Source of the DNA: a virus
Strand: one strand, 5' to 3'
Virus record (IMG/VR): IMGVR_UViG_3300042544_001456
Coordinates: 57,780-121,779 of that record
DNA length: 64,000 nt
Part shown: in pieces, positions 1 to 64,000 of the stretch
How positions within the stretch are numbered: the stretch's first letter is position 1
Layout of the letters: every line of letters begins with the position of its first letter
Program-made: the position numbers and the translations under genes
The notes under the pieces: generated by a model
Seen by the model: only the letters and a program-made list of their open reading frames with translations
What the model was told of the DNA's origin: nothing
The model's database searches: none

Positions 1-175
1 TCAAAACGCAAATGTTATAACATTTTTAGTTATTTTTGACGATGCAAATGTAGGCGGTCTTGACGAACAAGTAGTAGGAACAATTACTAGTACAATTACT
101 CAATTACGACCTACAGGTAATTATGTTAGTGTTCCAACACCTACATATCAAACAACTATCAATTTGTCAAGCTAA
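1..175 (+). CDS. C-terminal end of a probable virion structural protein (partial)
   Basis: An open frame enters from the left edge (first full codon at base 2) and ends with TAA at 173-175, giving 57 residues. The residues are Thr/Val/Ile/Asn rich, of the beta-rich kind common at the C-terminus of baseplate or fibre proteins. No domain can be named from this fragment. It lies 47 bases upstream of a complete fibre-like gene on the same strand, which supports a structural role by position only. Confidence 0.6.
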   Translation, partial: QNANVITFLVIFDDANVGGLDEQVVGTITSTITQLRPTGNYVSVPTPTYQTTINLSS

Positions 176-180
176 TTTAA

Positions 181-216
181 ATAGCAATTTATTTTAATAA
201 ATAATGCTATTAGGAG
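181..216 (+). promoter_or_regulatory. Imperfect hairpin with late-type promoter box, next to the ribosome binding site
   Basis: ATAGCA (181-186) and ATTTATT (187-193) can pair with AATAAAT (196-202) and TGCTAT (205-210), leaving a 2-base bulge. AATAAATA at 196-203 matches the T4-like late box NATAAATA. The Shine-Dalgarno TAGGAG (211-216) directly follows the right arm, 6 bases before the ATG at 223. A transcript starting near 209 would lack the left arm. Late-promoter use is inferred. Confidence 0.5.
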
Positions 217-222
217 AGTTTA

Positions 223-1227
223 ATGCCGTTAGTAGGTGATTCTATTACTGCCGCACAATATAACAATGTGAGAACATCTCTAGCATCTGTTTATTCTACA
301 TTGTATGGACAAACTATGCGATCATCGGCAGTTACCGCATCGGTTAATTCTGTTACATCACAACAAATGCTTAACTTATTTTTAGATGCACAAGGTGCAT
401 ATGTGCATCAACAAGGAGCAATTAGTACAGCTATAGCTGTACCTCCTTCTGGACAAACTATTGGAGCAGACACATCGCAAACGTTTAACCAATCAACTGG
501 GGCAAAAGCAACTCCGGCAGATGGAACAAAACAAGGTGTAAATGATTATTCGACGTTAATTACTAATATTTCAAATTTTAATCCGAGCACAACAGCATTT
601 CCGATAGGAAATTTTACACTTGGAACTGCTACAAGTAGTGCAAGAAGCACTTCGTGGGGTGGGTCAGCAGATGTTGCTAAGTCAATCTATCATGTAATTA
701 CTGTAACTTTTTCAAGTTCAACCGTAATGAACTGTTTTTTTAATGCTGGCGGAGAAATAAGATTTTCTAGTACACTTACCGGAGGTTCGGGTTCGAAGTC
801 TACTGATTGGGCATCTTTGTTGTCAGCTATGGGAACAGTAAGATTTGGAAAATATGCATTAACAGCAAGTTCGGGTACACCAACTCCGTCTGGCTCGGGC
901 GGAAGTGGATACGATAGCTTAACATCTTCATACCGTCAACTATTTATTAAAGCCGGTTCTGGGTTATATGCAAGTAACGATTATATTATAGAAGGCAGAA
1001 CAGTTAGTAGCACAGTGTTACGCTTTAGAATCTCGTTAAACGACGACAACACTGGAGTATCGGTAGACGAATCAGTCAACGGTACGGTTACTAGTAGCGT
1101 TAATACATTTCAACCCGATAGTTCTTTTGTATACAATACTGTCACATATACAGCAGTTAGCATAGCTGCACCGACAATTGCAACAGCAGTTGCTATGACA
1201 GCGGATAATGCTAGCCCACCAGCATAA
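223..1227 (+). CDS. Tail-fibre-like virion structural protein
   Basis: This 334-residue protein is very rich in Ser, Thr, Gly and Ala and poor in charged residues, with no Cys apart from one near residue 168. The N-terminal ~110 residues look helical (SITAAQYNNVRTSL at 7-20; a VHQQGA segment near 61-66). The rest is low-complexity beta-type sequence with a Gly/Ser hinge near residues 222-229. This composition is typical of fibre or baseplate-associated proteins of marine T4-like phages. There is no signal peptide or membrane segment. The start is set by a strong TAGGAG at 211-216. It is the last clearly structural gene before the modification island, so it is a candidate substrate for those enzymes (inference). 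The exact structural role is unknown. Confidence 0.65.
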   Translation: MPLVGDSITAAQYNNVRTSLASVYSTLYGQTMRSSAVTASVNSVTSQQMLNLFLDAQGAYVHQQGAISTAIAVPPSGQTIGADTSQTFNQSTGAKATPADGTKQGVNDYSTLITNISNFNPSTTAFPIGNFTLGTATSSARSTSWGGSADVAKSIYHVITVTFSSSTVMNCFFNAGGEIRFSSTLTGGSGSKSTDWASLLSAMGTVRFGKYALTASSGTPTPSGSGGSGYDSLTSSYRQLFIKAGSGLYASNDYIIEGRTVSSTVLRFRISLNDDNTGVSVDESVNGTVTSSVNTFQPDSSFVYNTVTYTAVSIAAPTIATAVAMTADNASPPA

Positions 1228-1234
1228 ATTTACA

Positions 1235-1281
1235 TTGACTTTTTTAAAAAAATATTGTATCATTAAAAGATACAATAGGAG
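1235..1281 (+). promoter_or_regulatory. Sigma70-type promoter overlapping a 9-bp inverted repeat
   Basis: TTGACT (1235-1240), a 17-base spacer and TATCAT (1258-1263) form a good sigma70-type promoter. TATTGTATC (1253-1261) and GATACAATA (1269-1277) are a perfect 9-bp inverted repeat with a 7-base loop, and GGAG of the next gene's ribosome binding site follows at 1278-1281. The -10 box lies in the left arm, so a transcript starting near 1270 could not form the hairpin, whereas read-through RNA could. The dyad could instead be an operator. Confidence 0.6.
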
Positions 1282-1287
1282 TTTTCT

Positions 1288-1635
1288 ATGGATGAACGTT
1301 TAGAAAAAGCACTTGATTTTAGTAATTACATGATTACTCTTGAAAATCAAAAAAGAATTTTAAAAGAACAGTATCAAGACAATATTATATTTTATTTTAG
1401 TGGCGGTAGGTTTACAGTAACTCAACAATTGTTAAGCTTTTGTCAAAGTTTGAAACAATTGAATCAAAACAACACTATTTTGATAGATGACAACGACATT
1501 CCTATCGAGGTCGAAGATCTTGAAAAGTTTACAAGCGATATTGTTAATGTTTACTGGAAAGCTGCCAATACTTATCTAGTTGCATACAATAAGTTACGAA
1601 GCAATAGAAGTATTGAAGGTATTATTGATTTATGA
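1288..1635 (+). CDS. Conserved-looking phage protein of unknown function
   Basis: This 115-residue acidic, soluble protein has no signal peptide or membrane segment. The N-terminal ~35 residues are predicted helical (MDERLEKALDFSNYMITLEN), the middle carries a beta-type stretch ending in an SGG turn (residues 38-40), and the C-terminus is helical. The SGG here is not a PP-loop: it lacks the following Asp-Ser. The start has a strong TAGGAG and follows its own promoter. The stop overlaps the next start (ATGA, 1632-1635), so it heads the glycosyltransferase operon. It may be a small regulator or fibre-associated factor, but the sequence does not decide this. Confidence 0.7.
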   Translation: MDERLEKALDFSNYMITLENQKRILKEQYQDNIIFYFSGGRFTVTQQLLSFCQSLKQLNQNNTILIDDNDIPIEVEDLEKFTSDIVNVYWKAANTYLVAYNKLRSNRSIEGIIDL

Positions 1636-2480
1636 CTAGCGGAGCATTATTAATAGCAAGAAATAATAGCGAAGTAGATTATACAAAACAAGCGGTTTAT
1701 GCTGCAAATCGTATTAAAAAATATTTAAATTTACCTGTTAGCATTATTACAGACAATGCAGCGTATTTAAAAAAATCGTTTAGCAATTACAAAACAATCT
1801 TTGATCAAGTTATCGAAATAAAAAACGAAAAAACGATTCAATATAAAAAATACAATGACGGGATTTATGTAAGAAAAAATTTAGAGTATAAAAATGATTC
1901 TAGAAGTCGTGCATATGATCTGTCTCCGTACGACGAAACTATTTTACTTGATACAGATTTTATAATTTCTAACGCAGACTTACTAAACTGTTTCAATCAA
2001 CCTCACGATTTAATGATGTACAAAGACGCAGTTGAATTGTCAGGATGGAGAGATGTTAGTGAATTTTCTAAAATTAGTGAAACAGGCCCTAACTTTTATT
2101 GGGCAACTGTAGTTTTTTTTAGAAAAACAGAAAAAAATAAAATATTTTTTAATTTAATTCAGCACATACAAGAAAATTGGTATCATTACAAAAACATTTA
2201 TCAGTTGCCTTATGCTACGTTTAGGAATGACTATGCATTTAGTATAGCTGTACATGTTATGAATGGATATAAATCAGGAAACTTTGTAAAAAGTTTACCA
2301 GGCACTATGTATTATACACTTGACAGAGATTTGATTCTTGAAATTAAAGACGAGGAGTTTTTATTTTTAGTCGAAAACAATAAAAGTTCGACTAATTATT
2401 TTCCTGTTAAGATTAAACAAAGTAATGTACACATAATGAATAAGATAAACTTAAATAGGATTATCGACAATGAGTCTTAA
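1632..2480 (+). CDS. Putative GT-A-type glycosyltransferase with DTD motif
   Basis: 282 residues. The N-terminal part carries a nucleotide-binding-like pattern (LLIARNNSEVDYTKQAVYAA at 6-25, then SIITDN at 37-42), followed by the hydrophobic ILLDTDFII around 104-112, whose DTD (107-109) is the metal/nucleotide-sugar DXD motif of GT-A enzymes such as family GT8. The family is known for sugar transfer from NDP-sugars; donor and acceptor cannot be read here. It is soluble and has no signal peptide. The next gene is the same type with related layout, suggesting a tandem duplication. The start overlaps the preceding stop (ATGA). Confidence 0.7.
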   Translation: MTSGALLIARNNSEVDYTKQAVYAANRIKKYLNLPVSIITDNAAYLKKSFSNYKTIFDQVIEIKNEKTIQYKKYNDGIYVRKNLEYKNDSRSRAYDLSPYDETILLDTDFIISNADLLNCFNQPHDLMMYKDAVELSGWRDVSEFSKISETGPNFYWATVVFFRKTEKNKIFFNLIQHIQENWYHYKNIYQLPYATFRNDYAFSIAVHVMNGYKSGNFVKSLPGTMYYTLDRDLILEIKDEEFLFLVENNKSSTNYFPVKIKQSNVHIMNKINLNRIIDNES

Positions 2481-3312
2481 TTTTACTATTTTAGCACAAA
2501 ACAGTGAGCATAATTATGTTAAACAGGCATACTTAGCAGCATTAAGCATACGATCAACAAATCCAGATAGCAAAATCTGCTTAATTACTAACGATAGCAT
2601 TGATACTAAAACAAAGTCTGTTTTTGATGACATAGTTAATATTCCTTGGGAAGATACTGCACAATCATCAAGCTGGAAAATAGAAAATAGATGGAAAATA
2701 TATCATGCTACTCCATATTCTCGCACAATAGTTCTTGATTCTGATGTATTAGTATTAGAAAACATAAGTCATTGGTGGGACTTTTTAAAAGGATACAATG
2801 TATTTTTTACAAAAAAAGTTATCACTTATCGCGGCGACGAAATTACCAGTCCTTATTATCGTAAAGCCTTTATAAATCATAATTTGCCAAACTTGTATAG
2901 TGCATTTAACTATTTTGAAAAAAGTGACGAAGCACATAACTTTTACAAGTGGTTAGAATTAGTGATGAACAATTGGGAATTATTTTATGGACAATACGCC
3001 GGCGGAAAATATTTTCAAAAATTTCCTAGTGTTGATTTAAGTGCAGCAATTGTAACAAAGATTTTGAATTGCGAAAATAAAATAGCTAGTCCGAATACTA
3101 GTTATCCGTACTTCGTTCACATGAAAGCTAGGTGTCAAGATTGGAAATTAATTCAGACTGACCGATGGCAAGACAAAGTTGGCGTGTATTTAGATAAAAA
3201 TTTAAACTTAAAAATTGGTAATTACAAGCAATCGGGTATATTTCATTATACAGAAAAAGATTTTGCTTCGGACGAAATAATATCTATATACGAAAAGTTT
3301 TTAGGAATATAG
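2470..3312 (+). CDS. Putative GT-A-type glycosyltransferase with DSD motif
   Basis: 280 residues with the same plan as its upstream neighbour: FTILAQNSEHNYVKQAYLAA (5-24), CLITND near 37-42, and TIVLDSDVLVLENI (86-99) with the DXD as DSD at 90-92. This matches GT-A glycosyltransferases of the GT8/glycogenin-like type. There is no membrane segment. It overlaps the previous gene by 11 bases and is followed by the next gene after one base, so it is translated as part of one operon. The substrate is unknown. The two adjacent copies probably act successively on the same acceptor (inference). Confidence 0.7.
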   Translation: MSLNFTILAQNSEHNYVKQAYLAALSIRSTNPDSKICLITNDSIDTKTKSVFDDIVNIPWEDTAQSSSWKIENRWKIYHATPYSRTIVLDSDVLVLENISHWWDFLKGYNVFFTKKVITYRGDEITSPYYRKAFINHNLPNLYSAFNYFEKSDEAHNFYKWLELVMNNWELFYGQYAGGKYFQKFPSVDLSAAIVTKILNCENKIASPNTSYPYFVHMKARCQDWKLIQTDRWQDKVGVYLDKNLNLKIGNYKQSGIFHYTEKDFASDEIISIYEKFLGI

Positions 3313-3313
3313 C

Positions 3314-3907
3314 GTGAACACAGATAATCTATATGTTTCAAACAAAAAATTTGTTTATTTTGACGATTTGGGAAATTTACTCTCAGTAGGAAATTCTAAC
3401 GACAGCGAAGGATTGTATATTGAGGTAGACGTTGACGAAGTTTATAATTTAATCACAGGTCAGGAACAGTTTCACACTTATCAAGTAATCTTTGATACAA
3501 TAAAAAAGAACTATATATTAAAGCATAGATTTAACAACGAAGAAGTTGTCTTTGATATTAATACACAGGTACATAAAATACCAGAATATAAGAGTAGTTC
3601 TAGGCCAGACTTAACTATAGTACAAGACATTGAAAATAAAAAATGGGTTTTTAAACTAGATGAGTCTATAAAAGAAAACTTAAAAACAAAAAAAGTATCT
3701 TTAGACAGACCCTTAATGTTTAGCATTACTAGATTTAATGATCCGCATCAATTGGAAAGATGCATTATTGTTAATTTAACAGATTTAATTTACAATGACT
3801 ATGAAATTTTATTTGAAAATCAAATAGAACACACTGTTGGATTATTAAGTGTATATACTATTAAACGACTTGAAACATATTATCACGAGGTTATTAATGG
3901 GAAATAA
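3314..3907 (+). CDS. Unknown protein in the glycosyltransferase operon
   Basis: 197 residues starting with GTG at 3314, preceded by AGGAAT. It is acidic and beta-rich, starting with NTDNLYVSNKKFVYFDD, without Cys clusters, signal peptide or membrane segment. I do not recognise a domain. The C-terminus overlaps the start of the next glycosyltransferase-like gene by 11 bases. Position between three glycosyltransferase-like genes suggests an accessory or acceptor-binding role, but this is context only. Confidence 0.65.
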   Translation: MNTDNLYVSNKKFVYFDDLGNLLSVGNSNDSEGLYIEVDVDEVYNLITGQEQFHTYQVIFDTIKKNYILKHRFNNEEVVFDINTQVHKIPEYKSSSRPDLTIVQDIENKKWVFKLDESIKENLKTKKVSLDRPLMFSITRFNDPHQLERCIIVNLTDLIYNDYEILFENQIEHTVGLLSVYTIKRLETYYHEVINGK

Positions 3908-4829
3908 ATTTAGAGTTCTTGATTACGACATTATATACTTAAGTTATGATGAACCTAATGCAGAAAAAAATTATGCAGACTTGTGCAAAAAAATTCCATG
4001 GGCAAAACGTGTTCACGGAGTCAAAGGCTCAGATGCAGCACATAAGGCATGTGCTAAACTCTCTGAAACGGATAGATTTATCACCGTTGACGGCGACAAC
4101 ACTATTAAATCGGAGTTTTTAACAAAGGAGTTTGACTTTGATGAAAATAAAGATTTAGAAAAGTGCGTTATTAGTTGGACTGCTCGAAATACTATTAATG
4201 GTCTTATGTACGGAAACGGCGGCCTTAAATGCTGGCCAAAAGAATACGTTCTTAACATGAAAACTCATGAAAATGCAGACCCAAACAACCCTCACGCACA
4301 AGTAGATTTTTGTTGGGATGTAGAATACATTCAAATGAATAGCTGTTACAGTGAAATTTTTAATAACGCAACTCCACAACAAGCATGGCGTGCAGGTTTT
4401 CGCGAAGGCGTTAAAATGTCGCTCGACCGCGGCATTAAGCCATCGATAGAAGATTTTAAAAAGAACCATTGGAAAAATTTACACAGACTTTATATTTGGT
4501 TAATGATAGGTGCTGATGTAGAAAACGGTATGTGGGCTATTTACGGTGCTCGAGAAGGATTACATAAGACAATGTTATCCGATTGGGATTATGTAAATGT
4601 TAGAGACTTTGACTGGCTTAATGATTACTGGAACAATACTGTTACTAAAAATGTCAATGAAGAAAACATTATCCGTAAATGCGAGGACTTAGCTGATGCA
4701 CTTATTCCGGTGTTGGATTTACCTATTGCGGCTTATCCACTAGAAGCAGAACAAAGTAAGTTTTTTAAAACAGTATATCAAAATCCTGCAAGGACATTCG
4801 ATCAACAATTTATAGATAGAGAACAATGA
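3897..4829 (+). CDS. GT-A-like protein, VDGD type (single-domain)
   Basis: The start at 3897 is chosen because CACGAGG lies 8 bases upstream; an in-frame ATG at 3849 is deep inside the previous gene. 310 residues: DIIYLSYDEPNAEKNY (11-26), AKRVHGVKG (36-44), then FITVDGDNTI (61-70), whose DGD at 65-67 is a DXD-type motif. Later NGLMYGNGGLKCWP precedes a helical C-terminal half. The same core (YDEPNA / RVHGVKG / VDGD / YGxGGxKxxP) forms the C-terminal domain of the 857-residue repeat protein at 21764. It is followed with 4-base overlap by a twitch radical SAM gene and then an SGNH gene; the same trio recurs at 19.3-24.3 kb. Glycosyl or nucleotidyl transfer is likely, but the substrate is unknown. 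Confidence 0.68.
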   Translation: MGNKFRVLDYDIIYLSYDEPNAEKNYADLCKKIPWAKRVHGVKGSDAAHKACAKLSETDRFITVDGDNTIKSEFLTKEFDFDENKDLEKCVISWTARNTINGLMYGNGGLKCWPKEYVLNMKTHENADPNNPHAQVDFCWDVEYIQMNSCYSEIFNNATPQQAWRAGFREGVKMSLDRGIKPSIEDFKKNHWKNLHRLYIWLMIGADVENGMWAIYGAREGLHKTMLSDWDYVNVRDFDWLNDYWNNTVTKNVNEENIIRKCEDLADALIPVLDLPIAAYPLEAEQSKFFKTVYQNPARTFDQQFIDREQ

Positions 4830-6202
4830 CTTCAGAAACAGACTTAATCAAGCAACAAAATACAGAAATGGACAAAATAAGTCCAACGTTTTGTTTAGCT
4901 AAATGGCATCATACAACAATATACTTGCACACAGGTGATACCCACAGTTGTTATCATCCTGCTCCTCACGCTATTTCTTTGTCGGAAATAAAAAATAATC
5001 CTAGTGCTTTGCACAACACTCTAACAAAGAAAAAAGAACGTGCAAAGATGCTTATTGGTGAAAAACCTGAAGGCTGTAAATACTGTTGGAATGTAGAATC
5101 TCTTGGTAACGATCACATCTCAGATAGAATGATTAGAAACCAATCAATTTATAAGCCTGAGAGAGTTGAAGAAATTCTAACAAAGCCGTGGGATTTTAAC
5201 GTTAATCCTGAATATGTTGAAGTTGCATTTTCAAATGAATGCAATTTTAAATGTGGATATTGCCACCCAATGGCAAGTAGTTCTTATCATGCTGAAATTA
5301 AAAAGTTTGGAAAAGTCGAAGGTGTTAACAACCATGCACTAGACATTGACTGGTTTAAGCCAATGGAAGAAGATAACAATCCTTACATTAAAGCATGGTG
5401 GGAATGGTGGCCTGAGCTTTCAAAAACTCTAAATATTTTAAGAATTACAGGTGGCGAACCGTTGATGCATAAAAGCACATGGAATTTATTTGAGAGATTG
5501 AAAAAAGATCCCCGTCCTCACCTTGAACTTAATTTAAATAGTAACTTGGGTATAAGTCCGAGATTAGTAACAAAGTTATCAACCAGTGTTAACGAGCTAT
5601 TAGAAACAAACTCCATAAAAAAGTTTAAACTTTATTCAAGTATAGATTCTTTTGGAAAACGTGCTGAGTATATGAGAACCGGATTAGATGTCGATTTGTG
5701 GGAATCAAATATGAAAAACTACTTAGACGTTACTGGTGCAGATATTACTTTCATGTGTACCTTTAATATTTTAAGTGTTACTAGTTTTACTTTGTTTTTA
5801 GAAAAAATACTAGAATGGCGTAAACAATATCATCATCCGTCGAGAAGAAGAATTAGGTTTGATACTCCGTATTTAAAAGAACCGTTGCAATATGATATGC
5901 ATATTCTTCCTAAGGAAGAATTTCTTCCTTATTTTGATAAAATATTAAAATTTATAGAAGACAATACAGACGAAAAAGATACTACTAAATTCTCTGATTT
6001 AGAATATGAAAGATTTCGTCGTGTTAGAAACTATTTTGCATCGGTAGCATACGAAGAAAATAAAATTGTCGAAGGTAGAAAAGACTTTTATAACTGGTTT
6101 AAAGAGTACGATAGAAGAAGAAATGTAAACTTTTTAGAAACATTTCCTGAAATGGAAAATTTTTATAATCTATGTAAGGATACTACTACCAATGCAGGGT
6201 AA
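4826..6202 (+). CDS. Radical SAM protein with N-terminal twitch-type cysteines
   Basis: 458 residues. The N-terminal region carries Cys23, Cys42 (SCYHPAPH), Cys84 and Cys87 (CKYC), an auxiliary iron-sulfur/twitch-like arrangement. The radical SAM motif CNFKCGYC follows with Cys139, Cys143 and Cys146 for the [4Fe-4S] cluster, and ITGGEP (207-212) is the SAM-binding motif. The family makes a 5'-deoxyadenosyl radical from SAM. The reaction here is unknown. The conserved N-terminal KISPTFCLAKWHH and the SCYHP block are shared closely with the protein at 20234. Overlaps: ATGA with the GT-like gene upstream and 11 bases with the SGNH-type gene downstream. Many aromatic residues (KAWWEWWPELSKTL) surround the site before the GGEP motif. 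Confidence 0.85.
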   Translation: MTSETDLIKQQNTEMDKISPTFCLAKWHHTTIYLHTGDTHSCYHPAPHAISLSEIKNNPSALHNTLTKKKERAKMLIGEKPEGCKYCWNVESLGNDHISDRMIRNQSIYKPERVEEILTKPWDFNVNPEYVEVAFSNECNFKCGYCHPMASSSYHAEIKKFGKVEGVNNHALDIDWFKPMEEDNNPYIKAWWEWWPELSKTLNILRITGGEPLMHKSTWNLFERLKKDPRPHLELNLNSNLGISPRLVTKLSTSVNELLETNSIKKFKLYSSIDSFGKRAEYMRTGLDVDLWESNMKNYLDVTGADITFMCTFNILSVTSFTLFLEKILEWRKQYHHPSRRRIRFDTPYLKEPLQYDMHILPKEEFLPYFDKILKFIEDNTDEKDTTKFSDLEYERFRRVRNYFASVAYEENKIVEGRKDFYNWFKEYDRRRNVNFLETFPEMENFYNLCKDTTTNAG

Positions 6203-7034
6203 CCTATATACGTTTGGATGCAGTTTTGCTCAATATTCGTGGCCGATGTGGCCAGACATTGTGGCACAAAGTTACAATGTGACAAAAAATTATGGAAATC
6301 CAGGATGTGGAAATTTTTATATATTTCACAAAGCAACCAACGTATTACTCAGTAATAAAGTAAAAAATACTGATACGGTAATAATACAGTGGACAGAACC
6401 AAACAGAACTGATTACATCAATGAAAATGGAGATTGGGTGTGTTTAGGAAGTTTAACATCTGAACAGTTAACAAAAGCTAAATTAGATTTTTTAATTTCA
6501 GATAAAACTTCAATAATAAAAACACTAACGTATATGGTTAATTTAATAAATTTATTAGAAAATACAGGTTGTAAATGGTATTTTATGTTTATGTCTCCTG
6601 ATAGTATGGTTTATTCTAACGAAATTTCAAAATTGTTTATAGATACAACTCTTTCTTATTTTTATAATTCGTTAATTAAAAAGCTCTCATTATATAAAAA
6701 TCATTTTATTGATAGTAAAACAATGACGGTTTTTTTTCGTAGTAAAAAAATGCCAATAAAAAATTGTTACTATGTAGACAATGATAAAAAAATGCAACAC
6801 TATCACGACGATCACCCATTAACAAATTACACACTAATGTATATTAAAGAAATAGTATCTTTAAAAATATTAGATTTAAATATTGTAAAAATGGAAGAAT
6901 ATGTCGACGAAGTAATGACAAATTTTGACTTTCAAACACAGATTAATTTAATTATGTTAGAAAAAAGACTTTCAACAAATCAAAAATTATTAAATTTTAA
7001 AAAAGCACTTGACTGTAGGAATGACTATGAATAA
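6192..7034 (+). CDS. SGNH-hydrolase-like protein
   Basis: 280 residues. LYTFGCSFAQYSWP (5-18) fits block I of SGNH/GDSL-type hydrolases, with Ser in FGCSF as candidate nucleophile. NYGNPGCGN (32-41 region) fits the block II Gly, IIQWTEPNR the block III region, and HDDHPLTNYTLMYI near residue 205-218 the terminal Asp-x-His block. The family removes or transfers acyl groups on sugars and lipids. There is no signal peptide, so it would act in the cytoplasm. Its relative at 19346 also adjoins a twitch radical SAM gene. Extremely Lys/Asn/Ile-rich codon use matches the phage. An acetyl-esterase or acyltransferase role is inferred. Confidence 0.6.
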   Translation: MQGNLYTFGCSFAQYSWPMWPDIVAQSYNVTKNYGNPGCGNFYIFHKATNVLLSNKVKNTDTVIIQWTEPNRTDYINENGDWVCLGSLTSEQLTKAKLDFLISDKTSIIKTLTYMVNLINLLENTGCKWYFMFMSPDSMVYSNEISKLFIDTTLSYFYNSLIKKLSLYKNHFIDSKTMTVFFRSKKMPIKNCYYVDNDKKMQHYHDDHPLTNYTLMYIKEIVSLKILDLNIVKMEEYVDEVMTNFDFQTQINLIMLEKRLSTNQKLLNFKKALDCRNDYE

Positions 7035-8325
7035 AGAACTGGTTTTTGTATATGACTGGATAGGACCAGAAGGTCCGTTGAATAACTACAAGGTACCGGA
7101 CCTGTATGATTTAATAAAACGATTGCCGTATTTAAGATGGGACAGCAATTCTGTAACAGATGAGCAAGATCCGATTTCGATGTTAATAAAAGATTATGTT
7201 AAATGTAGATTTGTTCCTTCGTACGACGTTGAAAGTCTTGGAGACACTCCATTTATGTATGAAATATTACTTTCTCCTAGAAAGTTTTTTACAGAAATTA
7301 CATTAAACAGTCACTTGGGTGTTTTTCAAACAACTCCTGTAAGCCAAACTGTTTTAGATGCTGTAAGAAATAGGAATGGTTTTATTTTACTTTCTAACAA
7401 ATATGAAAGCTTTGTTGATAATGCAACTTTTAAAAGTATACATGATTATTTTAAAGAAAATCAAATACCTTTGAATAAAGTAATATACTTAAATAATTGT
7501 GCAAATTCACAAGAAATTTATGAAAAATATTGCAATAAATATTGTATCGAAGAAAGAATAAACTGTGAATATGCAGGATTATATGTCTTGCAGCAACGTG
7601 TGGTATGCAAAGATCCTGTATTCTCAAAGAGAACAGATGCAAATGTTAAAAAAGAAAAATTATTTCTAAATTTCAATAGACGTCACAGATTGCATAGATA
7701 CATTTTATTATTAAAGTTTTTTGAGCATGATTTGCTAAAACGTACACATATGAGTTTTTCAAGAGATGTTCCAGTGGAACATTGGATTCACGACGCACAA
7801 CGGGCAGTAGCAGAATACGATATAAGATTAAAGATTGACGAGTTATACCAAGTGTACGATTCGTTGCCCTATGTTTTAGATACTCACGACTTTTCAAGAT
7901 TTCCTATGGAAGATCGACTTGAGGACACAATAAGTTGGTATGATAAAACTTATATAAGTATAGTTTCTGAAACTAACTTTGAGAATAACATCATACATAT
8001 GACTGAAAAAACTATTAAACCTATAATTTTTAAACAACCTTTTATTATTGTTGGTCCAGCAAAAACTTTAGAATCTTTAAGAAAATTAGGATTTCAAACG
8101 TTTTCGGATTTCTGGGATGAAGGCTACGATAATGAATCAGACCCTAAAAAAAGAATGAAAAAGATAATTTCGCTCTGTAGAACTATTTCAAAATGGAGTC
8201 CTATGGAATTACACACATTTTATGCAAGAACGAAAGAAATAAGAGAATATAATTTCAAAAATCTTGCAAATTTAAAACCTATTGAATTAAATAACTTTGT
8301 AGAAAAGTACGGTGCAAATATATGA
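7027..8325 (+). CDS. Putative glycosyltransferase, HR / EKTxKPI family
   Basis: The start at ATG 7027 is preferred: TAGGA at 7016-7020 has proper spacing; TTG 7009 and ATG 7021 are alternatives. 432 residues. Signature parts are LFLNFNRRHRLHRYILLLKF in the middle and, near the C-terminus, MTEKTIKPIIFKQPFIIVG followed by LRKLGFQTFSDFWDEGYD. The EKTxKPI...PF pattern recalls the nucleotide-binding motif of fucosyltransferase-like (GT10) enzymes, but the similarity is only by eye. Four other genes or gene halves in the window share both signatures (9284, both halves of 12458, 15690). The next gene, a GDP-sugar-epimerase-like enzyme, overlaps by 4 bases (ATGA), supporting a sugar-transfer role. 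Confidence 0.6.
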   Translation: MNKELVFVYDWIGPEGPLNNYKVPDLYDLIKRLPYLRWDSNSVTDEQDPISMLIKDYVKCRFVPSYDVESLGDTPFMYEILLSPRKFFTEITLNSHLGVFQTTPVSQTVLDAVRNRNGFILLSNKYESFVDNATFKSIHDYFKENQIPLNKVIYLNNCANSQEIYEKYCNKYCIEERINCEYAGLYVLQQRVVCKDPVFSKRTDANVKKEKLFLNFNRRHRLHRYILLLKFFEHDLLKRTHMSFSRDVPVEHWIHDAQRAVAEYDIRLKIDELYQVYDSLPYVLDTHDFSRFPMEDRLEDTISWYDKTYISIVSETNFENNIIHMTEKTIKPIIFKQPFIIVGPAKTLESLRKLGFQTFSDFWDEGYDNESDPKKRMKKIISLCRTISKWSPMELHTFYARTKEIREYNFKNLANLKPIELNNFVEKYGANI

Positions 8326-9284
8326 AAAAAGTTTTAGTCTGCGGTGCAGGCGGGTTTATCGGTGTACACTTAGTCAATGATTTAAAAAGTCAAGGTTTTT
8401 ATGTAATAGGAGTAGATTTAAGATATCCTGAATTTTCTCAAACAACTGCCGACGAATTTCATATAGCTGATTTAAGAAATCAAGAACATGTAAGTAAGAT
8501 AGTTACAAGCGATTTATATGAAATTTATCAACTTGCAGCCGATATGGGTGGTGCTGGATACATATTTACAGGCGACAACGATGCAAATATTATGTATAAT
8601 AGTTCTATAATTAATCTTAATATACTTAGAGAAATGGTAGAAAAGGGAGTTAACAGAATTTTTTATTCTAGCAGTGCCTGCATGTATCCTGAACATAATC
8701 AAGCAGATCCGTCCAATCCTCTTTTAAGTGAAGACAGTGCATATCCTGCAAATCCTGATTCCGAATACGGCTGGGAAAAGTTGTTTAGTGAGCGTTTGTT
8801 TTTGTCATTTGCTAAAAACTATGGAATACGTGTTCGAATAGCAAGATTTCATAATGTCTTTGGTCCAGAAAGTTCTTGGACTGGTGGCAAAGAAAAGTCT
8901 CCTGCTGCAATATGTAGAAAAGTTGCTGAAACAGAAACAGGAGAGATCGAAGTATGGGGCCCAGGAACACAAACTCGTAGTTATTTGTATATAGATGAAT
9001 GTATTGTTGGAATTAAAAAAATTGTAGACGGAGATTACAGTCTTCCTTTAAACTTAGGTAGCGAAAGAATGATTTCCATTAACGAGTTAGCAATGCTAGT
9101 AGGAAGACTAACAAACAAAAATATACAAATAAAAAACGTTGACGGTCCTATAGGAGTAGCAGGAAGAACAAGTCATAATCAGTTAATCAAAGAACAACTA
9201 AATTGGTCTCCTCCGGATAATTTAGAAAACGGATTGTTAAAAACTTACAAGTGGATACTTGAACAAATAGAAAAAAGTAAATAA
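8322..9284 (+). CDS. NAD-dependent epimerase, GDP-mannose 3,5-epimerase-like
   Basis: 320 residues of the extended SDR family. The Rossmann motif GAGGFIG lies at 8-14, the binding segment LAADMGGAGYIF at 71-82, and the SSSACMYPE segment at 116-124 holds the Ser and acid/base Cys typical of GDP-mannose 3,5-epimerases. The catalytic Tyr149 and Lys153 are in YGWEK, and RFHNVFGPESSWTGGKEKSP follows. The length fits. Known members convert GDP-mannose to GDP-L-galactose or GDP-gulose. It probably supplies an NDP-sugar to the neighbouring transferases. The overlap with both neighbours (ATGA upstream, TAATG downstream) makes co-translation likely. Confidence 0.85.
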   Translation: MKKVLVCGAGGFIGVHLVNDLKSQGFYVIGVDLRYPEFSQTTADEFHIADLRNQEHVSKIVTSDLYEIYQLAADMGGAGYIFTGDNDANIMYNSSIINLNILREMVEKGVNRIFYSSSACMYPEHNQADPSNPLLSEDSAYPANPDSEYGWEKLFSERLFLSFAKNYGIRVRIARFHNVFGPESSWTGGKEKSPAAICRKVAETETGEIEVWGPGTQTRSYLYIDECIVGIKKIVDGDYSLPLNLGSERMISINELAMLVGRLTNKNIQIKNVDGPIGVAGRTSHNQLIKEQLNWSPPDNLENGLLKTYKWILEQIEKSK

Positions 9285-10546
9285 TGAGATTCTATGTCGA
9301 CGACCTAAATCATAGCAACTTGCATGAATTATCAGATGGACCGCACCCTCTTACGTTTGACAATACTAACGCATTTCATTCTTTTAAGCAAGCAGGTTTT
9401 GAAATTGCAGAAACAAATGAATACGATAATCCGGGTATATATCTTGTTAGTGTAAGATGTTATGCTGAAACTTGGTCTGGAAAAGAACGCTACGGTCCTC
9501 CTAGACATGTATTATATGAAATACCTTTAGACGTTATTCAGGCAGCTAGAAAAGGAAAAGTTCTTATAGTCATTGACAATCAGTCAGAAGGGTTTCCTTT
9601 AATTAGAGAAACAATTAACGGATTAGTTGATGGATTTTTTGAACTTCATGAGGCAATAAAAAATTTACATCTTCCTAGATACAGCGTGATATTAGTAGAC
9701 AATAATTCATGGTTCTCAAGTCAATACGAGCAATGGTGTATTAATAATAGACAGAAACAAAGTGTTGCACATGTATACTTTTTAACAGGATTTTTCTATT
9801 TTCAAGATCGCATTCCAAAGCAACCATTGATACTTGATGCTTTAAAGTCATCGGACTCAAAAGACTTTAATAGTTTAAATAGAACAGCTAGAAATCATAG
9901 AATTGATCATTTGTATTATTTGATTACAAAAAATCTTGCACAACATGGATTAGTAAGCGGTAATTATCGTAATGATCCTAATAGTACTCAAGTACCTCCG
10001 AGTACAGTGTTAAATATAGATGATGATCAATATAAAAATACGTTAACAAAAAACTTACCGTTAATTGTTGACAAAGATTTTACAGTAGAAAATCCAGACT
10101 TTAACAACGAAACAATTTTTAATCATTCTATTTATAAAAATAGTTTATTAAGTTTTGTAACAGAAACAGCATTTCAACAACCGGGAATGTTTATTACTGA
10201 AAAAACATTTAAACCGATTGTTGCCGGTCATCCGTTTATAATTCTAGGACAATACAATATTTTAAAAGAATTAAGAAGTATGGGCTATCAAACAGACTTT
10301 CCTGGGTTAGATCAATCGTATGATGATATTCAAAGTCCAGTTGATAGATTTTATGCAGCACATGAGTCGTTGACCAAGTGGGTAAATACAAGTAGAAAAC
10401 ACAAAGAGTCTTTTATTAGAGAATCATTAAAAATGGTAAAACAAAATCAACTAAATTATATGCAACATGATTATGTATATGAATCTCACAAAAGATTGTT
10501 TAATACTGTAGAAGAAATATTTTCAGGAAAATATAAACAACGATGA
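9284..10546 (+). CDS. Putative glycosyltransferase, EKTxKPI family
   Basis: 420 residues. The C-terminal third carries FVTETAFQQPGMFITEKTFK then PIVAGHPFIILGQYN and a SMGYQTDFPGLDQSYDD segment, matching the signature of the gene at 7027. The mid-protein TARNHRIDHLYYLI corresponds to the N-R-x-x-R-x-H block of the paralogues. The N-terminal half (residues 1-180) is more divergent and may bind the acceptor. No signal peptide or membrane segment. It overlaps the upstream epimerase stop by one base and the downstream radical SAM start by four. Transfer of the epimerase product is plausible but not shown. Confidence 0.6.
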   Translation: MRFYVDDLNHSNLHELSDGPHPLTFDNTNAFHSFKQAGFEIAETNEYDNPGIYLVSVRCYAETWSGKERYGPPRHVLYEIPLDVIQAARKGKVLIVIDNQSEGFPLIRETINGLVDGFFELHEAIKNLHLPRYSVILVDNNSWFSSQYEQWCINNRQKQSVAHVYFLTGFFYFQDRIPKQPLILDALKSSDSKDFNSLNRTARNHRIDHLYYLITKNLAQHGLVSGNYRNDPNSTQVPPSTVLNIDDDQYKNTLTKNLPLIVDKDFTVENPDFNNETIFNHSIYKNSLLSFVTETAFQQPGMFITEKTFKPIVAGHPFIILGQYNILKELRSMGYQTDFPGLDQSYDDIQSPVDRFYAAHESLTKWVNTSRKHKESFIRESLKMVKQNQLNYMQHDYVYESHKRLFNTVEEIFSGKYKQR

Positions 10547-12468
10547 AAAAAGTAAGTTTTGTAAGCCCGAACTTTCAGCAAGGTCCTAAGGAATTTAATG
10601 CATATTATCTTCCATACAGTCCTGCGGTTGTATGGGCATATGCACAACAATTTGAAAGTATAAAAAATAATTATTACTTGGGTGACTTTATTTGGAGAAG
10701 AGACCCTATAGAAGAAGCAGTTGAACAGTTAAAAGATTCTTCTATAGTAGGATTTAGCACTTATATATGGAATAAAAGCTATAATAATGTTTTAGCAAGA
10801 GAACTAAAAAAAATAAATCCTGATATAATGATATTGTTCGGCGGGCCTGAACCGTCAATTGAAAATCCTAATTTTTTTGAAATTTATCCTTATATTGACG
10901 TTTGTTTTAAACAAGAAGGCGAAATATCTTTTAAGAAGTTGTTAGAAGCTAGCAGCAAAGAAGAAATATTAAAAATACCAGGACTCTTAGTTAATGTTGA
11001 TAATAAAACAATTGACACAGGGCCGAGTTTAAGAATAAATGAATTAGACGAAATTCCTAGTCCTTATTTAATTGGGATATTTGACAACTTAATGAAAAAG
11101 TATCCTGAGATAACATGGAACGCAACTTTAGAAACTAATAGAGGCTGTCCGTATGCTTGTACATTCTGTGACTGGGGTAGTTTAACATACAACAAAGTTA
11201 AAAAGTTTGACCTTGAAAGGGTTTACAAGGAGCTCGAATGGATCGGCGAAAATCGATGCGATTTTGTTAGTATAACCGATGCCAATTTTGGAATATTTCC
11301 AGACAGAGATTCGTTAATAGCCGACAAATTAATAGAAGTTCAAAAAACCTATAATAATCCAAAAGCTTATACAATAAGCTGGGCAAAAAATCAAAAAAAA
11401 GAAATAGTTGATATTGTTAAAAAATTAATCTATGATGGCGGTGCTAAGATAGGGTTAAATCTAAGTGTACAAACTATGGATGAAAATGTTCTTGAAATCA
11501 TAAAAAGAAAAAATCTCGATACAAACAAAATTGAAGAAGTTTTTGAACTTTGCGAAGAAAGCAACATTCCTCTGTACACAGAATTAATTCTAGGCCTACC
11601 TGGCGAAACACTAAAATCTTGGAAAGACAACTTTTATAAACTATATAGAGCAGGAAATCACACAGGAATAACAATCTATCAAGCACAGCTTCTTGAAAAT
11701 GCTGAAATGAATCTGGTACAAAGAGAAGAGTACAATTTAAAAGGTAGAATTGTTTACGATTATCTTGTTGGAACATATAATGAAAATGAATTAAAAGAAG
11801 GAGTAGAAGTTGTAATTTCTACTAAAGATTTACCAATAGAAACAATGCTAGATGCTCAAGTTTTTAGTTGGTTTATGAATACCTTTCACATCAACGGTAT
11901 AACTAATTATATTAGCAGATTTCTTTATAAGCATTCAAATGTTTTGTACGAAGATTTTTATGAAAAGCTTTTTGATTATATAAAACAAGATCCTTGGCTT
12001 AATTCTGAAATTAATAGAATTAGAAAACATTATAAAAATTGGTCAGATTACGGTTTAATAAATCATGTTCCTATTCAAGGAATTGAAATACATGGTTGGA
12101 ATTTGATTCACAGTACCATAATTAATATTCATAGCGAAAATAAAAGTCAACATGTATTTGATTTAATAGATAAATTTTTAAAAGAAAATTTCGACTTAGA
12201 TAAAGAACTCTCGGATCAATTAATACAATTGCAAAGAAATTATATTATTGACTATTCTCAAACAACACACTATCCAAAGATTTTAAATTTTGACTTTGAC
12301 TTTATAGGATACATACAATCTAACGAAATTTTAAAAAATAAAGTAAGATACAAATTTGATTTTCCTGAGGATAAAGATATTAGTCTACAAAAGTTTTGTG
12401 AACAAATATTTTTTGCTAGACGGCGAAATTTTGGAAAATCGTGGATAACAAAAGTAAATGATCGATAA
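10543..12468 (+). CDS. B12-binding-type radical SAM protein
   Basis: 641 residues. The N-terminal ~130 residues have the Rossmann-like layout of the cobalamin-binding domain (IVGFSTYIW at 68-76, ILFGGPEPS at 97-105), but the B12-ligand DxHxxG motif is not visible. The radical SAM motif is CPYACTFC with Cys202, Cys206 and Cys209. A TIM-barrel follows, with GLNLSVQTMDENVL and ELILGLPGETL as typical late strands. The C-terminal ~200 residues are extra. This class includes methylthiotransferase-like, anaerobic cyclase-like and C-methylating enzymes; the reaction is not predictable. It lies between two EKTxKPI-family glycosyltransferases with overlaps on both sides. Confidence 0.8.
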   Translation: MKKVSFVSPNFQQGPKEFNAYYLPYSPAVVWAYAQQFESIKNNYYLGDFIWRRDPIEEAVEQLKDSSIVGFSTYIWNKSYNNVLARELKKINPDIMILFGGPEPSIENPNFFEIYPYIDVCFKQEGEISFKKLLEASSKEEILKIPGLLVNVDNKTIDTGPSLRINELDEIPSPYLIGIFDNLMKKYPEITWNATLETNRGCPYACTFCDWGSLTYNKVKKFDLERVYKELEWIGENRCDFVSITDANFGIFPDRDSLIADKLIEVQKTYNNPKAYTISWAKNQKKEIVDIVKKLIYDGGAKIGLNLSVQTMDENVLEIIKRKNLDTNKIEEVFELCEESNIPLYTELILGLPGETLKSWKDNFYKLYRAGNHTGITIYQAQLLENAEMNLVQREEYNLKGRIVYDYLVGTYNENELKEGVEVVISTKDLPIETMLDAQVFSWFMNTFHINGITNYISRFLYKHSNVLYEDFYEKLFDYIKQDPWLNSEINRIRKHYKNWSDYGLINHVPIQGIEIHGWNLIHSTIINIHSENKSQHVFDLIDKFLKENFDLDKELSDQLIQLQRNYIIDYSQTTHYPKILNFDFDFIGYIQSNEILKNKVRYKFDFPEDKDISLQKFCEQIFFARRRNFGKSWITKVNDR

Positions 12469-14521
12469 TACAATTTATGCATGGGAATTTGTCGATGACG
12501 AATTATACAACTATATAAAAATAAAAAATTTAAAACATATAAATTTTTTTTATATGCACGAATATGAATTAAATCTAACAAAAAAAATAGTTGATTATAT
12601 CAATGAAAATTTAATTACAATAACTGTTGTAGTTTGTGTAAAAGACAAAAAATGGCTTTTTTCTAATGTACTTAAGACCGGAATTAATAAGGATTTAATA
12701 AAAAAAGTTATTACATGGCCGACGTTTTGGTTTTTAAAAACTGCTAAAGAACTTGAAAAAAATAATGATCTTTTTAATAATATTGAAAATTACAAATTTA
12801 ATTTTGTAAATCCTTTTTTAACGTTTAATGGTCGTACTCGACTTCATAGAACACAATGGATAGATGAATTAGCAAAAAATAACTATCTTGATAAAGGCAT
12901 AGTATCGTACCAGCAAATTCCTAATAACGAGTTAAAAGAAAATTGGAAATATTATACAGGGGAGATATTACTATCCGGAGACGGGTTTGAAAATCATTTT
13001 TCTAGTTATCATTTTAATAAAACTTTTTTGGAATCTTTTTTGCATATTCCAACAGAAACTACTACTGATACATTTCTTTTGTCTGAAAAAACTGCTAATC
13101 CTATCTTATGTGGATTACCTACATTAACTCTTGGGTCTCAGTACTATCATAAAAATCTTGAAGATCTAGGATTTAAACTATATGACGAAATTTTTGATTA
13201 TTCGTTCGATTCAGAACCCGATGTTGAAAAACGCATACAAAAGTTAATGGTAAATGTAACTAACGTTATTGATCAAAAAAATAACTTGAATGACTTATAT
13301 AATAAAATAAAAGAGAAAATTGATTACAATAAAAGTCTAGCATTGGATATAACAAAATCAGACAACTATGTTCCTAAGATTGTAAAAACATTTGTTAATA
13401 TTAATCTTAAAAAACAAACTCAAGTAAGCGAATATAACAGAGAACTTTTAGAGTTTTTTTCTAAGTTTAAAATTTATAATATTAATATAGATCACTATAA
13501 ACACAAAGTTTACGAGCTCGAAGCAGACTTGTGGCATAACTTTAACTATGACAATTTAATTCAAAGTATTAAAAATACAAAACCTGAATTAGTTACGATC
13601 TATGGAGAAAACGAATGGCACCCTTGGGTTACTAAAGAATTTGTTGACGTAGTAAATTCCTATAATGTTAGTGTTATTTGGATTACAGGTGCACCTGAAT
13701 CCAAATATCTTACAGATCTAGTAAATAGTTTTGGCATTAAAAATTTTAAATTAAAACATTATCCTACATATTGGTTTAATTATACTTTATCAGTATTAAA
13801 ACCTCGTAATATAAAAGAATTAAAAAACAATAAGAATTTTTTGTATCCGTTTGTGTGTTTTAATAATCGTGGGCACTTACATCGATGCTATACAATAGAT
13901 TACATTTCGAAATATAATTTATTTGATAAAGGAATTGTAACTTGGCATAACTTTTTAAAAGAAAATTCTAATTTTGAATTTAAATATTTTGATAATACTG
14001 TTAAAAAAATTGATGACGATTTTGATACAAAACTTGACTCGTTTTTACTTCCGCATCAGTACCACGAAAGTTTATTTGATTTTGTTACAGAATGCTCACA
14101 TGAAACAATAATGATTAGTGAAAAAACTATAACGCCTATTATTTTAGAAAAACCGTTTGTAACACTTTCGTCGATGCATTTTAATAAGTATTTACAAAAG
14201 TTAGGATTTGTTTTGTACGACGAAATAATAGATTATACCTTCGATGATGTAGCTGATATAGATGAGCGTGCTCATTTATATGTAAAAAATATAGAAACAG
14301 TTAGTAAAATAACTAACTTCAGAGAAGTATATGATTTGTTAAAACCAAAAATAGAATTTAATTATCGAAATTTTCTAAAAATAATTAACGATAGAAGTTT
14401 TATACCTAGTGAAATAAAAAACTGTCTCAAAAAAATTCAACCGGCACCACTTACTGATCACGGAAGATTAAACAAGTATTTTTGTATTTTAAACACTAAC
14501 ATAAACGAGGAACAAAAATGA
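12458..14521 (+). CDS. Tandem-fused double glycosyltransferase-like protein
   Basis: 687 residues formed by two related halves. Half 1 has FNGRTRLHRTQWIDEL then LSEKTANPILCGLPTLTLG. Half 2 (from about residue 320) has FNNRGHLHRCYTIDYI then ISEKTITPIILEKPFVTLS. Both also share DKGIV(S/T) and a LGFxLYDEI(F/I)DY block. These are the two signatures of the genes at 7027, 9284 and 15690, so this is an internal duplication or gene fusion. Two active sites in one chain would permit two transfers on one acceptor (inference). The ATG at 12458 overlaps the preceding gene by 11 bases and has a weak ribosome binding site. Confidence 0.65.
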   Translation: MIDNTIYAWEFVDDELYNYIKIKNLKHINFFYMHEYELNLTKKIVDYINENLITITVVVCVKDKKWLFSNVLKTGINKDLIKKVITWPTFWFLKTAKELEKNNDLFNNIENYKFNFVNPFLTFNGRTRLHRTQWIDELAKNNYLDKGIVSYQQIPNNELKENWKYYTGEILLSGDGFENHFSSYHFNKTFLESFLHIPTETTTDTFLLSEKTANPILCGLPTLTLGSQYYHKNLEDLGFKLYDEIFDYSFDSEPDVEKRIQKLMVNVTNVIDQKNNLNDLYNKIKEKIDYNKSLALDITKSDNYVPKIVKTFVNINLKKQTQVSEYNRELLEFFSKFKIYNINIDHYKHKVYELEADLWHNFNYDNLIQSIKNTKPELVTIYGENEWHPWVTKEFVDVVNSYNVSVIWITGAPESKYLTDLVNSFGIKNFKLKHYPTYWFNYTLSVLKPRNIKELKNNKNFLYPFVCFNNRGHLHRCYTIDYISKYNLFDKGIVTWHNFLKENSNFEFKYFDNTVKKIDDDFDTKLDSFLLPHQYHESLFDFVTECSHETIMISEKTITPIILEKPFVTLSSMHFNKYLQKLGFVLYDEIIDYTFDDVADIDERAHLYVKNIETVSKITNFREVYDLLKPKIEFNYRNFLKIINDRSFIPSEIKNCLKKIQPAPLTDHGRLNKYFCILNTNINEEQK

Positions 14522-15693
14522 AGAACGTAGCAATGATAGGATGTGGCAAGCTCGGACAAGATTGTGCCGAAGTAATAGCCGAATTTTACAATGTAATAGG
14601 ATATGACATTGAAACAAGATCTCCTAAAAATTTCAATATGGCATCGACTATTAAAGAAGCAGTTGCAGATCGTGATATAATTTTTATTGCTGTTCCTACC
14701 CCGCATGAATCTGAATACGGCGGCGAAACTCCGACTAGTCATTTACCTAATAAAGACTTTGACTATACTATAGTTAAAGAAGTATTAACAGAAGTTAATA
14801 GATATGTTAACAAATCTCAACTAGTAGTGTTAATAAGCACAGTTTTACCAGGAACTGTTAGAACGCATTTTATAGATTTAATAAACAATGCAAGATTTAT
14901 ATATAATCCGTATTTAATAGCAATGGGTACTGTAAAATGGGATATGATAAATCCTGAAATGGTTATTATCGGTACCAAAGATGGCAGTCTAACAACTGAC
15001 GCACAAGAATTAATTGAATTTTATAAACCTATAATGGAAAATAATCCTAGATATGAAGTAGGAACATGGGATGAAGCAGAAAGTATTAAGATTTTTTATA
15101 ATACTTTTATTTCTGCAAAATTAGGGTTAGTTAATATGATACAGGATGTTGCTGAACGCAACGGTAACATCAATGTAGATATAGTCACAGATGCATTAAC
15201 AAAGTCAACACGCAGGATTATGGGCCCTGGATATATGAAAGCAGGAATGGGCGACGGAGGTGCTTGTCATCCTAGAGACAACATTGCTCTTAGATATCTT
15301 GCTGAAAAACTTGATTTAGGTTATGATCTTTTTGATTCTATTATGACAGCAAGAGAGATTCAAGCAGAAAATATAGCTAAACGTTGTTTAACTGTTGGAA
15401 ACAATGTATGCATTGTAGGCAAAGCTTATAAACCGGGAGTTTCTTATACTATAGGCTCGTCGAGTATGTTAACAGGACATTATATTGAAAAGCACGGTGG
15501 TACAGTGCAGTATTATGATCCAAACACAGGAGATACTATTTTTCCTATCGCAGATGTTTATTTAATCGGGTATTGGGAAGAATGGGTTGAAAACATATTG
15601 TGGCCCGAAGGTTGCACAGTGATAGATCCATGGAGACATATTGCACCGTGCAATAATTATTATACAATACATTATGGAAATACAAGAAAATGA
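14518..15693 (+). CDS. UDP-glucose/GDP-mannose dehydrogenase family protein
   Basis: 391 residues. The NAD-binding IGCGKLG is at 7-13 and the central domain has IFYNTFISAKLGLVN (residues 192-206) with the helix Asn/Lys pair. The catalytic Cys250 is in MGDGGACHPRDN, the expected position for the thioester-forming Cys. The C-terminal UDP-binding domain includes VCIVGKAYKPG. The family oxidises the C6 hydroxyl of an NDP-sugar to a carboxylate in two NAD steps. The substrate sugar is not decided, but UDP-glucose or UDP-N-acetyl-hexosamine types are likeliest. It is slightly shorter than the usual 400-450 residues. Overlaps by four bases with both neighbours put it inside the operon. Confidence 0.85.
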   Translation: MKNVAMIGCGKLGQDCAEVIAEFYNVIGYDIETRSPKNFNMASTIKEAVADRDIIFIAVPTPHESEYGGETPTSHLPNKDFDYTIVKEVLTEVNRYVNKSQLVVLISTVLPGTVRTHFIDLINNARFIYNPYLIAMGTVKWDMINPEMVIIGTKDGSLTTDAQELIEFYKPIMENNPRYEVGTWDEAESIKIFYNTFISAKLGLVNMIQDVAERNGNINVDIVTDALTKSTRRIMGPGYMKAGMGDGGACHPRDNIALRYLAEKLDLGYDLFDSIMTAREIQAENIAKRCLTVGNNVCIVGKAYKPGVSYTIGSSSMLTGHYIEKHGGTVQYYDPNTGDTIFPIADVYLIGYWEEWVENILWPEGCTVIDPWRHIAPCNNYYTIHYGNTRK

Positions 15694-16928
15694 AAGAATA
15701 CTTATTCTATACAGTGTTAGCTTCGGAGGCAACTCCTCCGTTTCAGCGACACTTTGACATGGAAAAAGTAGAAATAATATACGATTTTAAAAAATTTGTT
15801 AAAGATTCGAGTTCTTTAAAAAAGGTTGTTTATTTAGAAGAACATAAAGTAGCCAATGATTCGTTGTTTAATGACGAAAGATTTAAAAAATTAAATGCAT
15901 TATTTTTAGTAAATTTCTCTGATGGCACGTCAATTTACACTATTGAAAAATTAAAAAAATGGATAGAAATAAATCAAATTTCTGAAGAAAAGATACTAGT
16001 AATGGCTCATTCTGAGCATGATGTAGATTTAATAAAAAGTATAATAAAAACAAACATAAATTTTGCTATAGTACCGGGACCTTTACTAATTGTATTACAT
16101 GAATTTTTAACTAAAAAATTTAAAAAACGTTTTCTATTTTTAAGTAGAAATTGGCATAACACAAGACTTGTATCATTTGTTGATTTACGACGCCGAGGAA
16201 TATTAAACAATTCTTATTATTCATTTTTTAATGTTAAAAATATATATGCTGATAATAGAATAGAACCTCGCCAATACTATTCTTTAGAAGAAATTGATAC
16301 TATTTTTAAAAATAGCATAGCTGATATATCTGCAAAAAATCCTATCTGGGGAAATGAATTAAACGAATACTGGAACGACGAAAAAACAGAAATTGTAAGA
16401 TCTATGCCGTGTCTCTTAGAAAATGAGTCTAAAGAAATACCGCCAGGGCAACAATTTATTTCTAATACACTTCAAGATGCATTTATAAATTCTGCTATGA
16501 GTTTATTAGTAGAAACAAACAACTATGACATCTCATCTCATTTTCAATGTACAGAAAAAACTTATAAATCTATGATGTATAGACATCCATTTTTTGTATA
16601 TGCAACAGAAAATCATTTATCTCGTACACGTCAACATGGGTTTAAGACATTTTCTAATGTTTTTGATGAATCATACGATACACTAAATACAGCGTGGGAA
16701 AGAATTTATCATATTCATAACCAAGTAGATCATCTTAACAGAATGTCCGACAACGAATTTAAAAAAATTATTTACAAAACTATTCCTGAAACAACTCATA
16801 ATTATAATGTTGTTATGAATAGACTAGCTAATATAAAGTCGGGTATAACATACAAAAAATTTAATAAAGATTTTGATAATTTATTATTAAATAATCCACC
16901 TGACCATTGGTTTAACAACGCATATTAA
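15690..16928 (+). CDS. Putative glycosyltransferase, EKTxKxM variant of the EKTxKPI family
   Basis: 412 residues. It has the same two blocks as its paralogues: FLFLSRNWHNTRLVSFVDLR in the middle and CTEKTYKSMMYRHPFFVYA near the C-terminus, followed by HGFKTFSNVFDESYD. In the second block the usual Pro-Ile after the Lys is Ser-Met, so specificity may differ. No membrane segment. The start overlaps the dehydrogenase stop (ATGA); the next gene follows after 13 bases with its own ribosome binding site (AAAGAAAG). Confidence 0.6.
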   Translation: MKEYLFYTVLASEATPPFQRHFDMEKVEIIYDFKKFVKDSSSLKKVVYLEEHKVANDSLFNDERFKKLNALFLVNFSDGTSIYTIEKLKKWIEINQISEEKILVMAHSEHDVDLIKSIIKTNINFAIVPGPLLIVLHEFLTKKFKKRFLFLSRNWHNTRLVSFVDLRRRGILNNSYYSFFNVKNIYADNRIEPRQYYSLEEIDTIFKNSIADISAKNPIWGNELNEYWNDEKTEIVRSMPCLLENESKEIPPGQQFISNTLQDAFINSAMSLLVETNNYDISSHFQCTEKTYKSMMYRHPFFVYATENHLSRTRQHGFKTFSNVFDESYDTLNTAWERIYHIHNQVDHLNRMSDNEFKKIIYKTIPETTHNYNVVMNRLANIKSGITYKKFNKDFDNLLLNNPPDHWFNNAY

Positions 16929-16941
16929 AGAAAGTACTAAG

Positions 16942-17682
16942 ATGAAATTAATCGATCACGTTAGAACAAAATTTAACAATACTAAAAAATTAAATGACAC
17001 ATTTGTAGGCACTCCTCCATTTCCTATGATTGTGCTTGACGACTTTCTTCCACTAGAGTTAGCCTACGATTTAGAAAAAGAATGCAATAATATTCCAGAT
17101 TATTATTGGACAGAATTTACTAGACGCGGTAGCAGCATGAAAGAATGTATAAACATGGATGTTGCACCTGTAGCAGAAAATTTTGTAAATCAGTTTCATA
17201 GTCAACAATTTATGAAATGGCTTACAGAAATAACTGGGATTAAAGATTTAATTCCGGACCCTTACTTAGTTGGAGCCGGATATAGCAAAATTAAAACCGG
17301 GTCGTCGTTAAAAATACATACTGACTTTAATTGGAACGATACAATGAAAGTTCATCGTATGCTTTCGTTTATTATATATTTAAATAGTGACTGGAAAGAT
17401 GAGTGGGGCGGCCACTTACAGTTTAATGATTTTCAAAATAAAAATATAATACAAAGAGTACCTCCGCTATTCAACAGAGCAGTATTATGGAGACACCATA
17501 AAAAAGGATTTCATGGATTTCCAGATCCGTTAACATGCCCTGAAGGAATAACAAGAAATGCATTTAGACTTTTCTTTTATGTAAGCAATGCAGCATACGA
17601 TTCAAAAGACTTGCCTCATAGAAGCCTTTATTGGTTTGACGAAGAAACAGGGGAACCTTATGATATCCCAACTGAAAAATAA
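16942..17682 (+). CDS. 2-oxoglutarate/Fe(II)-dependent oxygenase
   Basis: 246 residues with the prolyl-4-hydroxylase-like jelly roll. The iron ligands are His126 and Asp128 in KIHTDFNW and His191 in GFHGFPDP; Arg205 or Arg209 in RNAFRL binds 2-oxoglutarate. MLSFIIYLNSDW and GGHLQFND are the flanking core strands, as in 2OG-Fe(II) oxygenase superfamily proteins. Known members hydroxylate proteins, sugars or small molecules. It overlaps the aminotransferase by 23 bases, so it probably acts on the same pathway (inference). Full-length for the family. Confidence 0.85.
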   Translation: MKLIDHVRTKFNNTKKLNDTFVGTPPFPMIVLDDFLPLELAYDLEKECNNIPDYYWTEFTRRGSSMKECINMDVAPVAENFVNQFHSQQFMKWLTEITGIKDLIPDPYLVGAGYSKIKTGSSLKIHTDFNWNDTMKVHRMLSFIIYLNSDWKDEWGGHLQFNDFQNKNIIQRVPPLFNRAVLWRHHKKGFHGFPDPLTCPEGITRNAFRLFFYVSNAAYDSKDLPHRSLYWFDEETGEPYDIPTEK

Positions 17683-18316
17683 AGGATATGAAATTAACGA
17701 TCCTTGGGATGCAGTAACACTTTTTGAAAACAAATTAGCAGAATATGCAGGATCAAAATACGCTGTTTGTGTTGACAGTTGTTCAAATGCTATGTTTCTT
17801 TGTATGAAATACTTAGGCATAAAAAATCAAATAATTAGCATACCTTCGCATACTTACGCAAGTACACCTATGCAAATAATACATGCAGGAAATAGGATTA
17901 AATTTGTTGAAAAAGAATGGAGTGGAGAATATTACTTAGAACCTACCCCTATTATAGATGGTGCTACTAGGTTTAAAAGAGGCATGTATGTAAAAGGTTC
18001 TTATTACTGTGTTAGTTTCCATCATAGAAAAACTCTTAAAATAGGAAAAGGTGGTGTCATTTTAACCGACGATTATGATTTTATAAATTGGTGCAGACCA
18101 ATGATTTACGATGGTCGTCACAAATACGTTAAGCACGACGAGGACGATTATGAATGTATTGGTTATCACATGTACATGACTCCGGAAGAAGCAGCTTCGG
18201 GATTATTACTTTTAGAAAATCTACCTGATGAAAATCCAGATACCGGCAGTAACTTAACCTATAAAGATTTAAAGGAGCAAAAGGTCTTTTGGCCTTACAG
18301 AATATATGAAAGTTAA
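17660..18316 (+). CDS. Short DegT/DnrJ/EryC1-type PLP aminotransferase
   Basis: The ATG at 17660 is chosen (CAGGGGAAC upstream); an in-frame ATG at 17588 would lie inside the oxygenase. 218 residues. FENKLAEYAGSKYAVCVDSC (22-41) and SIPSHTYASTP (60-70) match the fold-type I sugar-aminotransferase core. Asp100 (PIIDGA) would contact the pyridine nitrogen and Lys124 in SFHHRKTLKIGKGG is the Schiff-base lysine. The C-terminal domain of typical ~370-residue members is missing, yet the frame is intact and the next gene overlaps by 11 bases. The family transaminates keto-sugars or keto-inositols. The adjacent amidinotransferase suggests the amine made here is then guanidinylated. Confidence 0.8.
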   Translation: MISQLKNKGYEINDPWDAVTLFENKLAEYAGSKYAVCVDSCSNAMFLCMKYLGIKNQIISIPSHTYASTPMQIIHAGNRIKFVEKEWSGEYYLEPTPIIDGATRFKRGMYVKGSYYCVSFHHRKTLKIGKGGVILTDDYDFINWCRPMIYDGRHKYVKHDEDDYECIGYHMYMTPEEAASGLLLLENLPDENPDTGSNLTYKDLKEQKVFWPYRIYES

Positions 18317-19346
18317 CTCGAACACAGAATGGGGAACTCTAAAAGAAGTAATATTAGGTCGGGCAGAAAATGCACAAATACCTAAAACAAAAAAACATGA
18401 CATTCATTGTGTTGACTATGCAAATTACGATACAGTTTCCGGATTGCCAGCAGGAAAATACCCTGAACAAGTTATAGACGAAACTGTAGAAGATTTAGAT
18501 GCATTTCAAAAACAATTAGAATCTGTTAATGTTACAGTTCATCGTCCTGAAATAAAAAACTTAGGGTTGCTATGTGCAACACCGGACTGGACGTCTGATG
18601 GATACTACATGTATTGTCCTAGAGATAGTGTTTTAGTAATTGGAGATATGCTAATAGAAACTCCGATGCCGTTAAGATCTAGATACTTTGAAACCTTAGG
18701 TTATAGAAAACTTTTTAAGGAATACTTTTCTAAAGGTAGCAGATGGATATCTGCTCCAAAACCTGAACTGTTAGATGACCTTTATGACAGATCAGATTTG
18801 TCTAAACCTACTTTAACCGAATACGAAATTGCGTTCGACGCAGCCAACGTTATTAAATGCGGTCGAGACATTTTTTATCTTGTTTCAAATTCTGGTAATA
18901 AATTAGGATCTCAATGGTTACAATCAACATTGGGTGAAAAATATAATGTACATATTATGGATAACATATATGCTTATGTTCATGTCGATACAACAATATT
19001 ACCTTTGGCTCCAGGAAAGGTATTGTTAAATCCGAGCAGAGTTAACAATAATAACATTCCTGCCTATTTTAAATCTTGGGATAAAATTTGGGCAGAAGAT
19101 CCAATTCCTACACCATTTATAGATCACTGGGCTCCTGCAAGTCCTTGGTTAAGTATGAATGTGCTAAGTATTAGCGAAAATTTAGTTGCAGTTGAAAAAA
19201 ATCAAATTCCTTTAATCAAACAATTAGAGTCACGTGGTTTTGATGTAATGCCAGTACAAATGCGACATGCAAGAACATTAAGCGGTGGCCCACACTGTGT
19301 TACATTAGATACTGTACGTGATGACAAATACGAGGATTTTAGATAA
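18306..19346 (+). CDS. Amidinotransferase (glycine/inosamine-phosphate type)
   Basis: 346 residues. It starts VNSNTEWGTLKEVILGRAE (3-21), typical for L-arginine:glycine or StrB1-type amidinotransferases. CPRD lies at 104-107. The catalytic triad is visible as Asp178 (AFDAAN), His226 (YVHVDTT) and Cys331 in GGPHCVTLDT. The family moves the amidino group of arginine onto an amine. StrB1 does this on an aminated cyclitol phosphate in streptomycin synthesis, with a DegT-type aminotransferase supplying the amine; the same order is seen here. Glycine as acceptor (guanidinoacetate) is the alternative. Length fits the family (~350-390). Confidence 0.9.
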   Translation: MKVNSNTEWGTLKEVILGRAENAQIPKTKKHDIHCVDYANYDTVSGLPAGKYPEQVIDETVEDLDAFQKQLESVNVTVHRPEIKNLGLLCATPDWTSDGYYMYCPRDSVLVIGDMLIETPMPLRSRYFETLGYRKLFKEYFSKGSRWISAPKPELLDDLYDRSDLSKPTLTEYEIAFDAANVIKCGRDIFYLVSNSGNKLGSQWLQSTLGEKYNVHIMDNIYAYVHVDTTILPLAPGKVLLNPSRVNNNNIPAYFKSWDKIWAEDPIPTPFIDHWAPASPWLSMNVLSISENLVAVEKNQIPLIKQLESRGFDVMPVQMRHARTLSGGPHCVTLDTVRDDKYEDFR

Positions 19347-20191
19347 TGAATGTTTTATTTGGCTTAGGATGTAGTTGGACACAAGGCGAAGGCGGTTATC
19401 CAGAAGAGATCTGGAAAGAATACAATGGAAAAATTAATCTTCCAATGCACAAAAGTTATCATCTTATAGAACACGAACACAGAAATAGTTGGGTTAATGT
19501 ATTATGTAGAGATTATTTGTCAGAATACATTCCTTACAATCTCGGACAACGCGGCATAGGAAATAGAGGCAGTGCAAGAAGTCTGTATCTTACAAATATA
19601 GATTTTTCAAAAGTTGAAAACGGAATTGTAGTGTTCATGATGAGTGGGTATGAACGATTTGATTTTTTTAGAGATTCTTGGAAAAATACTAAAATTTGTT
19701 ATAAAAGTGATACTAAAGATGCAGGTCATTATAATTTTCAAACAGTGTGGCCGCACCTAGGCAACAGTAAATTATGGGATATATACACAAGACAAGTTTA
19801 TGCCGAGGATGCAACTGCAATCGAAACTTTATGTAATATTTTAGAAGTGCAAACTTTTTGTAAAGCCAACAATTTAAAATTTGTTTTAGCAAACGCATTT
19901 GATGACCGTGGCAAAGACTTTTTATATGAGCATTGCGACAAATTAGCAAATAAAGTAGATTGGTCATGTTATATACACAATTTTAGAGATTATAAGACAT
20001 TTGTAGAATTATTAGTTAGAAAAGATAACTGGCTTTCAGATGAAATGCAGCCGCAATACTATAACCATTACAGCAATTTAGATTATCCAAAGAAACATTT
20101 AACCAATTGTATTCATCCTAATGTTGATGGATATAAAGTAATAGCAGAAGAACTAGCAAATTTTATTAAAGAAAAATACCCTAACGCTTGA
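19346..20191 (+). CDS. SGNH-hydrolase-like protein
   Basis: 281 residues. LFGLGCSWTQGEG (4-16) is a block I-like segment with Ser in GCSW, LGQRGIGNRGS is block II-like, VVFMMSGYERFDFF is in the block III position, and CIHPNVDGYKVIAE near the C-terminus has the Asp/His block shifted to a single His. No signal peptide. It starts one base inside the amidinotransferase stop (TAATG). Together with the following twitch radical SAM gene and the large GT-repeat gene it mirrors the trio at 3897-7034. Esterase or acyltransferase activity on a glycan is inferred. Confidence 0.6.
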   Translation: MNVLFGLGCSWTQGEGGYPEEIWKEYNGKINLPMHKSYHLIEHEHRNSWVNVLCRDYLSEYIPYNLGQRGIGNRGSARSLYLTNIDFSKVENGIVVFMMSGYERFDFFRDSWKNTKICYKSDTKDAGHYNFQTVWPHLGNSKLWDIYTRQVYAEDATAIETLCNILEVQTFCKANNLKFVLANAFDDRGKDFLYEHCDKLANKVDWSCYIHNFRDYKTFVELLVRKDNWLSDEMQPQYYNHYSNLDYPKKHLTNCIHPNVDGYKVIAEELANFIKEKYPNA

Positions 20192-20215
20192 CATTTTTAA
20201 TAAATTAGTTATAAT
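20188..20215 (+). promoter_or_regulatory. Perfect-consensus sigma70-type promoter
   Basis: TTGACA (20188-20193), a 16-base spacer and TATAAT (20210-20215) match both consensus hexamers exactly. The -35 box includes the TGA stop of the preceding gene (20189-20191). The predicted start near 20222 gives a ~12-base leader with AAGGA before the ATG at 20234. This would begin a second transcription unit inside the island. Confidence 0.8.
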
Positions 20216-20233
20216 TGTAAAAAAGGATTACCT

Positions 20234-21760
20234 ATGAGTGATTATAACCAATCTGCAGATATAGCCGAAAATCAACTTAAAAAAATAAGTAAAACAATGT
20301 GTTATGCTAAATGGGCACAAGTGTCGATGCACTTAACCAATGGAACAACACATAGCTGCTATCATCCGCCGTTACATAAAATAAGTATTCCTGAAATAGA
20401 AAAAAATCCTAGTGCTCTTCATAATACACAAGAAAAAAAAGCAGAACGATCTTTAATGCTCAAAGGCGAAAGACCGGCAGGATGCTCGTATTGCTGGAAA
20501 ATTGAAGATTCTGGAAATAGAAGTGACAGGATATATCGATCAGGAGAATATTGGGCACAAAATTCTCGCAGTGATATTATAGATTCTCTTGACACTAGTA
20601 ACATAAATCCTAGATATATGGAAGTTAACTTTAATCAAGCATGTAATTTAAAATGCATGTATTGTTCTCCGCATTTAAGCACTGAGTGGGAAGACGAAGT
20701 TAAAAAGTTAGGCGAGTTTAAAATTTTAGATATTAACAATAATGAAGTTGGGCATAACAATTTAGATGCCCTTGCATCTGCAGGGTTAATGCCTTTAAAA
20801 TCAAAACAATCGGAAAATCCTTATATATCTGCTTTTTGGAAATGGTGGCCTGAGTTATATAAAAAATTAGAAGTGTTTAGAATTACAGGCGGTGAGCCTC
20901 TTATGGATGCAAATACTTTTAAAGTTTTAGATTACATATATGAAAATCCTAACACTTGGTTAGAGTTAAGTATCACTAGTAATTTTTCTCCTCCAAAGCC
21001 TGAGTTAATGGACAAGTTTATAGAAAAAATTAAGAAACTCGAGGAAATACAAATATGGGAAGACAAAGAACGCTTTAACCCGGGTGCTAACAATCATTGG
21101 TATGTAAATATGGCACTAAAAAATCTTGCATTATTTGTAAGTGTTGACTCGGTAGGAACCCAAGCGGAGTATATTCGTACAGGTTTAAACTATTCTTATA
21201 TGCAAGAAAACGTTAGTAGATTTTTAAATGAAACTAAGAATACTACAGTTACATTTATTAATACATTTAATGCATTAAGTTTTCCTAAATTTAAGGATTA
21301 CTTACAATATATACTCGATTTAAGAACGGAATTTAGCAAAGACAAGCAGGGCATACAATTCATACCAATATATGATCCGTATTATACTCATCCGGATTAC
21401 GAAATTCATCCCAGACAAAGAATTTGGTTTGACATTCCTATTTTAAGAAATCCTGCATGGCAAAACATGAATGTGCTTCCGTTAGAATTTTCTTCATACC
21501 TTGAAGAAGGAATTGACTTTATGAAAAAAAATTCCGACGTATCTAACTTTGCAGGATTTTACGATTTTGAAATAGCAAAAGCAGAAAGAAATTTAGATAT
21601 TTTTCGAGATAGGTCAAATATTTCACCCAACGAAATGCATATAAATAAAATAAATTTTGTAAAATATGTATTGCAACACGATCAGCGTCGCGGCACAAAC
21701 TTTATTGACACATTTCCGGAATTTGCTAGCATATTTCTAGATTCTCGTTACAATTGGTGA
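20234..21760 (+). CDS. Radical SAM protein with N-terminal twitch-type cysteines
   Basis: 508 residues. Cys23, Cys42 (HSCYHPPLH), Cys84 and Cys87 (CSYC) form the N-terminal auxiliary set; the radical SAM motif is CNLKCMYC with Cys137, Cys141 and Cys144; ITGGEP lies at 217-222. The N-terminal 90 residues align position by position with the protein at 4826, including KxERxxMLxGExPxGCxYCW. The barrel-end segment ALFVSVDSVGTQAEYIRTGL is typical. The pair differ by an insertion between the GGEP motif and the C-terminus. It is preceded by its own strong promoter and followed after 3 bases by the GT-repeat gene. Reaction unknown. Confidence 0.85.
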   Translation: MSDYNQSADIAENQLKKISKTMCYAKWAQVSMHLTNGTTHSCYHPPLHKISIPEIEKNPSALHNTQEKKAERSLMLKGERPAGCSYCWKIEDSGNRSDRIYRSGEYWAQNSRSDIIDSLDTSNINPRYMEVNFNQACNLKCMYCSPHLSTEWEDEVKKLGEFKILDINNNEVGHNNLDALASAGLMPLKSKQSENPYISAFWKWWPELYKKLEVFRITGGEPLMDANTFKVLDYIYENPNTWLELSITSNFSPPKPELMDKFIEKIKKLEEIQIWEDKERFNPGANNHWYVNMALKNLALFVSVDSVGTQAEYIRTGLNYSYMQENVSRFLNETKNTTVTFINTFNALSFPKFKDYLQYILDLRTEFSKDKQGIQFIPIYDPYYTHPDYEIHPRQRIWFDIPILRNPAWQNMNVLPLEFSSYLEEGIDFMKKNSDVSNFAGFYDFEIAKAERNLDIFRDRSNISPNEMHINKINFVKYVLQHDQRRGTNFIDTFPEFASIFLDSRYNW

Positions 21761-21763
21761 TTT

Positions 21764-24337
21764 ATGTATGACATAATTTACATTAAACAAAAGTTTTCAA
21801 ATGAAAACTTTAAAAAAATAAAAGCTCGTTTTCCTATAGCAAAAGTAGCAGTGGATTTTCGACAAGCACAAAACATTTCTATGACTGAAATGTTTTGGGT
21901 AATTTGGGACGACTGTGATGTATTAGAAAGTTTTGATTTTTCTTATACTCCAGATGAATGGAGTAAAGATTACATTCATGTTTTTTTAAACGGAACAGAC
22001 TACGACGGAATTTGTTTAGTTCCAAAAAATTCTAACATATCAAATAAAGAAATCTCTCATAGATTTTTTATTAATAAAAAAGAAGTCGATATAAAAGCTA
22101 GTAGTCCGATACAATACGACAAGTTTTATATTGACACTTACGACGAATATTTGTATGCACTTGAAAATTCTAAAACTGAAATGTTTTGGATGTTGTCAAG
22201 AAATGTAAAAGAAAATAACGAACTAATAATCAATTTTTATATTTCTCATCATAACAGCTATGACAGAAATGAAAATCATGCTTTTATACACCGCGTTGAC
22301 GGAACAGATTACTATAACGGAATATTTCTTTGTAGTAAAAACAGACCTTTAACAAAAAAAGAAATAGAACATAGATTTATTATTAATAGAAAAGAATGGC
22401 CCATTGTAGCAAGTGGTCCTGTGCAATATGACAAATTTAATATAGATACGTATGATGAATATTTGTATGCACTTAAAAATTCTAATACTGATATGTTTTG
22501 GATGTTGTCGAGAAACATTTGTGTTGACGACAGTGTGTTAAACCGTATATATGTTTCTCATGATAATTATGACTCTAAGACAAATCACGCTTTTATACAC
22601 AGAGTTAAAGACCAAGACTTATACAATGGAGTTTTCTTATGTAGTAAGCATTGTGTTTTGACAAAAAAAGAAATAGAACATAGATTTATTATTAATAGAA
22701 AAGAATGGCCCATTGTAGCAAGTGGACCTATACAGTACGAAAAGTTTAATGTTGACACTTATAACGAATACTTGTATGCACTTGAAAATTCTAAAACTGA
22801 AATGTTCTGGGGTACTAGTAATAACATTGACTTTAGTTCTTTCGATTTTGATGTATACTTTACTCATGACAACGAATATGACAGAACAATAAATCACGCT
22901 TTTATACACCGTGTTGATGGCAATGACTTATATAATGGTGTGTTTTTACTATCTAAAAATAAGAAACTTACTCAACGAGAAATAGAACATAGGTTTATTG
23001 TAAATAGAAAAGAATGGCCCATTGTAGCAAGTGGTCCTGTGCAATATGACAGATTTAATATAGATACGTATGATGAATACTTGTATGCACTTGAAAATTC
23101 TAAAACTGAAATGTTTTGGGGTACAAGCAATAATATAAAAATAGATGATAACTTTTTGTTTAACATCTATTTTACTCATGATAACGAATATGACAGAACA
23201 ACAAATCATTCGTTTATACATCGAGTAAATGATAAAGACTATTATAACGGTGTTTTCTTGTTTAGTAAAAATAGAAAAATTTCTGAAAAAGAAATTAATC
23301 ATAAGTTTATACTTAACCGAAAAGAATGGCCTGTTGTAGCAAGTGGTCCTGTACAATACGAAAAGTTTAATGTTGACACTTATGACGAATACTTGTATGC
23401 ACTTGAAAATTCTAAAACTGAAATGTTTTGGATTATTCCTAGTTATGTAAATCCAACAACACGATTTAAATACGACACATATTTTACGCATGATAATACG
23501 TATGACAGAACAATAAATCATGCATATTTAAATGGAAAGTACAATGACGGTATTCTTCTTTGCAGTAAACAGGCAAAATTCAGTAAAAGAGAATTAGATT
23601 ATAGATTTATTGCTCATAAAAAAGAAGTCAACGTGGTTATATCAACACCTGCACTATACGACATTGTTTTTATTAGTTATCAAGAACCCAACGCAGACGA
23701 GTATTACAAATATTTGATAGCCAGATTTCCTAGAGCAAAGCGTGTTCACGGAGTTAAAGGAATTCATCAGGCACATATAGAGGCAGCTAAACTATGTTCA
23801 ACTGATATGTTTTGGATTGTCGACGGCGACGCACTTGTAGAATCTAATTTTAAATTTGATTATCAAGTTCCTCGTTGGGATAAAGAAATGGTGCATGTAT
23901 GGCGATCTGTAAATCCGATTAATGATCTTGTATATGGATACGGCGGCATAAAACTATTTCCTACAGAACTAACTATTAATATGGATACATCAAAGCCTGA
24001 TATGACAACTAGCATTAGCAGCAAGTTTAAAGCAGTGCAAGAAATCTCTAATGTCACAGGATTTAACACAGACCCGTTTAATACTTGGAAAAGTGCTTTT
24101 AGAGAATGCACTAAATTAAGCAGTAAAATTATCGATAGGCAAAAAGATACAGAAACGCAAAACAGATTGCAAACATGGTGTACAACAGGCAAAGATAGAC
24201 CGTTTGGCAAATATGCAATAGATGGTGCTAAATTTGGTGCACTTTTTGGTGCAAGAAATAAAGACAGCATCGAAACTTTGAAAAAAATTAACGACTTTAA
24301 TTGGTTAAAGGAACAGTTTGATGCTAGAAATATTTGA
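21764..24337 (+). CDS. Giant GT-like protein: tandem degenerate GT-core repeats plus an intact C-terminal GT-A-like domain
   Basis: 857 residues. The N-terminal ~115 residues are a divergent unit. Five units of ~103 residues follow (about residues 116-631), each containing DTYDEYLYALENSKTEMFW, HAFIHRVDG, NGVFL and RKEWPIVASGPVQ. The C-terminal ~225 residues have ISYQEPNADEYYKY, KRVHGVKG and TDMFWIVDGDALVES with a DXD-like DGD, then YGYGGIKLFPTE. That domain matches the single-domain protein at 3897. The repeats keep the TEMFW and downstream strands but replace VDGD (for example LSRN, TSNN), so they appear to be catalytically dead copies of the same core. Stretches are nearly identical at DNA level, showing recent duplication. 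Possible roles are multivalent glycan binding, or a ruler for a processive enzyme. Confidence 0.75.
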   Translation: MYDIIYIKQKFSNENFKKIKARFPIAKVAVDFRQAQNISMTEMFWVIWDDCDVLESFDFSYTPDEWSKDYIHVFLNGTDYDGICLVPKNSNISNKEISHRFFINKKEVDIKASSPIQYDKFYIDTYDEYLYALENSKTEMFWMLSRNVKENNELIINFYISHHNSYDRNENHAFIHRVDGTDYYNGIFLCSKNRPLTKKEIEHRFIINRKEWPIVASGPVQYDKFNIDTYDEYLYALKNSNTDMFWMLSRNICVDDSVLNRIYVSHDNYDSKTNHAFIHRVKDQDLYNGVFLCSKHCVLTKKEIEHRFIINRKEWPIVASGPIQYEKFNVDTYNEYLYALENSKTEMFWGTSNNIDFSSFDFDVYFTHDNEYDRTINHAFIHRVDGNDLYNGVFLLSKNKKLTQREIEHRFIVNRKEWPIVASGPVQYDRFNIDTYDEYLYALENSKTEMFWGTSNNIKIDDNFLFNIYFTHDNEYDRTTNHSFIHRVNDKDYYNGVFLFSKNRKISEKEINHKFILNRKEWPVVASGPVQYEKFNVDTYDEYLYALENSKTEMFWIIPSYVNPTTRFKYDTYFTHDNTYDRTINHAYLNGKYNDGILLCSKQAKFSKRELDYRFIAHKKEVNVVISTPALYDIVFISYQEPNADEYYKYLIARFPRAKRVHGVKGIHQAHIEAAKLCSTDMFWIVDGDALVESNFKFDYQVPRWDKEMVHVWRSVNPINDLVYGYGGIKLFPTELTINMDTSKPDMTTSISSKFKAVQEISNVTGFNTDPFNTWKSAFRECTKLSSKIIDRQKDTETQNRLQTWCTTGKDRPFGKYAIDGAKFGALFGARNKDSIETLKKINDFNWLKEQFDARNI
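22108..23654 (+). repeat. Five tandem ~310-bp coding repeats
   Basis: Units start at about 22108, 22421, 22730, 23040 and 23350. The block encoding LYALENSKTEMFW is almost invariant in DNA. Units 2 and 4 share variants such as AATATAGATACGTATGATGA; units 3 and 5 share AAAGTTTAATGTTGACACTT. This alternation indicates duplication of a two-unit block. The repeats are in frame and lie within the gene at 21764. Confidence 0.85.
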
Positions 24338-25166
24338 GATATTAGATAGATTTGAATTACTCTATTCTGATAATAATAAATTATCAGACCTGCGTAGAGC
24401 TTATATTGACCGAGATTTAAACAGTATTTTTCGCATAGTTAATGATCAAAACAAAGAAGATTTAAGAAAACTAATTCTAGAAGACAATGCATGGAAACTT
24501 TGGCCATTATTAGACAATTACGTTGATACTCAATTTGTCTCAGCATTCAAAAACTTTTATGTTAACAATTTAAAGATTGACAACGATTGTTTTAGTAGAG
24601 GTCAATTACAAAGTAAACTATGGTTGGTTAATGAATTAAAAAAACTAGATGTTGAGTTAGGTACAGTTTTTTTATGTGCAGGGTGGTATGGTACACTTGC
24701 AGTAATGTTGTTTGAAAGCGGAATTAAAATTGACAAAATTAGAAGTTTTGATATTGATCCTACCACAGTAGATATTGCAGAAGTTTTTAACAAACCTTGG
24801 TTTACAGATCAGTGGAGATTTAAGTCATTAATACAAAATATACAAGACATTGATTACAGAGAACATACTTGGCAATATTGGAGCAATGCAAATAACAGGA
24901 TGAGTTATCCTATAACTGATATCCCTAATACAATTATTAATACTAGTTGCGAGCATATAGAAAATTTTAAAGATTGGTATGAAAAAATTCCAACAGGAAA
25001 ATTAGTAATTTTACAAGGAAATAATTATTTTGAAGTTGCAGAACATGTTAATTGTTCAACAGATTTAGACGAGTTTGATAAAAAAGCACCTATGACTAAT
25101 ACACTTTTTAAGGGTGAATTAGTTTTACCTAAGTATACAAGATTTATGAAAATTGGAATAAAATAA
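24321..25166 (+). CDS. Class I SAM-dependent methyltransferase-like protein
   Basis: The ATG at 24321 is chosen with AAAGGAAC upstream; it overlaps the previous gene by 17 bases. 281 residues. A Rossmann-type core is visible: LGTVFLCAGWYGTLAVMLF as motif I (loop CAGWYG instead of the usual GxGxG), then IRSFDIDPTTVDIAE as motif II with acidic Asp for the ribose, then NTIINTSCEHIENF as motif IV. The N-terminal ~85 residues form a helical cap. The fold suggests SAM-dependent methylation or a nicotianamine-synthase-like aminopropyl transfer; the unusual loop leaves this open. It is linked to the next gene by TAATG. Confidence 0.6.
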   Translation: MLEIFEILDRFELLYSDNNKLSDLRRAYIDRDLNSIFRIVNDQNKEDLRKLILEDNAWKLWPLLDNYVDTQFVSAFKNFYVNNLKIDNDCFSRGQLQSKLWLVNELKKLDVELGTVFLCAGWYGTLAVMLFESGIKIDKIRSFDIDPTTVDIAEVFNKPWFTDQWRFKSLIQNIQDIDYREHTWQYWSNANNRMSYPITDIPNTIINTSCEHIENFKDWYEKIPTGKLVILQGNNYFEVAEHVNCSTDLDEFDKKAPMTNTLFKGELVLPKYTRFMKIGIK

Positions 25167-25849
25167 TGAAAATACTTATAATATCTAGTACAAGAACAGG
25201 AAGTAGTTATTTTGCTAGAACCATCTATCGTTATTTTTATAGGAATACGTTTTTTCTTACAGAACCCTTTATGACTGAACAGCCAGACACGTATGTAAAA
25301 GGTATAATTAAAACCTGTTTGTTACATAAAAATGTTATATTAAAAACTCACTTAAATCAAATATATGAGATTAAGAGACCTAAGACTATTAAATTTTTTT
25401 TAAATAACAACATTTGGTATAAAATCTTTCTTTTAAGAAAAGATCTGTTTCAAAATACATTTAGTCATGTTGTAGCTAATAAATTACAAAATTTTAACGA
25501 TTTTCCTTACGAAAAAACAACTATTAGTATAGACGAGTATCAATTTACAGAAGTTTTAGAAAGAAAAATTGATCTTTGGACAAAGTTTGCTGAATTAAAA
25601 AAAAATAACATTCATAACGACATAATTTATTTTGAAGATCTTTCTTTTGATAGTTATACTGATTATAAAAAATTAAATTTACCATTTGAAGATTCTCCGC
25701 CACGTCCTACATTCGAACCTGGAAAAACTCCATATAAAATAATAAACGTTTTAAATAAAGACAAACTACAAGAAATTTTTAATGAAAGAATGTTTAATTT
25801 TTCAAGCGAAGGCATTAAAAACATTAATGGGATGTTAGAATTAGAATGA
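25166..25849 (+). CDS. Sulfotransferase-like protein
   Basis: 227 residues. ISSTRTGSSYFARTIYRYF (5-23) is the 5'-phosphosulfate-binding loop of PAPS-dependent sulfotransferases. FLLRKDLFQNTFSHVVA in the middle fits the 3'-phosphate-binding segment with Arg and Ser. The known role of the family is sulfonation of carbohydrates, lipids or proteins with PAPS. No membrane segment. Overlaps both neighbours by 1-4 bases. A second sulfotransferase-type gene lies at 57443. The substrate is unknown; a glycan made by the neighbouring genes is the natural guess. Confidence 0.75.
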   Translation: MKILIISSTRTGSSYFARTIYRYFYRNTFFLTEPFMTEQPDTYVKGIIKTCLLHKNVILKTHLNQIYEIKRPKTIKFFLNNNIWYKIFLLRKDLFQNTFSHVVANKLQNFNDFPYEKTTISIDEYQFTEVLERKIDLWTKFAELKKNNIHNDIIYFEDLSFDSYTDYKKLNLPFEDSPPRPTFEPGKTPYKIINVLNKDKLQEIFNERMFNFSSEGIKNINGMLELE

Positions 25850-26073
25850 ATGATTTAACAAAGTTAAGTTTAAGAGATTTACAAAAAGAAAGTGCCCGTG
25901 CGTTAAGCACAATACAAGCAACTAATAATAATATTTTTCAATTTAATAAACAGGCACATCATAATAGTCAAAATTGGTATATAGCTGTAATTAAATGGTA
26001 CATAGAGCAATACGGTGATCTTCCTAGTAAAATAGGTCCAGGAAAGGATGTAGAGTTAATATACGATGTATGA
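25846..26073 (+). CDS. Small unknown protein ahead of a radical SAM gene
   Basis: 75 residues without Cys. Residues 1-30 look helical (SLRDLQKESARALSTIQATN), followed by HNSQNWYIAVIKWYIEQYG and a short PSKIGPGKD tail. It overlaps the sulfotransferase by 4 bases and the radical SAM gene by 8, so translation is coupled to both. It could be a small binding partner such as a peptide-recognition element, but there is no leader/core pattern that would mark a modified-peptide precursor. Function unknown. Confidence 0.65.
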   Translation: MNDLTKLSLRDLQKESARALSTIQATNNNIFQFNKQAHHNSQNWYIAVIKWYIEQYGDLPSKIGPGKDVELIYDV

Positions 26074-27145
26074 ATATAAAGATATAAAAACCATACACTT
26101 AGAAGTAACACAAAACTGTCAAGCTAGTTGCCCTATGTGTGACCGTAATCAAAACGGCGGAGCACTAAATCCTCATATAGATTTAAGTGAACTAACACTC
26201 GATGATTGTAAAAAAATATTCACACCGGAATTTATAGCACAGCTAAACACCATGTATATGTGCGGTAATTTAGGAGATCCAATTGTTGCTCGAGACACAC
26301 TAGAAATATTTCGCTATTTTAGACAAAATAATCCTAAGATGTGGTTAAGCATGAATACAAATGCTGGCGCCCGTGATCCCGAATGGTGGCAAGAACTTGC
26401 AACTATACTTGGAAGAGCAGGTACTGTTATTTTTAGTGTAGACGGACTCGGTGATACAAATCATTTGTATCGTCAAGGTGTTAACTGGAATATAGTCGAA
26501 CGTAGTATGCGAGCATTTATTGCAGCCGGCGGCAGAGCACGTTGGGATTTTTTAATATTTGAACATAACCAACATCAGGTCGAAGACGCAGAAGCGTTGT
26601 CAAAGGAATTAGGCTTTGAAAAGTTTGTTGCTAAAAAAACTGGTAGATTTATTACGCAAGATAGCAAGAAAAAAGAATCACACCAAGCAATTGATCGAAA
26701 AGGTAATCAAACAACCGAACTTAAAAAGCCCGATGACAAATATGTAAACAATGCATTAAAGAAGCAAACATTGTTAGAAATAAAATACGGAAGCATGGAT
26801 GCTTACTATCAACAAACTCCTATCAGATGCAAGGTAAAAGACGAAGGCAGTTTGTTTATTACAGCAGAAGGGATAGCAATGCCTTGTTGTTGGACTGCTG
26901 GTCGAATGTACAAATGGTGGCAAAAAGATCCTAAACAAGAACAAATATGGCAATTTATTAATTTTGCCGGCGGCAAAGATGCAATAAATGCTAAGATACA
27001 TGGTTTAGAACGTGTATTTTCTACAGAAATTTTTGATCTTATAGAAGCGTCGTGGCATGAAAACAGTTACGAAAATGGAAAATTAAAAGTTTGTGCTATG
27101 AAATGTGGTATCGAGTTTGATCCTTTTGCAGAACAGTTTAAATAA
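26066..27145 (+). CDS. Radical SAM protein with SPASM-like C-terminal cysteines (type A)
   Basis: 359 residues. CQASCPMC near the N-terminus gives Cys18, Cys22 and Cys25. The usual GGEP is replaced by CGNLGDPIVA, a variant also seen in the genes at 29216, 34941 and 41051. FSVDGLGDTNHLYRQGVNW and a HNQHQVEDA block are shared with them. The C-terminal region has a Cys (RCKVKD), then MPCCW and CAMKCG, an auxiliary Fe-S cluster arrangement. SPASM-type enzymes often modify peptides or sugars. It is followed after 8 bases by a type B (twitch) radical SAM and a QueC-like gene. Confidence 0.85.
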   Translation: MYEYKDIKTIHLEVTQNCQASCPMCDRNQNGGALNPHIDLSELTLDDCKKIFTPEFIAQLNTMYMCGNLGDPIVARDTLEIFRYFRQNNPKMWLSMNTNAGARDPEWWQELATILGRAGTVIFSVDGLGDTNHLYRQGVNWNIVERSMRAFIAAGGRARWDFLIFEHNQHQVEDAEALSKELGFEKFVAKKTGRFITQDSKKKESHQAIDRKGNQTTELKKPDDKYVNNALKKQTLLEIKYGSMDAYYQQTPIRCKVKDEGSLFITAEGIAMPCCWTAGRMYKWWQKDPKQEQIWQFINFAGGKDAINAKIHGLERVFSTEIFDLIEASWHENSYENGKLKVCAMKCGIEFDPFAEQFK

Positions 27146-27153
27146 GTATTAAC

Positions 27154-28569
27154 ATGTCAGAAAAATACAATCATATTTCGCCTACCTTTTGTGCATTGCC
27201 GTGGCTACACTTATCAAGTAGACCGGATGGAAAAATGCGAACATGTTGCACAAGTAACGCCAGCAGTGTTCAAGATCCAGACAGCAGTAACAAAATCGGT
27301 GGTGGCGAAGTTGGAGTCGTAAAGAACGACTCGGGCGTTCCTGCTAATTTTAATCATACTAGCCTAGAAGAAGCATGGAACAGCGGATATATGCGTAATG
27401 TTCGTAAGATGATGCTTCGTGGCGAAAAGCCTGCTAGTTGTCTAAAGTGTTACAAAGAAGAAGAAGCTGGACATCTTAGTAAAAGAAATTGGGAAACCGA
27501 TTATTGGGCAAGCCGCTTTGACCTACAAGAATTAGTTAATGAAACTGCCGCTGACGGTTCTATACCCCCGAAAATACGGTATATTGACTTGCGTATGGGT
27601 ACAAAGTGTCAGCTTGCTTGTGTAATGTGTAGTCCTCACGATTCGAGCGGCTGGGTAAAAGAATGGAATTCTTTGTACCCTCAAATAACAAATGAAAGAT
27701 TAAAAGGTACTAGTCAGTGGGAAAATAAAGGCAGAGTACACGGTGCTAGCTATAATTGGCATAAAAATAATCCAAAATTCTGGCAAGACTTGTTTGAACA
27801 AATTCCTCATATGTATCAACTATACTTTGCCGGAGGCGAAAGTCTTATTATAGATGAACATTATGATCTATTAGAAGAATGCATTAGACGTGGGTATGCA
27901 AAGAATATAGAGTTACGTTACAATAGCAATGCAGTTGAATGGCGTAGTGATTTATTTGATCTATGGGCAGAGTTTAAACGTGTTAGATTTCATTATAGTA
28001 TAGATGCACACGGAGAACACAATGATTATATTCGATATCCTAGTCAGTGGCAACACCAGGAAGAAGTGTTTTGGAAACTAGACAATACTGCACCTCAAGT
28101 TGAAGTAACAACGGCAACTACTATAATGGCTCTTAATATTGCTTATATACCGGAGTTTGTAAAATGGAAAACTCAACAAGGTTTTAAAAAGATAAATTCT
28201 TGGCCACTAGGAGCCGGCGGCATAAACATGCACTTTGCGTACTGGCCTCCTCAATTAAATGTAAAAGTATTGCCGAAAAATGTTAAAAAACAAATTACAG
28301 ACAAATACGAAAACGATTTTTATCCATGGATAGAAGACAATTGGCAACAGTTTACTGGAGTAAAAGAAAACAACATTTCTAAAGAACAGTTTTTAGAAAA
28401 TCCTTACGGAATTAAAAGATTCAAAGGTATTATAAATTTTATGAACAGTGAAGATTGGTCGGAAAGATTACCAGAAACAAAAGAATACATATCTCTTATT
28501 AACAAACAACGACAATGGGAAGATAAATTTTTAAAAGTTTTTCCTATCTTTACCGAGATTTTACAATGA
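27154..28569 (+). CDS. Radical SAM protein with N-terminal twitch-type cysteines (type B)
   Basis: 471 residues. FCALPWLHL starts the N-terminal auxiliary domain with Cys13, Cys31/32 (RTCCTSN), Cys96 and Cys99 (CLKC). The radical SAM motif CQLACVMC has Cys152, Cys156 and Cys159. The SAM-binding motif is AGGES (226-230), with Ser in place of Pro-adjacent residues. HYSIDAHGEHNDYIRYPSQW is the typical late strand. The C-terminal ~100 residues include ILxKFINFMNSEDWS, shared with the proteins at 30280 and 36014. The stop overlaps the next (QueC-like) start by four bases. Confidence 0.85.
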   Translation: MSEKYNHISPTFCALPWLHLSSRPDGKMRTCCTSNASSVQDPDSSNKIGGGEVGVVKNDSGVPANFNHTSLEEAWNSGYMRNVRKMMLRGEKPASCLKCYKEEEAGHLSKRNWETDYWASRFDLQELVNETAADGSIPPKIRYIDLRMGTKCQLACVMCSPHDSSGWVKEWNSLYPQITNERLKGTSQWENKGRVHGASYNWHKNNPKFWQDLFEQIPHMYQLYFAGGESLIIDEHYDLLEECIRRGYAKNIELRYNSNAVEWRSDLFDLWAEFKRVRFHYSIDAHGEHNDYIRYPSQWQHQEEVFWKLDNTAPQVEVTTATTIMALNIAYIPEFVKWKTQQGFKKINSWPLGAGGINMHFAYWPPQLNVKVLPKNVKKQITDKYENDFYPWIEDNWQQFTGVKENNISKEQFLENPYGIKRFKGIINFMNSEDWSERLPETKEYISLINKQRQWEDKFLKVFPIFTEILQ

Positions 28570-29219
28570 TAATTCCTCATAGCAAACACAATCTAAATAT
28601 TGTAGTTTTTAATAATGTTTCATCTGTGGGATTAAAAATCTCAGGGGGTGCAGATAGTGCAATTACAGGATACATACTATCTAAATATGTAGTTGAAGAA
28701 AGGCCTGACTTAAAAATTGTTCCAATAACTGTTGATCAAGAAGGCAAAGCTTTTCAAATTCAGTTTGCTAAAAAAATAGTCGAGTTTTATAAAAAAGAGT
28801 TTGGCGATATTTTTTTGGAACACGAGACAGCATATAGCCCTTTGCCAGAAGATGAAAATTATATTAAAACACAACAACTATTAACTAATAACTTATATAA
28901 AAACAATAAAATTCAATTTCATTTTGCTGGAATAACACAAAATCCTCCAAAAAACGCAATACCGAGAAGTGTATATTGGCGAGGATGGACTGATCCACCA
29001 GACAGAGAAAGACTAAAAAACATCTACGAAGGAACGGCATGTCATCCATTGATTAACTTTAATAAAAGAGATGTAGCAGAATTGTACCGTTATTTTAATG
29101 TCTTTGATACATTATTTCCTATGACTAGAAGTTGTGAGAAATACACTGACAACTTTGAAAAACATTGTGGTAATTGCTGGTTTTGTGCTGAACGTCGATG
29201 GGGATTTGATAGACTGTGA
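28566..29219 (+). CDS. QueC-like PP-loop ATP pyrophosphatase
   Basis: 217 residues. The PP-loop SGGADSA is at 26-32, after a beta strand (VGLKI). The C-terminus has a zinc-knuckle-like set: Cys190, Cys201, Cys204 and Cys207 in RSCE...CGNCWFCAERRWGF. This mirrors QueC (7-cyano-7-deazaguanine synthase), whose C-terminal SC...CGxCxxC binds zinc. ITQNPP in the middle is conserved among the three copies in this window. QueC adenylates a carboxylate and adds ammonia; QueC-like enzymes of other systems use the same chemistry on other targets. It sits inside a pair of radical SAM cassettes, not next to folE/queE, so a pathway other than queuosine is possible. Confidence 0.8.
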   Translation: MIIPHSKHNLNIVVFNNVSSVGLKISGGADSAITGYILSKYVVEERPDLKIVPITVDQEGKAFQIQFAKKIVEFYKKEFGDIFLEHETAYSPLPEDENYIKTQQLLTNNLYKNNKIQFHFAGITQNPPKNAIPRSVYWRGWTDPPDRERLKNIYEGTACHPLINFNKRDVAELYRYFNVFDTLFPMTRSCEKYTDNFEKHCGNCWFCAERRWGFDRL

Positions 29220-30265
29220 ACTATTTAAATTTAGAAGAAATTCAAAAAATACAAATAGATCATACAAGTAGATGTAATTGTGCATGTCCTCAATGTGCTA
29301 GGATGTTTAACAATACATTAAATCCTAGCATGCCAATAACTGATCTAACTGTATCAGACTATGAGATAATTTTGCAACCTTTCAAAGAGAATCAGGTAAC
29401 AATCTTTCATTGCGGAAATTACGGCGATGTGATTGCAAGTCCTACCTTTGACGCAGCTCATGAATATTGCTTAACAAAAAATGTAAAGCATGTAAGAATT
29501 GCAACAAATGGAAGTATGCGTAAGCCAGAATGGTGGGCAGAATTAGCCAAAAAGTCAGCAGAAAAGTTGTCAATTATTTTTAGTATTGACGGATTAGAAG
29601 ACACAAATCAATTATACAGAGTTGGTAGTGATTTTAATAAAATAATTAAAAATGCAGAAGCATTTATTTCGGCCGGGGGCCATGCAGAATGGGCATTTAT
29701 AGAGTTTCAACACAACTATCATCAAATTGAACAAGCACAAAACTTAGCAAACAGTCTTGGATTTAAAAAATTCACAGTTAAATATACTGCTCGTTTTGCA
29801 GATCAAGATCAAAAAAATACTGTTACAAAAAAAGGCAACGTTGTTGAGGATACTCCTACTAATCATAACAAGAAAGATAAAGATTCAATTAAAGATTTTG
29901 AAAATTATGTTTTAACAACACCGATTAGCTGTAAATATAAAATTGATAAAACTGTTTTTGTTGATATGACGATGAAACTTTGGCCGTGTTGTTGGCTTGG
30001 GGCCCCAAGTTACTTCCATCATAAAAACAAACAACAACCTAGCTTTGATCATATAAAAAATCTTTATGGGGAAAGTTTTAATGATATGAGAATACACGGT
30101 TGGGATGTACTAAAACATGACTTTTTTAATTCATATTTACACAATTCCTGGAATAATCAAGACGATACATTTAAAAGAATATATACATGCGGTAGAACTT
30201 GTGGCAAAAAATTTGAGTTTAGTAGCGGACATGGAAAAAATAAAAACGATAAGCAACTTTCTTAA
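29216..30265 (+). CDS. Radical SAM protein with SPASM-like C-terminal cysteines (type A)
   Basis: 349 residues starting with GTG at 29216, overlapping the previous stop (GTGA). The radical SAM motif is CNCACPQC (Cys20, Cys24, Cys27, with an extra Cys22). HCGNYGDVIAS replaces GGEP. FSIDGLEDTNQLYRVGSDF and EFQHNYHQIEQA are the type A blocks. The C-terminus has SCKYK, WPCCW and CGRTCGKK as auxiliary-cluster ligands. Closely resembles the gene at 26066. It pairs with the type B gene downstream. Reaction unknown. Confidence 0.85.
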   Translation: MNYLNLEEIQKIQIDHTSRCNCACPQCARMFNNTLNPSMPITDLTVSDYEIILQPFKENQVTIFHCGNYGDVIASPTFDAAHEYCLTKNVKHVRIATNGSMRKPEWWAELAKKSAEKLSIIFSIDGLEDTNQLYRVGSDFNKIIKNAEAFISAGGHAEWAFIEFQHNYHQIEQAQNLANSLGFKKFTVKYTARFADQDQKNTVTKKGNVVEDTPTNHNKKDKDSIKDFENYVLTTPISCKYKIDKTVFVDMTMKLWPCCWLGAPSYFHHKNKQQPSFDHIKNLYGESFNDMRIHGWDVLKHDFFNSYLHNSWNNQDDTFKRIYTCGRTCGKKFEFSSGHGKNKNDKQLS

Positions 30266-30279
30266 TATAGGATTTATAA

Positions 30280-31647
30280 ATGGAAAATAACGCATTTTGT
30301 CCACTGCCGTGGATGAGTTTAAATGTAAGAAATAACGGCGATGTAAGAATATGTTGTAATGCAAATGTTAGTATTAATCAGGGATTAGTAAAAACAGAAA
30401 CAGGATCGAATTACAACCTATCAACTGAAACTATACACGGATTTAGAAACAGCAATCTAATGAAAGAAGTTAGATTAGCTATGTTAAATAATGAATATCA
30501 CGAATCATGCATTAGATGTAAACGTGAAGCAGAATCAGGAATGGAAAGTAGAGCTAGTTGGGAAAGAGATATATGGGCTCATGTAATTAATAAAGAAGAT
30601 GCCATATCAAAAACGAAGCAAGATGGATCAATTGATTTAGAAGAAAATCCTATAAAATACATGGATCTTCGTTTTGGAAATCTTTGCAATTTAAAATGTA
30701 GAATGTGTGGGCCTACAGATAGCAGTCAGTGGTACGATGACAACGTATTGCTTTGGGGAAATCAATATAAAGATAGCGGGCAAACTGTAAAATTAATAAA
30801 AACAGCAAACGGAAAGCATAAACCCGAAGTTGATATCTATTCTTGGTACGAAAAGCCTGCTTTTTGGAAGGAAATGGAACAAGAAATTCCTACAATAGAA
30901 CGATTATACATCGTTGGAGGGGAACCTTTATTAATAGACCAACATTACGAGTTTTTACAAAAGTGCATAGATGCCGGAAGATCTAAATCTATTGTGATAG
31001 AATACAATACAAATATTACTAATATTCCAGAACGTGCTTGGAATATTTGGAAGCATTTTGAACGTATACAAATTGGAATGAGTGTTGATGCTGTAGGACC
31101 AATAAACGATTATATAAGAAATCCTAGCAAATGGCACAAGATAGAAGAAAATATGCGAAAATTAGACGCTGCTGAAGGAGATTTTAAAATATGGTGGGCT
31201 GCTACTATACAAGCATATAATCTAGTTCACTTGCCTGATATGATGCTTTGGAAAATCAAACAAAAATTTAAAAGAATTAATGTTGAGGTGCAACACAAGC
31301 CGGTAATAAGTCCGCATCCTTTACATAATCCAAAGTTCTTAAATATTCAAATATTTCCAAAAGAAAGTAAGCAGTGGATAGAAAATTACTTTGAACAAAA
31401 AAAGATTGAAGCTAAAGCAGAGATTTCGTTGCTAGATTTAACCGAAAAAGAAAAATCGGAAAACTTTAAGTATTTTTGTAAGATATTAGATCAATATATA
31501 AAATTTATGAACTCAGAAGATCATTCTAAAGATTTAGAAAAGTTTTGGTATTATACAAATACATTAGATAAGTCAAGAAAAGAAAAACTAAAAGATGTAT
31601 GCGAAAAAACATGGGCATTGTTAAAAGGCGATGTATATGGATTATAA
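30280..31647 (+). CDS. Radical SAM protein with N-terminal twitch-type cysteines (type B)
   Basis: 455 residues. FCPLPWMSLNV opens the auxiliary domain: Cys7, Cys25/26 (RICCNAN), Cys77 and Cys80 (CIRC). CNLKCRMC gives radical SAM Cys136, Cys140 and Cys143; VGGEP is at 212-216. The barrel ends with IGMSVDAVGPINDYIRNPS. The tail contains YIKFMNSEDHSKDL, the shared type B C-terminal block. It starts after TATAGGAT and overlaps the PLP enzyme downstream by 11 bases. Same order (type A then B) as the 26066/27154 pair. Confidence 0.85.
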   Translation: MENNAFCPLPWMSLNVRNNGDVRICCNANVSINQGLVKTETGSNYNLSTETIHGFRNSNLMKEVRLAMLNNEYHESCIRCKREAESGMESRASWERDIWAHVINKEDAISKTKQDGSIDLEENPIKYMDLRFGNLCNLKCRMCGPTDSSQWYDDNVLLWGNQYKDSGQTVKLIKTANGKHKPEVDIYSWYEKPAFWKEMEQEIPTIERLYIVGGEPLLIDQHYEFLQKCIDAGRSKSIVIEYNTNITNIPERAWNIWKHFERIQIGMSVDAVGPINDYIRNPSKWHKIEENMRKLDAAEGDFKIWWAATIQAYNLVHLPDMMLWKIKQKFKRINVEVQHKPVISPHPLHNPKFLNIQIFPKESKQWIENYFEQKKIEAKAEISLLDLTEKEKSENFKYFCKILDQYIKFMNSEDHSKDLEKFWYYTNTLDKSRKEKLKDVCEKTWALLKGDVYGL

Positions 31648-32512
31648 TAACTTAAGTGTAGAAAAGTTTTTAACATCTAGAATTCCTCCTATGTTAGTTG
31701 GTAAAATTATTGGGTTTCGAGATTCTCTAGATATGAAAGAATATCCAACAGATAGCAATCAATATACAAAATACTTTATAGAAAAAGTTACAGCTTGGAT
31801 TAAAAATTCTAAATTAAATAATATTAAAAATTTAGAGTCTTTTAAATTTACTGATGCTATATTAGGTGTTTCACAGCAAATAGACGAACTGCATTACAGA
31901 TACAGTAATAAGTTAGTAATATTCGAAGGCGAGTATGCATATCATTGGAGATTAAATCCAAAAATTTTAAAAGTAACACATTATTCTGCAATACCGTCAG
32001 GATCAGTTCTAGTTATTTCTTATCCTTCTGTTAAAACAGCAGGGAATATACCCGACATAGATCGACTCTTAGACTTTTGTTACAAAAACTCTATCGACGT
32101 TCACATAGATGCAGCATGGCTAGGACAGTGTAAAAACATTGATATAGATTTGTCACATTCTGCTATCAAGACGTTTTCAATTAGCCTAAGTAAAGCCTTT
32201 TCGATGGGATCTCAAAGAATTGGTGTTCGATACAGTAAAGAACAAATCGATGGTCCTATAAATATTATGAATAACTTTGGATATAATAACGTAAGCGACA
32301 TGTGGATTGGGTGTAATATGATAGACAGGTTTGGCTCGGACTTTTGGTGGAAAAATTATAATAAAGAATATACAAAAGTTTGCAAAGATTTTAAATTAGA
32401 AGAAACTGATTCTATAAATATTGCATCTCATAATGGAACTTTTGTAAGTGTTAGAACTCCTTTAAGAATGCTAGTTGATAATAGATTTGACGCAAGGGGA
32501 TATAATGTCTGA
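31637..32512 (+). CDS. PLP-dependent enzyme, fold-type I (aminotransferase-like)
   Basis: The ATG at 31637 is preferred over 31631 because AAAAGGCG then has normal spacing. 291 residues. VHIDAAWLGQC holds Asp158 for the pyridine nitrogen, and FSISLSKAFSMGSQRIGVRY holds Lys186 as the Schiff-base lysine; SYPSVKTAG precedes them. This matches the aspartate-aminotransferase superfamily, probably class I/II or V, but the chain is shorter than the usual 350-400 residues. It may transaminate or decarboxylate an amino acid or a keto-sugar. It is the third gene in the second radical SAM A/B cassette, where the first cassette has a QueC-like gene. Confidence 0.75.
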   Translation: MDYNNLSVEKFLTSRIPPMLVGKIIGFRDSLDMKEYPTDSNQYTKYFIEKVTAWIKNSKLNNIKNLESFKFTDAILGVSQQIDELHYRYSNKLVIFEGEYAYHWRLNPKILKVTHYSAIPSGSVLVISYPSVKTAGNIPDIDRLLDFCYKNSIDVHIDAAWLGQCKNIDIDLSHSAIKTFSISLSKAFSMGSQRIGVRYSKEQIDGPINIMNNFGYNNVSDMWIGCNMIDRFGSDFWWKNYNKEYTKVCKDFKLEETDSINIASHNGTFVSVRTPLRMLVDNRFDARGYNV

Positions 32513-33725
32513 TAAAGAATATCAATCTCGTAGACCGATGATGTGTAAAGCCCCGTGGAGCCAACTTAACATTGGTCCATTGGGAGATTTAAAATTATGC
32601 ACAGTTGGCAAAAAACACGGGTCATATATTAGCGAGGTAGCATCATTAACTGACTATTACAACAATGACATAATAAATGGCATTCGTAATAAATTTAAAA
32701 AAGGTGAATGGCCAAGTGCATGTGTAGCTTGCAAAGACAATAGAGAAAATGGAATTCCTGCCCATATAGACAACGATCATTATGTTAATCTTCCTTGGTC
32801 GGATGAAAATTTTAATTCTTCGAGAAAGCAAATTTTATCACTAGAGTATACTCCAAGTAACTTATGTAATCAAAGCTGTGCTATGTGCGGAAGTATCTAT
32901 AGCAGTAAATGGATAGGACTAGATAAACGTGCAAAAAAAGAAGGTTTAGAATTTAGAGAAAATTCTGGATTATCAAACTTACATACAAAGGCTTTCCAGG
33001 CCACCGACGACGACATGAAAAAGATTTTAGAAGTGTTACCGTCGATTAAGTTTTTACTTATTAAAGGGGGCGAGCCCTTTGCAGATCCAAGAAATATAAG
33101 AGTTTTAAAAGAAATTGTAGATAAAAAATACGAAATGCGTATTTTAATTGTTTCTAATTGGGCAGTAATTACAGAAGAAATTTGGGACATTTTAGAAAAG
33201 TTAAATAAAAATCCCAATGTTGAATTATTAGTTACTGCAAGTCTTGACGGCACAGGAAAAATCTACGAATGGATACGTAGTACTCCTTATGAACAAACAC
33301 TTGAAAATATGGAAACATATTTAAGAAGAACAGGAAAAAGAGTTATAGCAAGTAGTACAGTTTCACTCTATACATTATGGACTCTTAAGGAATCAGCAAA
33401 CGAGTTGTTAAAAACAGGATTAGTAGATGTATTTGCTTATTACTATGTTTTTCTTCCAAAGTATTCTGCATATAGTATCGTTCCACAAAACGACATAGAT
33501 AGATTAGTAAATGATTTTTTTAACAATACAGAATATTTAAAAAATCCTATAATTTTTGAAAGAACAGAAAGATTAAAGACTTTAAAATATTCGGCAACTG
33601 ATGAAGACAATTCTCATGCATTGCGATGGATCGATTATATTAATTCTCTAAGAGGATTTAACATTTATGATTATAATCCAGAATTAGCAAATTGGGCAAC
33701 TAAGGTAAAACAAAATGCAAGATAA
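32505..33725 (+). CDS. Radical SAM protein with N-terminal twitch-type cysteines (type B)
   Basis: The start at 32505 has AAGGGGA upstream; it overlaps the PLP gene by 8 bases. 406 residues. MCKAPWSQLNI with Cys14, Cys32, Cys73 and Cys76 (CVAC) forms the N-terminal set. CNQSCAMC gives Cys121, Cys125 and Cys128, and IKGGEP lies at 186-191. LLVTASLDGTGKIYEWIRST is the late strand. The C-terminal tail (residues ~330-406) is Tyr/Asn rich. It is the first of three adjacent radical SAM genes, with 11-base overlap to the next. Confidence 0.83.
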   Translation: MSDKEYQSRRPMMCKAPWSQLNIGPLGDLKLCTVGKKHGSYISEVASLTDYYNNDIINGIRNKFKKGEWPSACVACKDNRENGIPAHIDNDHYVNLPWSDENFNSSRKQILSLEYTPSNLCNQSCAMCGSIYSSKWIGLDKRAKKEGLEFRENSGLSNLHTKAFQATDDDMKKILEVLPSIKFLLIKGGEPFADPRNIRVLKEIVDKKYEMRILIVSNWAVITEEIWDILEKLNKNPNVELLVTASLDGTGKIYEWIRSTPYEQTLENMETYLRRTGKRVIASSTVSLYTLWTLKESANELLKTGLVDVFAYYYVFLPKYSAYSIVPQNDIDRLVNDFFNNTEYLKNPIIFERTERLKTLKYSATDEDNSHALRWIDYINSLRGFNIYDYNPELANWATKVKQNAR

Positions 33726-34938
33726 TCTTGGATGTAAAAGAAGTTCTCATGAAATAGTATTCAGACCGTTAGAAAATACAGTATGTCTTTGTTGTAAAAT
33801 GCATCCTGGTGCAGAAATGTTTACAGACGACCTTGAAAAAATAAAAACAGATTTGCAAAATGGTATAAAAAATAATTCTTGTAATACTTGTTGGAAAGCT
33901 GAGTTTTCTAAAAATAAATCGTGGAGAATGCACGGCAACGAACATTACGAAAAACGACCGAACAAATATCAAATTGAACTTTACTTTGACAATACCTGTG
34001 ATTCTGCTTGTGTCTATTGTAGTAGAATTTACAGTAGTAAATGGGAACAAGAAATATTAAATACAAGTGTTGAGCCGCCAACGTGGGCTGACAGAGAAAT
34101 AAAAAATAAACATACTCCTAAAAAATATGCTGACTATGTTTTTAATTATATTTCCGAAGTTGCTAAAAATAAAAAAGAAGATGACTATTACGAAATAATA
34201 CTCTTAGGAGGAGAGCCTTTACTAATGAGTATAAACAAAAAAGAACTGTTGGATTTGACCATTGAGAGTTTTTATAAAAATACAGATCCGAATACATATC
34301 TCTTATTAACTATACAAACAAATGCAAATACTCCTCCTAAGATAATGGATAAGTGTTTAGAAAAAATGAGTTTTTACAAACAAAAATATCCAAATTTAAA
34401 TTACTTAATATCTATCAGTGCTGAAAGTGTTGGACAAAATTTTGAATATATTAGATATGGATGCTCTTACGATAGATTTGTTGAAAATTTTAAAAAGTGG
34501 GCAAATACAGGATATTTAATGAGTACAAACATGGCAATAAATCCAATATCTATAACAATGTTGCCTGACTATTTTAATTTTTTAATTTATATTACTATGA
34601 AATACAAAATTAAAATTGATGTAAAAGCCAATATTGTTTACACTCCGGGTATAACAGTAGGATTTCTTGACGACAGATTTAAAAAGTATGTTAAAAGATC
34701 TATAAAAATTGTAAATAAATTTAGAAATCGATTTGATAACTACGAAGAAATTATTGAAAATTTGCAAGTAGTATATAATACAATCGGCTCAGATATAACA
34801 TTACGTAGAATTAAACAATTTAGTGAAGCAATTGAGTATTTTAGCAAAGTAAGAAAACTGTCACTAAAAGATGTAAACCCATTATTACAAGACTATATTA
34901 ACGAAAAATTAAAATACTACGAATATTACGAGGAGTAA
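33715..34938 (+). CDS. Radical SAM protein with N-terminal twitch-type cysteines (type B)
   Basis: 407 residues. The N-terminal domain carries Cys7, Cys24, Cys26/27 (CLCCKMH), Cys56 and Cys59 (CNTC). The radical SAM motif CDSACVYC has Cys95, Cys99 and Cys102; LGGEP is at 164-168. The IYSSKW after the cluster is shared with the gene at 32505, so these two are neighbouring paralogues. LISISAESVGQNFEYIRYG is the late strand. It is followed by a type A gene after 2 bases with GAGGAG as ribosome binding site. Confidence 0.83.
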   Translation: MQDNLGCKRSSHEIVFRPLENTVCLCCKMHPGAEMFTDDLEKIKTDLQNGIKNNSCNTCWKAEFSKNKSWRMHGNEHYEKRPNKYQIELYFDNTCDSACVYCSRIYSSKWEQEILNTSVEPPTWADREIKNKHTPKKYADYVFNYISEVAKNKKEDDYYEIILLGGEPLLMSINKKELLDLTIESFYKNTDPNTYLLLTIQTNANTPPKIMDKCLEKMSFYKQKYPNLNYLISISAESVGQNFEYIRYGCSYDRFVENFKKWANTGYLMSTNMAINPISITMLPDYFNFLIYITMKYKIKIDVKANIVYTPGITVGFLDDRFKKYVKRSIKIVNKFRNRFDNYEEIIENLQVVYNTIGSDITLRRIKQFSEAIEYFSKVRKLSLKDVNPLLQDYINEKLKYYEYYEE

Positions 34939-34940
34939 AC

Positions 34941-36050
34941 ATGTATTCATCACCTATAACTATGCTTCATTTTGAACCGACTAGTGCGTGTAATGCAAGA
35001 TGTCCGCAATGTCCTAGGACGTTTGAAACTAGTCTAGAAACTTATCCACGCTTAAATATTTCAGAGTGGAATGCAGTTGACTTAAAAAATACATTAGCTC
35101 ATCCTTTCTTTAAAGACATCGAAACGGTACTAATAAATGGAAATTTTGGAGATATTGTAATGCACACTAATCCAAAATCGATAATAGAAGTATTTGTTGA
35201 ATTAAATTTTAAAATCAATATACATACAAACGGCGGAGCACAATCATTAGAATTTTGGAAATGGTTAGGCGAACAGCCAAATGTTGAAGTAAGATTTGGT
35301 ATTGATGGATTAGAAGATACCCATCATTTGTATAGAAGAAATACTTCTTTTTCGCGAGTTATACAAAATGCAAAAGCATACATTGAATCTGGTGGTATAG
35401 CTAGATGGGAGATGACTCTTTTTAAACACAATGCACATCAAATAGATGAATGCAAAAAACTAGCATTTGACCTCAAGTTTACCGAATTTGCTACAAGAGA
35501 ATCAACAAGATTTAAAGAAAAAAAATTATCAGTAGTAGATAAAAATTTAGAACATTCATACTTTTTAGAACCATATAATATTAAAAATAACGACATTGTA
35601 CGAGATACTAAACACTTTGATAAAAAATGGCACAAATATTATGGTGCCGATGTTGGGTATGCAAATAGTTTAGAAAGTCCTAAGATAGTGAGAAAAGGAA
35701 AAATATCTTGTAATGCTTTAAATGAAAACAGTGTGTTTTTATCGTACGATCAGAGACTTTGGCCGTGTTGTCATACTGCAATAGGATTCGAACAAGACTA
35801 TAAACAAAATATACTATATGATAGTATAGTTGAAATTTTTAAAGATTCTATAAGAAAGGATTATTTTTTTAACAATGTAATATTAAATCCGATAGATAGG
35901 ATATTAGATCAAGTTAAAATTTTTAAAAAGATCAAAGAAACATGGAAATCTGATAATGTTTGTACTAGTTGCATAATAAATTGCAAAAAAGATTCTTATA
36001 TGTATAAACAATATCAAACACACAATTGTTCAAATATATCTGAAAATTGA
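34941..36050 (+). CDS. Radical SAM protein with SPASM-like C-terminal cysteines (type A)
   Basis: 369 residues. CNARCPQC near the start gives Cys17, Cys21 and Cys24. INGNFGDIVMH replaces GGEP. FGIDGLEDTHHLYRRNTSF and FKHNAHQIDECK are the type A blocks. The C-terminus has SCNAL, WPCCHTA and CTSCIINCKK, the auxiliary-cluster set. It ends the 34.7 kb rightward run; its last 37 bases overlap the end of the leftward gene from 37198, a convergent overlap with no hairpin terminator visible. Confidence 0.85.
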   Translation: MYSSPITMLHFEPTSACNARCPQCPRTFETSLETYPRLNISEWNAVDLKNTLAHPFFKDIETVLINGNFGDIVMHTNPKSIIEVFVELNFKINIHTNGGAQSLEFWKWLGEQPNVEVRFGIDGLEDTHHLYRRNTSFSRVIQNAKAYIESGGIARWEMTLFKHNAHQIDECKKLAFDLKFTEFATRESTRFKEKKLSVVDKNLEHSYFLEPYNIKNNDIVRDTKHFDKKWHKYYGADVGYANSLESPKIVRKGKISCNALNENSVFLSYDQRLWPCCHTAIGFEQDYKQNILYDSIVEIFKDSIRKDYFFNNVILNPIDRILDQVKIFKKIKETWKSDNVCTSCIINCKKDSYMYKQYQTHNCSNISEN

Positions 36051-37198
36051 GGATAGTTTTTAAAAAAATCTTGATTTCTATAAGCATCGGTCTGAGTTAT
36101 ATATGATTTTAAACTCGGAAGTAAATGACTGTCATCCTTGCTATTCATGTAATTTTTGATGTATTCTAAACTTTCATTTATCTTTTTAATATTACAATTT
36201 TTTTGATAATCAACAAATTTTAAAGTGATTCTTTCTTTAATATGCTGTGGTAATACTGTAACAGATAAGTTTTCGGGATATGTCAAGTGTGTAGGATTCA
36301 TTATTTTAACTGACGAAGGATCGTTGTCGTGCCACCATTGCATACTTTCTGGCATGTACCAAACATTCAATAAACTTATAGTACTTCTTAAAAATACATG
36401 AAATCCATGTTCTTTTTTAAGTTCTAAAAATCTTTTTGTAACTGCTTCGGTTGTTTCAAATTTTGCAGGCCAACGTATATATTCAGATTCTGCAGGATTT
36501 GCACTATCAAAACTTAATGCAAATTCAACTTGTTTAAATTTTTTCCATTTTTCAACCCAACTGTCTTTTGGCATTATTGTACAATTAGTTGAATAATTTA
36601 ATAAAATGTCACTACAGTCTCTTTCCTCAAGCATTTTATCAACTAATAGCCATTGATCTTTTGTTAATAATGGTTCTCCGCCTGTAAATTTTATATGTAC
36701 TAGATCGTTTATAAATGGAAAGATGTTTGATATGTCACTTTTGCTGTGTTCAACAGTGTTAAGAGTGGACCCGTACATCTCTTTTTCTTCTTTAAACCAT
36801 TTCCACGCATAACGACTGTCGCACATCCTACATGCAAGATTACAATCGTTGCTAATAGCAAGCTCTATCCAACGAATAGTTGGATTTGTTAGATTAACTA
36901 GCTCGTCTATAGGAAGATCTTTGTTTTCGTGGTAACGTTCTCGCAGACTTTTTTTACCGGCTGCTTCTTCTTGATAGCATCTAATGCAGCCCGGCACAGT
37001 GTCTCCGGCTAGCATTTTTTGTCGAATATCAGTCATCCACTCGCCATAAAACACTTCACTCAATGTTTTATTGTTAAGATTGTTTTCTACTGGTCTAAAT
37101 TTTTCTGCAAATCTGCAACACGGCTTAACTCGTCCTGTAGGATCGATAAACTGATGGTTCCAAGCCATGCTGCAAAAAGTTTTACTTGGTATATGCAT
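36014..37198 (-). CDS. Radical SAM protein with N-terminal twitch-type cysteines (type B)
   Basis: 394 residues on the minus strand. FCSMAWNHQFIDPTG carries Cys9, then Cys27/28 (KPCCRF), Cys71 and Cys74 (CIRC). CNLACRMC holds Cys119, Cys123 and Cys126; FTGGEP is at 171-176. VEFALSFDSANPAESEYIRW is the late strand. The YIKNYMNSKDDSH tail is the shared type B ending. It overlaps the QueC-like gene upstream in its operon by 17 bases. Same family as the genes at 27154 and 30280. Reaction unknown. Confidence 0.85.
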   Translation of the reverse strand: MHIPSKTFCSMAWNHQFIDPTGRVKPCCRFAEKFRPVENNLNNKTLSEVFYGEWMTDIRQKMLAGDTVPGCIRCYQEEAAGKKSLRERYHENKDLPIDELVNLTNPTIRWIELAISNDCNLACRMCDSRYAWKWFKEEKEMYGSTLNTVEHSKSDISNIFPFINDLVHIKFTGGEPLLTKDQWLLVDKMLEERDCSDILLNYSTNCTIMPKDSWVEKWKKFKQVEFALSFDSANPAESEYIRWPAKFETTEAVTKRFLELKKEHGFHVFLRSTISLLNVWYMPESMQWWHDNDPSSVKIMNPTHLTYPENLSVTVLPQHIKERITLKFVDYQKNCNIKKINESLEYIKNYMNSKDDSHLLPSLKSYITQTDAYRNQDFFKNYPQFSDIFEQLCV

Positions 37199-37937
37199 TT
37201 AACGGACTATATTTTTGATAATCAAGATTGTGAGATTCGAGGCCCCATCTTCTTTCTCTGCACCACCAACAGGTGCCACAAGGAATTGGCCAATCATTTT
37301 TTATTATTATATCTAATTTTTCATCACAAGAGAGCGTTAGCGGAATTATTTCATCAACTAGATTATGATTGATATAATGTTCTACTATTCCTTTTTTATC
37401 TACAAAAGCGTGTGGACTAGCATTTCGCATTCCGTTGTATATAGTTCGCGGATTGTCTCTTGCAAATTCTCTGTATTCGTTAAATTTAAAATCTTTACAC
37501 ACTTCTAAAGGAGGGTTTTTAGTCACTCCGTTAATTTCAAAATCTATTGCTTTTTTTAAAAATAGTGTATTAATAACAGAACTAAAAAAACTGTTTTTTC
37601 CGATAAATTCTGCTTGAGAAGGTTTTCCAATAGCTTCTACCGATTCTCCCCAGTTTTTAAATCCTGTAATGTCTTTAACTTTTTGTATTACTGCTCTAGA
37701 ACTCTCTAAATTCTTTGCTTTATTGTAAATTTCTAAACTAATAGGAACAACTTTTACATCTAGATTATGTTTTTGTATTGTTTTGACAGTTAAGTACAGG
37801 AGAACAGCACTGTCTAAACCTCCTGATACTTGAACGCCTATTGCTTTCCATTTACTATTCATAGGAATTATAGTTGCACTGCCATCAGATACTTCCCACA
37901 TTTCCTCAAATTCGACATTTGGGTGTTTTGGTTTCAT
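37182..37937 (-). CDS. QueC-like PP-loop ATP pyrophosphatase
   Basis: 251 residues. VQVSGGLDSAVLLYLTVKTI contains the PP-loop (38-44). VTKNPP in the middle and the C-terminal SCDEK...CGTCWWCRERRWGL match the copies at 28566 and 37946. Four Cys form a QueC-type zinc site. The N-terminal ~30 residues are an extra beta segment (EFEEMWEVSDGSATIIPMN) shared in outline with 37946. Probable reaction: ATP-dependent activation of a carboxylate and amide or nitrile formation; the substrate is not known. It forms an operon with a second QueC-like gene 8 bases upstream and a radical SAM gene downstream. Confidence 0.8.
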   Translation of the reverse strand: MKPKHPNVEFEEMWEVSDGSATIIPMNSKWKAIGVQVSGGLDSAVLLYLTVKTIQKHNLDVKVVPISLEIYNKAKNLESSRAVIQKVKDITGFKNWGESVEAIGKPSQAEFIGKNSFFSSVINTLFLKKAIDFEINGVTKNPPLEVCKDFKFNEYREFARDNPRTIYNGMRNASPHAFVDKKGIVEHYINHNLVDEIIPLTLSCDEKLDIIIKNDWPIPCGTCWWCRERRWGLESHNLDYQKYSPLNAYTK

Positions 37938-37945
37938 GATTAATC

Positions 37946-38752
37946 TTATCCTTTAAACCTATTTACAAAATCGTCAGGTCTGTATTTTTCAAATCCCCAT
38001 TGTCTTTCTCTGCACCACCAGCAATATCTTTCTTCTCGTCTTACTTGAAAGCAATCTTTTGTAAAATATTCGGTTTCGTGCATCTCAGCTTCACACGAAC
38101 GAGTGATAGGGAAAAGGGTTTCGAGCAAGTCAAAATGATTATAAAAATATGAAACTACTCTTTTATTAGAAAATAAGAATGGATATTGCACACGCTTGCT
38201 TTTTAATTTTTTTAAAATAACTTCTGCTTCGTCACGCTCTTTAGAACTATCGCCGTATTTTGTATCTCCGACTTCAGATATAGGTGGATTTGCAGTTAGT
38301 CCATTTACAATACAACTTAGATTGTATCTATCATGGTATTCTTGTATATTAAATGACATGATTACTTTTTTATCTTCGTCACTAATTGGTAGTGCATGGT
38401 TAGGCATAGGAAAAATAAGATGCTGTTCAAATTTAAAATCTAATAGTTCTTCTATTTTTCTTAACACTCCCCAAGCGTATTTTATATTGTAAGGCCTTGC
38501 AAGAAATTCAGTAGTTATAGGATAAACAGGGTTGTTAAATCCAAATTCTTTAATTGTTTTTACTAACAAGTAGGCTGTAAGGGCACTATCAGGGCCGCCT
38601 GACAAAAACATTCCCATTGGTGCACCGTTTCTTGGAACAGCAATTTCTATTTTATCTAAGTCTGTATAATAATATTGTTTTATTTCGACATCTTCAACAC
38701 TTGCAAACGGTACAGCAGTTGAAAAGTATCTGTTAAGTTCTTCTACACGCAT
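37946..38752 (-). CDS. QueC-like PP-loop ATP pyrophosphatase
   Basis: 268 residues. FLSGGPDSALTAYLLVKTI has the PP-loop SGGPDSA (51-57). LTANPP is the conserved middle block. The C-terminus RSCEAEMHET...DCFQVRREERYCWWC keeps four Cys but the CGxC element is replaced by an insertion followed by CWWCRERQWGF, so the zinc site is rearranged. The extra N-terminal domain (~45 residues) is longer than in the copy at 28566. It is linked to the oxygenase upstream by a single intergenic base. Tandem copies with different zinc-site spacing imply related but distinct substrates (inference). Confidence 0.78.
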   Translation of the reverse strand: MRVEELNRYFSTAVPFASVEDVEIKQYYYTDLDKIEIAVPRNGAPMGMFLSGGPDSALTAYLLVKTIKEFGFNNPVYPITTEFLARPYNIKYAWGVLRKIEELLDFKFEQHLIFPMPNHALPISDEDKKVIMSFNIQEYHDRYNLSCIVNGLTANPPISEVGDTKYGDSSKERDEAEVILKKLKSKRVQYPFLFSNKRVVSYFYNHFDLLETLFPITRSCEAEMHETEYFTKDCFQVRREERYCWWCRERQWGFEKYRPDDFVNRFKG

Positions 38753-38753
38753 T

Positions 38754-39464
38754 TTATTTCCTATTTAAACAAAAAAGCAAGCCTGTTTTTTGATTTATTT
38801 CTTTTTCTGCTAATTCAGTTGCACAGTGAGTAAACTTACTATCAAAAAAGAAAATGTCTCCAACTTCCCACTTATATTCATATTTTATGCTAAAACCTTT
38901 GTAGGCCTCTTTAAATGTGGTATTCCATTTTTTACCCCAGTGTTTGTATCCTACTTCGTCGTCTATTTTATATTCGTCTGACCAGCCTCCGAAGTAACTA
39001 GGATCTCGAATACCCTTATTATAAAACGGTTCGTAATCATCCGGTTTATTATACACAGACGAAATCCATTCAGTGTTGGTATCTGCTGTTTGATCAAAAA
39101 TTATAGTATATGCATCTTTGTCGCTCGGTTCTACTGAAAGTGGAATAATTCCTTGATAAAACGCCCGTCTAGTATCGTTTCCGTCACTGTGTAATGCATA
39201 CGGATTTTGCAAGTCGTAAAAATTTACTCCCCAGTATTCATAAATTTCTTTATCCCAAGGCATATAGTTATCGAGCCATTTGGTAATCTGATCCAATGTG
39301 TATACTGTTTTGTCAGTTATGTTATATACATTATTGTGTCTTTTTCCGTTTGATGCTCTTGGTCTATGAGATTCTGGATCGTCCTTTAGCAGACTTTTTA
39401 TGTCATTTAGATTTTTTATATCTTCGGGAGTTAACACATTTTTAAGTACAATATAATCTTCCAT
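38754..39464 (-). CDS. Putative 2-oxoglutarate/Fe(II)-dependent oxygenase
   Basis: 236 residues. His92 and Asp94 in YALHSDGND and His213 in KFTHCATEL form a probable iron facial triad; the preceding WEVGDIFFFDSK is the usual strand before the distal His. The late TGLLFCLNRK supplies Arg235 or a Lys near 226 for 2-oxoglutarate, less typical than the Arg in the oxygenase at 16942. The central ~80 residues are an insertion rich in Tyr/Asp/Trp. No signal peptide. It is in an operon with QueC-like and radical SAM genes. A hydroxylase or halogenase-like role on a small molecule is possible. Confidence 0.7.
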   Translation of the reverse strand: MEDYIVLKNVLTPEDIKNLNDIKSLLKDDPESHRPRASNGKRHNNVYNITDKTVYTLDQITKWLDNYMPWDKEIYEYWGVNFYDLQNPYALHSDGNDTRRAFYQGIIPLSVEPSDKDAYTIIFDQTADTNTEWISSVYNKPDDYEPFYNKGIRDPSYFGGWSDEYKIDDEVGYKHWGKKWNTTFKEAYKGFSIKYEYKWEVGDIFFFDSKFTHCATELAEKEINQKTGLLFCLNRK

Positions 39465-39472
39465 GTTTTTCC

Positions 39473-40987
39473 TTATACGCTAGGCCCCATTGCTCCAGAT
39501 AATTCATTATAATGATCGTAAATATGGTTTACTTGACTTTTTTGTGCAGTTATCTTTTCTAATTCGGCTAAAAGATGATCTGTTGCTTTTTCTACGACTG
39601 GATATCCGAGCTCTATGCATTTTTCTTTTAATCTAAGCCATCTCTTAATTCTAATCTCTCGAGTATTATCTTTATATACCCAATGATTGTTTGAGTCCCA
39701 AGTAATTCCTAATTTTTCTTGATTTTTGTAAAGTGGCGATCCTGGAACTATATCTAACGTTGGACCTAACGCAATGCTACGTATTAGCCCTTGTTGGTTA
39801 ATCCATTGGTACTTTTCTAGCATAGTAAGTGTTTTTTGAAACTCTTCCTCTGTTTCAGTCGGATACCCCACAAGCAATAACCAGGCCATTTCTATTTTAT
39901 ACTTTGCACACATGTTAAATGTAAAGTCCATAGCAGAATCGTCGAACATTTTTTTCATATCGTTTCGAACTTTTTCGCTACCACTTTCGACTCCGATGCT
40001 TACAAATCTAAGGCCCGCTTCGTACATTAATGAATAAACTTCTTCTGACATTTGATGTTCTGGACGTGCAATAAACTGTCCCTGCCAATTTACATGAGTC
40101 ATACGCCCTGATTTTTTATTTTTTATAAGAGTTGTGCATATATCCTTTAACTGTTTAACACTTCCATTTAGCAAGCTGTCAGTAAACAAGAATCTTTTAC
40201 TTCCGTATTTTTGATTTTGTTCTAACATTTCTGTTGCTATACTAATACCACTTCTAAATCTAAACTTTGGCCAAACACTTTGTATATCACAAAATGTACA
40301 CTTTCTTACACATCCTCTACTGCCAGTGATGTATACAAATTCTGTTCCTAATTTGTCGTGATCTTTTATTCTTGGATCATACCAAGTTTTTGGATATAAT
40401 TCCATTGGAAAATCACTATAATCCGGAATAGGAATAGTATCTAAATCTTCAATTTGTACAGGATCATTGCCATTTATTCCAGGATTTGAAAAATTTCCTC
40501 TAAGGATATCTAAAATAGCAAGTTCGCCTTCGCCAACTACATAAGCATCAACTAGATTTTTTTCATATAGCAGCGGCCCGGTAAATTCGCAAAAAGGACC
40601 ACCTGCTACAATCTTTACTTCAGGCAATTCTTTACGTAATAATTCGCATATTGCAATACTAATCCACTTACTTCTTTGACTAAAAATAGTAATCCCAACC
40701 CACGATGTATTTTTAGATTTAATAGTTTCAATCCATCTTGGTACACACGGCAAGATATGCGAATTCCAAAAATCTTTAAACTTGTCTTCGTATCTAAATG
40801 TTAGATCAGTGTCAAACCAAACATGTCCGTAGGTAGATGCATCTATACTGTGCCACAAATCTAGATTTAAATCATAGCAAAATGCAGTATATCCATGCTT
40901 TTCAACCATCGATTTTAACAATGCAGGAGCAGTTATCGGTGCTCTAAGTTCTAATCTTGGTAAAGTAAGAAAGACTATATCAGTCAT
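39473..40987 (-). CDS. B12-binding-type radical SAM protein
   Basis: 504 residues. The N-terminal domain (1-165) has LTLPRLELRAPITAPALL, a GITIFSQRS strand and IVAGGPFCEF then VGEGELAILDIL, the layout of the cobalamin-binding fold, without an obvious DxHxxG. ITGSRGCVRKCTFC holds Cys226, Cys230 and Cys233. The barrel includes LFTDSLLNGS, FVSIGVESGSEKVRNDMKK and WLLLVGYPTETEEEF. The protein at 42797 is a clear paralogue with the same motifs. First gene of the leftward operon 40987-36014, with a late-type promoter upstream. Confidence 0.83.
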   Translation of the reverse strand: MTDIVFLTLPRLELRAPITAPALLKSMVEKHGYTAFCYDLNLDLWHSIDASTYGHVWFDTDLTFRYEDKFKDFWNSHILPCVPRWIETIKSKNTSWVGITIFSQRSKWISIAICELLRKELPEVKIVAGGPFCEFTGPLLYEKNLVDAYVVGEGELAILDILRGNFSNPGINGNDPVQIEDLDTIPIPDYSDFPMELYPKTWYDPRIKDHDKLGTEFVYITGSRGCVRKCTFCDIQSVWPKFRFRSGISIATEMLEQNQKYGSKRFLFTDSLLNGSVKQLKDICTTLIKNKKSGRMTHVNWQGQFIARPEHQMSEEVYSLMYEAGLRFVSIGVESGSEKVRNDMKKMFDDSAMDFTFNMCAKYKIEMAWLLLVGYPTETEEEFQKTLTMLEKYQWINQQGLIRSIALGPTLDIVPGSPLYKNQEKLGITWDSNNHWVYKDNTREIRIKRWLRLKEKCIELGYPVVEKATDHLLAELEKITAQKSQVNHIYDHYNELSGAMGPSV

Positions 40988-41029
40988 ATATAAATCTTTA
41001 TCTCTCTGTTAAAGTTAAATACATGCATA

Positions 41030-41037
41030 TATTTATA
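41030..41037 (-). promoter_or_regulatory. T4-type late promoter box for the leftward operon
   Basis: On the minus strand the bases read TATAAATA, an exact match to the T4 late -10 element. The predicted start lies near 41024, giving a ~37-base leader before the ATG at 40987, with AGAGAG as a possible ribosome binding site. It sits in the 63-base divergent gap between the genes at 40987 and 41051. Confidence 0.6.
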
Positions 41038-41050
41038 GGATTTAAAAAAC

Positions 41051-42160
41051 ATGTTTTTAAGAACTGACACAATAGAAGAGATGCATGTAGAGATTACAAA
41101 CAAATGTAACGCATCCTGTCCTATGTGTAATAGAAATATATTTGGATCCGTAGACCGACCAGGACTTGGATTAACGGAGTGGTCGTTAGAGGACATAGAC
41201 AAAGTATTTTCCGAAGAGTTGCCAAATCTAAAACGTGTTTATTTTTGCGGAACACACGGTGATCCTATTGCTTCGAGATATTTATTTGAAGCAATATATA
41301 AAGCTAAAAGCAGAAATCTAAACATTGAAATATTTACAAATGGAAGTCTCAAAACAGATAGCTGGTGGGAAAAATTAGTAGAAATTTTAGATAAAAATGA
41401 TAGAATAACTTTCGGGGTTGATGGTATAGAAACTAACCATTTGTACAGACAAAATACTCATATTAATAAAATACTTTCTCATATGAAAATATGCTGCAAA
41501 GGTTCTGTAAAAGTACGATGGGACTTTTTAGCATTTAAGCATAACGAACATGAGATTGAAAAATGTAAAAATATAGCATCCGAAATTGGTGTTAACGATT
41601 TTAGAATACGTCGAACTCCGCGGTTTGATAACTTTGATCCTTTTCCTGTTATGAATTCTAAAAAAGAAATTACACACTATCTCGAACCTCCTATTCAAAA
41701 AGATTTGCGACATCCTAGTCATGACACTATGAAATCTATAGTTAGATCTAAAAGTACACATTCTCATGATGAAATTATGGAATCACTAAACAACCAACTA
41801 TCAGTAACTGAATTTACCACAGGAAATTACAATCCGGTTGAAAAACTCTCCAAATGGAAAATATCTTGCATATATCAAGAAGCAAAAAAGATATATGTAA
41901 ATAGCAGACTAGAAGTATTTCCGTGTTGTTATATAAGTGATGACAACGAATCTTTTAGAAAATTTTCAGAAGCCGAATTAAAATATCCTCTTACAGAGTT
42001 GTCTTTGAAAGATAAATCATGGGCAGAAATATTATTGCATAAATTCTTTTCTGAAGAGTTAGAAAAATCTTGGGGTGATGATAATGTAATACCTAGGTGC
42101 ATTAAAACATGTGGCATTGTAAAACGAGAACAAGAACAAAACATGAAAGTAAATTTATAA
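41051..42160 (+). CDS. Radical SAM protein with SPASM-like C-terminal cysteines (type A)
   Basis: 369 residues. CNASCPMC holds Cys19, Cys23 and Cys26. FCGTHGDPIAS replaces GGEP. FGVDGIETNHLYRQNTHI and FKHNEHEIEKCK are the type A blocks. The C-terminus has SCIYQ, FPCCYI and CIKTCGIVK for auxiliary clusters. An insertion of ~60 residues before the last Cys block (SHDTMKSIVRSKSTHSHDEI) distinguishes it from the other type A copies. TATAGGA upstream is the ribosome binding site. It heads a short rightward operon. Confidence 0.85.
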   Translation: MFLRTDTIEEMHVEITNKCNASCPMCNRNIFGSVDRPGLGLTEWSLEDIDKVFSEELPNLKRVYFCGTHGDPIASRYLFEAIYKAKSRNLNIEIFTNGSLKTDSWWEKLVEILDKNDRITFGVDGIETNHLYRQNTHINKILSHMKICCKGSVKVRWDFLAFKHNEHEIEKCKNIASEIGVNDFRIRRTPRFDNFDPFPVMNSKKEITHYLEPPIQKDLRHPSHDTMKSIVRSKSTHSHDEIMESLNNQLSVTEFTTGNYNPVEKLSKWKISCIYQEAKKIYVNSRLEVFPCCYISDDNESFRKFSEAELKYPLTELSLKDKSWAEILLHKFFSEELEKSWGDDNVIPRCIKTCGIVKREQEQNMKVNL

Positions 42161-42171
42161 AAAACTTTAAA

Positions 42172-42795
42172 ATGATACCAACAATAAAATATAATTTAAT
42201 AGCAAATTTAATCGAATCCAAATCAGAATTGTTTAAAAATTCAGCAATGATTGGAATATACGATGGGCAAGATATATGCAGTTGTTTTTTAAATAAAGCA
42301 AAATTTCTTAACACGTTAAGCTTTTATGAAAACTTTCAAGATTCTCAGCAACAAGTAGAAAAAGAAAGATTATTAGTTTTATACGAGTCGTGGAAACAAA
42401 AAATACCGAATCTGACTATAGACATAGGAGATGGAACTTCTAATCTTAATAGCAATTCTCTTGATTTTTTATTTACTGATGCCTATAACATAGATTACAA
42501 AACATATTTTTTAAACAAACAATTTAAAAAAACTTGTATGGCAATATGTGGGTTCGGTGCAGAACTAACACGAACTGTTGACATTAGTGTGTGCATAAAT
42601 AACAAAGAACTATATCCTGTATTATTATACAAGGGATTTTTATTTTTTGCAAATAATCAAGACAAATACAACGAATTATGTTTACAAATAAAACAATTTT
42701 TAGATTTACATAATATAGACTATACAAATAGAAGAGGGTGTCTCCGACCAAACGGGTGGTATCATAGCTTATTAAATAATGGAAAAGATATATAA
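42172..42795 (+). CDS. Unknown protein between two radical SAM genes
   Basis: The ATG at 42172 is taken, 11 bases after the previous stop; an in-frame start at 42109 would overlap the radical SAM gene by 52 bases. 207 residues. It has scattered Cys (SCFLNKA, TCMAICGFG, CLRPNGW) but no CxxC motif. SLDFLFTDAYNIDYKTYF and KTCMAICGFGAELTRTVDI are the most ordered segments. No signal peptide or membrane segment. No family recognised. It might be a scaffold or an acyl-acceptor protein for the neighbouring radical SAM enzymes, but nothing in the sequence proves it. Confidence 0.62.
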   Translation: MIPTIKYNLIANLIESKSELFKNSAMIGIYDGQDICSCFLNKAKFLNTLSFYENFQDSQQQVEKERLLVLYESWKQKIPNLTIDIGDGTSNLNSNSLDFLFTDAYNIDYKTYFLNKQFKKTCMAICGFGAELTRTVDISVCINNKELYPVLLYKGFLFFANNQDKYNELCLQIKQFLDLHNIDYTNRRGCLRPNGWYHSLLNNGKDI

Positions 42796-42796
42796 A

Positions 42797-44257
42797 ATGG
42801 TAGATATAGCAATATTAGTAATACCAAAAATAGATCCATATGCTCCTACAGTAGGTCCGGCAATTCTTAAAAGTCATCTTTCTGCAGAAGGATTTTCATG
42901 CAAAATAATAGACCTAAATATACAATTGTATAATATAATGTCCGATGAGGAAAAAGAAAAGTATTTCTTTAAAAATGATGATAAAATATTTGTAACCGAG
43001 TGGGATTATTCTTTAGAAAAAGAACATAAAATTTTTCTTAAAAAATATAAAAATTGGACAAATAGTGTTATTAACGATTTAAAAAAATTAAAACCAAGAT
43101 TTGTAGGCATGAGTTTGCTAACTGAGTATAGTAGAACTTTTGCAATTTACTTTTCTATGTTAATAAAAAAATACTTACCTAACACAAAGATTATTTGGGG
43201 CGGCGCCGACGTTCGTGGTTATCGAGCTCAGTATCCGCTCAATAGAGGTTTGATTGATTTTTTTATACACGGAGATGCAGAATTTTCTTTAGTTGAATTA
43301 TTAAAAGGTAATGTGTCTGCTCCTGGAATTAACTCAGACGAAGCACACCAAGTTGAAGATTTGTCAACTGTACTAATACCTGACTATAGCGATATAGAAT
43401 GGACTTTATATCCTAACAGGTTTAAAAACGGAAAAACTGTTTACATAACTGGAAGTAGAGGGTGTGTTAAAAATTGTACATTTTGCGATATACATCGACT
43501 TTGGCCGAAGTATAAATTTAGATCTGCTAAAAGTATTTTTACTGAGATAGTAGAAATTCGTAAACTCTGGAACCGAACAGATTTTCATTTTACCGATAGC
43601 TTAATAAACGGAAGTATGAAAACATTTAGAGAATTACTAAATTTATTAAAAGAATATAGAAAAACAGACCCTGGTTTTACTTGGAGCAGTCAATGGATTA
43701 TGCGACCTCAATCACAGTGTACAGCAGAGGATTTTCAGTTAATGAAAGATAGCGGATGTCACGGACTTGATGTTGGACTAGAAAGCTTTAGTGAAAGTGT
43801 TAGATTTCATATGGGTAAAAAGATCAAAGATGAAGATATGTGGTTTTGCCTTGAACAACTTCAAAAAAATAGAATACAACACAGTTTGCTAATGATAGTT
43901 GGATATCCAACTGAAACAGATGAAGATCACAAGATAACATTAGACACTATTAGAAAATTAAAAGAGATAGGATATCTTGATACAAAGGTCGGCGATTACT
44001 CGCAAACTCCACTAATTCATTTTGGATTCGGAAATACATTGATATTAGATAAGGATTCTATAATTTATGAGACTATAAAGGACGATTTAGAATATTATAA
44101 TAGTTCTCTTAATTGGAAGTATAAAGACAATTCTCCGGAAGTCAGAAAGAAGAGAATATCGGAAATATGGAATTTAATAAACGAAGTATATGGCAAAAAT
44201 TCACATATGGAAAAAATCGTAAATGCACATTTAGAAAAATTTAATAAGCTATATTAA
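42797..44257 (+). CDS. B12-binding-type radical SAM protein
   Basis: The ATG at 42797 has GGAAAAG at suitable spacing; the upstream ATG at 42779 lies in the previous gene. 486 residues. The N-terminal domain has LVIPKIDPYAPTVGPAIL, FVGMSLLTEYS and KIIWGGADVRG; the radical SAM motif TGSRGCVKNCTFC gives Cys223, Cys227 and Cys230; HFTDSLINGSMKTF, LDVGLESFSESVRFHMG and LMIVGYPTETDEDH are barrel strands. It shares ITGSRGC(V)xxCTFCDI and TDSL(L/I)NGS with the gene at 39473. Ends 4 bases into the convergent gene at 44254. Confidence 0.83.
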   Translation: MVDIAILVIPKIDPYAPTVGPAILKSHLSAEGFSCKIIDLNIQLYNIMSDEEKEKYFFKNDDKIFVTEWDYSLEKEHKIFLKKYKNWTNSVINDLKKLKPRFVGMSLLTEYSRTFAIYFSMLIKKYLPNTKIIWGGADVRGYRAQYPLNRGLIDFFIHGDAEFSLVELLKGNVSAPGINSDEAHQVEDLSTVLIPDYSDIEWTLYPNRFKNGKTVYITGSRGCVKNCTFCDIHRLWPKYKFRSAKSIFTEIVEIRKLWNRTDFHFTDSLINGSMKTFRELLNLLKEYRKTDPGFTWSSQWIMRPQSQCTAEDFQLMKDSGCHGLDVGLESFSESVRFHMGKKIKDEDMWFCLEQLQKNRIQHSLLMIVGYPTETDEDHKITLDTIRKLKEIGYLDTKVGDYSQTPLIHFGFGNTLILDKDSIIYETIKDDLEYYNSSLNWKYKDNSPEVRKKRISEIWNLINEVYGKNSHMEKIVNAHLEKFNKLY

Positions 44258-45216
44258 AGAATCATAGGTCCTGTGTAGTTTAATTTTTTTGTTGTAGATA
44301 TATCAGCAAAACATCCACAAGTAGTATATTTACACTTGACAGGAATCAGTGGAAATTTAAAATCTAAAGAATTTATATTACCGAGCACTAGGTCGGGGTT
44401 GCAACCAGAACCTATTTTAACATTTCCGTATCGATTAATAGTAATAGTATCTATGCCAATCCAACAAGCCCATCCGTACCAGTTGTTTTCTTTTGATAAA
44501 ACTAATTTACCAATATTAACAGCAGGGTCTACAACTGTTCCGTTAAGCTTTTTAACCATAGGAGTTTCGAATATTTCGATAGATCTGCTCCATTTAGATG
44601 GTAACTTTTTAATAGTTTCAATTTGCAATTCTGTATATGGCATCAATTCGGTGTTATTTAACACTTTCCGTAAAGGCTTAGAATATAAACAAATATTTTC
44701 ATGCAGGTTGTTATAAGCATAATAATAATCTTCAACGGCTTGATCAAACACTGCAACATCCATTGCAAATTGAAAGTCTATATAGATTTTATCTGCTAGC
44801 TTGTTAAACTTTTCTACTAATTTAACAATATCGGTTTGTGCAACATGCACACTAACAATAATTTTATCTATGTATGGTGCAGAATTTTCCCACCATCTTA
44901 GTGTTCTATTGCCGTTTGTCAACAATTGTAATATATTTTTGTTGTTAATAGATTTGATATATTTGCTAAATTCTGGCAAATCATTCCATATAGTAGGTTC
45001 TCCACCTAAAAGATTATACACTGCAAATTCTTTACAAGAACTGTATTCTTTCTCTATTTTTTCGACTACTTTTTTTGCAACAGTTATATCGGGAAAATTT
45101 ATTTTTCCGTCATGTGACTCGGGTGTGCAGTAATAGCAATTGTAATTGCAGCGACTACTTATATCCCAATCTACAAATACATAGTTTTTAAAATGAGTGA
45201 GCTCGTCATAAATCAT
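44254..45216 (-). CDS. Radical SAM protein, short form
   Basis: 320 residues. WDISSRCNYNCYYC places Cys23, Cys27 and Cys30 at the N-terminus, and LLGGEP is at 69-74. The C-terminal GWACWIGID, GSGCNPDL and CKYTTCGCFADI supply Cys for an auxiliary cluster. KIYIDFQFAMDVAVF is the central strand. It is a single leftward gene between two rightward blocks, and its start is divergent from the gene at 45282. No close copy elsewhere in the window. Reaction unknown. Confidence 0.82.
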   Translation of the reverse strand: MIYDELTHFKNYVFVDWDISSRCNYNCYYCTPESHDGKINFPDITVAKKVVEKIEKEYSSCKEFAVYNLLGGEPTIWNDLPEFSKYIKSINNKNILQLLTNGNRTLRWWENSAPYIDKIIVSVHVAQTDIVKLVEKFNKLADKIYIDFQFAMDVAVFDQAVEDYYYAYNNLHENICLYSKPLRKVLNNTELMPYTELQIETIKKLPSKWSRSIEIFETPMVKKLNGTVVDPAVNIGKLVLSKENNWYGWACWIGIDTITINRYGNVKIGSGCNPDLVLGNINSLDFKFPLIPVKCKYTTCGCFADISTTKKLNYTGPMIL

Positions 45217-45247
45217 GCTAATACTTATCTGTTAAATATAAACATAA

Positions 45248-45275
45248 TTGACAAATACGAGAAAGGTGTTATACT
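45248..45275 (+). promoter_or_regulatory. Sigma70-type promoter close to the start codon
   Basis: TTGACA (45248-45253), a 16-base spacer and TATACT (45270-45275). The start codon at 45282 lies only 7 bases beyond the -10 box, at the expected transcription start. AAAGG at 45263-45266 is 15 bases from the ATG, too far for a normal ribosome binding site. The mRNA may be leaderless. Confidence 0.7.
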
Positions 45276-45281
45276 AAAAAT

Positions 45282-46400
45282 ATGACCGAAGATTTAAAAT
45301 GGAGCAATTATGACTTTACCAAAATCCCGTTTGACGACATTGTCCAAGTCGGCCAACGGACACTCTTATATAGAGACTTATTTACTGTATCTTGGCTCCT
45401 TGGAAGATTCTGCAACTACAGATGCAGCTATTGTTGGCCGTACGCAAGATCCAACACAAAAGATCATCGACCTACAGAGCTATGTCTCAAAACAATCGAC
45501 GAAATAAAACGTCAAGCACGTGATAACGGTTTTAATAGCTTTCATTTTAGTTTATCTGGTGGCGAGCCTACTTTTCACCCTGGGTATTTGGATATTCTCA
45601 AATATCTTGCTGATGATGTTTCTAATACTAATTACACTTCCATTCATATGACATCAAATTGTTCAAGGCCAATGAAATGGTTTGAACAATACGTAGAATA
45701 TTCTAAGCCCTTTCATCGTGCAAGTATTACTGCTAGCTTGCATACAGAACATTTAGACACAAAGGAAAAGATGCAGGATTTTGCAGACAAGTTAATCCTG
45801 TGTCAAGAATATGATATACAAATTACAATCAATATGGTTATGGTTCCAGAATGGTTCGAAAAGGATTGGGAAAATGCTTTATTCTTCCACGAACAGGGAA
45901 TTAACGTTACACTCAAGCCACAAAGTGATCCTACTGCTAGCAGGGTAGTAGATGGTTATACTCCTGATATGCTTAAGAGACTGTGGAACGGAATGCCACA
46001 ACGAGCATATACAGAAAACAAACGTATCTGGGCAAACAGACCGACTCCGACATTTGAACTTCCTGACTACACAATAGGACGTAATGATGCTACTGTGCCG
46101 TGGCACATGCAAGTAGAGTTTACCGACTCTAAAGGCGAAAAATGGTATATGGATCAGGCCGAACGATTTAATGCGTTTAACTTCAATAACTTTAAAGGTT
46201 GGAGTTGCAATGCAGGATACCAGGGCATAATTATTAGAGAGCCGGATGGATCGGTTAAACGTTCGTATTCATGCCACGATGTTCCGTTGGGTAATATCGA
46301 AACAGGATTTAAATTGTTTGACAAACCTATGCCGTGCATAACATCTAGTTGTGTAAGCAGTGCAGATAGTAAAATTCCAAAGTTTAAGAAAGAATTATAA
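45282..46400 (+). CDS. Radical SAM protein
   Basis: 372 residues. LLGRFCNYRCSYCWPYARS gives Cys44, Cys48 and Cys51; LSGGEPTFHP (91-100) is the SAM-binding block. ITASLHTEHLDTKEKMQDF and VMVPEWFEKDWENALFF are later strands. The C-terminal SCNAGYQGII, SYSCHDV and CITSSCV Cys suggest an auxiliary cluster. It resembles SPASM enzymes more than the twitch set. Base composition is nearer 40% GC and the codons look more conserved than in neighbours. It appears to be translated from a leaderless transcript. Stop and next start share one base (TAATG). Confidence 0.83.
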   Translation: MTEDLKWSNYDFTKIPFDDIVQVGQRTLLYRDLFTVSWLLGRFCNYRCSYCWPYARSNTKDHRPTELCLKTIDEIKRQARDNGFNSFHFSLSGGEPTFHPGYLDILKYLADDVSNTNYTSIHMTSNCSRPMKWFEQYVEYSKPFHRASITASLHTEHLDTKEKMQDFADKLILCQEYDIQITINMVMVPEWFEKDWENALFFHEQGINVTLKPQSDPTASRVVDGYTPDMLKRLWNGMPQRAYTENKRIWANRPTPTFELPDYTIGRNDATVPWHMQVEFTDSKGEKWYMDQAERFNAFNFNNFKGWSCNAGYQGIIIREPDGSVKRSYSCHDVPLGNIETGFKLFDKPMPCITSSCVSSADSKIPKFKKEL

Positions 46401-47452
46401 TGCCCTTATGTAAAGCGTTATATAATCAAGTATGTGTAGAAATTAGTGGAAAATATAGACCTTGCTGCGAATATCCTGAAACAAGTCCGTACACAGTAGA
46501 TGATTTAACACCTTTAGAATTTTTAAATTCGGATTATATTGCTTCTATAAGAAAAAATATGGAAGGAGATTCATGGGACAAAGGGTGCTTATCGTGTAAG
46601 AAAACAGAAATGCTAGGGATGCATTCTGTTAGAGATAGCTATAGTTTTTATTGTCAGTCTGACATAAATGTCTTTGATATGTTAGAAATTGCGGTAAGCA
46701 ATAAATGCAATAGCCGGTGTCGCATGTGCGATCCGAAACATAGCAGTCTTTGGAAGAAAACTGAAGATAATTTAAAAACTGCTGGAGTAGTTTCCTATAA
46801 TATAGAAAAATTATTAAAAAGCATTACTGGAACACAGGTTAATACAATAAAATACCTTGGTGGAGAGCCATTACTTACAGATGAAATAGAAAACATTTTT
46901 AATTTTATTAAAAATCATAGTGATAATAAAATAAAATTTTACATTAACACAAATCTGACTGTATCACCAGAAAAGTTCGAAACACAACTACTTAATGCAG
47001 ATGAAATTTTTGTTGGGTACAGTATAGACGGCACTGAAAGAGTTAACGAATTTATACGTGATGGATGTAAATGGGACTCGGTAGTTAAAAATTTAGAAAA
47101 ATGGGAAGATTTTTTTAAAAACAACAACAAGAAAAGTATGAGATACATTCATACAGTAGTGCAGGCATATAATTTTCATAATATAGAACAATTAAATAAT
47201 TTTAGTAAAGAGTTTAATTTAGAACATAATCCTGTTCTTATAAAAGATCCTGTAGAATTTACGCTAAACTCATTGCCACCGGAATATATAGAAAAACATA
47301 AAAACAATTACAATTCTAGTTTTATAAAAGATTACAAATATAATTACAAACTTAATAAGATGTTAGTGGAAAAAACAAAGTACCAAGATCTTATATTGAA
47401 AAAAAGTATAGATAAGTATATCCCAGAGTTATCGGATGTATTAAAAAAATAA
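46400..47452 (+). CDS. Radical SAM protein with N-terminal twitch-type cysteines (type B)
   Basis: 350 residues, the shortest type B copy. Cys4, Cys12, Cys22/23 (RPCCEYP), Cys63 and Cys66 (CLSC) form the N-terminal set. CNSRCRMC holds Cys103, Cys107 and Cys110; LGGEP is at 153-157. IFVGYSIDGTERVNEFIRDG is the late strand. The usual YIKFMNSED tail is absent, so it is C-terminally reduced. Directly joined to the radical SAM gene upstream. Confidence 0.83.
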   Translation: MPLCKALYNQVCVEISGKYRPCCEYPETSPYTVDDLTPLEFLNSDYIASIRKNMEGDSWDKGCLSCKKTEMLGMHSVRDSYSFYCQSDINVFDMLEIAVSNKCNSRCRMCDPKHSSLWKKTEDNLKTAGVVSYNIEKLLKSITGTQVNTIKYLGGEPLLTDEIENIFNFIKNHSDNKIKFYINTNLTVSPEKFETQLLNADEIFVGYSIDGTERVNEFIRDGCKWDSVVKNLEKWEDFFKNNNKKSMRYIHTVVQAYNFHNIEQLNNFSKEFNLEHNPVLIKDPVEFTLNSLPPEYIEKHKNNYNSSFIKDYKYNYKLNKMLVEKTKYQDLILKKSIDKYIPELSDVLKK

Positions 47453-47469
47453 AAGGAAATTATAAAATT

Positions 47470-48000
47470 ATGAATATTGCAATAACAGGTCATACTAATG
47501 GTTTAGGAAAAGCAATTGTTAATTTAGTAGGCAATGACAAAGTTGTAGGATTTAGTACATCAACCGGATATGATATAACAGATCCGTTAAGTAGACAGTG
47601 CATTATCGACAAATCTATACATTGCGATGTGTTTATTAATAATGCACATGATGGATATGCTCAAACACAGTTACTATATGAATTGTGGGATAGATGGGCA
47701 GAACTTGACAAAATTATTATAAACATTGGTAGTAATACTACAGATGGAATCAAACGCCATCCTCACGAATATTCAGCACAAAAAGCAAGCTTAGAAAAAG
47801 CCAACGAGCAGTTAGCTAATATGAACAAACCGTGCAAGGTTACTATGTTTAGATTTGGTTATATAGGCACTGAACGGATTTTAAGTATGGTCAATCCATC
47901 TAGCTTTATAAATACTAATGATGCTGCACAATTTATTATAGATTCTGTGAATATGACTCGTAGTTATAGATTGACATCAATGACAATATTGCCAAAGTAA
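47470..48000 (+). CDS. Short-chain dehydrogenase/reductase-like protein
   Basis: 176 residues. IAITGHTNGLGKAIV (3-17) is the cofactor-binding TGxxxGxG region, DVFINNAHDG (53-62) resembles NNAG, IINIGS (83-88) gives Ser88, and Tyr101/Lys105 in YSAQK form the catalytic pair. FRFGYIGTERI follows. The family usually has ~250 residues; the C-terminal substrate-binding part is short. It would reduce or oxidise a keto or hydroxyl group with NAD(P). It lies between a radical SAM and an oxygenase gene in one operon. Confidence 0.8.
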   Translation: MNIAITGHTNGLGKAIVNLVGNDKVVGFSTSTGYDITDPLSRQCIIDKSIHCDVFINNAHDGYAQTQLLYELWDRWAELDKIIINIGSNTTDGIKRHPHEYSAQKASLEKANEQLANMNKPCKVTMFRFGYIGTERILSMVNPSSFINTNDAAQFIIDSVNMTRSYRLTSMTILPK

Positions 48001-48013
48001 TAAAAAGGAAAAA

Positions 48014-48595
48014 ATGGAAAACTTTCGCGAAATATCTGGATTGCCTATACTTAATTTAATAGAAGAGTATAACAGATTATTAGATATGAATATTATTAAT
48101 TTTTCTCCAAGAGAACCAAACCAAATCTGTTTAAATACTACAGACGATCAACCGGACAATATACATCACGGAGTTGGTAGTTTAGATTTAGATTGGGACA
48201 AAGCAGGGATAGATATTAAATCAGGAATTCCAACTAATCCTGTTGTACGAGAAAATCCTTTAAAAGAAGAAGATTTTAAACACCTATGCACAAGATTTCA
48301 TGGAACACTTTTTGAAACTGCATATAACGCATTAGACAGTATGTTTGTCTTGGGCAGAGTTAGAATAATGAAATCAAGACCAAAAACATGCTTGTCGTGG
48401 CATGTTGACCATAATGTAAGAGTTCATTATCCTATGCAAACTCAAGAAGGATGCTTAATGGTAATAGAAGATCAAGTGTGTCACTTAGAAAAAAATAAAT
48501 GGTGGTATACAGAAACTCAGAAAAAGCATACAGCGTTTAATGCTAGTACAAAAGAAAGAATACATTTAGTTGCAACAATTATTTCTAGTAAGTGA
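48014..48595 (+). CDS. Putative 2OG-dependent oxygenase, aspartyl/asparaginyl hydroxylase-like
   Basis: 193 residues. His130 and Asp132 in SWHVDHN, His172 in KKHTAFNAS and Arg182 in KERIHLV form the HxD...H...R set of aspartyl/asparaginyl beta-hydroxylase-like enzymes; HTAFNAS resembles the family block with the distal His followed by a short loop and Arg. RVHYPMQTQEGC fits the 2OG-side strand. Its substrate could be a protein side chain or a small molecule. The TGA stop forms part of a convergent hairpin. Third oxygenase of the island. Confidence 0.72.
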   Translation: MENFREISGLPILNLIEEYNRLLDMNIINFSPREPNQICLNTTDDQPDNIHHGVGSLDLDWDKAGIDIKSGIPTNPVVRENPLKEEDFKHLCTRFHGTLFETAYNALDSMFVLGRVRIMKSRPKTCLSWHVDHNVRVHYPMQTQEGCLMVIEDQVCHLEKNKWWYTETQKKHTAFNASTKERIHLVATIISSK

Positions 48596-48613
48596 TTACT
48601 CACTTACTAGAAA
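48582..48613. terminator. Bidirectional hairpin between convergent genes
   Basis: TTTCTAGTAAGTGA (48582-48595), loop TTAC, and TCACTTACTAGAAA (48600-48613) form a perfect 14-bp stem. It holds the stop codons of both convergent genes (plus TGA at 48593-48595; minus stop in 48596-48598). There is no long U-tract on either side, so termination strength is uncertain. Confidence 0.65.
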
Positions 48614-49945
48614 ATTTACAAATTGCCAATCTTTCACAGTAAAGTCTGATTTTACAAATACATACTTACCGAGATACGGCATCGACTTGTCTAAAATAAA
48701 GTCATAGGGCAAATCATCAGGTTCTAGTAATCCGCAATGTGTGTTCTCGTTAACCCAGAGCATTGCAGCAAACAACGGTGCAACTACTTGTAGACTAGTT
48801 GCATTATTATGACTAATCAATGATCTAGTTTCGTCGATGCTTAGTTGACTTCCTAGCCAGTATGCACCAAAATCTCCCATAAACAAAACTCCTAACTCGT
48901 CCATACCGCCGACTAGAGAGTCTGTCATTATTCTTGCATTATCTTGACCTTTTAAGTTTCTTTTAACTAATTCTTCAAGACTTTCGGATGCTACATCACA
49001 CGGACAATATGCATAATGCACAGTCGGTCTATAGTGATCAGTTGTTAAAAATTCTGCAATTGACATAGATTCCTGATGTGTTATTAAATAGCCTACGATA
49101 CTTTTATGACTTGGCGTCCATGTTTTTACTTTTGTAGAACATCCGGGAGTTTTTAAGAAAATGGATGACTTTGTTCCGTATTCGTGGTTGCAGCCTTGCG
49201 ATGGCATTTCTAGTTCGTGTGTACCCCAACCGAGTTCTGCAGGCAATATTCCCTCGGCAATAAAACCATCAACGCTCCAAGTATTCACGAATTCGTTTTT
49301 CTTTTTTTCGGATAAGTCAAATTGCGAATCTCTCTCAGATACGTGTATTGTTTTAAGTCCTATTTTTTTAGAAAGCTCTGCCCATTCAATTTTATTTGTG
49401 GGTGTATCTTCGTATCCAAGAATTTTTGATATTCTTAAAATTCCGTCTTTAACTATGTGGTTTACTAACCCGGGATTAGCACCGTGCGATACAATAGCTG
49501 TAGATTTATTTTTTCTATCGTTTTTTGTACTGATTAGTTTGTTTCTTAATCCATAATTTGATCTTTCACTGTCTGACATCGAAAAGTTGTCAAAAAATCC
49601 TGGCCACGGTTGAATACATGTATCTATATAATTTAAATTGTTTAACATGCAATAATCGATTAAATCTTGTGAAGACACGTCGACTGTTAAGTTAATTACT
49701 AGATCACCGTCGGATGTATAATTTGACAGAAGCTCTTTGTAAGAATCTTTCTCAATTTTTTTTAAAATTCTAGTAAGATTGTATTGTTCAGTGATGTCAC
49801 TATTTCGGTTATCTTCAGAAATAATTGTAACATTAGGATTTTCGATGTGTTTGTATATTAACGGTAACAGTGCATTAGAAATGCTACCTGCACCGAGGAT
49901 AATTATTTTTTTAAAATTTTTATATGTCGTAGTATAGTGGGTCAT
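48596..49945 (-). CDS. Homospermidine synthase-like protein
   Basis: 449 residues. KIIILGAGSISNALLPLIYK (13-32) is the NAD-binding Rossmann start. NYIDTCIQPWPGFF and the hallmark VSHGANPGLVNHIVKDGI match homospermidine synthases of the saccharopine-dehydrogenase superfamily. WAELSKKIGLKTIHVSERDS, ATSLQVVAPLFAAMLW and the CGLLEPDDLPYD ending also fit. Bacterial enzymes (~470 residues) make homospermidine from putrescine (or putrescine and spermidine) with NAD. In a phage this could supply a polyamine to neutralise DNA charge, or a building block for modification. It overlaps the gene upstream in its operon by 26 bases. Confidence 0.85.
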   Translation of the reverse strand: MTHYTTTYKNFKKIIILGAGSISNALLPLIYKHIENPNVTIISEDNRNSDITEQYNLTRILKKIEKDSYKELLSNYTSDGDLVINLTVDVSSQDLIDYCMLNNLNYIDTCIQPWPGFFDNFSMSDSERSNYGLRNKLISTKNDRKNKSTAIVSHGANPGLVNHIVKDGILRISKILGYEDTPTNKIEWAELSKKIGLKTIHVSERDSQFDLSEKKKNEFVNTWSVDGFIAEGILPAELGWGTHELEMPSQGCNHEYGTKSSIFLKTPGCSTKVKTWTPSHKSIVGYLITHQESMSIAEFLTTDHYRPTVHYAYCPCDVASESLEELVKRNLKGQDNARIMTDSLVGGMDELGVLFMGDFGAYWLGSQLSIDETRSLISHNNATSLQVVAPLFAAMLWVNENTHCGLLEPDDLPYDFILDKSMPYLGKYVFVKSDFTVKDWQFVNFLVSE

Positions 49946-51191
49946 TTTCTTTAAATCCTCTTGCTAAAAAGTCATTTGATGTTGTTCTAATAATTTGCCA
50001 GTTGTTAAATTCATTTTCAGAAATTATATCTTTTATTGGATGTATAAACTGTGCCATTGGTTTTTTAGTCCAGTCAATATCTTCGATTGTGTTAAATGTA
50101 ATTTCGTGCATTTCTTTTTTATAGTATATTAATAGTGATTCCTTGATGTATTCGTAGCCTGTTATTTTCTCATAAAATTTTAATTTTTGAGATCCATGCA
50201 TCATACTAACTTTTCTTTTAAAATTATAATCGACTGTCTTGGTTGATTGCACATCTTCTAGTTTTAAAAATGCATATATTTGCTCTGGACTATACATAAA
50301 AAAATCATAAATGCATGTGTTGTTAGTCAAGTGTGCCCACGTAGGAGCAGAAAGGCCTATAGAATAAGAACAGTCTCCGATGCATACTTCGCCATCTTTA
50401 TTCAGTTTCATTTCGACCTGATCTGAGGCCATGATCGGAACGCCGCCTAACTTGTTTATGTGTTCGATCATAAGTTGTTGAGTATAAAGATATGGCAGAA
50501 TAAAATAAGTTTCATAAACTCCGTTTATAAAATATTCTCTATGTCTGTTGTTATATAGATCTTCTAGAATATTCACATCTTTGGTAACAAGTTTTATGTT
50601 ATATTTTTTACATAAATCAACAGCGTGTTTAATATCGTGTTCGTTTAATATTTTATCTTTATGCTTATAAACTAAAGAAAATGCCGTAAATTTAACATTA
50701 GCATCGATAAATGCAAGAGCCATAAGTTCAGAATCTAATCCTCCACTTAAACAAAGAAAGATATCTTTATATCTTTCTTTTATATGTTTTGCACTGTTTA
50801 CACATTCATCCCACCATGACATAACTTCAATGTCTTTAGGAATTTTAAACTTTTCTATAAAAGGAAGCAAAGGCAAATTAGGTAAAGCAGTTAAACCGTA
50901 TCCAAATGATAAATTAGAATCTTTAGAAAACTTACAAGTATTTGTGCTAACAAATTGTTTATTTATAATATAAAAATCATGTATTTTGTTGTTAACTTCT
51001 ACTTTTATAGAAATGTTACTTACATCGTTTTTAAGTAATAAGAAATCTTGATCCTTATTATAAATTTTATAAGGAATAGTGGATAAGTCTACTATTCCTG
51101 GATTAACATAAATTGCTGGGTGTGTTATATCTGGTTTTTTTAGTTTTTGTAAAATAAATTTTTCTACATCGTTTATGTATAATCTACCCAT
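49920..51191 (-). CDS. Asparagine-synthetase-like PP-loop protein
   Basis: 423 residues. FLCLSGGLDSELMALAFID places the PP-loop SGGLDS at 149-154, with a helix after it and FTAFSLVYKHKD as the second strand. The N-terminal ~115 residues are a beta-rich domain but lack the Cys2 glutaminase nucleophile, so ammonia must come from elsewhere or another amine is used. C-terminal half is long and helical. Beta-lactam- or carbapenem-type amide synthetases and asparagine synthetases share this fold; substrate unknown. Adjacent to homospermidine synthase: an amidation using the polyamine is conceivable (inference). Confidence 0.75.
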   Translation of the reverse strand: MGRLYINDVEKFILQKLKKPDITHPAIYVNPGIVDLSTIPYKIYNKDQDFLLLKNDVSNISIKVEVNNKIHDFYIINKQFVSTNTCKFSKDSNLSFGYGLTALPNLPLLPFIEKFKIPKDIEVMSWWDECVNSAKHIKERYKDIFLCLSGGLDSELMALAFIDANVKFTAFSLVYKHKDKILNEHDIKHAVDLCKKYNIKLVTKDVNILEDLYNNRHREYFINGVYETYFILPYLYTQQLMIEHINKLGGVPIMASDQVEMKLNKDGEVCIGDCSYSIGLSAPTWAHLTNNTCIYDFFMYSPEQIYAFLKLEDVQSTKTVDYNFKRKVSMMHGSQKLKFYEKITGYEYIKESLLIYYKKEMHEITFNTIEDIDWTKKPMAQFIHPIKDIISENEFNNWQIIRTTSNDFLARGFKENDPLYYDI

Positions 51192-51279
51192 TATTTTTTA
51201 ATTTCTTTCAACTTACATAATTTTCTATGTTTATCTATTACTTGATTGGGCAGTTGTTTTATAAAATTTAAAACACAGC

Positions 51280-51849
51280 TTAATCGGGCAACATATTCCA
51301 TTCATCTTTTGTTATAGATGCAAATGGCAATTTAGCACCAGTAAAAGATTTTACTATAACTTTTTGATATGCAGATTTTTTAGTTGACGTGGGCACAACT
51401 TTTATCATATTATCCATTATATCCCAATCTTTGTAAAAGTCAACCACAGTCTTTGCTTTTTTAAAAAAAAATTCTGATTTATAATGCTCTCTAGAACTAA
51501 AAACAATATCTATGTGTGATTGAAACTTAGTTACCTGATGAGGAACAATGTACATTGGATTATAAAAGTTGTATGCATTATTTCTAAATTTAGGATTTAC
51601 GTAAGTTCTGTTGGAACTTCTATAAATGCGTTCACCCCAACCGGGTCTAGAATAAAGTCCGCTAAAACAAATGATTTCGTCGTCGTCGGTAAGCAGCAAG
51701 TCATAAGTTAAATGATTTTTAAAATCCATATTTTCATATGTATAATTTTCATTTCTCTTACTTTCATCTGCAGATAGCAGCGACATCATTTTATCAAAGT
51801 AGGACGGGTCGGAAATTTTTCCGTGAATTATTACATTCTTAATTTTCAT
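51280..51849 (-). CDS. Unknown protein next to the tail-fibre gene
   Basis: 189 residues. KNVIIHGKISDPSYFDK and YDLLLTDDDEIICFSGLYSR are the first ordered segments; a GxGxxxYRSSNRTYVNP block follows and the C-terminus is basic (SAYQKVIVKSF). The pattern of a central CFSGLY strand and FRNNAYNF helix could fit a GNAT-type acyltransferase, but no acetyl-CoA P-loop is clear. It follows the fibre gene after a hairpin, a position where phages keep fibre chaperones or modifiers. No ribosome binding site better than AAAGTTG. Function unknown. The 88 bases between this gene and the next (51192-51279) hold no ORF I can support. Confidence 0.65.
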   Translation of the reverse strand: MKIKNVIIHGKISDPSYFDKMMSLLSADESKRNENYTYENMDFKNHLTYDLLLTDDDEIICFSGLYSRPGWGERIYRSSNRTYVNPKFRNNAYNFYNPMYIVPHQVTKFQSHIDIVFSSREHYKSEFFFKKAKTVVDFYKDWDIMDNMIKVVPTSTKKSAYQKVIVKSFTGAKLPFASITKDEWNMLPD

Positions 51850-51878
51850 TTTACAACTTTAAGCTTATTGAGTAAACA

Positions 51879-51909
51879 TTACTTTACAAGAGATTCTCTT
51901 GTAAAGTAA
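51879..51909 (-). terminator. Strong hairpin after the fibre gene
   Basis: TTACTTTACAAGAGA (51879-51893) and its exact complement TCTCTTGTAAAGTAA (51895-51909) surround one base, giving a 14-bp stem with a 3-base loop. It begins six bases after the fibre stop codon. Only a weak T-rich tail follows on the minus strand (TGTTTACTC), so it may act as terminator or RNA-stabilising stem. Confidence 0.65.
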
Positions 51910-51915
51910 TTAGTA

Positions 51916-53361
51916 TTACGCACTTGTGCCGTCGTCGATATTGATCCAAGAATTGTTTTGATAGCCCTGAAATCTATTTGCTGTGGTGTTATAAATAACC
52001 ATTCCATTTTCTGGAAATAGGGCATCGCGTTCAGAAGTAGTTAACCGACCAAACATTACATAATTACTTGCAACAATTGATCCGTTAATTGCATCAATTA
52101 TAGTAGTGCTGTCGTCTGCCACAACCGAACCGTTAAATGATGCAGCAGTAACAGTTCCTGTAACTACTGCATTTCCACGAACATCTAGACGCTCAGTAGG
52201 ACTAAAGGTTCCTATACCAAGCTTATTTTCAAACGAGTATGTTATATATGTAGATTCGTCAAAATCTACTCCGTTAGAATTGTACGAGAAAAACAGCCCG
52301 AGGTTGTCAGCCCCGATAATAGCGGATGTAGTAGTAAGGAAATTCTCAGTCTTTTCAAAAGTAAGTTTTCCGTAAACCATGTCATCGGTAATAGCCGAGT
52401 TGGATGTTCTACGTAAACGAAGTTCTGATGTGTTATCAACGGAATCAGTCATTAGAACAGTAGATTCACCGCTCTCAGCGGAAGTTACAATAAGAACATC
52501 GCCACTACTGTGAAAAATTCTAGAAGTATTTGTTCGATCAGCTGTTACCGTTCCTGTTGTAGCATCAACTATAATTGTGCTGTCAAGACCTACAACACTA
52601 ATTTTATAATTACCGCCTTCAGAAATTCCTATGTCAGAAGCCGATAAATTAACCCAACTACTTCCGTCATAAAATAGTACATCATTAAAAGTTGGATTAA
52701 CTATTCCAACTTCGGCTATTTGAGTTAATGATATATTTGATAAGAGACTTCCGTCTCCGATAAATGTTCCAAAGAAAGAACTAGAATTTGAATCGATTAA
52801 CAGTGTACTATCTTCGGCTCTTAGCGATCCCTGATGAGTTCCTATAAAATCGCCATACATAGTTTTTGTTTCTGCATCAACAAGAATATCGTTATCAAAT
52901 GCTCTAATGTATCCTGTAACGTTTATAGTATATTCACCACTTGGCACAATAGTACCGGGAACATTTACTAAATTTGTTCCATCCCCAAAAAAGTTGCCGA
53001 ATATTGTGTTACTAGCCGGATCTACTAATACAGTACTGTCATATCCTCTAACAGCACCGCGTATGCTAATATCATATTCTTGTCCCGACTGTACACCGAT
53101 GTCTATGCCAGTTAGTCCAGAACCGTCACCAACAAACGAAGTAGCACTTATTGTACCACTACCTTGAATACTATAACCGTTAAGATTTAAATTTTGTGTT
53201 AGACTACTAGGCGACCCAATGTTAGATACTTTTATACCACCTACAGTGGTACCGTCCCCGGCGTACAAGTCTTTTGTGTCGGTTATGTAAACGAGCTCGC
53301 CTTCCTGAAAAACGATAGATTGTCTTGCAAGATCAGTTCCGCGTCTTAGTCGCAATGTCAT
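51916..53361 (-). CDS. Tail-fibre-type virion protein with internal repeats
   Basis: 481 residues. The N-terminal RRGTDLARQSIVFQEGEL and VYITDTKDLYAGDGTTVGG (5-43) match the anchor domain found on many phage fibre proteins (Mtd-N-like). A chain of repeats follows: ATSFVGDGSGLTG, TIFGNFFGDGTNLVN, MYGDFIGTHQGS, SFFGTFIGDGSLLSN, each preceded by a DST(x)LVD segment. The middle (~285-400) carries longer beta sequence and the C-terminal VIYNTTANRFQGYQNNSW is a typical fibre ending. It would be the receptor-binding or short-fibre protein. Its ribosome binding site lies inside a perfect hairpin with a late promoter. Candidate substrate for the island's enzymes. Confidence 0.85.
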   Translation of the reverse strand: MTLRLRRGTDLARQSIVFQEGELVYITDTKDLYAGDGTTVGGIKVSNIGSPSSLTQNLNLNGYSIQGSGTISATSFVGDGSGLTGIDIGVQSGQEYDISIRGAVRGYDSTVLVDPASNTIFGNFFGDGTNLVNVPGTIVPSGEYTINVTGYIRAFDNDILVDAETKTMYGDFIGTHQGSLRAEDSTLLIDSNSSSFFGTFIGDGSLLSNISLTQIAEVGIVNPTFNDVLFYDGSSWVNLSASDIGISEGGNYKISVVGLDSTIIVDATTGTVTADRTNTSRIFHSSGDVLIVTSAESGESTVLMTDSVDNTSELRLRRTSNSAITDDMVYGKLTFEKTENFLTTTSAIIGADNLGLFFSYNSNGVDFDESTYITYSFENKLGIGTFSPTERLDVRGNAVVTGTVTAASFNGSVVADDSTTIIDAINGSIVASNYVMFGRLTTSERDALFPENGMVIYNTTANRFQGYQNNSWINIDDGTSA

Positions 53362-53368
53362 ATTAGAA

Positions 53369-53415
53369 ATCCCCTAGTGTGATATTAATTATATATATTT
53401 ATCACACTAGGGGAT
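53369..53415 (-). promoter_or_regulatory. RBS-trapping hairpin with embedded late-type promoter
   Basis: On the minus strand ATCCCCTAGTGTGATA (53415-53400), a 15-base loop and TATCACACTAGGGGAT (53384-53369) form a perfect 16-bp stem. The second arm contains AGGGGAT, the Shine-Dalgarno of the fibre gene (ATG at 53361). GATAAATA at 53403-53396 fits the T4-like late box NATAAATA; transcription from it would begin near 53390, in the loop, and give an RNA without the first arm and thus a free ribosome binding site. Read-through RNA from upstream genes would fold and block translation. Confidence 0.8.
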
Positions 53416-53418
53416 GAA

Positions 53419-53787
53419 TCACTTATTCAATTTGAGAAATCTATATACTCTTTTACTTAGGTCGTTTTTAACACGTTCTAAATCTAATCTAAAGTCTATA
53501 GTTTCAATTTTTGTATCGTATTCTTCAAATAGTTGATCAAGTTGATCTTCTATGTATTCGATAGGTTGTTTTTTTCTACTGTCGTCGATATCAATATCCC
53601 AAACAGCACCGTCTTGAAATGTAATAACAATACGATTAATGTATTCTAAAGGAAGATACTCCATGTCAATAGAGTCAAATATTTCCTGCCAATGCTCTTC
53701 GCTATGCTCAGTATGTGTTATTTTTTTCTTAGACACTTTCTTTAGAGCTTGCCTTTTTCTTAGTCGGGGAAATTTCTTCAGCCTCAT
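53419..53787 (-). CDS. Conserved-looking small phage protein, unknown
   Basis: 122 residues from the ATG at 53787; a GTG at 53736 is an alternative start that would leave only an 8-base overlap with the upstream gene rather than 59. Core: EYINRIVITFQDGAVWDIDI, then KKQPIEYIEDQLDQLFEEYD and a basic C-terminus. A small acidic/basic soluble protein, probably a virion or assembly component by position between fibre and VWA genes. No domain recognised. Confidence 0.65.
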   Translation of the reverse strand: MRLKKFPRLRKRQALKKVSKKKITHTEHSEEHWQEIFDSIDMEYLPLEYINRIVITFQDGAVWDIDIDDSRKKQPIEYIEDQLDQLFEEYDTKIETIDFRLDLERVKNDLSKRVYRFLKLNK

Positions 53788-54340
53788 CTCTCAAACGTTT
53801 AGCTTCCTTATACAACCTGTCGGCTTGACCCCTAAGTTGTGTAGCACGTTCTTCGTCTGTAAGAACTACATGTTGATTGTTGTCGGGAATTTGTTCAAAC
53901 TCTTGAACCGCTTCGGATACTTTCTCTGGTTTAGCAGCCGGTGCCTGATTAGTAGGCTTTATAGCAAGATCCTCGATTGCAATACCACGCTGAGTTGCAA
54001 TGAGTTCATTTAGCTGATCTAGCCCGACTACACTTTTTGTATCAGGAGTCATTTCAACATCAACTGTGCGTAATTTTTTTAATTTACCGGTGGCATGAAA
54101 TCCAGCAAGCATGTTTCTGCCATCCGGTAGATACGACCTTGCCATTGCTTCGGCAAGCTCATTTGCTTGTTGCCCAGCAGGCGATTCTACCAACTTAATT
54201 AACACATCGTGTTCATCAGCTGGCAAAGATTCCGTAAGAACAACCAAACAACTGTACGGATCTCCAGGCAAGGTTCTGTAGGCTACAATCGTTCTTTTTT
54301 TGTTGTTTTTTAAACGTCCTACATGTTTTAAATTAGCCAT
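53729..54340 (-). CDS. Unknown phage protein with coiled C-terminus
   Basis: 203 residues. N-terminal ~110 residues form a compact domain: RTIVAYRTLPGDPYSCLVVL, then ELAEAMARSYLPDGRNMLAG. A Pro/Ala/Lys-rich linker (TNQAPAAKPEKVSEAVQEFE) leads to a highly charged helix (RATQLRGQADRLYKEAKRLR) and a Lys/Ser tail, a likely coiled coil. Higher GC and more regular codons than the island genes indicate a conserved phage core gene. Position next to the fibre and MoxR-VWA genes suggests a virion or assembly role. GGAAAG upstream supports the start. Confidence 0.7.
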   Translation of the reverse strand: MANLKHVGRLKNNKKRTIVAYRTLPGDPYSCLVVLTESLPADEHDVLIKLVESPAGQQANELAEAMARSYLPDGRNMLAGFHATGKLKKLRTVDVEMTPDTKSVVGLDQLNELIATQRGIAIEDLAIKPTNQAPAAKPEKVSEAVQEFEQIPDNNQHVVLTDEERATQLRGQADRLYKEAKRLRDEAEEISPTKKKASSKESV

Positions 54341-54579
54341 TATTCGCTTTCCTCGGTAGCAGCAGGTGTCGCTTGTGCAGCGGCAGCTTGTGCTTGCTTT
54401 TGTTGTTCTTCAACAGCTTTTAAAAACATGTCGAGTTTGTTATAAACAATACCAACCGCAGCCATCTCAGCAGGCTTAAATGCACTGCGTTCGCTTGCAA
54501 TTTCGATGATACTTTTCATAGTTGCAAGATCTTGGATGTTTAGATCGGTAGGGTTGGTTTCTGGTTTTTGTGTAGACAT
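54340..54579 (-). CDS. Small conserved-looking phage protein
   Basis: 79 residues, mostly helical: DLATMKSIIEIASERSAFKP and AVGIVYNKLDMFLKAVEEQQ, then an Ala/Gln-rich low-complexity tail (QAQAAAAQATPAATEE). AAGGAG 8-9 bases before the ATG is a strong ribosome binding site. It shares one base with the next gene. This kind of small helical protein recurs near the structural region of T4-like marine phages; function unknown. Confidence 0.7.
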   Translation of the reverse strand: MSTQKPETNPTDLNIQDLATMKSIIEIASERSAFKPAEMAAVGIVYNKLDMFLKAVEEQQKQAQAAAAQATPAATEESE

Positions 54580-54614
54580 TTTGTATTTCTCCTTGTATAT
54601 TATATATTTTTAAA

Positions 54615-54899
54615 TTATTTGTTGTATTTCAGAATTGGACAAGCCAACATGAAAAAACTCATTTCTGTAGGATTTTCAAATCCTATTTTAATCTTAGATT
54701 TAAAAGGTCTAGAACTTTCTAGATCAACAGCAGATCCGATGTAGTATCTACCGGATAAGTTTTCGTATATCCACTCATCCAACGCTTTTGCTAAGTTATA
54801 AGTTGGTGCAATAGTTGTTGATTCAAAATAAGGAGGGCAGAAATCTACCCTCCTTGCATCTAAAACATTAAGTGGATTAACACTTTCTTTTTTAGCCAT
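54615..54899 (-). CDS. Small unknown protein after the VWA gene
   Basis: The ATG at 54899 is chosen: GAGAAAG precedes it and the first ATG at 55058 is inside the VWA gene. 94 residues starting MAKKESVNPLNVLDARRVDF. YNLAKALDEWIYENLSGRYY and KSKIKIGFENPTEMSFFML are the main segments; it is a mixed alpha/beta protein without a known motif. It overlaps the VWA stop by 8 bases, so it is translated with it. Confidence 0.7.
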   Translation of the reverse strand: MAKKESVNPLNVLDARRVDFCPPYFESTTIAPTYNLAKALDEWIYENLSGRYYIGSAVDLESSRPFKSKIKIGFENPTEMSFFMLACPILKYNK

Positions 54900-56178
54900 T
54901 TGCTTTCTCGTAGTGGGCAGTAATGCCGAACGGTGCTTCGAGATTTTTATTATGATTGCTGTGGATAATGAAGATTGTATCGCAATAGGATTCATCACCC
55001 CAGCTACCAAACGGATATCCATCAGTAAACATGATAAACTTTTTAGGCTGAATATCATGTTTCTTCATGTATGCCCAGTTGCATTCAAAGTCGGTGCCGC
55101 CACCGCCAACAACCTGATATTCGCTGATGTCTTTGCCGTTGTCTGCACTAAAGTCATCTTCGTTGTAAACCTTAGTATCGAAACACCAAACCTTGATATT
55201 ATAGCTTTTAAATTCTTCCATAATACCTTTGATCTCGCCAAGGAAGTCGGATCCTTGTTCGTTGCTAATAGAACCTGACATGTCAATAGACACACAAATG
55301 TCAATTTGTTGGTCGAAGTTCATACCTGGCAATACAGCACCGGTATGCCAACCTTTGCGAGACGGTCGAGCAAAAGTGTAGTCATTACGAATAGTGCTCT
55401 GGATTTGCTGACGCAACAGTTGACGCCAATTCATTTTTGGCTCTGTTAGCTCTTTAATCATTCGCTGAATTTCTCCAGGAACGTTACCAGCACCAGCACT
55501 TTGGGCAGCTTGAATCATTGCTTCTTTGATTTCGTCACGAATCTGACGCAAATCTTCTTTACTCAAACGCGGTCTGCCGCCCTTACCCTCTTTGTCGCCG
55601 TCGTTGTCGCTATCATCCTCGTCGTTCCAGTCAATATGCTCATCGAGCAATTCGCCGAGCGAATCAAGATCGATCTTCTTAGCGTTCTTAAATAGATCGT
55701 CGTAAACTTCTTCTGAAGTCCACTTGTCATATTTAAAATCTTGGAAACAATCAACAACCTTGGGTTTAGCACCAATTCGGTCACGGACCAGCAAGTTGTT
55801 TACAACGTAGTCTGCTGCGATGTTGTAAAGTTTAGGATCTCTGCTTTCACGACGAGTAAGGTGATCGTATACACAGTGAAGAATTTCGTGTGCAATAACA
55901 AACTCAATTTCTTTATTGTCCATAGCATTAAAGAACTGAGTGTTAAAGTAAAGATGACGCCCGTCAGTTGCCGCAGTAGGAAGCCAGTCATCGGCTGGCT
56001 CGATACGAAGTCGAGTGGCCATATTACCAAAGAACGGATGGCGCAAGAGCAATCCAACTCGAGCAACAATAATGCGATCGAGAACATCTTCTCGCATTTT
56101 TTTAAGTTCTGCTTCTGTAAGATTCGGATTAGGCTTCCAGTTTTTTTTAGTCTTGGACGCAGTTTGTTTAACAGACAT
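54892..56178 (-). CDS. VWA-like domain protein with N-terminal metallopeptidase-like domain
   Basis: 428 residues. The N-terminal domain has VIAHEILHCVYDH with His97, Glu98 and His101, an HExxH zinc site, as in the DUF2201-type metallopeptidase-like domain. An acidic linker (NDEDDSDNDGDKEGKG) follows. The C-terminal VWA-like domain has ICVSIDMSGSIS with MIDAS residues Asp299, Ser301 and Ser303. Such proteins pair with MoxR-type AAA+ ATPases, here the next gene upstream; annotation in T4-like cyanophages sometimes uses CobS/CobT. The pair probably acts as a chaperone or remodelling complex during virion assembly or metal-cofactor handling. It has its own promoter and a terminator separates it from the MoxR gene. 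Confidence 0.85.
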   Translation of the reverse strand: MSVKQTASKTKKNWKPNPNLTEAELKKMREDVLDRIIVARVGLLLRHPFFGNMATRLRIEPADDWLPTAATDGRHLYFNTQFFNAMDNKEIEFVIAHEILHCVYDHLTRRESRDPKLYNIAADYVVNNLLVRDRIGAKPKVVDCFQDFKYDKWTSEEVYDDLFKNAKKIDLDSLGELLDEHIDWNDEDDSDNDGDKEGKGGRPRLSKEDLRQIRDEIKEAMIQAAQSAGAGNVPGEIQRMIKELTEPKMNWRQLLRQQIQSTIRNDYTFARPSRKGWHTGAVLPGMNFDQQIDICVSIDMSGSISNEQGSDFLGEIKGIMEEFKSYNIKVWCFDTKVYNEDDFSADNGKDISEYQVVGGGGTDFECNWAYMKKHDIQPKKFIMFTDGYPFGSWGDESYCDTIFIIHSNHNKNLEAPFGITAHYEKANG

Positions 56179-56189
56179 AGTATACCTCG

Positions 56190-56237
56190 TGTTCAGTGCC
56201 TATACTGTAATGTAACAGTATTTACGTTAGATGTCAA
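56190..56237 (-). promoter_or_regulatory. Sigma70-type promoter and shared leader of the VWA gene
   Basis: On the minus strand TTGACA (56237-56232), a 17-base spacer and TACATT (56214-56209). The -10 box is flanked by ATACTGT and ACAGTAT (56202-56221), a 7-bp inverted repeat. The leader reads TATAGGCACTGAACA (56204-56190), identical over 15 bases to that of the MoxR gene. Confidence 0.75.
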
Positions 56238-56246
56238 CCAGTGGAT

Positions 56247-56280
56247 AGAAAAAGTGGGCGGAGTTCAACCCGCCCACTTT
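56247..56280 (-). terminator. Rho-independent terminator after the MoxR gene
   Basis: On the minus strand AAAGTGGGCGG (56280-56270), an 8-base loop and CCGCCCACTTT (56261-56251) form a perfect 11-bp GC-rich stem, followed by TTC and an overall T-rich stretch (CTTTTTCTATCC). It starts 10 bases after the MoxR stop, giving a classic intrinsic terminator. Confidence 0.85.
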
Positions 56281-56290
56281 ATTTCTCACC

Positions 56291-57373
56291 TTAAGCAGAC
56301 TGAGCTGCTTTAATGTATTTGCCGTAGCGATTGTGGAACTCGTCAAAGCATTCAACAGCATCAGGATCGATCGGCAGTTGATACTGAGTAAGAGCAAGTT
56401 TAATGCCCATTACAACAAGTTCAGTGTCGAAATTATCCATCGCAAACCGAAGGAAGTTGTTGACTTTATCGTCAAACTTCTTATCGCCTTTGTCGGATGC
56501 ATCTTTGAGCTCGTAGCAGAGCGAGACTGTCAAGGAATACATGGCACTGATTTCTTTAGTCTTCATCTCTTTGACCTTACCGGCAAGAATGTCAGTTGGG
56601 TCAGGCATACTAGCAGCAACCTTGCGGTGAGCCATGAACTTAACGGCAAGTCCTTCACCAACTGCACCTGCAACCAGGTCAGTGGTAGTACCGTCGTCAA
56701 GATTATCGGAAAGCAGTTCGCTAACAAACGACCACGAACGCGGAGTTGCAAAAGAACGGCTTGGCGATTTAGGATCAAAGTCGTAGAGGTCCTTCTTTGA
56801 GAAGTTAAGGAAACCAACTACATCTTTGTGAATTTTGTTGTCAACTGCCCACTGGAACCAGTCGTCGAAGTTAACCTGCATTTCGAGGTGAACAAAGCGG
56901 TTAGCAAGCGGCGCCGGCATACGATAAGTAACACCTTTGTCAGCTTCACGGTTACCGGCAGCAACAATCATAACGTTGTCGGGCAGTCGATAAGTGCCAA
57001 CTTTACGGTTAAGAATCAGCTGATACGCAGCAGCTTGCACAGCAGGTGCAGCACTGTTCATTTCGTCAAGGAACAAAATGATATTTTTGTGTTTTGCAGC
57101 AAGAGCTTCGTCCGGAAGTTCGCTCGGCGGTGCCCAAACCATTTTGCTTTCATTGGAATCAAAGTACGGAATACCTTTGATGTCAGTAGGTTCCCAAAGC
57201 GACAAGCGGACGTCAATAACGTGAGCGTCAATAAGTTCACCAATCTGGTGAACTACGTCGGATTTTCCAATACCAGGAGGACCCCACAGGAAAATTGGAC
57301 GTTTTTTAAGCAATGCATGTTTAATGCCAGTCTTAGCCTTGTTCGGGCTAACGGTGCGAGTATTGTCAGACAT
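56291..57373 (-). CDS. MoxR-type AAA+ ATPase
   Basis: 360 residues. Walker A GPPGIGKSD is at 31-39, Walker B ILFLDEMN at 99-106, and NVMIVAAGNREAD holds the sensor 1 Asn; ALANRFVHLEM is the arginine-finger region. The length and motifs match MoxR/CobS-like ATPases. These remodel proteins together with VWA partners, here the gene at 54892. Base composition is richer in GC than the island. It has its own sigma70-type promoter with a leader shared with the VWA gene and is followed by a strong terminator, so the two genes are separate but co-regulated units. Confidence 0.9.
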   Translation of the reverse strand: MSDNTRTVSPNKAKTGIKHALLKKRPIFLWGPPGIGKSDVVHQIGELIDAHVIDVRLSLWEPTDIKGIPYFDSNESKMVWAPPSELPDEALAAKHKNIILFLDEMNSAAPAVQAAAYQLILNRKVGTYRLPDNVMIVAAGNREADKGVTYRMPAPLANRFVHLEMQVNFDDWFQWAVDNKIHKDVVGFLNFSKKDLYDFDPKSPSRSFATPRSWSFVSELLSDNLDDGTTTDLVAGAVGEGLAVKFMAHRKVAASMPDPTDILAGKVKEMKTKEISAMYSLTVSLCYELKDASDKGDKKFDDKVNNFLRFAMDNFDTELVVMGIKLALTQYQLPIDPDAVECFDEFHNRYGKYIKAAQSA

Positions 57374-57390
57374 ACTGTATCCTTTCGTGT

Positions 57391-57439
57391 TGTTCAGTGC
57401 CTATATACGTAACATAATGCAAAACACTCGTGAAGTCAA
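57391..57439 (-). promoter_or_regulatory. Sigma70-type promoter and shared leader of the MoxR gene
   Basis: On the minus strand TTGACT (57439-57434), a 17-base spacer and TATGTT (57416-57411). The predicted transcript starts near TATAGGCACTGAACA (57405-57391), the same 15 bases as in the VWA leader, followed by a similar ACACGA stretch and AAAGGA as ribosome binding site. Confidence 0.75.
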
Positions 57440-57442
57440 CTA

Positions 57443-58126
57443 CTAAAATTTACCAAAATCGACATCAATTTCCAAATCGTTTTTAATTGTGCCGAGGTCG
57501 ATAGTCATTGGATGAGTTCTATCAATAACACCCATGTCTAATTTTGTCAAGACAGAAAAAAACTTTAAACGAAAATTTCCCGGTATCCTAGTATCTAAAT
57601 TATTATACCACTCTAGATCTCTTTTATAAAATCTTTTTACAGTTTTAATAAGCCTGTTCATTATTGGGATATTATTATACATGTCTTCGACATATCGATT
57701 TAATCGATATTTTTCAACAGAAAATCCTAAGAAAATGTCTATATCTTCTAGTTTTATAAACAAGTTGTTATGATTTAAATCAGGATTTTGAAAATATAAA
57801 ATGCTTTGTAATCCGGTATGTTCGTCGTAGTGCATTTCGTCTTTAAATTTTTCAATCCAGTTGTTAGTTTCTTCTTCGGTCCAATCACGGGGGTGATCTT
57901 CTGTTTTAGAAAGATTTGCTTTAAAAGAATACCACCAACTAACAAATCTGTTCATTGGTTCTCGAACAATCTTAACAATAGTATATTCAGAAAAATTCTT
58001 TATTTGATGATAATCATCTAAAACTTTATAATTGATATGTGGAGCAATATCTGCAAGAAAGTTTGTTCCGCAACGTGCTAATGCACAAATAAGAATTTTT
58101 TCTTCTTCATTATAAATTATGTTCAT
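57443..58126 (-). CDS. Sulfotransferase-like protein
   Basis: 227 residues. ILICALARCGTNFLADIAPH (11-30) is the 5'-phosphosulfate loop and TIVKIVREPMNRFVSWWYSF the 3'-phosphate-binding block with Arg and Ser; KLEDIDIFLGF follows. It matches carbohydrate sulfotransferases (sulfotransferase family 2-type) in layout. It probably transfers sulfate from PAPS to a glycan or protein. It lies among housekeeping genes rather than in the modification island. 17 bases overlap with the gene upstream. Confidence 0.8.
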   Translation of the reverse strand: MNIIYNEEEKILICALARCGTNFLADIAPHINYKVLDDYHQIKNFSEYTIVKIVREPMNRFVSWWYSFKANLSKTEDHPRDWTEEETNNWIEKFKDEMHYDEHTGLQSILYFQNPDLNHNNLFIKLEDIDIFLGFSVEKYRLNRYVEDMYNNIPIMNRLIKTVKRFYKRDLEWYNNLDTRIPGNFRLKFFSVLTKLDMGVIDRTHPMTIDLGTIKNDLEIDVDFGKF

Positions 58127-58508
58127 CCTGATCTTCGCTAGGACGCCTCATTGCTTTTGCAAGTCCATACTTTCTGATGTCGCCACTAAACAGTGTTAGT
58201 TCTACAGCCTTTTTTTCATTTGTAACAAAAACACTTTTCTTAGTTAAGTAATATGGACTGTCTATGTATCGATCAAGATATATCATAACTTGTGCAGTAA
58301 GTGGCATATCTAACGGAAACGGTATTTCGTAAAACTCGATACCTATTTCTTTGACAGTATTAAAACCAGTTTCGGTTAACCCGAGCCCGCCTTCTTTTTT
58401 ATCTCTCGTGTTTTGCCACCACAGAGGTAAAGCTTCTGCAATAGCTGCTTCTGAAACAGATTTTCCTAATTGTTGTAAAAAAATTTTTGTATATATATTT
58501 TTATTCAT
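58110..58508 (-). CDS. Unknown protein
   Basis: The ATG at 58508 is chosen (8 bases into the upstream gene's end; TTG 58514 is an alternative). 132 residues. FLQQLGKSVSEAAIAEALPL and IEFYEIPFPLDMPLTAQVMI are the best-ordered segments; the C-terminus is basic then acidic (AMRRPSEDQDEHN). No domain recognised. It sits in a block of small conserved phage genes. Confidence 0.65.
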   Translation of the reverse strand: MNKNIYTKIFLQQLGKSVSEAAIAEALPLWWQNTRDKKEGGLGLTETGFNTVKEIGIEFYEIPFPLDMPLTAQVMIYLDRYIDSPYYLTKKSVFVTNEKKAVELTLFSGDIRKYGLAKAMRRPSEDQDEHNL

Positions 58509-58791
58509 CGTCAACTTCTTCGCCGCTTGTAAGTTTATACACGGAAAAGTCTGTAGTTTTAAACATGCTGTTTAACTTTTTTGATAAGTTATGTGCATGT
58601 CCAGGATTTGAAAAACTTGTTTTTTTATATTTCGGGCCGGGGTAACTAGTTAACGAATTTGAACTTTTTAGATTAAAGGGCTTTCCTTTATAAAATACTG
58701 CCCACACTGCATCAGCATTTAAAATTTGCTCACACTTGTATGTTCTACTGTTTATAAATTCTAGCAATATACTTGGCTTTGGTCTACTCAT
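58501..58791 (-). CDS. Small unknown protein
   Basis: 96 residues. EFINSRTYKCEQILNADAVW and FYKGKPFNLKSSNSLTSYPG, then KTSFSNPGHAHNLSKKLNSM. It is basic, with a Gly/Ser/Asn loop region and an acidic C-terminus (TSGEEVDDE). A late-type promoter lies 25 bases upstream and ACGGAG gives the ribosome binding site. Function unknown. Confidence 0.68.
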   Translation of the reverse strand: MSRPKPSILLEFINSRTYKCEQILNADAVWAVFYKGKPFNLKSSNSLTSYPGPKYKKTSFSNPGHAHNLSKKLNSMFKTTDFSVYKLTSGEEVDDE

Positions 58792-58815
58792 GGAATACTC
58801 CGTATTATATACGTA

Positions 58816-58823
58816 TATTTATG
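58816..58823 (-). promoter_or_regulatory. Late-type promoter box upstream of 58791
   Basis: CATAAATA on the minus strand fits NATAAATA. The ATG at 58791 is 25 bases downstream, with GGAG between them. The 38-base gap also contains the palindrome ATATACGTATAT (58808-58819). Single-box evidence only. Confidence 0.5.
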
Positions 58824-58829
58824 ACAGAT

Positions 58830-59072
58830 TCAGTTCCAATTGCTACCGCCGTCCATGGAAATAACTATATTTTCGTTACCTCCACCCGAGTTTTCTTTTA
58901 CAAATTTTTCTAAATCGCCATTTAATCTACCCATTACAATTCCTAGGGTAAACGCAAGAGACTTTGCAGTAGCTATGTCTAGTCTAATATCTTTAGAATT
59001 ACTTGAATCGGCACCTTTAACTTGTTGTATAAATTGTGTTATTGGTGTTGTATTAATTGGTTCTATCGACAT
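58830..59072 (-). CDS. Small conserved-looking phage protein
   Basis: 80 residues: TTPITQFIQQVKGADSSNSK, then DIRLDIATAKSLAFTLGIVM and a Gly-rich tail (SGGGNENIVISMDGG). It is mostly helical and has no catalytic motif. It overlaps the upstream gene by 20 bases. The type is familiar among T4-like phage small proteins, but no function can be given. Confidence 0.65.
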   Translation of the reverse strand: MSIEPINTTPITQFIQQVKGADSSNSKDIRLDIATAKSLAFTLGIVMGRLNGDLEKFVKENSGGGNENIVISMDGGSNWN

Positions 59073-59535
59073 TACTTAATGCAGCTTTCATTTCTATATC
59101 TGTTTTATAAGGACCCATGTATTGGTTCCTTTCTATAGTAATTAGCTTTGGACAAAAACTTTTAAGCCAGTTAACATTAAATTTAATGAGATAATAGCCT
59201 GCACAATAAACACTTTTTGACTTTTCGCTCTTAGTAAAAAGCGGAAGCTTTCGAGAAATATCAAACATGCTGTTATACGGTACTCCTCTAGTAGGATATC
59301 CTTGTACAGAGTGTTCGACACTTTTTGATACAGGCGTTGTAATCTTAGCTGTTAGAAAGTTTTTTCCAAATTTCTTTTTAAGTTGCTTTTCATCTTTGTA
59401 AAAGCTGATAGCACCCTTGCTTGACAATATAAAAGAGTTTTCGTCTTTGGTTAACGTTCCGACTCTAACACCTTCATCTTCGACTATCCAAAATTTATCA
59501 TGCAGTATTTCTTTTGCAATAATATGATGTTTCAT
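59053..59535 (-). CDS. Unknown phage protein
   Basis: 160 residues. Beta-rich start (KFWIVEDEGVRVGTLTKDEN) and central basic region (QLKKKFGKNFLTAKI), then VQGYPTRGVPYNSMFDISRK. The C-terminus has KLITIERNQYMGPYKTDIEM. It overlaps the RNase H-like gene by 4 bases, so translation is coupled. No domain is recognised. Probable DNA-metabolism accessory by position only. Confidence 0.68.
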   Translation of the reverse strand: MKHHIIAKEILHDKFWIVEDEGVRVGTLTKDENSFILSSKGAISFYKDEKQLKKKFGKNFLTAKITTPVSKSVEHSVQGYPTRGVPYNSMFDISRKLPLFTKSEKSKSVYCAGYYLIKFNVNWLKSFCPKLITIERNQYMGPYKTDIEMKAALSNVDRTN

Positions 59536-60530
59536 TGTAGTTCTTTCTGTTTAGGATATTTTGCATTTAAAGGTTCGCTAAATGCAATAGCTTGATCAGC
59601 AATTCTTTTCATATCCCACTTGGCACAAAATTTCATAAGTTTCATTCCAACTTGAGTAACATCTTTTGGAATAACATTAGCAATAGTTTTATTAATTTCA
59701 TCTCTGATATGAAGGGGTTGTGCAGTTAGATCGCAAAGTGTAACATTACGCTGATAATCATCAATAACACGGTGTTCAACATTGTTGTGATCTACCCAAC
59801 GCTGTAGCATAAGATTATTCCACGAAAAGCCTTTAGTCTTTTTGTCAGCAAATGCTTCAGTAAGACCGACTTTGTTTTTTGTGCCTTTTGTTCTTACACC
59901 AGGATATGCTGCAAATACATTGTCTGATGTGTCGCCACGCATACACTTTTCAAACAACATCCACTCTGGGTTAGGAGCAGTTTTAATTTCGTTTGTTTTT
60001 TTATCTTTAATTGGTTTGCCTTTGTCGTCAAAATACCCTTCGTGTGTAATCAAAGTATTTTGAACGCCATTATATTGTTTTACATTATGTGTAACCAACT
60101 GTGCAAAGTCACTGTCAGTTGAAATAATGATATGATGATCGTTAGGATGACTTTGAATCCATCCAGCAATCAAGTCATCAGCTTCAAGAATGGGATTCTG
60201 GATCACTGTGCAATTTGTTTTGTTAGTAACAAAATCTTTAAACTCATCAAAGATTTCCCAAAACACACGATCTTCCTCGGCTTCACGCGGACTCATTGCA
60301 TTTCGAGTTTCTTGACGATTGCGTTTGTATGGTTGATAAAAATCTTTACGCCAGCTGCGGCCCTCAAGACAAAAAACAACGTGGTCGGCTTTAAAGTCGA
60401 GCCACGCTTTTTTAATGCTGTTAAGGGTAATGTGTAGAGCCATGCCAACTTTAGTATCGACATCGCCTTTAACAACATGACGTGCTCGAAAAAAAGTATT
60501 TGCTGTGTCTACTAAAACGTAAGTGCTCAT
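59532..60530 (-). CDS. rnh: T4 RNase H-like 5'-3' exonuclease (FEN-1 type)
   Basis: 332 residues. YVLVDTANTFFRARHVVKGD supplies the first metal-binding Asp; FCLEGRSWRKDFYQPYKRNR contains the basic arch-side segment; ILEADDLIAGW and ISTDSDFAQL give the acidic pairs; MRGDTSDNVF is the H3TH-side acidic block. This order fits T4 RNase H and the 5'-nuclease domain of PolI. It removes RNA primers and flaps during phage replication. A typical T4-type core replication gene; full length (T4: 305). Confidence 0.85.
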   Translation of the reverse strand: MSTYVLVDTANTFFRARHVVKGDVDTKVGMALHITLNSIKKAWLDFKADHVVFCLEGRSWRKDFYQPYKRNRQETRNAMSPREAEEDRVFWEIFDEFKDFVTNKTNCTVIQNPILEADDLIAGWIQSHPNDHHIIISTDSDFAQLVTHNVKQYNGVQNTLITHEGYFDDKGKPIKDKKTNEIKTAPNPEWMLFEKCMRGDTSDNVFAAYPGVRTKGTKNKVGLTEAFADKKTKGFSWNNLMLQRWVDHNNVEHRVIDDYQRNVTLCDLTAQPLHIRDEINKTIANVIPKDVTQVGMKLMKFCAKWDMKRIADQAIAFSEPLNAKYPKQKELQ

Positions 60531-60958
60531 GATACCTCTGATTTGCCTTTAGCGATTGGAACTACGTTAATATAGCCGGAACCGCGTTGCGTGTCAAGCC
60601 CTTCATCAGAAAGCATTTGATATACTATATCACGAAACCATCTATCTACAATTTCTTCTTCAGGATCGGCTTCAGTTCCATACCCATTCATTATCAGATC
60701 TTTAATAAAATACTCATTCCAATCCAATTCAAAAAAACCATTACGAATGTTTTCTGGATTTATTTTAGTATCTATAACAGATATGTATGGTTCTTCTTTT
60801 CTTGTAGCACGATCTTTAGGAGAGAGTTTTGCAAGTTCTGATTCTTCTTCTAGTTTTTTCTTTTGCTCAACAAGCATAACAAGATCGGCCTTAGCTGCTT
60901 CTGCTTCAGCTTTAATTTCGTCAATACCTGTAATTTTTCTAAGCCAGTTCTTTATCAT
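60527..60958 (-). CDS. Unknown phage protein with coiled-coil N-terminus
   Basis: 143 residues. NWLRKITGIDEIKAEAEAAK at the N-terminus leads into a charged helix (EQKKKLEEESELAKLSPKDR). The C-terminal ~80 residues are a compact domain with FELDWNEYFIKDLIMNG and YQMLSDEGLDTQRGSGYINV. The first ~25 residues resemble the small ORF at 61242. It overlaps the RNase H-like gene by 4 bases. Function unknown; maybe a replication accessory. Confidence 0.7.
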   Translation of the reverse strand: MIKNWLRKITGIDEIKAEAEAAKADLVMLVEQKKKLEEESELAKLSPKDRATRKEEPYISVIDTKINPENIRNGFFELDWNEYFIKDLIMNGYGTEADPEEEIVDRWFRDIVYQMLSDEGLDTQRGSGYINVVPIAKGKSEVS

Positions 60959-60985
60959 TGTATCCCTTTTAAATTTTTTAGTAGA

Positions 60986-61153
60986 TTAGATATTTTTAAC
61001 ACCATTTCTTTTTTGTACAGTTAAGAAATTGGCTGCTTCTTTTAAGATGTATGAACGGTGATGATCTCCGGCATTTTTTAAATTTATTGCCTCTTCTTTT
61101 ATCACCTTTATCATATCGTCTAGTTGTACATCTAACTTAATATTTGGACTCAC
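60986..61153 (-). CDS. Small unknown ORF (55 residues)
   Basis: GTG start at 61153 with GGAG 10 bases upstream; stop at 60986. It reads MSPNIKLDVQLDDMIKVIKE at the N-terminus and HHRSYILKEAANFLTVQKRN later, a hydrophilic helical pattern. The start overlaps the preceding ORF's stop by four bases (GTGA). It fills the gap between 60958 and 61150. Confidence 0.55.
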   Translation of the reverse strand: MSPNIKLDVQLDDMIKVIKEEAINLKNAGDHHRSYILKEAANFLTVQKRNGVKNI

Positions 61154-61242
61154 AGATTAGCTTCTCCGAGCTGTTTACGGCTAGCCTCTAGTGCTTGCTC
61201 TTCGGATTCTATGCCAGTAATTCTTTTAAGACATTTCTTCAT
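61150..61242 (-). CDS. Small ORF resembling the N-terminus of the 60527 protein (30 residues)
   Basis: The ATG (61242) overlaps the metK stop (TAATG). The peptide starts MKKCLKRITGIESEEQALEA; the motif WLRKITGIDE of the neighbour at 60527-60958 corresponds to CLKRITGIES here. It may be a remnant or a small related helical protein. Stop TGA at 61150-61152 overlaps the next start. Confidence 0.5.
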   Translation of the reverse strand: MKKCLKRITGIESEEQALEASRKQLGEANL

Positions 61243-62336
61243 TACCATCCGATTCTTTCCCACGGCACATCTTTGTCTCCAAAATGTCCATATACACAAT
61301 TTTCACTATACTTATGAAAGTTAAACAAATCAAATCTATCAATAATACCTTTTGGACTTAAATCAATTTCGTTACGAATAAACTGTTCGATACTGCGATT
61401 ATGGCCATTACTATCAATAAGAATACTAGTAGGTTGTTTAACACCGATAGCATATGATAGTTGAATATTACACCAGTCTGCCATTTCGTCTGCTACAACG
61501 TTTTTAGCTAACCATCGTGCCATGTACGCTGCACTTCTATCCACTTTCGTTGGATCCTTGCCACTAAAGGCGCCGCCGCCATGAGGAGCAAAGCCGCCAT
61601 AAGTATCAACGATAATCTTTCGTCCAGTAACACCGGCGTCACCGTCGGGTCCACCGATAACAAAATTGCCAGTAGGATTGAGATGCCATACTGTATTTTC
61701 GTCAATTAAATCTCCTAATACATTGTATGCAGCTTGTTTAGCAAGTTCACGAGCTTCGTTAACATTACCTTCTGTATGTTGTGTGCTAATAACAATTTGG
61801 TCAATACGTTTAATAATACCCTCACGTCTTGCACCATTATATTCTACACTAACTTGTGATTTAGCATCGGGCCCGAGTATATTGTTGGTTTTACGCAGGT
61901 CTTTGAGTTCATGCAAAATTTTATGAGCATAATGAATGGGTGCCGGCATGTAACTATCTGTATGATTACATGCATAACCAAACATAATGCCTTGATCGCC
62001 TGCACCGAATGTATCTGTACCTAGTGCAATATCAGCACTTTGGCTATGGATTTCATTGTAAATTTTTAGTTTATCCCAATGAAACCCATCCTGTTCGTAG
62101 CCAATCTCTTTAACTTTATTGCATACAATTTCTTTTACTTCGTCCTTGCTTACATTAAAGTTCTTTACTTCGCCCGCCAACGTAACGTGGTTGGTAGTTA
62201 CAAGTGTCTCGATTGCAACACGAGTAGTAGTGTCGCCTGCTTTTAATCCAGCATCGACTAGTGCGTCAGAAATTTGGTCTGCAATCTTATCCGGGTGTCC
62301 GTCGCTAACACTTTCGCTAGTAAAAATATAGTTCAT
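61242..62336 (-). CDS. metK: S-adenosylmethionine synthetase
   Basis: 364 residues. SESVSDGHPDKIADQI near the N-terminus, GAGDQG (111-116) in the ATP site and GGGAFSGKDPTKVDRSAAY (253-271) are the family's signature motifs. The length is a little below the bacterial ~384. It makes SAM from methionine and ATP in the cytoplasm. In a phage with 18 radical SAM proteins this would replenish their cofactor (inference). The start overlaps a small 28-residue ORF (ATGA). Confidence 0.92.
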   Translation of the reverse strand: MNYIFTSESVSDGHPDKIADQISDALVDAGLKAGDTTTRVAIETLVTTNHVTLAGEVKNFNVSKDEVKEIVCNKVKEIGYEQDGFHWDKLKIYNEIHSQSADIALGTDTFGAGDQGIMFGYACNHTDSYMPAPIHYAHKILHELKDLRKTNNILGPDAKSQVSVEYNGARREGIIKRIDQIVISTQHTEGNVNEARELAKQAAYNVLGDLIDENTVWHLNPTGNFVIGGPDGDAGVTGRKIIVDTYGGFAPHGGGAFSGKDPTKVDRSAAYMARWLAKNVVADEMADWCNIQLSYAIGVKQPTSILIDSNGHNRSIEQFIRNEIDLSPKGIIDRFDLFNFHKYSENCVYGHFGDKDVPWERIGW

Positions 62337-62419
62337 AAATCTTTCCTTAGATTATTAAATTGTTCTTCTGTGTGTATGCCTCTAAAGTATTTGGAGGTTT
62401 TATCAAGTTCCCCAGGCAT
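62333..62419 (-). CDS. Candidate 28-residue ORF between queE and metK
   Basis: ATG at 62419, within the end of queE in another frame; stop at 62333 overlaps the metK start. The peptide is KTSKYFRGIHTEEQFNNL in its centre, strongly hydrophilic. It would explain the otherwise untranslated 66 bases between queE and metK and might couple their translation. It could also be chance. Confidence 0.35.
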   Translation of the reverse strand: MPGELDKTSKYFRGIHTEEQFNNLRKDL

Positions 62420-63278
62420 TTCCGAATAGACTAATGTGGAGTCTTGGGGTGAACCGCCATCCTTTTGCCATAGCAAGTTTTGCAACTTCTTGAACAGTGA
62501 GGTTATAGCCTTCTGTACGCCCGCCCATCGGCATGAGATAAACGGGACACTCAACACCTTCGCTGCGATAAGCATCAACGGCTCTGCCAACTTCCTCAAC
62601 ATCCACGTCATCAGCCACAACAAACTTAAGATAAAGATCAACACCAGGGATATCGTAGTACTGACGAGCAACGCTAGGCTTAATAGCATCAGTCCAAGAC
62701 TCTCCCGAAACGGATAACTTTGGACTACAACTAAACGTTGTTCTAAATCTTGCACGAGTTCCCAAGTATTCTCTAAACTCATCGTGCAACCACTGTGTAG
62801 TATTTGTTTCAAATGTAACATTTTTTAGATCCGCCATTCTTGGATGTTCGAATAATTCGATATATAGACGTTGCCAAGCAAGTAACGGTTCGCCGCCTGT
62901 GAGGATAAGGTGAACATCCTGTCCATTATCCATAGTCCATTTACCTTCTGGAGTAATACTTAGCAAATGATCTACTACTTCGTCGATAGTCTTATCCATA
63001 ACAAGATGTCTAAACTCAGGGTAGATACTTGCATAAGTGTCACAGCCTGTAAATACCAGCGGCAAATCTTCAAACTTTTCTACAGTTTCGTGAACGCCGT
63101 CTTCGATAAGTTTAGCAACTTCTGGGTTATAACGTCCTTTGGGTGTGCCACGAGGTAGTCCAAAGTTTTGACAACGAAAGTTACAACCGAAAGTACGTAG
63201 GAATACACTAGGTACTCCTACGTACTGGCCTTCGCCTTGCACTGAATAAAATGCTTCGCTATAACGTAGTTTCATCAT
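62403..63278 (-). CDS. queE: 7-carboxy-7-deazaguanine synthase (QueE-type radical SAM)
   Basis: The ATG at 63278 (or 63275) has GGAG at 8-base spacing; an in-frame start at 63302 lies in the upstream gene. 291 residues. YSEAFYSVQGEGQYVGVPS is the QueE N-terminus, GCNFRCQNFG has Cys32 and Cys36 but Phe39 where the third cluster Cys of CxxxCxxC is expected; Cys79 in TGCDTYAS may complete the cluster. LTGGEP is at 126-131, then FETNTTQWL. QueE converts carboxy-tetrahydropterin to 7-carboxy-7-deazaguanine. FolE beside it starts the same pathway; QueD is not in the window. Confidence 0.88.
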   Translation of the reverse strand: MMKLRYSEAFYSVQGEGQYVGVPSVFLRTFGCNFRCQNFGLPRGTPKGRYNPEVAKLIEDGVHETVEKFEDLPLVFTGCDTYASIYPEFRHLVMDKTIDEVVDHLLSITPEGKWTMDNGQDVHLILTGGEPLLAWQRLYIELFEHPRMADLKNVTFETNTTQWLHDEFREYLGTRARFRTTFSCSPKLSVSGESWTDAIKPSVARQYYDIPGVDLYLKFVVADDVDVEEVGRAVDAYRSEGVECPVYLMPMGGRTEGYNLTVQEVAKLAMAKGWRFTPRLHISLFGNAWGT

Positions 63279-63565
63279 CGCAGCAACTCCAAGCTTAGGC
63301 ACTTATTCACATACTCGGACAAGTCTTTGTCTTTTTCAACAATGTAAACAGATTTATCGCTTCGGTCGGTCTTTCTATCATATCTATGAAACTCGATAAT
63401 CTTACCGTTTTGAGCACTGTAAATTCTAAAGTTTAGAATAGGCTCGTCGTTAACAGTGTTGCTATCAACGTCTTTTGCAATTAATATTCCGCCTTTACCG
63501 TTACTGTAGCGTTCTTCTTGTGCTTCTTGTACCCATTTAGCTACAAGTCTTTTCAAAAATTTCAT
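63275..63565 (-). CDS. Small unknown protein between folE and queE
   Basis: 96 residues. Basic N-terminus MKFLKRLVAKWVQEAQEERY, then DEPILNFRIYSAQNGKIIEF and a Lys/Asp-rich C-terminal helix (VEKDKDLSEYVNKCL). The start overlaps the folE stop (ATGA) and its end overlaps queE, so it is co-translated. No catalytic motif. Function unknown. Confidence 0.7.
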   Translation of the reverse strand: MKFLKRLVAKWVQEAQEERYSNGKGGILIAKDVDSNTVNDEPILNFRIYSAQNGKIIEFHRYDRKTDRSDKSVYIVEKDKDLSEYVNKCLSLELLR

Positions 63566-63999
63566 CTTGGTGCAAACTCCTGTTGTAGTTTAATGTTGTC
63601 AAAGAATTCTTTTTTAACACTTTGATCGCTTTTGAATACACCTTCGAGAACAGTTGTTTGTGTTAGGCTTGAGTGTGCCATAATGCCTCTATTCTCACAA
63701 CAGCCGTGAGTAGCCTGAATATAAACAGCAACGTCTTTTGAACCAGTTGCTGATTTAATTTCACGAGCAATATCCATTGCAAGTTCTTCTTGCAGTGTTC
63801 CACGACGAGCACACCATTGTGCAATACGTGTATACTTGCTCAAGCCAATCAGCGTATCGGCAGCAATAATACCGATATATGCTACACCTTTAACAGGCTG
63901 GTGATGATGACTGCACATGCTTGTTAGTTCGCTACGAACAACCAACATACCTTTATACGGTTCATTAGTATGATTCGGAAATGCCGTTGCGTTGGGCAT
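63562..63999 (-). CDS. folE: GTP cyclohydrolase I (5' end at the window edge)
   Basis: 145 residues from the ATG at 63999, which is one base from the edge, so upstream residues may be missing. CSHHHQPV (Cys29, His31, His32), IGLSKYTRI, TLQEELAMDIA and ATHGCCENRGI (His98, Cys100) give the zinc site and active-site His/Cys of FolE. Family: GTP to dihydroneopterin triphosphate, the first step of folate and 7-deazaguanine synthesis. It is shorter than usual (~200), whether by truncation or because phage versions lack the N-terminal helix. Confidence 0.85.
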   Translation of the reverse strand: MPNATAFPNHTNEPYKGMLVVRSELTSMCSHHHQPVKGVAYIGIIAADTLIGLSKYTRIAQWCARRGTLQEELAMDIAREIKSATGSKDVAVYIQATHGCCENRGIMAHSSLTQTTVLEGVFKSDQSVKKEFFDNIKLQQEFAPR

Positions 64000-64000
64000 T

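Follow-up and report, generated by a model that had tools for sequence, protein, structure and literature searches.

A radical SAM-rich island linked to a fibre gene in a predicted T4-like jumbo phage

Introduction

Hypervariable islands holding fibre and glycosylation genes are already known from marine T4-like phages. In pelagimyophages and cyanomyophages the host recognition cluster (HRC), a hypervariable stretch of the structural region averaging 44.6 kb, carries glycosyltransferases and radical SAM cassettes alongside tail fibres (PMC7029224). A marine T4-like genome published in 2017, TARA_ERS488813_N000010, has 12 radical SAM genes (PMC5332604), and mycobacteriophage virions have been shown experimentally to be glycosylated on capsid and tail tube (Freeman et al. 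2023, as relayed in PMC12619734).

The island described here is a variant of the marine T4-like islands. It spans 1288-51191 of a window of 64,000 nt (positions 57,780 to 121,779 of IMG/VR record IMGVR_UViG_3300042544_001456) and was originally predicted to be a modification island with 17 radical SAM (rSAM) proteins. To that prediction we add a split into core and cargo, a link to Bdellovibrionota and the published precedents.

Results

To judge from its sequence, the source is an uncultivated T4-like jumbo phage, with a capsid protein 67-71% identical to those of PA5oct, Vibrio 2.275.O and Sinorhizobium Phosso. The whole record comprises 121,779 bp, and a near-identical 330-kb contig was used for comparison; the compared loci are metagenome contigs, drawn partly from shared populations. 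Moraphages were set aside as the lineage, radical SAM enzymes going unmentioned in PMC12619734. Searches of the ORF1, ORF2, 3849 and 4826 proteins (genes are named by start coordinate) against 50,697 phage records gave zero matches, as did an Rfam search, and a tRNA search found none. The T4-type late promoter TATAAATA occurred at 11 sites, five of them upstream of genes, a number not above that of control words.

Profile searches could have shown most genes to be neither rSAM nor sugar enzymes; instead they confirmed several sugar enzymes and, together with paralogy, all 17 rSAM proteins. Each of the 17 ORFs between 4826 and 47452 has a CX3CX2C triad and a match to Pfam PF04055 (E-values 8e-17 to 6.5e-4), ten above the curated cut-off. 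Four of the seven below it pass NCBIfam NF033640, a twitch-domain rSAM model, at 310-414 bits against a curated cut-off of 170; the remaining three (26066, 29216 and 34941) are clearly paralogous to 41051, itself above the PF04055 cut-off. In a scan of the rSAM proteins other than 32475, 34941, 41051 and 42779, NF033640 was passed by 4826, 20234, 27154, 30280, 36014 and 46400; 33715 scored 132.6. A PF04055 search of the 121,779-bp record gave 16 matches, all within the island and zero in the other 57.8 kb, and in the 330-kb contig all 17 rSAM genes lie at 46.7-89.4 kb, i.e., inside 43 kb. Such density had been called far beyond usual phage content. This is true against cultivated relatives, which have 0-6 rSAM genes, but not within the lineage, where relatives have up to 20, nor beside the 12 reported for the 2017 genome (PMC5332604).

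Island and border genes are on the plus strand unless marked minus. The left border is ORF1 (223..1227), a Ser/Thr-rich fibre-type protein (S+T 29%) and the presumed acceptor, which closes a run of fibre and tail genes; upstream of that run lies a 4,603-aa virion protein. Behind it lies the core, in the order ORF2 (1288..1635), a conserved 115-aa protein that might be an adaptor or chaperone; a GT-like protein with an LLDTD motif (1632..2480), assigned by alignment without profile confirmation; a glycogenin-like GT8 glycosyltransferase (2470..3312); a 197-aa protein (3314..3907); a GT-A-like protein (3849..4829); and, usually, a twitch-domain rSAM that matches NF033640 (4826..6202). Profile and fold agree in assigning 2470 to GT8: the profile match to glycogenin has an E-value of 1.4e-5, and the AF2 model (pLDDT 89.8) matches GT8 in Foldseek at E 6e-9, but with a TM of about 0.5. 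The 3849 model (pLDDT 79) has weak Foldseek matches to SunS and the PBCV-1 capsid GT 2p6w, with TM below 0.4.

In a scan anchored on a single query, the 115-aa ORF2, all 77/77 loci had a fibre gene of the ORF1 family as the immediate upstream neighbour of ORF2; these loci hold 26 distinct ORF2 sequences at 95%. The start of the island is thus fixed beside the fibre gene, as the prediction implied. Core order was invariant in 68/68 loci, all with the LLDTD, 197-aa and GT-A-like genes, and an rSAM came next in 67/68; distant phages keep this order at 30-50% identity. The core genes share the direction of the fibre gene and overlap or abut, so they are probably co-transcribed.

Behind the core come an SGNH-like protein (6192..7034) and genes that resemble sugar and amine enzymes: a GDP-mannose 3,5-epimerase (8322..9284; 2c59, E 3e-91, next family 4e-23), a UDP-glucose/GDP-mannose dehydrogenase (14518..15693; profile), a 2OG-Fe(II) oxygenase (16942..17682; profile), a short DegT-type PLP aminotransferase (17588..18316; profile) and an amidinotransferase nearest to inosamine-phosphate amidinotransferase (18306..19346; 1bwd, E 2.6e-101). 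Among them stand candidate GT-like proteins with an EKT motif, at 7009..8325 (MTEKTIKPI; no Pfam match), 9284..10546 (ITEKTFKPI), 12458..14521 (two domains, motif twice) and 15690..16928 (CTEKTYKSM), and a B12-binding rSAM (10543..12468) that is KedN5-like below cut-off. A second SGNH-like protein (19346..20191) precedes a twitch-domain rSAM (20234..21760) with 439 relatives among IMG/VR candidate stretches, and an 857-aa protein (21764..24337) has internal repeats and a C-terminus resembling 3849. The two SGNH-like proteins, a methyltransferase-like protein (24318..25166) and a sulfotransferase-like candidate (25166..25849) have no Pfam match, their names coming from reading the sequence.

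The later part of the cargo is dominated by rSAM genes. SPASM-type proteins (26066..27145; 29216..30265, 56% identical to a Bdellovibrionota homologue; 34941..36050; 41051..42160) are accompanied by twitch-domain proteins (27154..28569; 30280..31647; 36014..37198, minus, 59% identical to a Bdellovibrionota homologue; 46400..47452), a twitch-like protein below the NF033640 cut-off (33715..34938) and B12-binding proteins (39473..40987, minus, with 63-68% identity to its homologues from four genomes of Bdellovibrionota; 42779..44257). Further rSAM genes lie at 32475..33725, 44254..45216 (minus) and 45282..46400, the last 84-86% identical to phage relatives and 66% to Bdellovibrionota. QueC-like PP-loop proteins are encoded at 28566..29219, 37182..37937 (minus) and 37946..38752 (minus; by paralogue similarity, with no profile match). 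No Pfam match was obtained for a PLP-enzyme-like protein, so read from its sequence, with a homologue in a Bdellovibrionota cluster (31631..32512), for an oxygenase-like candidate (38754..39464, minus) or for the ORF at 42109..42795. The series closes with an SDR-like dehydrogenase (47470..48000; weak match), an Asp/Asn beta-hydroxylase-like oxygenase (48014..48595), a predicted homospermidine synthase (48596..49945, minus; 2ph5, E 2.5e-106, residues 12-436), similar to characterised homospermidine synthases over nearly its full length, and a PP-loop ATPase (49920..51191, minus; weak match). Of the non-rSAM enzymes named in advance, profiles back the epimerase, UDP-sugar dehydrogenase, DegT (PLP) aminotransferase, amidinotransferase, 2OG oxygenases and QueC-like proteins, but not the SGNH proteins or the 25166 sulfotransferase.

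Past an ORF with no Pfam match (51280..51849, minus), the right border is a fibre-type protein with an Mtd_N domain (51916..53361, minus), so that both borders are of virion type, as had been proposed. The right-flank genes scanned, among them an ATPase and phrog_1314, gave zero neck-protein matches. Outside the island lie a SAM synthetase (MetK; 61242..62336, minus; PF02773, E 1.3e-58), a plausible supply of SAM, and a GTP cyclohydrolase (63562-63999). MetK was found in 4/8 related records, in one of which (G005) it is placed between core rSAM genes.

The island has two layers, a fixed core and a variable cargo. Genes common to the relatives G003 and G004 number 19/24 in the left half, 1/23 in the right half and 11/14 in the flank. 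Bdellovibrionota chromosomes carry rSAM-dense clusters (G017:C15, 636-668 kb, and G016:C275) that match part of the cargo at up to 68% identity. Orthologues of 39473, 36014, 29216, 30280, 45282 and 27154 are tightly packed there with a QueC-like gene, rSAM-B12-rSAM triads, such as that of 29216, 39473 and 36014, stay together, and a few small membrane proteins are included; neither a fibre gene nor the ORF2 core was seen in these clusters.

In the cultivated Sinorhizobium phage Phosso (PV764938), a giant virion protein, a 199-aa protein (54% identical) and a fibre (39%) are followed by co-directional rSAM genes, four by Pfam in about 8 kb. In the coordinates of that record the fibre gene is 193132-195012 and the rSAM block 185271-192395. 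These occupy the homologous fibre position but are unrelated: they belong to other subfamilies, and the island's own rSAM profiles match none of them.

Discussion

On our best reading, the island would make unusual sugars or amines that are attached to the fibre, and we give a fibre-linked decoration system a probability of roughly 0.5. By similarity, the cargo codes for enzymes acting on nucleotide sugars and amines (GDP-mannose epimerase, UDP-sugar dehydrogenase, aminotransferase, amidinotransferase, homospermidine synthase), together with rSAM enzymes of the B12-dependent and SPASM/twitch types and with ATPases resembling QueC; many cargo genes have no profile match. In the cytoplasm its enzymes would assemble unusual sugars or groups that bear amines, perhaps with cofactor from the phage SAM synthetase, and the core transferases would attach them to ORF1 or a neighbouring fibre. 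Traded among phages and with bacteria, the cargo could quickly change the chemical surface of the fibre, and with it receptor binding or recognition by defences. The original prediction, a factory for decorating fibres or changing the host surface, still names the best class of explanation; its fibre branch is favoured because the fibre-core linkage is invariant, clear membrane proteins are absent and the Phosso rSAM block is independent. On the other side, T4-like phages may have a general variable-gene hot spot that would account for the linkage, and the islands of G003 and G004 carry one multi-TM permease. More tentatively, fibres across a widespread uncultivated jumbo-phage lineage may carry radical-SAM-built groups from swappable cargo, partly common to clusters on the chromosomes of predatory Bdellovibrionota, amounting to an exchangeable chemical, and not only sequence-based, diversification of receptor-binding proteins.

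Rather unlikely, in our judgement, is that the O-antigen, capsule or other glycans of the infected cell are remodelled, mainly against competing phages. Similar islands of pelagimyophages and cyanophages have been read in this way (PMC7029224; PMC7824862), GT8 and nucleotide-sugar genes are compatible with LPS chemistry, and a variable cargo suits serotype-like competition. However, none of the 47 island ORFs encodes a multi-TM or strongly hydrophobic protein ('TM' flags in 4826 and 24318, each a lone borderline peak that just reaches the threshold, were discounted as false positives). The island has no flippase, polymerase, ABC exporter, ligase, lipid-carrier transferase or other clear membrane protein, and we rejected an O-antigen or capsule biosynthesis operon, which requires a flippase, polymerase or ABC exporter. 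The position of the core behind a fibre gene in every anchored locus also argues against a host target, and replacing a cell surface should be hard within a short lytic period. Such a target could nevertheless be served, since host transporters or flippases could be borrowed. It is doubtful that the product of the rSAM/QueC/B12 cargo is a small molecule or a modified peptide directed against the host or competitors: nearly all loci place an rSAM behind the fibre-GT core, and a non-exhaustive search recognised neither a precursor peptide nor a carrier-protein system or an exporter. Consistent with such a product, the B12-rSAM genes match RiPP, KedN5 and P-methyltransferase families, each below cut-off, the Bdellovibrionota clusters stand without fibre genes, and PMC7824862 proposes a cyanophage secondary-metabolite cluster.

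DNA or RNA hypermodification, in which QueC-like, QueE-like rSAM and GTP cyclohydrolase genes would yield deazaguanine or glycosylated bases, is very improbable. Phages with DNA-modifying GTs are known, and both the cyclohydrolase and QueC-like genes are present; but the QueC-like proteins fall far below the QueC model (25.4 vs 150.3 bits) and no rSAM reaches the QueE cut-off, results on which a deazaguanine (preQ0) pathway was rejected, and the fibre linkage and 17 rSAM genes would be left unexplained. We consider it just as improbable that the fibre locus merely gathers unrelated metabolic genes by recombination, with rSAMs that need neither cooperate nor target the fibre. High cargo turnover and mixed gene origins fit this, as does the tricarboxylate-type permease in the G004 island; the invariant core, the fact that rSAM chemistry was chosen repeatedly and independently (Phosso) and the triads kept intact in Bdellovibrionota do not.

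If fibre decoration is correct, phages vary the chemistry of their fibres besides the sequence, through these enzyme families. With the ORF2-GT core, many environmental phages share a fixed genetic handle; in the Phosso block there is a cultivated system for asking directly whether a fibre is modified. The Bdellovibrionota link is a lead to the cellular role of the rSAM/QueC/B12 cassette, and possibly to host range.

Like the HRC, the island is hypervariable amid a conserved backbone, adjoins tail fibres and holds glycosyltransferases. It differs in its source within the PA5oct/Phosso group of jumbo phages, in its 17 rSAM genes, in its invariant fibre-ORF2-GT-GT-3314-3849 core and in its sharing with Bdellovibrionota. 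The HRC sits between VrlC and the neck gene gp14, whereas here the left border is the giant virion protein phrog_10938, not identified as VrlC, and the right border showed no recognisable gp14; we have not filed the island as an HRC member because these borders were not recognised. TARA_ERS488813_N000010 likewise has many rSAM genes in a single marine T4-like phage, but the excerpt of PMC5332604 describes no fibre linkage and interprets the genes in terms of Fe-S metabolism and an A-type carrier, a hypothesis we set aside for this lineage, given zero PF01521 matches across eight related records. The jumbo cyanophage capsular/LPS and secondary-metabolite clusters share epimerases, GTs, 2OG oxygenases and amino-acid/sugar enzymes with the island, while PMC7824862 lacks the word 'radical' and its excerpted text states no fixed fibre linkage. 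Glycosylated mycobacteriophages, as cited in PMC12619734, carry glycans on virion proteins as proposed here, where the acceptor is presumed. The Bdellovibrionota clusters resemble the island in their packed cargo orthologues, outside any fibre or ORF2 context, and the Phosso block resembles it in position, with a smaller and different rSAM set in a cultivated phage.

Results

The original prediction counted 17 radical SAM (rSAM) proteins in the island, and profile searches bore this out: 17 ORFs between window positions 4826 and 47452 carry the CX3CX2C triad, and all 17 matched the Pfam profile PF04055. The Pfam cut-off was exceeded by 10, four further ORFs passed the NCBIfam cut-off for twitch-domain rSAM proteins, and paralogy to an accepted island member is clear for the last three. 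A PF04055 search of the whole 121,779-bp IMG/VR record found no rSAM gene outside the window, which spans bases 57,780-121,779. In a 330-kb contig with near-identical proteins (G001, locus L012), all 17 lie at 46.7-89.4 kb. Another virus contig (G006; 607,744 bp) has 13 rSAM matches dispersed across its genome, not gathered in one island.

Left-arm genes encode a T4-type major capsid protein, a portal, a baseplate hub, a virion protein of 4,603 aa and several fibre or tail proteins, followed by the fibre gene ORF1 (223-1227). The capsid protein shares 71% identity with its counterparts in Sinorhizobium phage Phosso and Vibrio phage 2.275.O, and 67% with that of PA5oct; for the T4 RNase H-like exonuclease, identity with the PA5oct protein is 51%. 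Judged by these similarities, the source virus is a T4-like jumbo phage of the PA5oct/2.275.O/Phosso supergroup. The proteins of ORF1, ORF2 (1288-1635) and the ORFs starting at 3849 and 4826 had zero matches among 50,697 phage records. PF04055 counts in control phages were 0 (2.275.O, PA5oct), 1 (RaK2, CBB, HTVC008M), 4 (Phosso) and 6 (Vibrio phage K566). The small cluster of cultivated K566 (OZ196521.1, 161548-168284) has twitch-like members and adjoins GT-like genes.

Anchoring a locus scan on ORF2 rather than on rSAM genes yielded 80 loci; at 95% identity their ORF2 sequences fall into 26 distinct types, and the loci are therefore not all independent. The ORF1 fibre family lay immediately upstream of ORF2 at every locus with a readable gene (77/77), the order ORF2-1632-2470-3314-3849 followed in all 68 with sufficient sequence, and 67 of 68 had at least one rSAM gene, mostly 4826-type, within 9.5 kb. 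This order is kept at about 30-50% identity in three distant phages (G005, G007, G013). Plus-strand genes from 1288 to 36050 overlap or are separated by less than 50 bp, with one exception of 216 bp. The phage core is also present, in order, in PBPT01000082.1, binned as Neomarinimicrobiota, which is therefore probably phage sequence within a MAG.

The 2470 family profile matched glycogenin (E 1.4e-5), as did the 2470 AlphaFold2 model (pLDDT 89.8; E 6e-9, TM about 0.5). The 3849 model (pLDDT 79) gave weak GT-A matches, including SunS and the PBCV-1 capsid glycosyltransferase (TM below 0.4), and 1632, with a GT8-like LLDTD motif, is a candidate glycosyltransferase. The 857-aa protein at 21764-24337 has several internal repeats and a C-terminus similar to the GT-A-like 3849 protein.

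Genes retained at 40% identity or more in two relatives, G003 and G004, numbered 19/24 in the left half of the island, 1/23 in the right half and 11/14 in the flank. Part of the right half also occurs in some Bdellovibrionota. One such genome (G017) packs 14 rSAM-motif ORFs into about 32 kb (636500-668600) of its contig C15, which is 936 kb long, with orthologues of 39473 (64%), 36014 (57%), 29216 (54%), 45282 (66%) and 27154 (57%); a similar chromosomal cluster in G016 (C275) has a 39473 orthologue at 68%. Close 39473 orthologues (63-68%) occur in four genomes of this phylum; at E 1e-100 they occur in 0/399 and 0/297 genomes from the phyla to which one Pelagibacterales MAG and one Flavobacteriales MAG belong. 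For 29216, 37182, 42779 and 46400, the best bacterial match surpasses the best phage match. This similarity is evidence of gene exchange, not proof of host.

Discussion

We favour, at about even odds, the reading that the island would decorate the fibre with unusual sugars or amines. Gene content, fibre linkage, the GT8 fold, the lack of clear membrane genes and cargo turnover are established by the analysis; the acceptor, product and benefit of decoration we infer. By similarity, the cargo encodes GDP-mannose 3,5-epimerase, a UDP-glucose-type dehydrogenase, a short DegT aminotransferase, 2OG oxygenases, QueC-like ATPases and a homospermidine synthase (48596-49945; homologue absent from the related loci examined), together with three B12-binding rSAM proteins and an amidinotransferase nearest to an inosamine-phosphate enzyme. 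Enzymes of these kinds might instead modify the host surface, a real but lesser prospect, or make a metabolite, which we consider doubtful. Multi-TM proteins number 0 among 47 island ORFs, and the G002 island likewise has none; the G003 and G004 islands have one multi-TM permease, which reads as TctA-like and adjoins a binding-protein-like gene (G004, C1, 187613-189678). Nucleic-acid modification seems very improbable, and mere accumulation of genes equally so. A GTP cyclohydrolase gene (63562-63999) lies near the island and is kept in the flank of some relatives.

Cultivated phage Phosso offers an independent case: there the homologous giant protein, 199-aa protein and fibre precede a block in the same direction that includes four rSAM genes (PV764938.1, 184865-193014). 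The island's own profiles did not match these four, which belong to other subfamilies. Different rSAM genes therefore arrived at one place, which argues that rSAM chemistry serves the fibre locus.

Available portions of the open-access literature describe 44.6-kb host recognition clusters with glycosyltransferases and radical SAM cassettes (PMC7029224), a T4-like marine genome carrying 12 rSAM genes (PMC5332604) and cyanophage sugar clusters (PMC7824862). The core, the lineage and the Bdellovibrionota link are undescribed in those portions.

Follow-up and report, generated by a model that had tools for sequence, protein, structure and literature searches.

Organization of the gene

The window, by which we mean the whole 64,000-nucleotide stretch analysed here, corresponds to positions 57,780 to 121,779 of the IMG/VR virus record IMGVR_UViG_3300042544_001456. 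The same record encodes a gp23-type major head protein (phrog_138, E = 1.1e-103) and a gp20-type portal protein (phrog_213, E = 3.8e-116), and the virus is classed from its genes as a T4-like marine phage. An ORF of 857 amino acids on the plus strand (window 21764-24337) is composed of an N-terminal cap, five units of ~103 aa and one GT-A-type glycosyltransferase (GT) domain, an architecture that is near certain. An identical gene was found on two further virus contigs of 138,699 and 330,024 bp (L004 and L005), both of which carry the same capsid family; the genome of this virus may therefore reach 330 kb.

The cap (aa 2-117, 21767-22114), delimited by alignment, is the most complete degenerate GT copy and has WDD in place of the DxD motif. 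It is followed on the same strand by unit 1 (aa 118-221, 22115-22426, TEMFWMLSRN) and unit 2 (aa 222-324, 22427-22735, TDMFWMLSRN), both placed by repeat search and alignment, by units 3 and 4 (aa 325-427, 22736-23044, and aa 428-531, 23045-23356, both TEMFWGTSNN), placed by repeat search, and by unit 5 (aa 532-630, 23357-23653, TEMFWIIPSY), which in alignment is a distinct and conserved terminal unit. The C-terminal GT-A-type domain (aa 631-857, 23654-24334) was defined with a 28-sequence alignment and includes a D-G-D motif at aa 687-689 (23822-23830). Tandem Repeats Finder (scores 1169 and 1220) and an ungapped repeat search, which recovered four ungapped 300-nt copies, gave the array a period of 309-312 nt within one ORF.

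The earlier note had placed a tandem array at 22108-23654, which is within a few bases of the five units taken together (22115-23653), whereas a sixth and fuller dead copy, the cap, falls outside that interval. Its reading of the motifs was borne out as well: the units keep T-E/D-M-F-W and the downstream strands, and the C-terminal copy (TDMFWIVDGDA...YGYGGIK) is intact.

Cap and units as degenerate copies of the GT domain

By profile-profile comparison with hhalign, the unit matched the cap at E = 2.9e-31 and the cap matched standalone, array-free GTs at 3.9e-16. The unit also matched the standalone GTs directly (3.5e-6), in an alignment that keeps TEMFW and the strands after it in register. 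On this evidence, the N-terminal half of the GT is the source of both cap and units. Aligned with the GT, the units are without its first helix and its second strand and without the HGVKG and GYGG (YGYGG) loops, and they stop ahead of the C-terminal helical part of the GT. None of the 154 internal units tabulated has DxD, its place being mostly taken by S-x-N or P-x-D; both Asp residues of the motif are invariant in the C-terminal domain of 28 aligned sequences (DGD or DAD). Thus, the DxD motif and a complete nucleotide-binding half, which mark an active enzyme, are not found together in cap or units, and the window protein has a single module with DxD. The homology chain and the missing DxD uphold the proposal of the earlier note that the units are catalytically dead copies of the protein's own GT core, with cap and units apparently inactive as judged from motif loss. 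The C-terminal domain is, by motif and fold, an intact GT-A site with predicted activity.

AlphaFold2 modelled the whole protein with a pLDDT of 87.4 and a pTM of 0.48, so that the placement of the domains, including that of the units relative to each other, is uncertain. Unit 2 folded alone gave a pLDDT of 95.9 and a pTM of 0.88. When the full model was compared with the PDB using Foldseek, GT-A enzymes came first (E from 3e-5 to 1e-3), with the E. coli K4 chondroitin polymerase K4CP on top at 3e-5; the GT-A fold assignment rests on this full-length search. The 50 matches listed for the single unit were all GT-A enzymes or GT-A-like nucleotidyltransferases, although weak (E of 0.025 and up). 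An unrelated repeat fold, which had been named as an outcome that would speak against the proposal, thus did not emerge from the structure predictions, the matches of the unit being GT-A-like though weak. The array is predicted to form short helices and strands only.

Family searches were of little help. No GT model of Pfam or NCBIfam matched the C-terminal domain, which received no CAZy family, Pfam, PHROGs and NCBIfam offered no useful family for array or GT, and sequence searches of the PDB returned nothing similar. An NCBIfam match to aldose-1-epimerase was discarded as noise (23.6 bits against a cut-off of 251).

Distribution and unit number

Scanning viral contigs with the whole protein gave 152 relatives, of which 80 were kept; the C-terminal domain matched at least 600 stretches, and a scan with a 15-unit array added further arrays, each joined to a GT. 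Complete viral ORFs contain 0-8, 10 or 15 units, usually together with a cap, and a 9-unit form (L205) was added later. Protein length rises accordingly from ~230 aa, without cap or unit, to ~345, ~450, ~556, ~650 and up to 2013 aa. The architecture occurs in dozens of contigs, and 8-, 10- and 15-unit arrays are found in many of them. Every array-bearing sequence is metagenomic; a collection of isolated-phage genomes contained no match to the whole protein or to the GT domain. Two proteins from uncultured Caudovirales, A0A6J5LK21 (804 aa) and A0A6J5L5L5 (1076 aa), are deposited as uncharacterised. Their predicted structures match near full length (E = 7.5e-37 and 3.2e-32) at 13-16% identity in the structural alignment, and they probably represent an array of this type.

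Standalone GTs without units are frequent and are present in Bdellovibrionota MAGs and in marine viruses (e.g. L087 and L084); catalysis as such therefore does not require the array. The C-terminal domain is 42-68% identical at eight MAG loci, and neither cap nor units were found in any MAG or cellular locus read. Locus L087 has neighbours that read as bacterial (MoxR-like ATPase, DUF58-like and signal-peptide-peptidase-like), no T4 capsid family was found in its genome, and 18 of the 291 genomes drawn from its phylum have the GT, with no unit in those loci that were read. As for L084, a 335-kb contig of a 'Neomarinimicrobiota' MAG (G003), the GT occurs together with a T4-type major head protein, so that this contig probably stems from a phage and was binned with a bacterium.

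Some arrays are incomplete or interrupted. At L070, L071, L074, L081 and L082 (4878-7412), the array ends within a seventh copy. No GT domain was found beside arrays of this type in the locus, including by a six-frame check on L070 and L074; such an array may act, or decay, on its own. At L033 (4914-8762), a nine-copy array is cut in two by one in-frame stop between units, which may reflect either a genuine two-gene form or an error in the sequence.

Unit gain and loss, and constraint on the units

The earlier note had described very high DNA identity between units, with unit 2 resembling unit 4 and unit 3 resembling unit 5, and had concluded that a two-unit block was recently duplicated. This holds in part only. 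Whole units of the window gene are 62-76% identical, and 89-100% identity in every unit pair is confined to the patch from the helix to TEMFW; the segment directly after FW is only 27-61% identical. The alternation exists in the first ~36 nt (units 2 and 4, 94%; units 3 and 5, 97%) and disappears over whole units, where the closest pairs are units 1 and 2 and units 3 and 4 (76% each). Because the alternation is restricted to this short segment and whole-unit identity is low, a recent block duplication is unsupported as it was put forward. The pattern is a mosaic, and mosaic exchange fits it better than one recent block duplication.

The expectation that copy number may vary between strains was supported, in that close relatives differ in unit number, some by exactly one unit. 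L037 and L075 are one 312-bp unit apart, with flanks 95% identical before and 93% identical after it; no exact internal repeat of L075 exceeds 24 bp, which makes assembly collapse implausible for this pair. L006 and L007 also differ by one 312-bp unit, without any substitution over the 835 codons compared; the longest exact repeat of L007 is 77 bp, and assembly collapse is unlikely to lie behind the difference. L012 and L051 are 297 bp (one unit) apart. GT domains at least 85% identical are found behind 5 versus 2, 4 versus 1, 8/7/6 and 15 versus 10 units. A GT-domain tree (FastTree), whose backbone is weak, likewise has close relatives with different unit numbers, and it was consulted for this point alone. 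Among near relatives of the window protein, cap matches cap, last unit matches last unit and the interior matches many-to-one, a pattern that fails in the most distant comparisons (window versus L010 or L015). From these alignments, the interior of the array is taken to grow and shrink by whole units while cap and terminal unit stay fixed.

Across 182 units, one His, one Gly and one Leu are invariant and one Glu is present in 181, and Asn or Asp is conserved at the third position of the former DxD. Nine of eleven close pairs had a unit dN/dS of 0.05-0.13; L031/L039 had 0.35, and the remaining pair, which had no substitutions, gave no defined value. The GT domain gave 0.02-0.16 in the same pairs. 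In three 15-unit proteins, all positions pair 1:1 in order at 61-100% identity. The stretch that has lost DxD is the least similar part between paralogous units of the 15-unit arrays (0.34) and is kept at orthologous positions (0.72-0.77). The low dN/dS and the ordered unit identity indicate that the units are preserved and that each is kept distinct from the others; a real function of the dead copies is very probable. A decaying pseudogene is ruled out by the purifying selection.

Two explanations that would deprive the array of significance can be weighed against these data. That it is an artefact of assembly or a chimera, which the earlier note had named as a refutation, is hardly credible. 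The purely metagenomic origin of the array-bearing sequences would allow it, as would an odd 207-bp partial-unit deletion between L017 and L037 at ~100% identity, which could itself be an assembly error. However, the longest exact internal repeat is only 65 bp in the window gene, as well as short in L075, the identical gene is present on two other contigs, arrays of 8, 10 and 15 units were found again and again, and the codons are constrained in evolution. It is also highly improbable that the array is a non-adaptive expansion of little function, in which recombination multiplies a harmless domain. Frequent gain and loss of units and the occurrence of truncated or split arrays would agree with such an expansion, but it accounts poorly for the low dN/dS of most pairs, for near-invariant residues across so many units, and for 15-unit arrays that hold their 1:1 order in diverged viruses.

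The surrounding glycan island

The gene lies in an island that also holds many radical SAM proteins together with sugar-dehydrogenase, aminotransferase and 2OG-oxygenase genes. A comparable variable region lies close to the tail fibres of pelagimyophages; it contains glycosyltransferases and in some cases radical SAM cassettes, and alteration of the host surface has been proposed as its role (PMC7029224). Directly upstream of the array gene, on the plus strand, a radical SAM protein of the twitch-domain family NF033640 is encoded (20234-21760, NCBIfam E = 1.7e-92). The downstream gene (24318-25166, plus strand) has no family match and was the commonest neighbour in the survey, being present in 22 of the 38 loci examined, followed by two radical SAM homologues in 21 and 19 of these loci. 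Neighbours of the array GT also flank unit-free GTs, and no recognisable homologue of the window's neighbours was detected within the flanking sequence examined for the 8- to 15-unit proteins.

A paralogous single GT (39% identity, E = 1.3e-32) is encoded at 3849-4829 on the plus strand as the ORF is listed, with a true start that may be further in. In many relatives this paralogue adjoins the GT or is fused to it. GT and paralogue of this type share one ORF in L118, L127, L133, L174, L086 and L089; such fusions suggest that the two work as a pair. A radical SAM protein and the GT are found in one ORF at L091 (4747-6708), and a 654-aa ORF at L185, with L091-like length and GT position, suggests the same fusion.

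About 17 ORFs read as radical SAM in ~43 kb of the window (4826-47452), an extraordinary density. Family matches at E <= 1e-3 were obtained for all seven ORFs tested, three of them above the NF033640 cut-off. In the cellular Bdellovibrionia locus L087, radical SAM genes flank a standalone GT pair. Window 27154-28569 and 26066-27145 are 56% and 49% identical to the radical SAM genes at 6761-8203 and 9403-10479 of that locus, and a further pair (window 45282-46400 and L087 10480-11640) was matched by eye only. These similarities hint at a pathway common to predatory bacteria and marine phages. Another ORF of the window (12458-14521, 687 aa) has halves that look alike by eye (NGRTRLHR...DKGIV and NNRGHLHR...DKGIV) and no Pfam match; it looks like a second internally duplicated protein of the island, possibly fucosyltransferase-like.

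Possible function of the array

We tentatively favour, as a reading that is quite possible though short of probable, that the array is a pseudo-enzyme docking platform holding an extended acceptor for the single C-terminal active site. The C-terminal domain, intact by motif and fold, would carry out a putative sugar transfer, and the array, non-catalytic judging by its lost motifs, would be useful to the virus, as supported by purifying selection. Each unit would keep a binding surface somewhat different from that of its neighbours, and together the units would hold either a glycan chain at a surface or a virion glycoprotein with several sites, for instance a tail fibre; a change in unit number would then retune reach or specificity as the target changes. 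Acceptor binding is proposed because the fold is a sugar-handling one, because each unit has its own specialisation, and because unit number changes in the way expected of target recognition. Against this, the conservation of unit residues could have purely structural reasons and, at a pTM of 0.48, a continuous binding surface is only putative. Possible but doubtful is the more specific idea that inactive core copies with distinct former donor-site regions, in a set order of up to 15 units plus the cap, read an extended glycan or glycoprotein, the units changing with host surfaces.

Other functions can be envisaged for the units. They might bind partner enzymes from the island, namely radical SAM proteins, the paralogous GT and the downstream protein, into a multi-enzyme assembly, and the conserved neighbours, the fusions that join the GT with its paralogue or with a radical SAM protein in some relatives, and the mutual differences between units, as different docking sites would have, all point that way. 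Yet unit-free GTs have the same neighbours, which therefore do not require the array, and the 8- to 15-unit proteins have no recognisable homologues of them in the flanking sequence examined, so that we consider such a scaffold rather unlikely. We give slightly less weight still to a molecular ruler or spacer, a stalk in which the number of units determines the length and thereby the reach of the GT or the length of the glycan, with no need for sugar binding. Unit number does shift in whole steps between fixed ends, and coiled-coil rulers are a precedent in WbdD-type O-antigen systems, where they set glycan chain length (PMC11231755). But interchangeable spacers need not stay distinct as the units of 15-unit arrays do, no second catalytic site or membrane anchor was identified at the N-terminus, and the low pTM lends no support to rigidity. 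Unit individuality argues against a ruler of interchangeable copies, not against a spacer. Very unlikely, finally, is a multi-site enzyme whose units retain an unrecognised activity or bind nucleotide sugar without DxD: the strongly conserved polar residues would suit it, as would the Asn or Asp where DxD has its third residue, but the units have lost the first helix, the strand and the HGVKG loop expected to hold the nucleotide, together with the C-terminal helical part.

The family has a bearing on glycan remodelling by marine T4-like phages, in an island that changes quickly and is believed to be connected with host recognition. With 0-10 and 15 units, and with pairs exactly one unit apart, it is a natural series in which the role of dead enzyme copies becomes directly testable.

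Comparison with known systems

Pseudo-enzyme domains are well known, but we know of no characterised enzyme whose own catalytic core is repeated in as many as sixteen degenerate copies. No described enzyme of such a build was found in the open-access literature, which is weak evidence, as subscription papers were mostly outside its scope. K4CP (PDB 2z86) resembles the window protein in having more than one GT-A-type domain per chain. However, TM-scores are low (0.12-0.17) and the overall arrangement differs; K4CP has two modules, both taken as active, and no long array, whereas here there is one copy with DxD and the family has up to sixteen degenerate copies. The window protein is thus not built as a tandem bifunctional polymerase of the K4CP type, the paralogue being a separate gene here. 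Rulers of the WbdD type likewise provide a glycan enzyme with a non-catalytic, length-bearing region, but the analogy is functional only: that ruler is an extended coiled coil, the array is made of degenerate enzyme domains predicted as short helices and strands, and no sequence relation is claimed. The best PDB matches of the isolated unit were the WrtF fucosyltransferase and the PBCV-1 capsid glycosyltransferase (E 0.025-0.09, TMq 0.36-0.54), a weak similarity to enzymes that, unlike the units, are active. The standalone GTs of Bdellovibrionota and marine viruses differ, in the MAG and cellular loci read, by their lack of cap and units, but they belong to the same family and often lie beside the same paralogous GT and radical SAM genes.

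Follow-up and report, generated by a model that had tools for sequence, protein, structure and literature searches.

The T4 review section on inhibitory mRNA leaders (PMC3014915) describes leaders of genes e, soc, 49 and I-TevI in which the Shine-Dalgarno sequence or the AUG lies in a helix. For gene e, the late RNA is described there as lacking the 5' part of the helix, and repression as about 100-fold; several phages, according to a figure legend, have gene e but no apparent structure. T4 late promoter boxes begin at -13, as given in the relevant part of PMC2988020. For the jumbo phage CBB, the available parts of PMC5259590 report a gp55 homologue, gp33 and gp45 homologues that were not found, and ATAAATA motifs before structural genes.

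We analysed a stretch of 64,000 nucleotides (the window) that belongs to a 121,779-base virus record, and in it a hairpin at 53369-53415, which lies ahead of a putative fibre gene as first observed. The initial annotation had claimed a perfect 16-bp stem enclosing the fibre ribosome binding site and a late-type promoter box at the stem/loop junction. Both descriptions proved accurate: the arms are fully complementary with AGGGG inside the 3' arm, and GATAAATA lies with GATA in the stem and AATA in the loop. The features of the locus are as follows.

51916..53361, minus strand: gene behind the hairpin, the one proposed to be regulated, encoding a 481-aa putative tail fibre/adhesin with an Mtd_N-like N-terminus (Mtd_N 23.2 bits, below the cut-off of 26.3)
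53369..53384, minus strand: 3' arm, UAUCACACUAGGGGAU, in both kinds of RNA
53371..53375, minus strand: Shine-Dalgarno AGGGG of the fibre gene, wholly within the 3' arm and 9 nt from the AUG
53390 (about), minus strand: predicted late +1, inside the loop, placed by T4 spacing
53396..53403, minus strand: late promoter box of the T4 type, GATAAATA, divided equally between stem and loop
53400..53415, minus strand: 5' arm, AUCCCCUAGUGUGAUA, expected only in RNA entering from upstream; its pairing is specific to the arm sequence by shuffles
53419..53787, minus strand: upstream gene for a small protein without a family match, the expected source of read-through RNA
53729..54340, minus strand: second upstream gene in the same gene run (phrog_15894)
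54340..54579, minus strand: third upstream gene

This layout is close to that of the T4 gene e leader, which, as far as the review section describes it, also has a late box on the 5' side, the Shine-Dalgarno sequence in the 3' arm and a late RNA without the 5' part; gene e, however, encodes lysozyme, and its leader has two late boxes and a different stem sequence. The gene 49 leader, when folded, similarly places a AATAAATA box at the foot of the 5' arm and buries the initiation region in a long stem, but it serves the Endonuclease VII gene and its stem sequence differs as well. In the I-TevI, I-TevII and mobE leaders a stem blocks translation of early or middle read-through RNA in the way proposed here (PMC3014915, same section), and the I-TevII leader, folded likewise, has its late box in a stem-loop; these, by contrast, are mobile homing endonuclease genes, and I-TevI is linked there with intron splicing. 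The soc leader counts among the inhibitory leaders of that section, but in the same fold its start codon region is paired and its Shine-Dalgarno sequence free. The likeness to T4 e, soc and 49 drawn in the initial annotation therefore stands for e and 49, with a similar layout in the same fold, and not for soc, where the Shine-Dalgarno sequence is not buried. Jumbo phages CBB and GAP32 share the ATAAATA late motif before structural genes and a gp55-like sigma; in contrast to the locus studied here, no hairpin is described for them in the available parts of PMC5259590, from which the words 'hairpin' and 'stem loop' are absent. We recognised no description of such a fibre-gene lock in the open-licence full-text literature, although one may exist. 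What is new is thus the gene, the phage group and the comparative evidence, the principle being already known.

The hairpin and the genes around it

The arms at 53369-53384 and 53400-53415 form 16 bp at 100% complementarity around a 15-nt loop, the longest perfect stem in the window when loops of 3-30 nt are considered. The stem is beyond chance: 16 bp was reached in 0/100 dinucleotide shuffles of the window, in which the largest stem was 14. Folding of the plus-strand letters 53340-53460 gave -31.2 kcal/mol (z -4.4), and 0/200 shuffles were as low. The functional strand is the minus strand, which the first description had not named, and minus-strand RNA reads in the order upstream-gene stop, UUC, AUCCCCUAGUGUGAUA, 15-nt loop, UAUCACACUAGGGGAU, UUCUAAU, AUG, so that the 5' arm starts 3 nt past the stop codon of the upstream gene 53419-53787. 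No window match to Rfam 15 exceeded the gathering score.

The product of 51916-53361 is a putative tail fibre or adhesin, a reading made at the domain level; its own Mtd_N score is below the cut-off, which was passed by all nine of the fibre relatives (of 22) given to Pfam. An identical fibre protein is encoded in two records of 330,024 and 138,699 bases. Among 50,697 phage records, none showed DNA similarity to 51916-54340 and none matched the upstream protein at E 0.01; the protein of 53729-54340 matched 54 of them, all at <60% identity, and the 20 listed are 321-378 kb in size. The window's own record encodes a gp55-like late sigma (phrog_234, E 1.6e-23), as do 7/7 relatives searched (E 1.8e-21 to 1.1e-23), the matches spanning about 98-129 of 181 profile positions. 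Matches to gp45 (phrog_223) were found in 0/8 records, a search in which the positive control was equally silent.

Several elements lie downstream on the same side of the fibre gene. A perfect 15-bp hairpin with a 3-nt loop occupies 51878-51910, just past the fibre stop and before the gene 51280-51849. Further downstream of the fibre region are a saccharopine-dehydrogenase-like gene (48596-49945, minus strand) and a gene with weak, below-cut-off PP-loop matches (49920-51191, minus strand).

Conservation and covariation among relatives

An alignment of the upstream protein, used as query against viral contigs, gave 63 loci. The query alignment was drawn from loci found by a pattern of late box plus 3' arm, which makes the set favour the hairpin's clade, whereas neither the pattern scan nor the protein search required a 5' arm or a hairpin. 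The 63 loci reduce to 28 distinct stop-to-start stretches, 25 of which lead into the fibre, leaving 23 once identical stop-to-ATG stretches are merged; the other three continue into another gene, whose start and the upstream stop overlap so that a hairpin would have no space. Hairpins that surround GATAAATA and extend to the Shine-Dalgarno sequence are present in 22/23 distinct stop-to-fibre stretches, which are related to one another and not independent. Stem conservation in relatives, on which the initial annotation had staked its claim beforehand, is therefore found across these homologous stretches.

Shuffling the bases between the upstream stop and GATAAATA gave an equal fold in at most 3/300 trials for 19/22 stretches, the exceptions being L270 (5/300), L274 (6/300) and L289 (11/300). 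In 21 aligned rows GATAAATA is invariant, and the Shine-Dalgarno sequence is AGGAG in the other 20 rows against AGGGG in the window. By folding, all five Shine-Dalgarno bases are paired in 17/22 stretches and at least three in 22/22. Much of the stem opposite the Shine-Dalgarno sequence is lost in L270 and L289, and L286 keeps the outer stem there with only four inner pairs and an unequal internal loop. A first pattern scan, which required both GTGATAAATA and TATCAC, provided leads only, most of the inspected hits among the matches listed seeming to be chance.

Compensatory changes in related phages, which had been proposed as a check, were found at several stem positions that switch pair type. 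MAFFT set the 5' arms in differing registers, and the resulting covariance model, with only 5 pairs, was left unused. Columns were instead set by hand and pairs tallied for 20 of the 22 hairpin stretches, L274 and L286 being omitted for their differently built stems; L295, the stretch with no stem, was not included either. The pair adjoining GTGATA is T-A in one stretch, A-T in three and G-C in one, is absent from both arms in nine and is one-sided in six (n=20); a further relative, L422, has C-G there by eye. At further positions the pair alternates between G-C and A-T, between T-A and C-G, and among A-T, T-A and G-C, and relatives' hairpins also carry paired insertions in their arms. Own arms matched better than swapped arms with the register fitted to the own arms, a procedure that favours the own-arm match (196 vs 172.6, sd 4.1; 0/10,000, kinship ignored), and did so again with the register refitted for every pairing (185 vs a mean of 166.8, sd 3.5; 0/10,000, kinship likewise ignored).

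Stretches where the hairpin is absent or different

A search with the fibre N-terminus, its query again drawn from hairpin carriers, supplied natural controls from the best 80 of 570 loci. These loci and a more distant group (33 loci inspected) show that homologues of the upstream gene are accompanied by late box and fibre outside the clade that has the hairpin as well. We divided the stretches by the end of the upstream protein, K[LVHT]N[KR] in class J and any other ending in class M, a split made after the hairpin-linked endings had been seen; both classes hold many close relatives. With sets drawn partly from the best 80 of 570, z in the left-arm shuffle was -3 or lower in 23/25 distinct class J stretches (exceptions L289, -2.4, and L295, 0.0), and a hairpin signal was present in 1/36 of the more distant contigs of class M (36 of 38 distinct stretches had a scorable box and Shine-Dalgarno sequence). 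Stretches with some other upstream sequence (10 distinct, again partly from the best 80 of 570) had z <= -3 in 3/7; two of this group, L456 and L476, resemble class M, and moving them makes class M 2/38. On a tree of the upstream proteins, 21/22 hairpin carriers share one branch (support 98/94), with L286 outside it.

The suggestion of a 'conserved regulatory solution' thus applies within one clade (22/23) and fails beyond it, where distant contigs with the same genes and box show the signal in 1/36. The window's hairpin is a feature of that clade and not an inheritance from T4, and its likeness to e and 49 a recurrence without descent: we see no homology to the T4 leaders because the stem sequences differ and because distant contigs with the same gene pair lack the hairpin.

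Loci L295-L298 have no lock; a terminator-like stem-loop precedes their late box (11 pairs, tail TTCGTTTATC; shuffles 0.3, sd 0.7), and the L295 stretch is the one of the 23 without an equivalent hairpin. The scan for such terminator-like elements allows loops of 3-8 only, which puts the window's stem outside its reach. Elsewhere, L308 and L322 have a stem-loop, TTTAGGGTCA...TGACCCTAAA, directly upstream of a GATAAATA box and a gene starting MAISSLTKLSVPL, the Shine-Dalgarno sequence being uncovered; this stem-loop is possibly another insulator. In the divergent L155 and L447, counted in class M, a stem of about 10 bp lies between the late box and the AUG with the Shine-Dalgarno sequence near its tip, and the predicted late start would cut that hairpin's 5' arm.

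The pattern ATAAATA then TAGGAG has 18 matches in 7/8 records, six of them being the fibre hairpin; the window's own record has no match because its fibre has TAGGGG. Eight of the other 12 matches have a gene start, and in 6/8 the Shine-Dalgarno sequence is at least 0.3 unpaired in the long RNA, the remaining two belonging to a second fibre-like gene. For this second gene, examined in the best 80 of 594 loci, a box and a Shine-Dalgarno sequence are present in 30/50 distinct stretches; 6/30 of these have z <= -3, with unrelated stems, and in 12/30 the Shine-Dalgarno sequence is <0.1 unpaired in the long RNA. Locks therefore recur at the second fibre-like gene but are not general. It belongs to the IQHRRG family, and unrelated late-box hairpins occur in L311:1440-1560 (a 330-kb relative), L402 and L403.

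A proposed translational lock and its alternatives

With the late box at its T4 position (-13), +1 is predicted at about 53390, within the loop; the same spacing puts +1 before the 3' arm in 21/22 stretches and inside it in L274. That the late RNA would lack the 5' arm follows from this assumed start and is no separate test of it. Folding both transcripts, as the initial annotation had advised, gave the expected difference: across 22 stretches the Shine-Dalgarno sequence is on average 0.07 unpaired in the modelled read-through RNA vs 0.66 in the modelled late RNA. The window's own values are 0.00 and only 0.43, and in L247, L252, L258, L270 and L289 the sequence is still 0.20-0.40 unpaired in the modelled long RNA. 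Promoter-spanning pairs are zero in the late RNA by construction, and their count is not used as evidence. We had expected the sense strand to fold better than the antisense strand; it did so in 10 stretches vs 12 of the 22, and the expectation failed.

Read-through RNA into the fibre gene is plausible from the sequence because ATAAATA is absent before the third upstream gene (0/20 stretches where that gene was found, of 22, in the preceding 130 nt) and is rare on the window's minus strand, with just two copies from the fibre start to 64000, at 58822 and 53402. Sigma-70-like matches in 48500-64000 number 58 vs 51.1 in shuffles (sd 6.3), near the shuffle level, and the timing of read-through is therefore something we infer. 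The second CBB promoter motif, TGAAACG, has one match per strand in the window, neither close to the upstream genes.

The stem, its conservation and covariation, the sequestered Shine-Dalgarno sequence, the promoter box and the sigma homologue are all computed features of these loci, and we regard a T4-type translational lock with late bypass as very probably the best explanation of them. Polymerase reading through from the upstream genes would produce a long RNA with both arms, in which the 5' arm would pair with the 3' arm and bury the fibre Shine-Dalgarno sequence, so that no fibre would be made from it; the strength of this repression, like the existence of the long RNA, we infer. The gp55-like late sigma would then direct polymerase to GATAAATA, with a start in the loop at about 53390, and the resulting RNA, without the 5' arm, would leave the Shine-Dalgarno sequence freer, allowing fibre to be made late together with other virion parts. 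Among the points that count against a lock, 35/36 of the more distant contigs (partly from the best 80 of 570) do without the hairpin, and the 5' arm follows the upstream stop by 3 nt, so that the stem could be opened by a ribosome as it completes the upstream gene.

That last point is the core of an unlikely alternative, translational coupling, in which fibre translation from read-through RNA needs upstream-gene ribosomes to melt the 5' arm and the late promoter provides uncoupled synthesis; the hairpin would then set dosage instead of acting as a lock. In 22/22 stretches GATAAATA follows the upstream stop by 9-19 nt, and in the window the arm follows it by 3 nt, which is within the footprint of a terminating ribosome. 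Close packing is, however, also seen in more distant contigs without the hairpin and is thus not hairpin-specific, and the terminator-like stem-loop that one lineage has at the same place points to blocking. For gene e, the T4 review section (PMC3014915) reports repression of about 100-fold.

Far less probable is a DNA operator, with the dyad bound by a dimeric protein that regulates the late promoter within. The dyad does overlap the promoter box, G-U pairs are few among the promoter-spanning pairs (10/337) and the sense and antisense strands fold equally well, but the gap between the arms ranges from 5 to 25 nt across the 22 stretches, leaving half-site spacing unfixed, L286 keeps the outer part of the dyad at the Shine-Dalgarno sequence with its inner part reduced as described above, and the stem takes in at least three of the five Shine-Dalgarno bases throughout. 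We think it equally improbable that the hairpin serves RNA stability or processing, perhaps as a double-strand RNase site, with no role in translation. Long perfect stems can be processed, and the sequence is compatible with this, but such a role leaves unexplained why the arm is complementary to the Shine-Dalgarno sequence in particular and why the predicted late start removes one arm. Least probable of all is a transcription terminator for the upstream genes, which would suit the position right after a stop codon and the terminator-like stem-loop at the equivalent place in L295-L298, but not a stem that contains the fibre Shine-Dalgarno sequence and part of the promoter box and that is followed in the window by TTCTAAT with no T run, five T in a row occurring only in the L247 tail among 22 tails.

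If the hairpin is a translational lock, it would carry the classic T4 control scheme over to a fibre gene, putatively for host recognition, of phages that lie beyond the searched cultured set, and the compensatory changes and natural controls go beyond what the T4 review section (PMC3014915) describes. More tentatively, and with slightly more doubt than confidence, we suggest that an evolvable 'insulation slot' separates the upstream gene from the fibre and holds a bare late box in many contigs, a Shine-Dalgarno lock kept by compensatory change in one clade (including jumbo-size records) and a terminator-like stem-loop in another lineage, with sporadic unrelated locks at the second fibre-like gene. 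Such a slot, if real, would mean that selection in these phages disfavours the production of host-binding fibres ahead of the late phase. Since the same site carries a lock in some relatives, a terminator-like stem-loop in others and neither in the rest, the evolution of such locks and the cost of too-early fibre become testable. The lock's sequence signature may also mark late genes that lie behind non-late genes.

Another hairpin was seen further upstream, at 54830-54855 (minus strand), inside the ORF 54615-55058 (probable start 54899) and about 40 nt into the coding region (NPLNVxxxRRxxFCPPYFE). An equivalent with a stem of at least 8 bp is present in 14/22 stretches including the window's, the arms differing but remaining complementary, and it is possible, judging from these sequences, that this is a regulatory element kept by compensatory, partly synonymous changes. 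Hairpins of this type also occur in L240, L243, L256 and L252, the last of which keeps its pairing despite an Ala in place of Pro in the arm.
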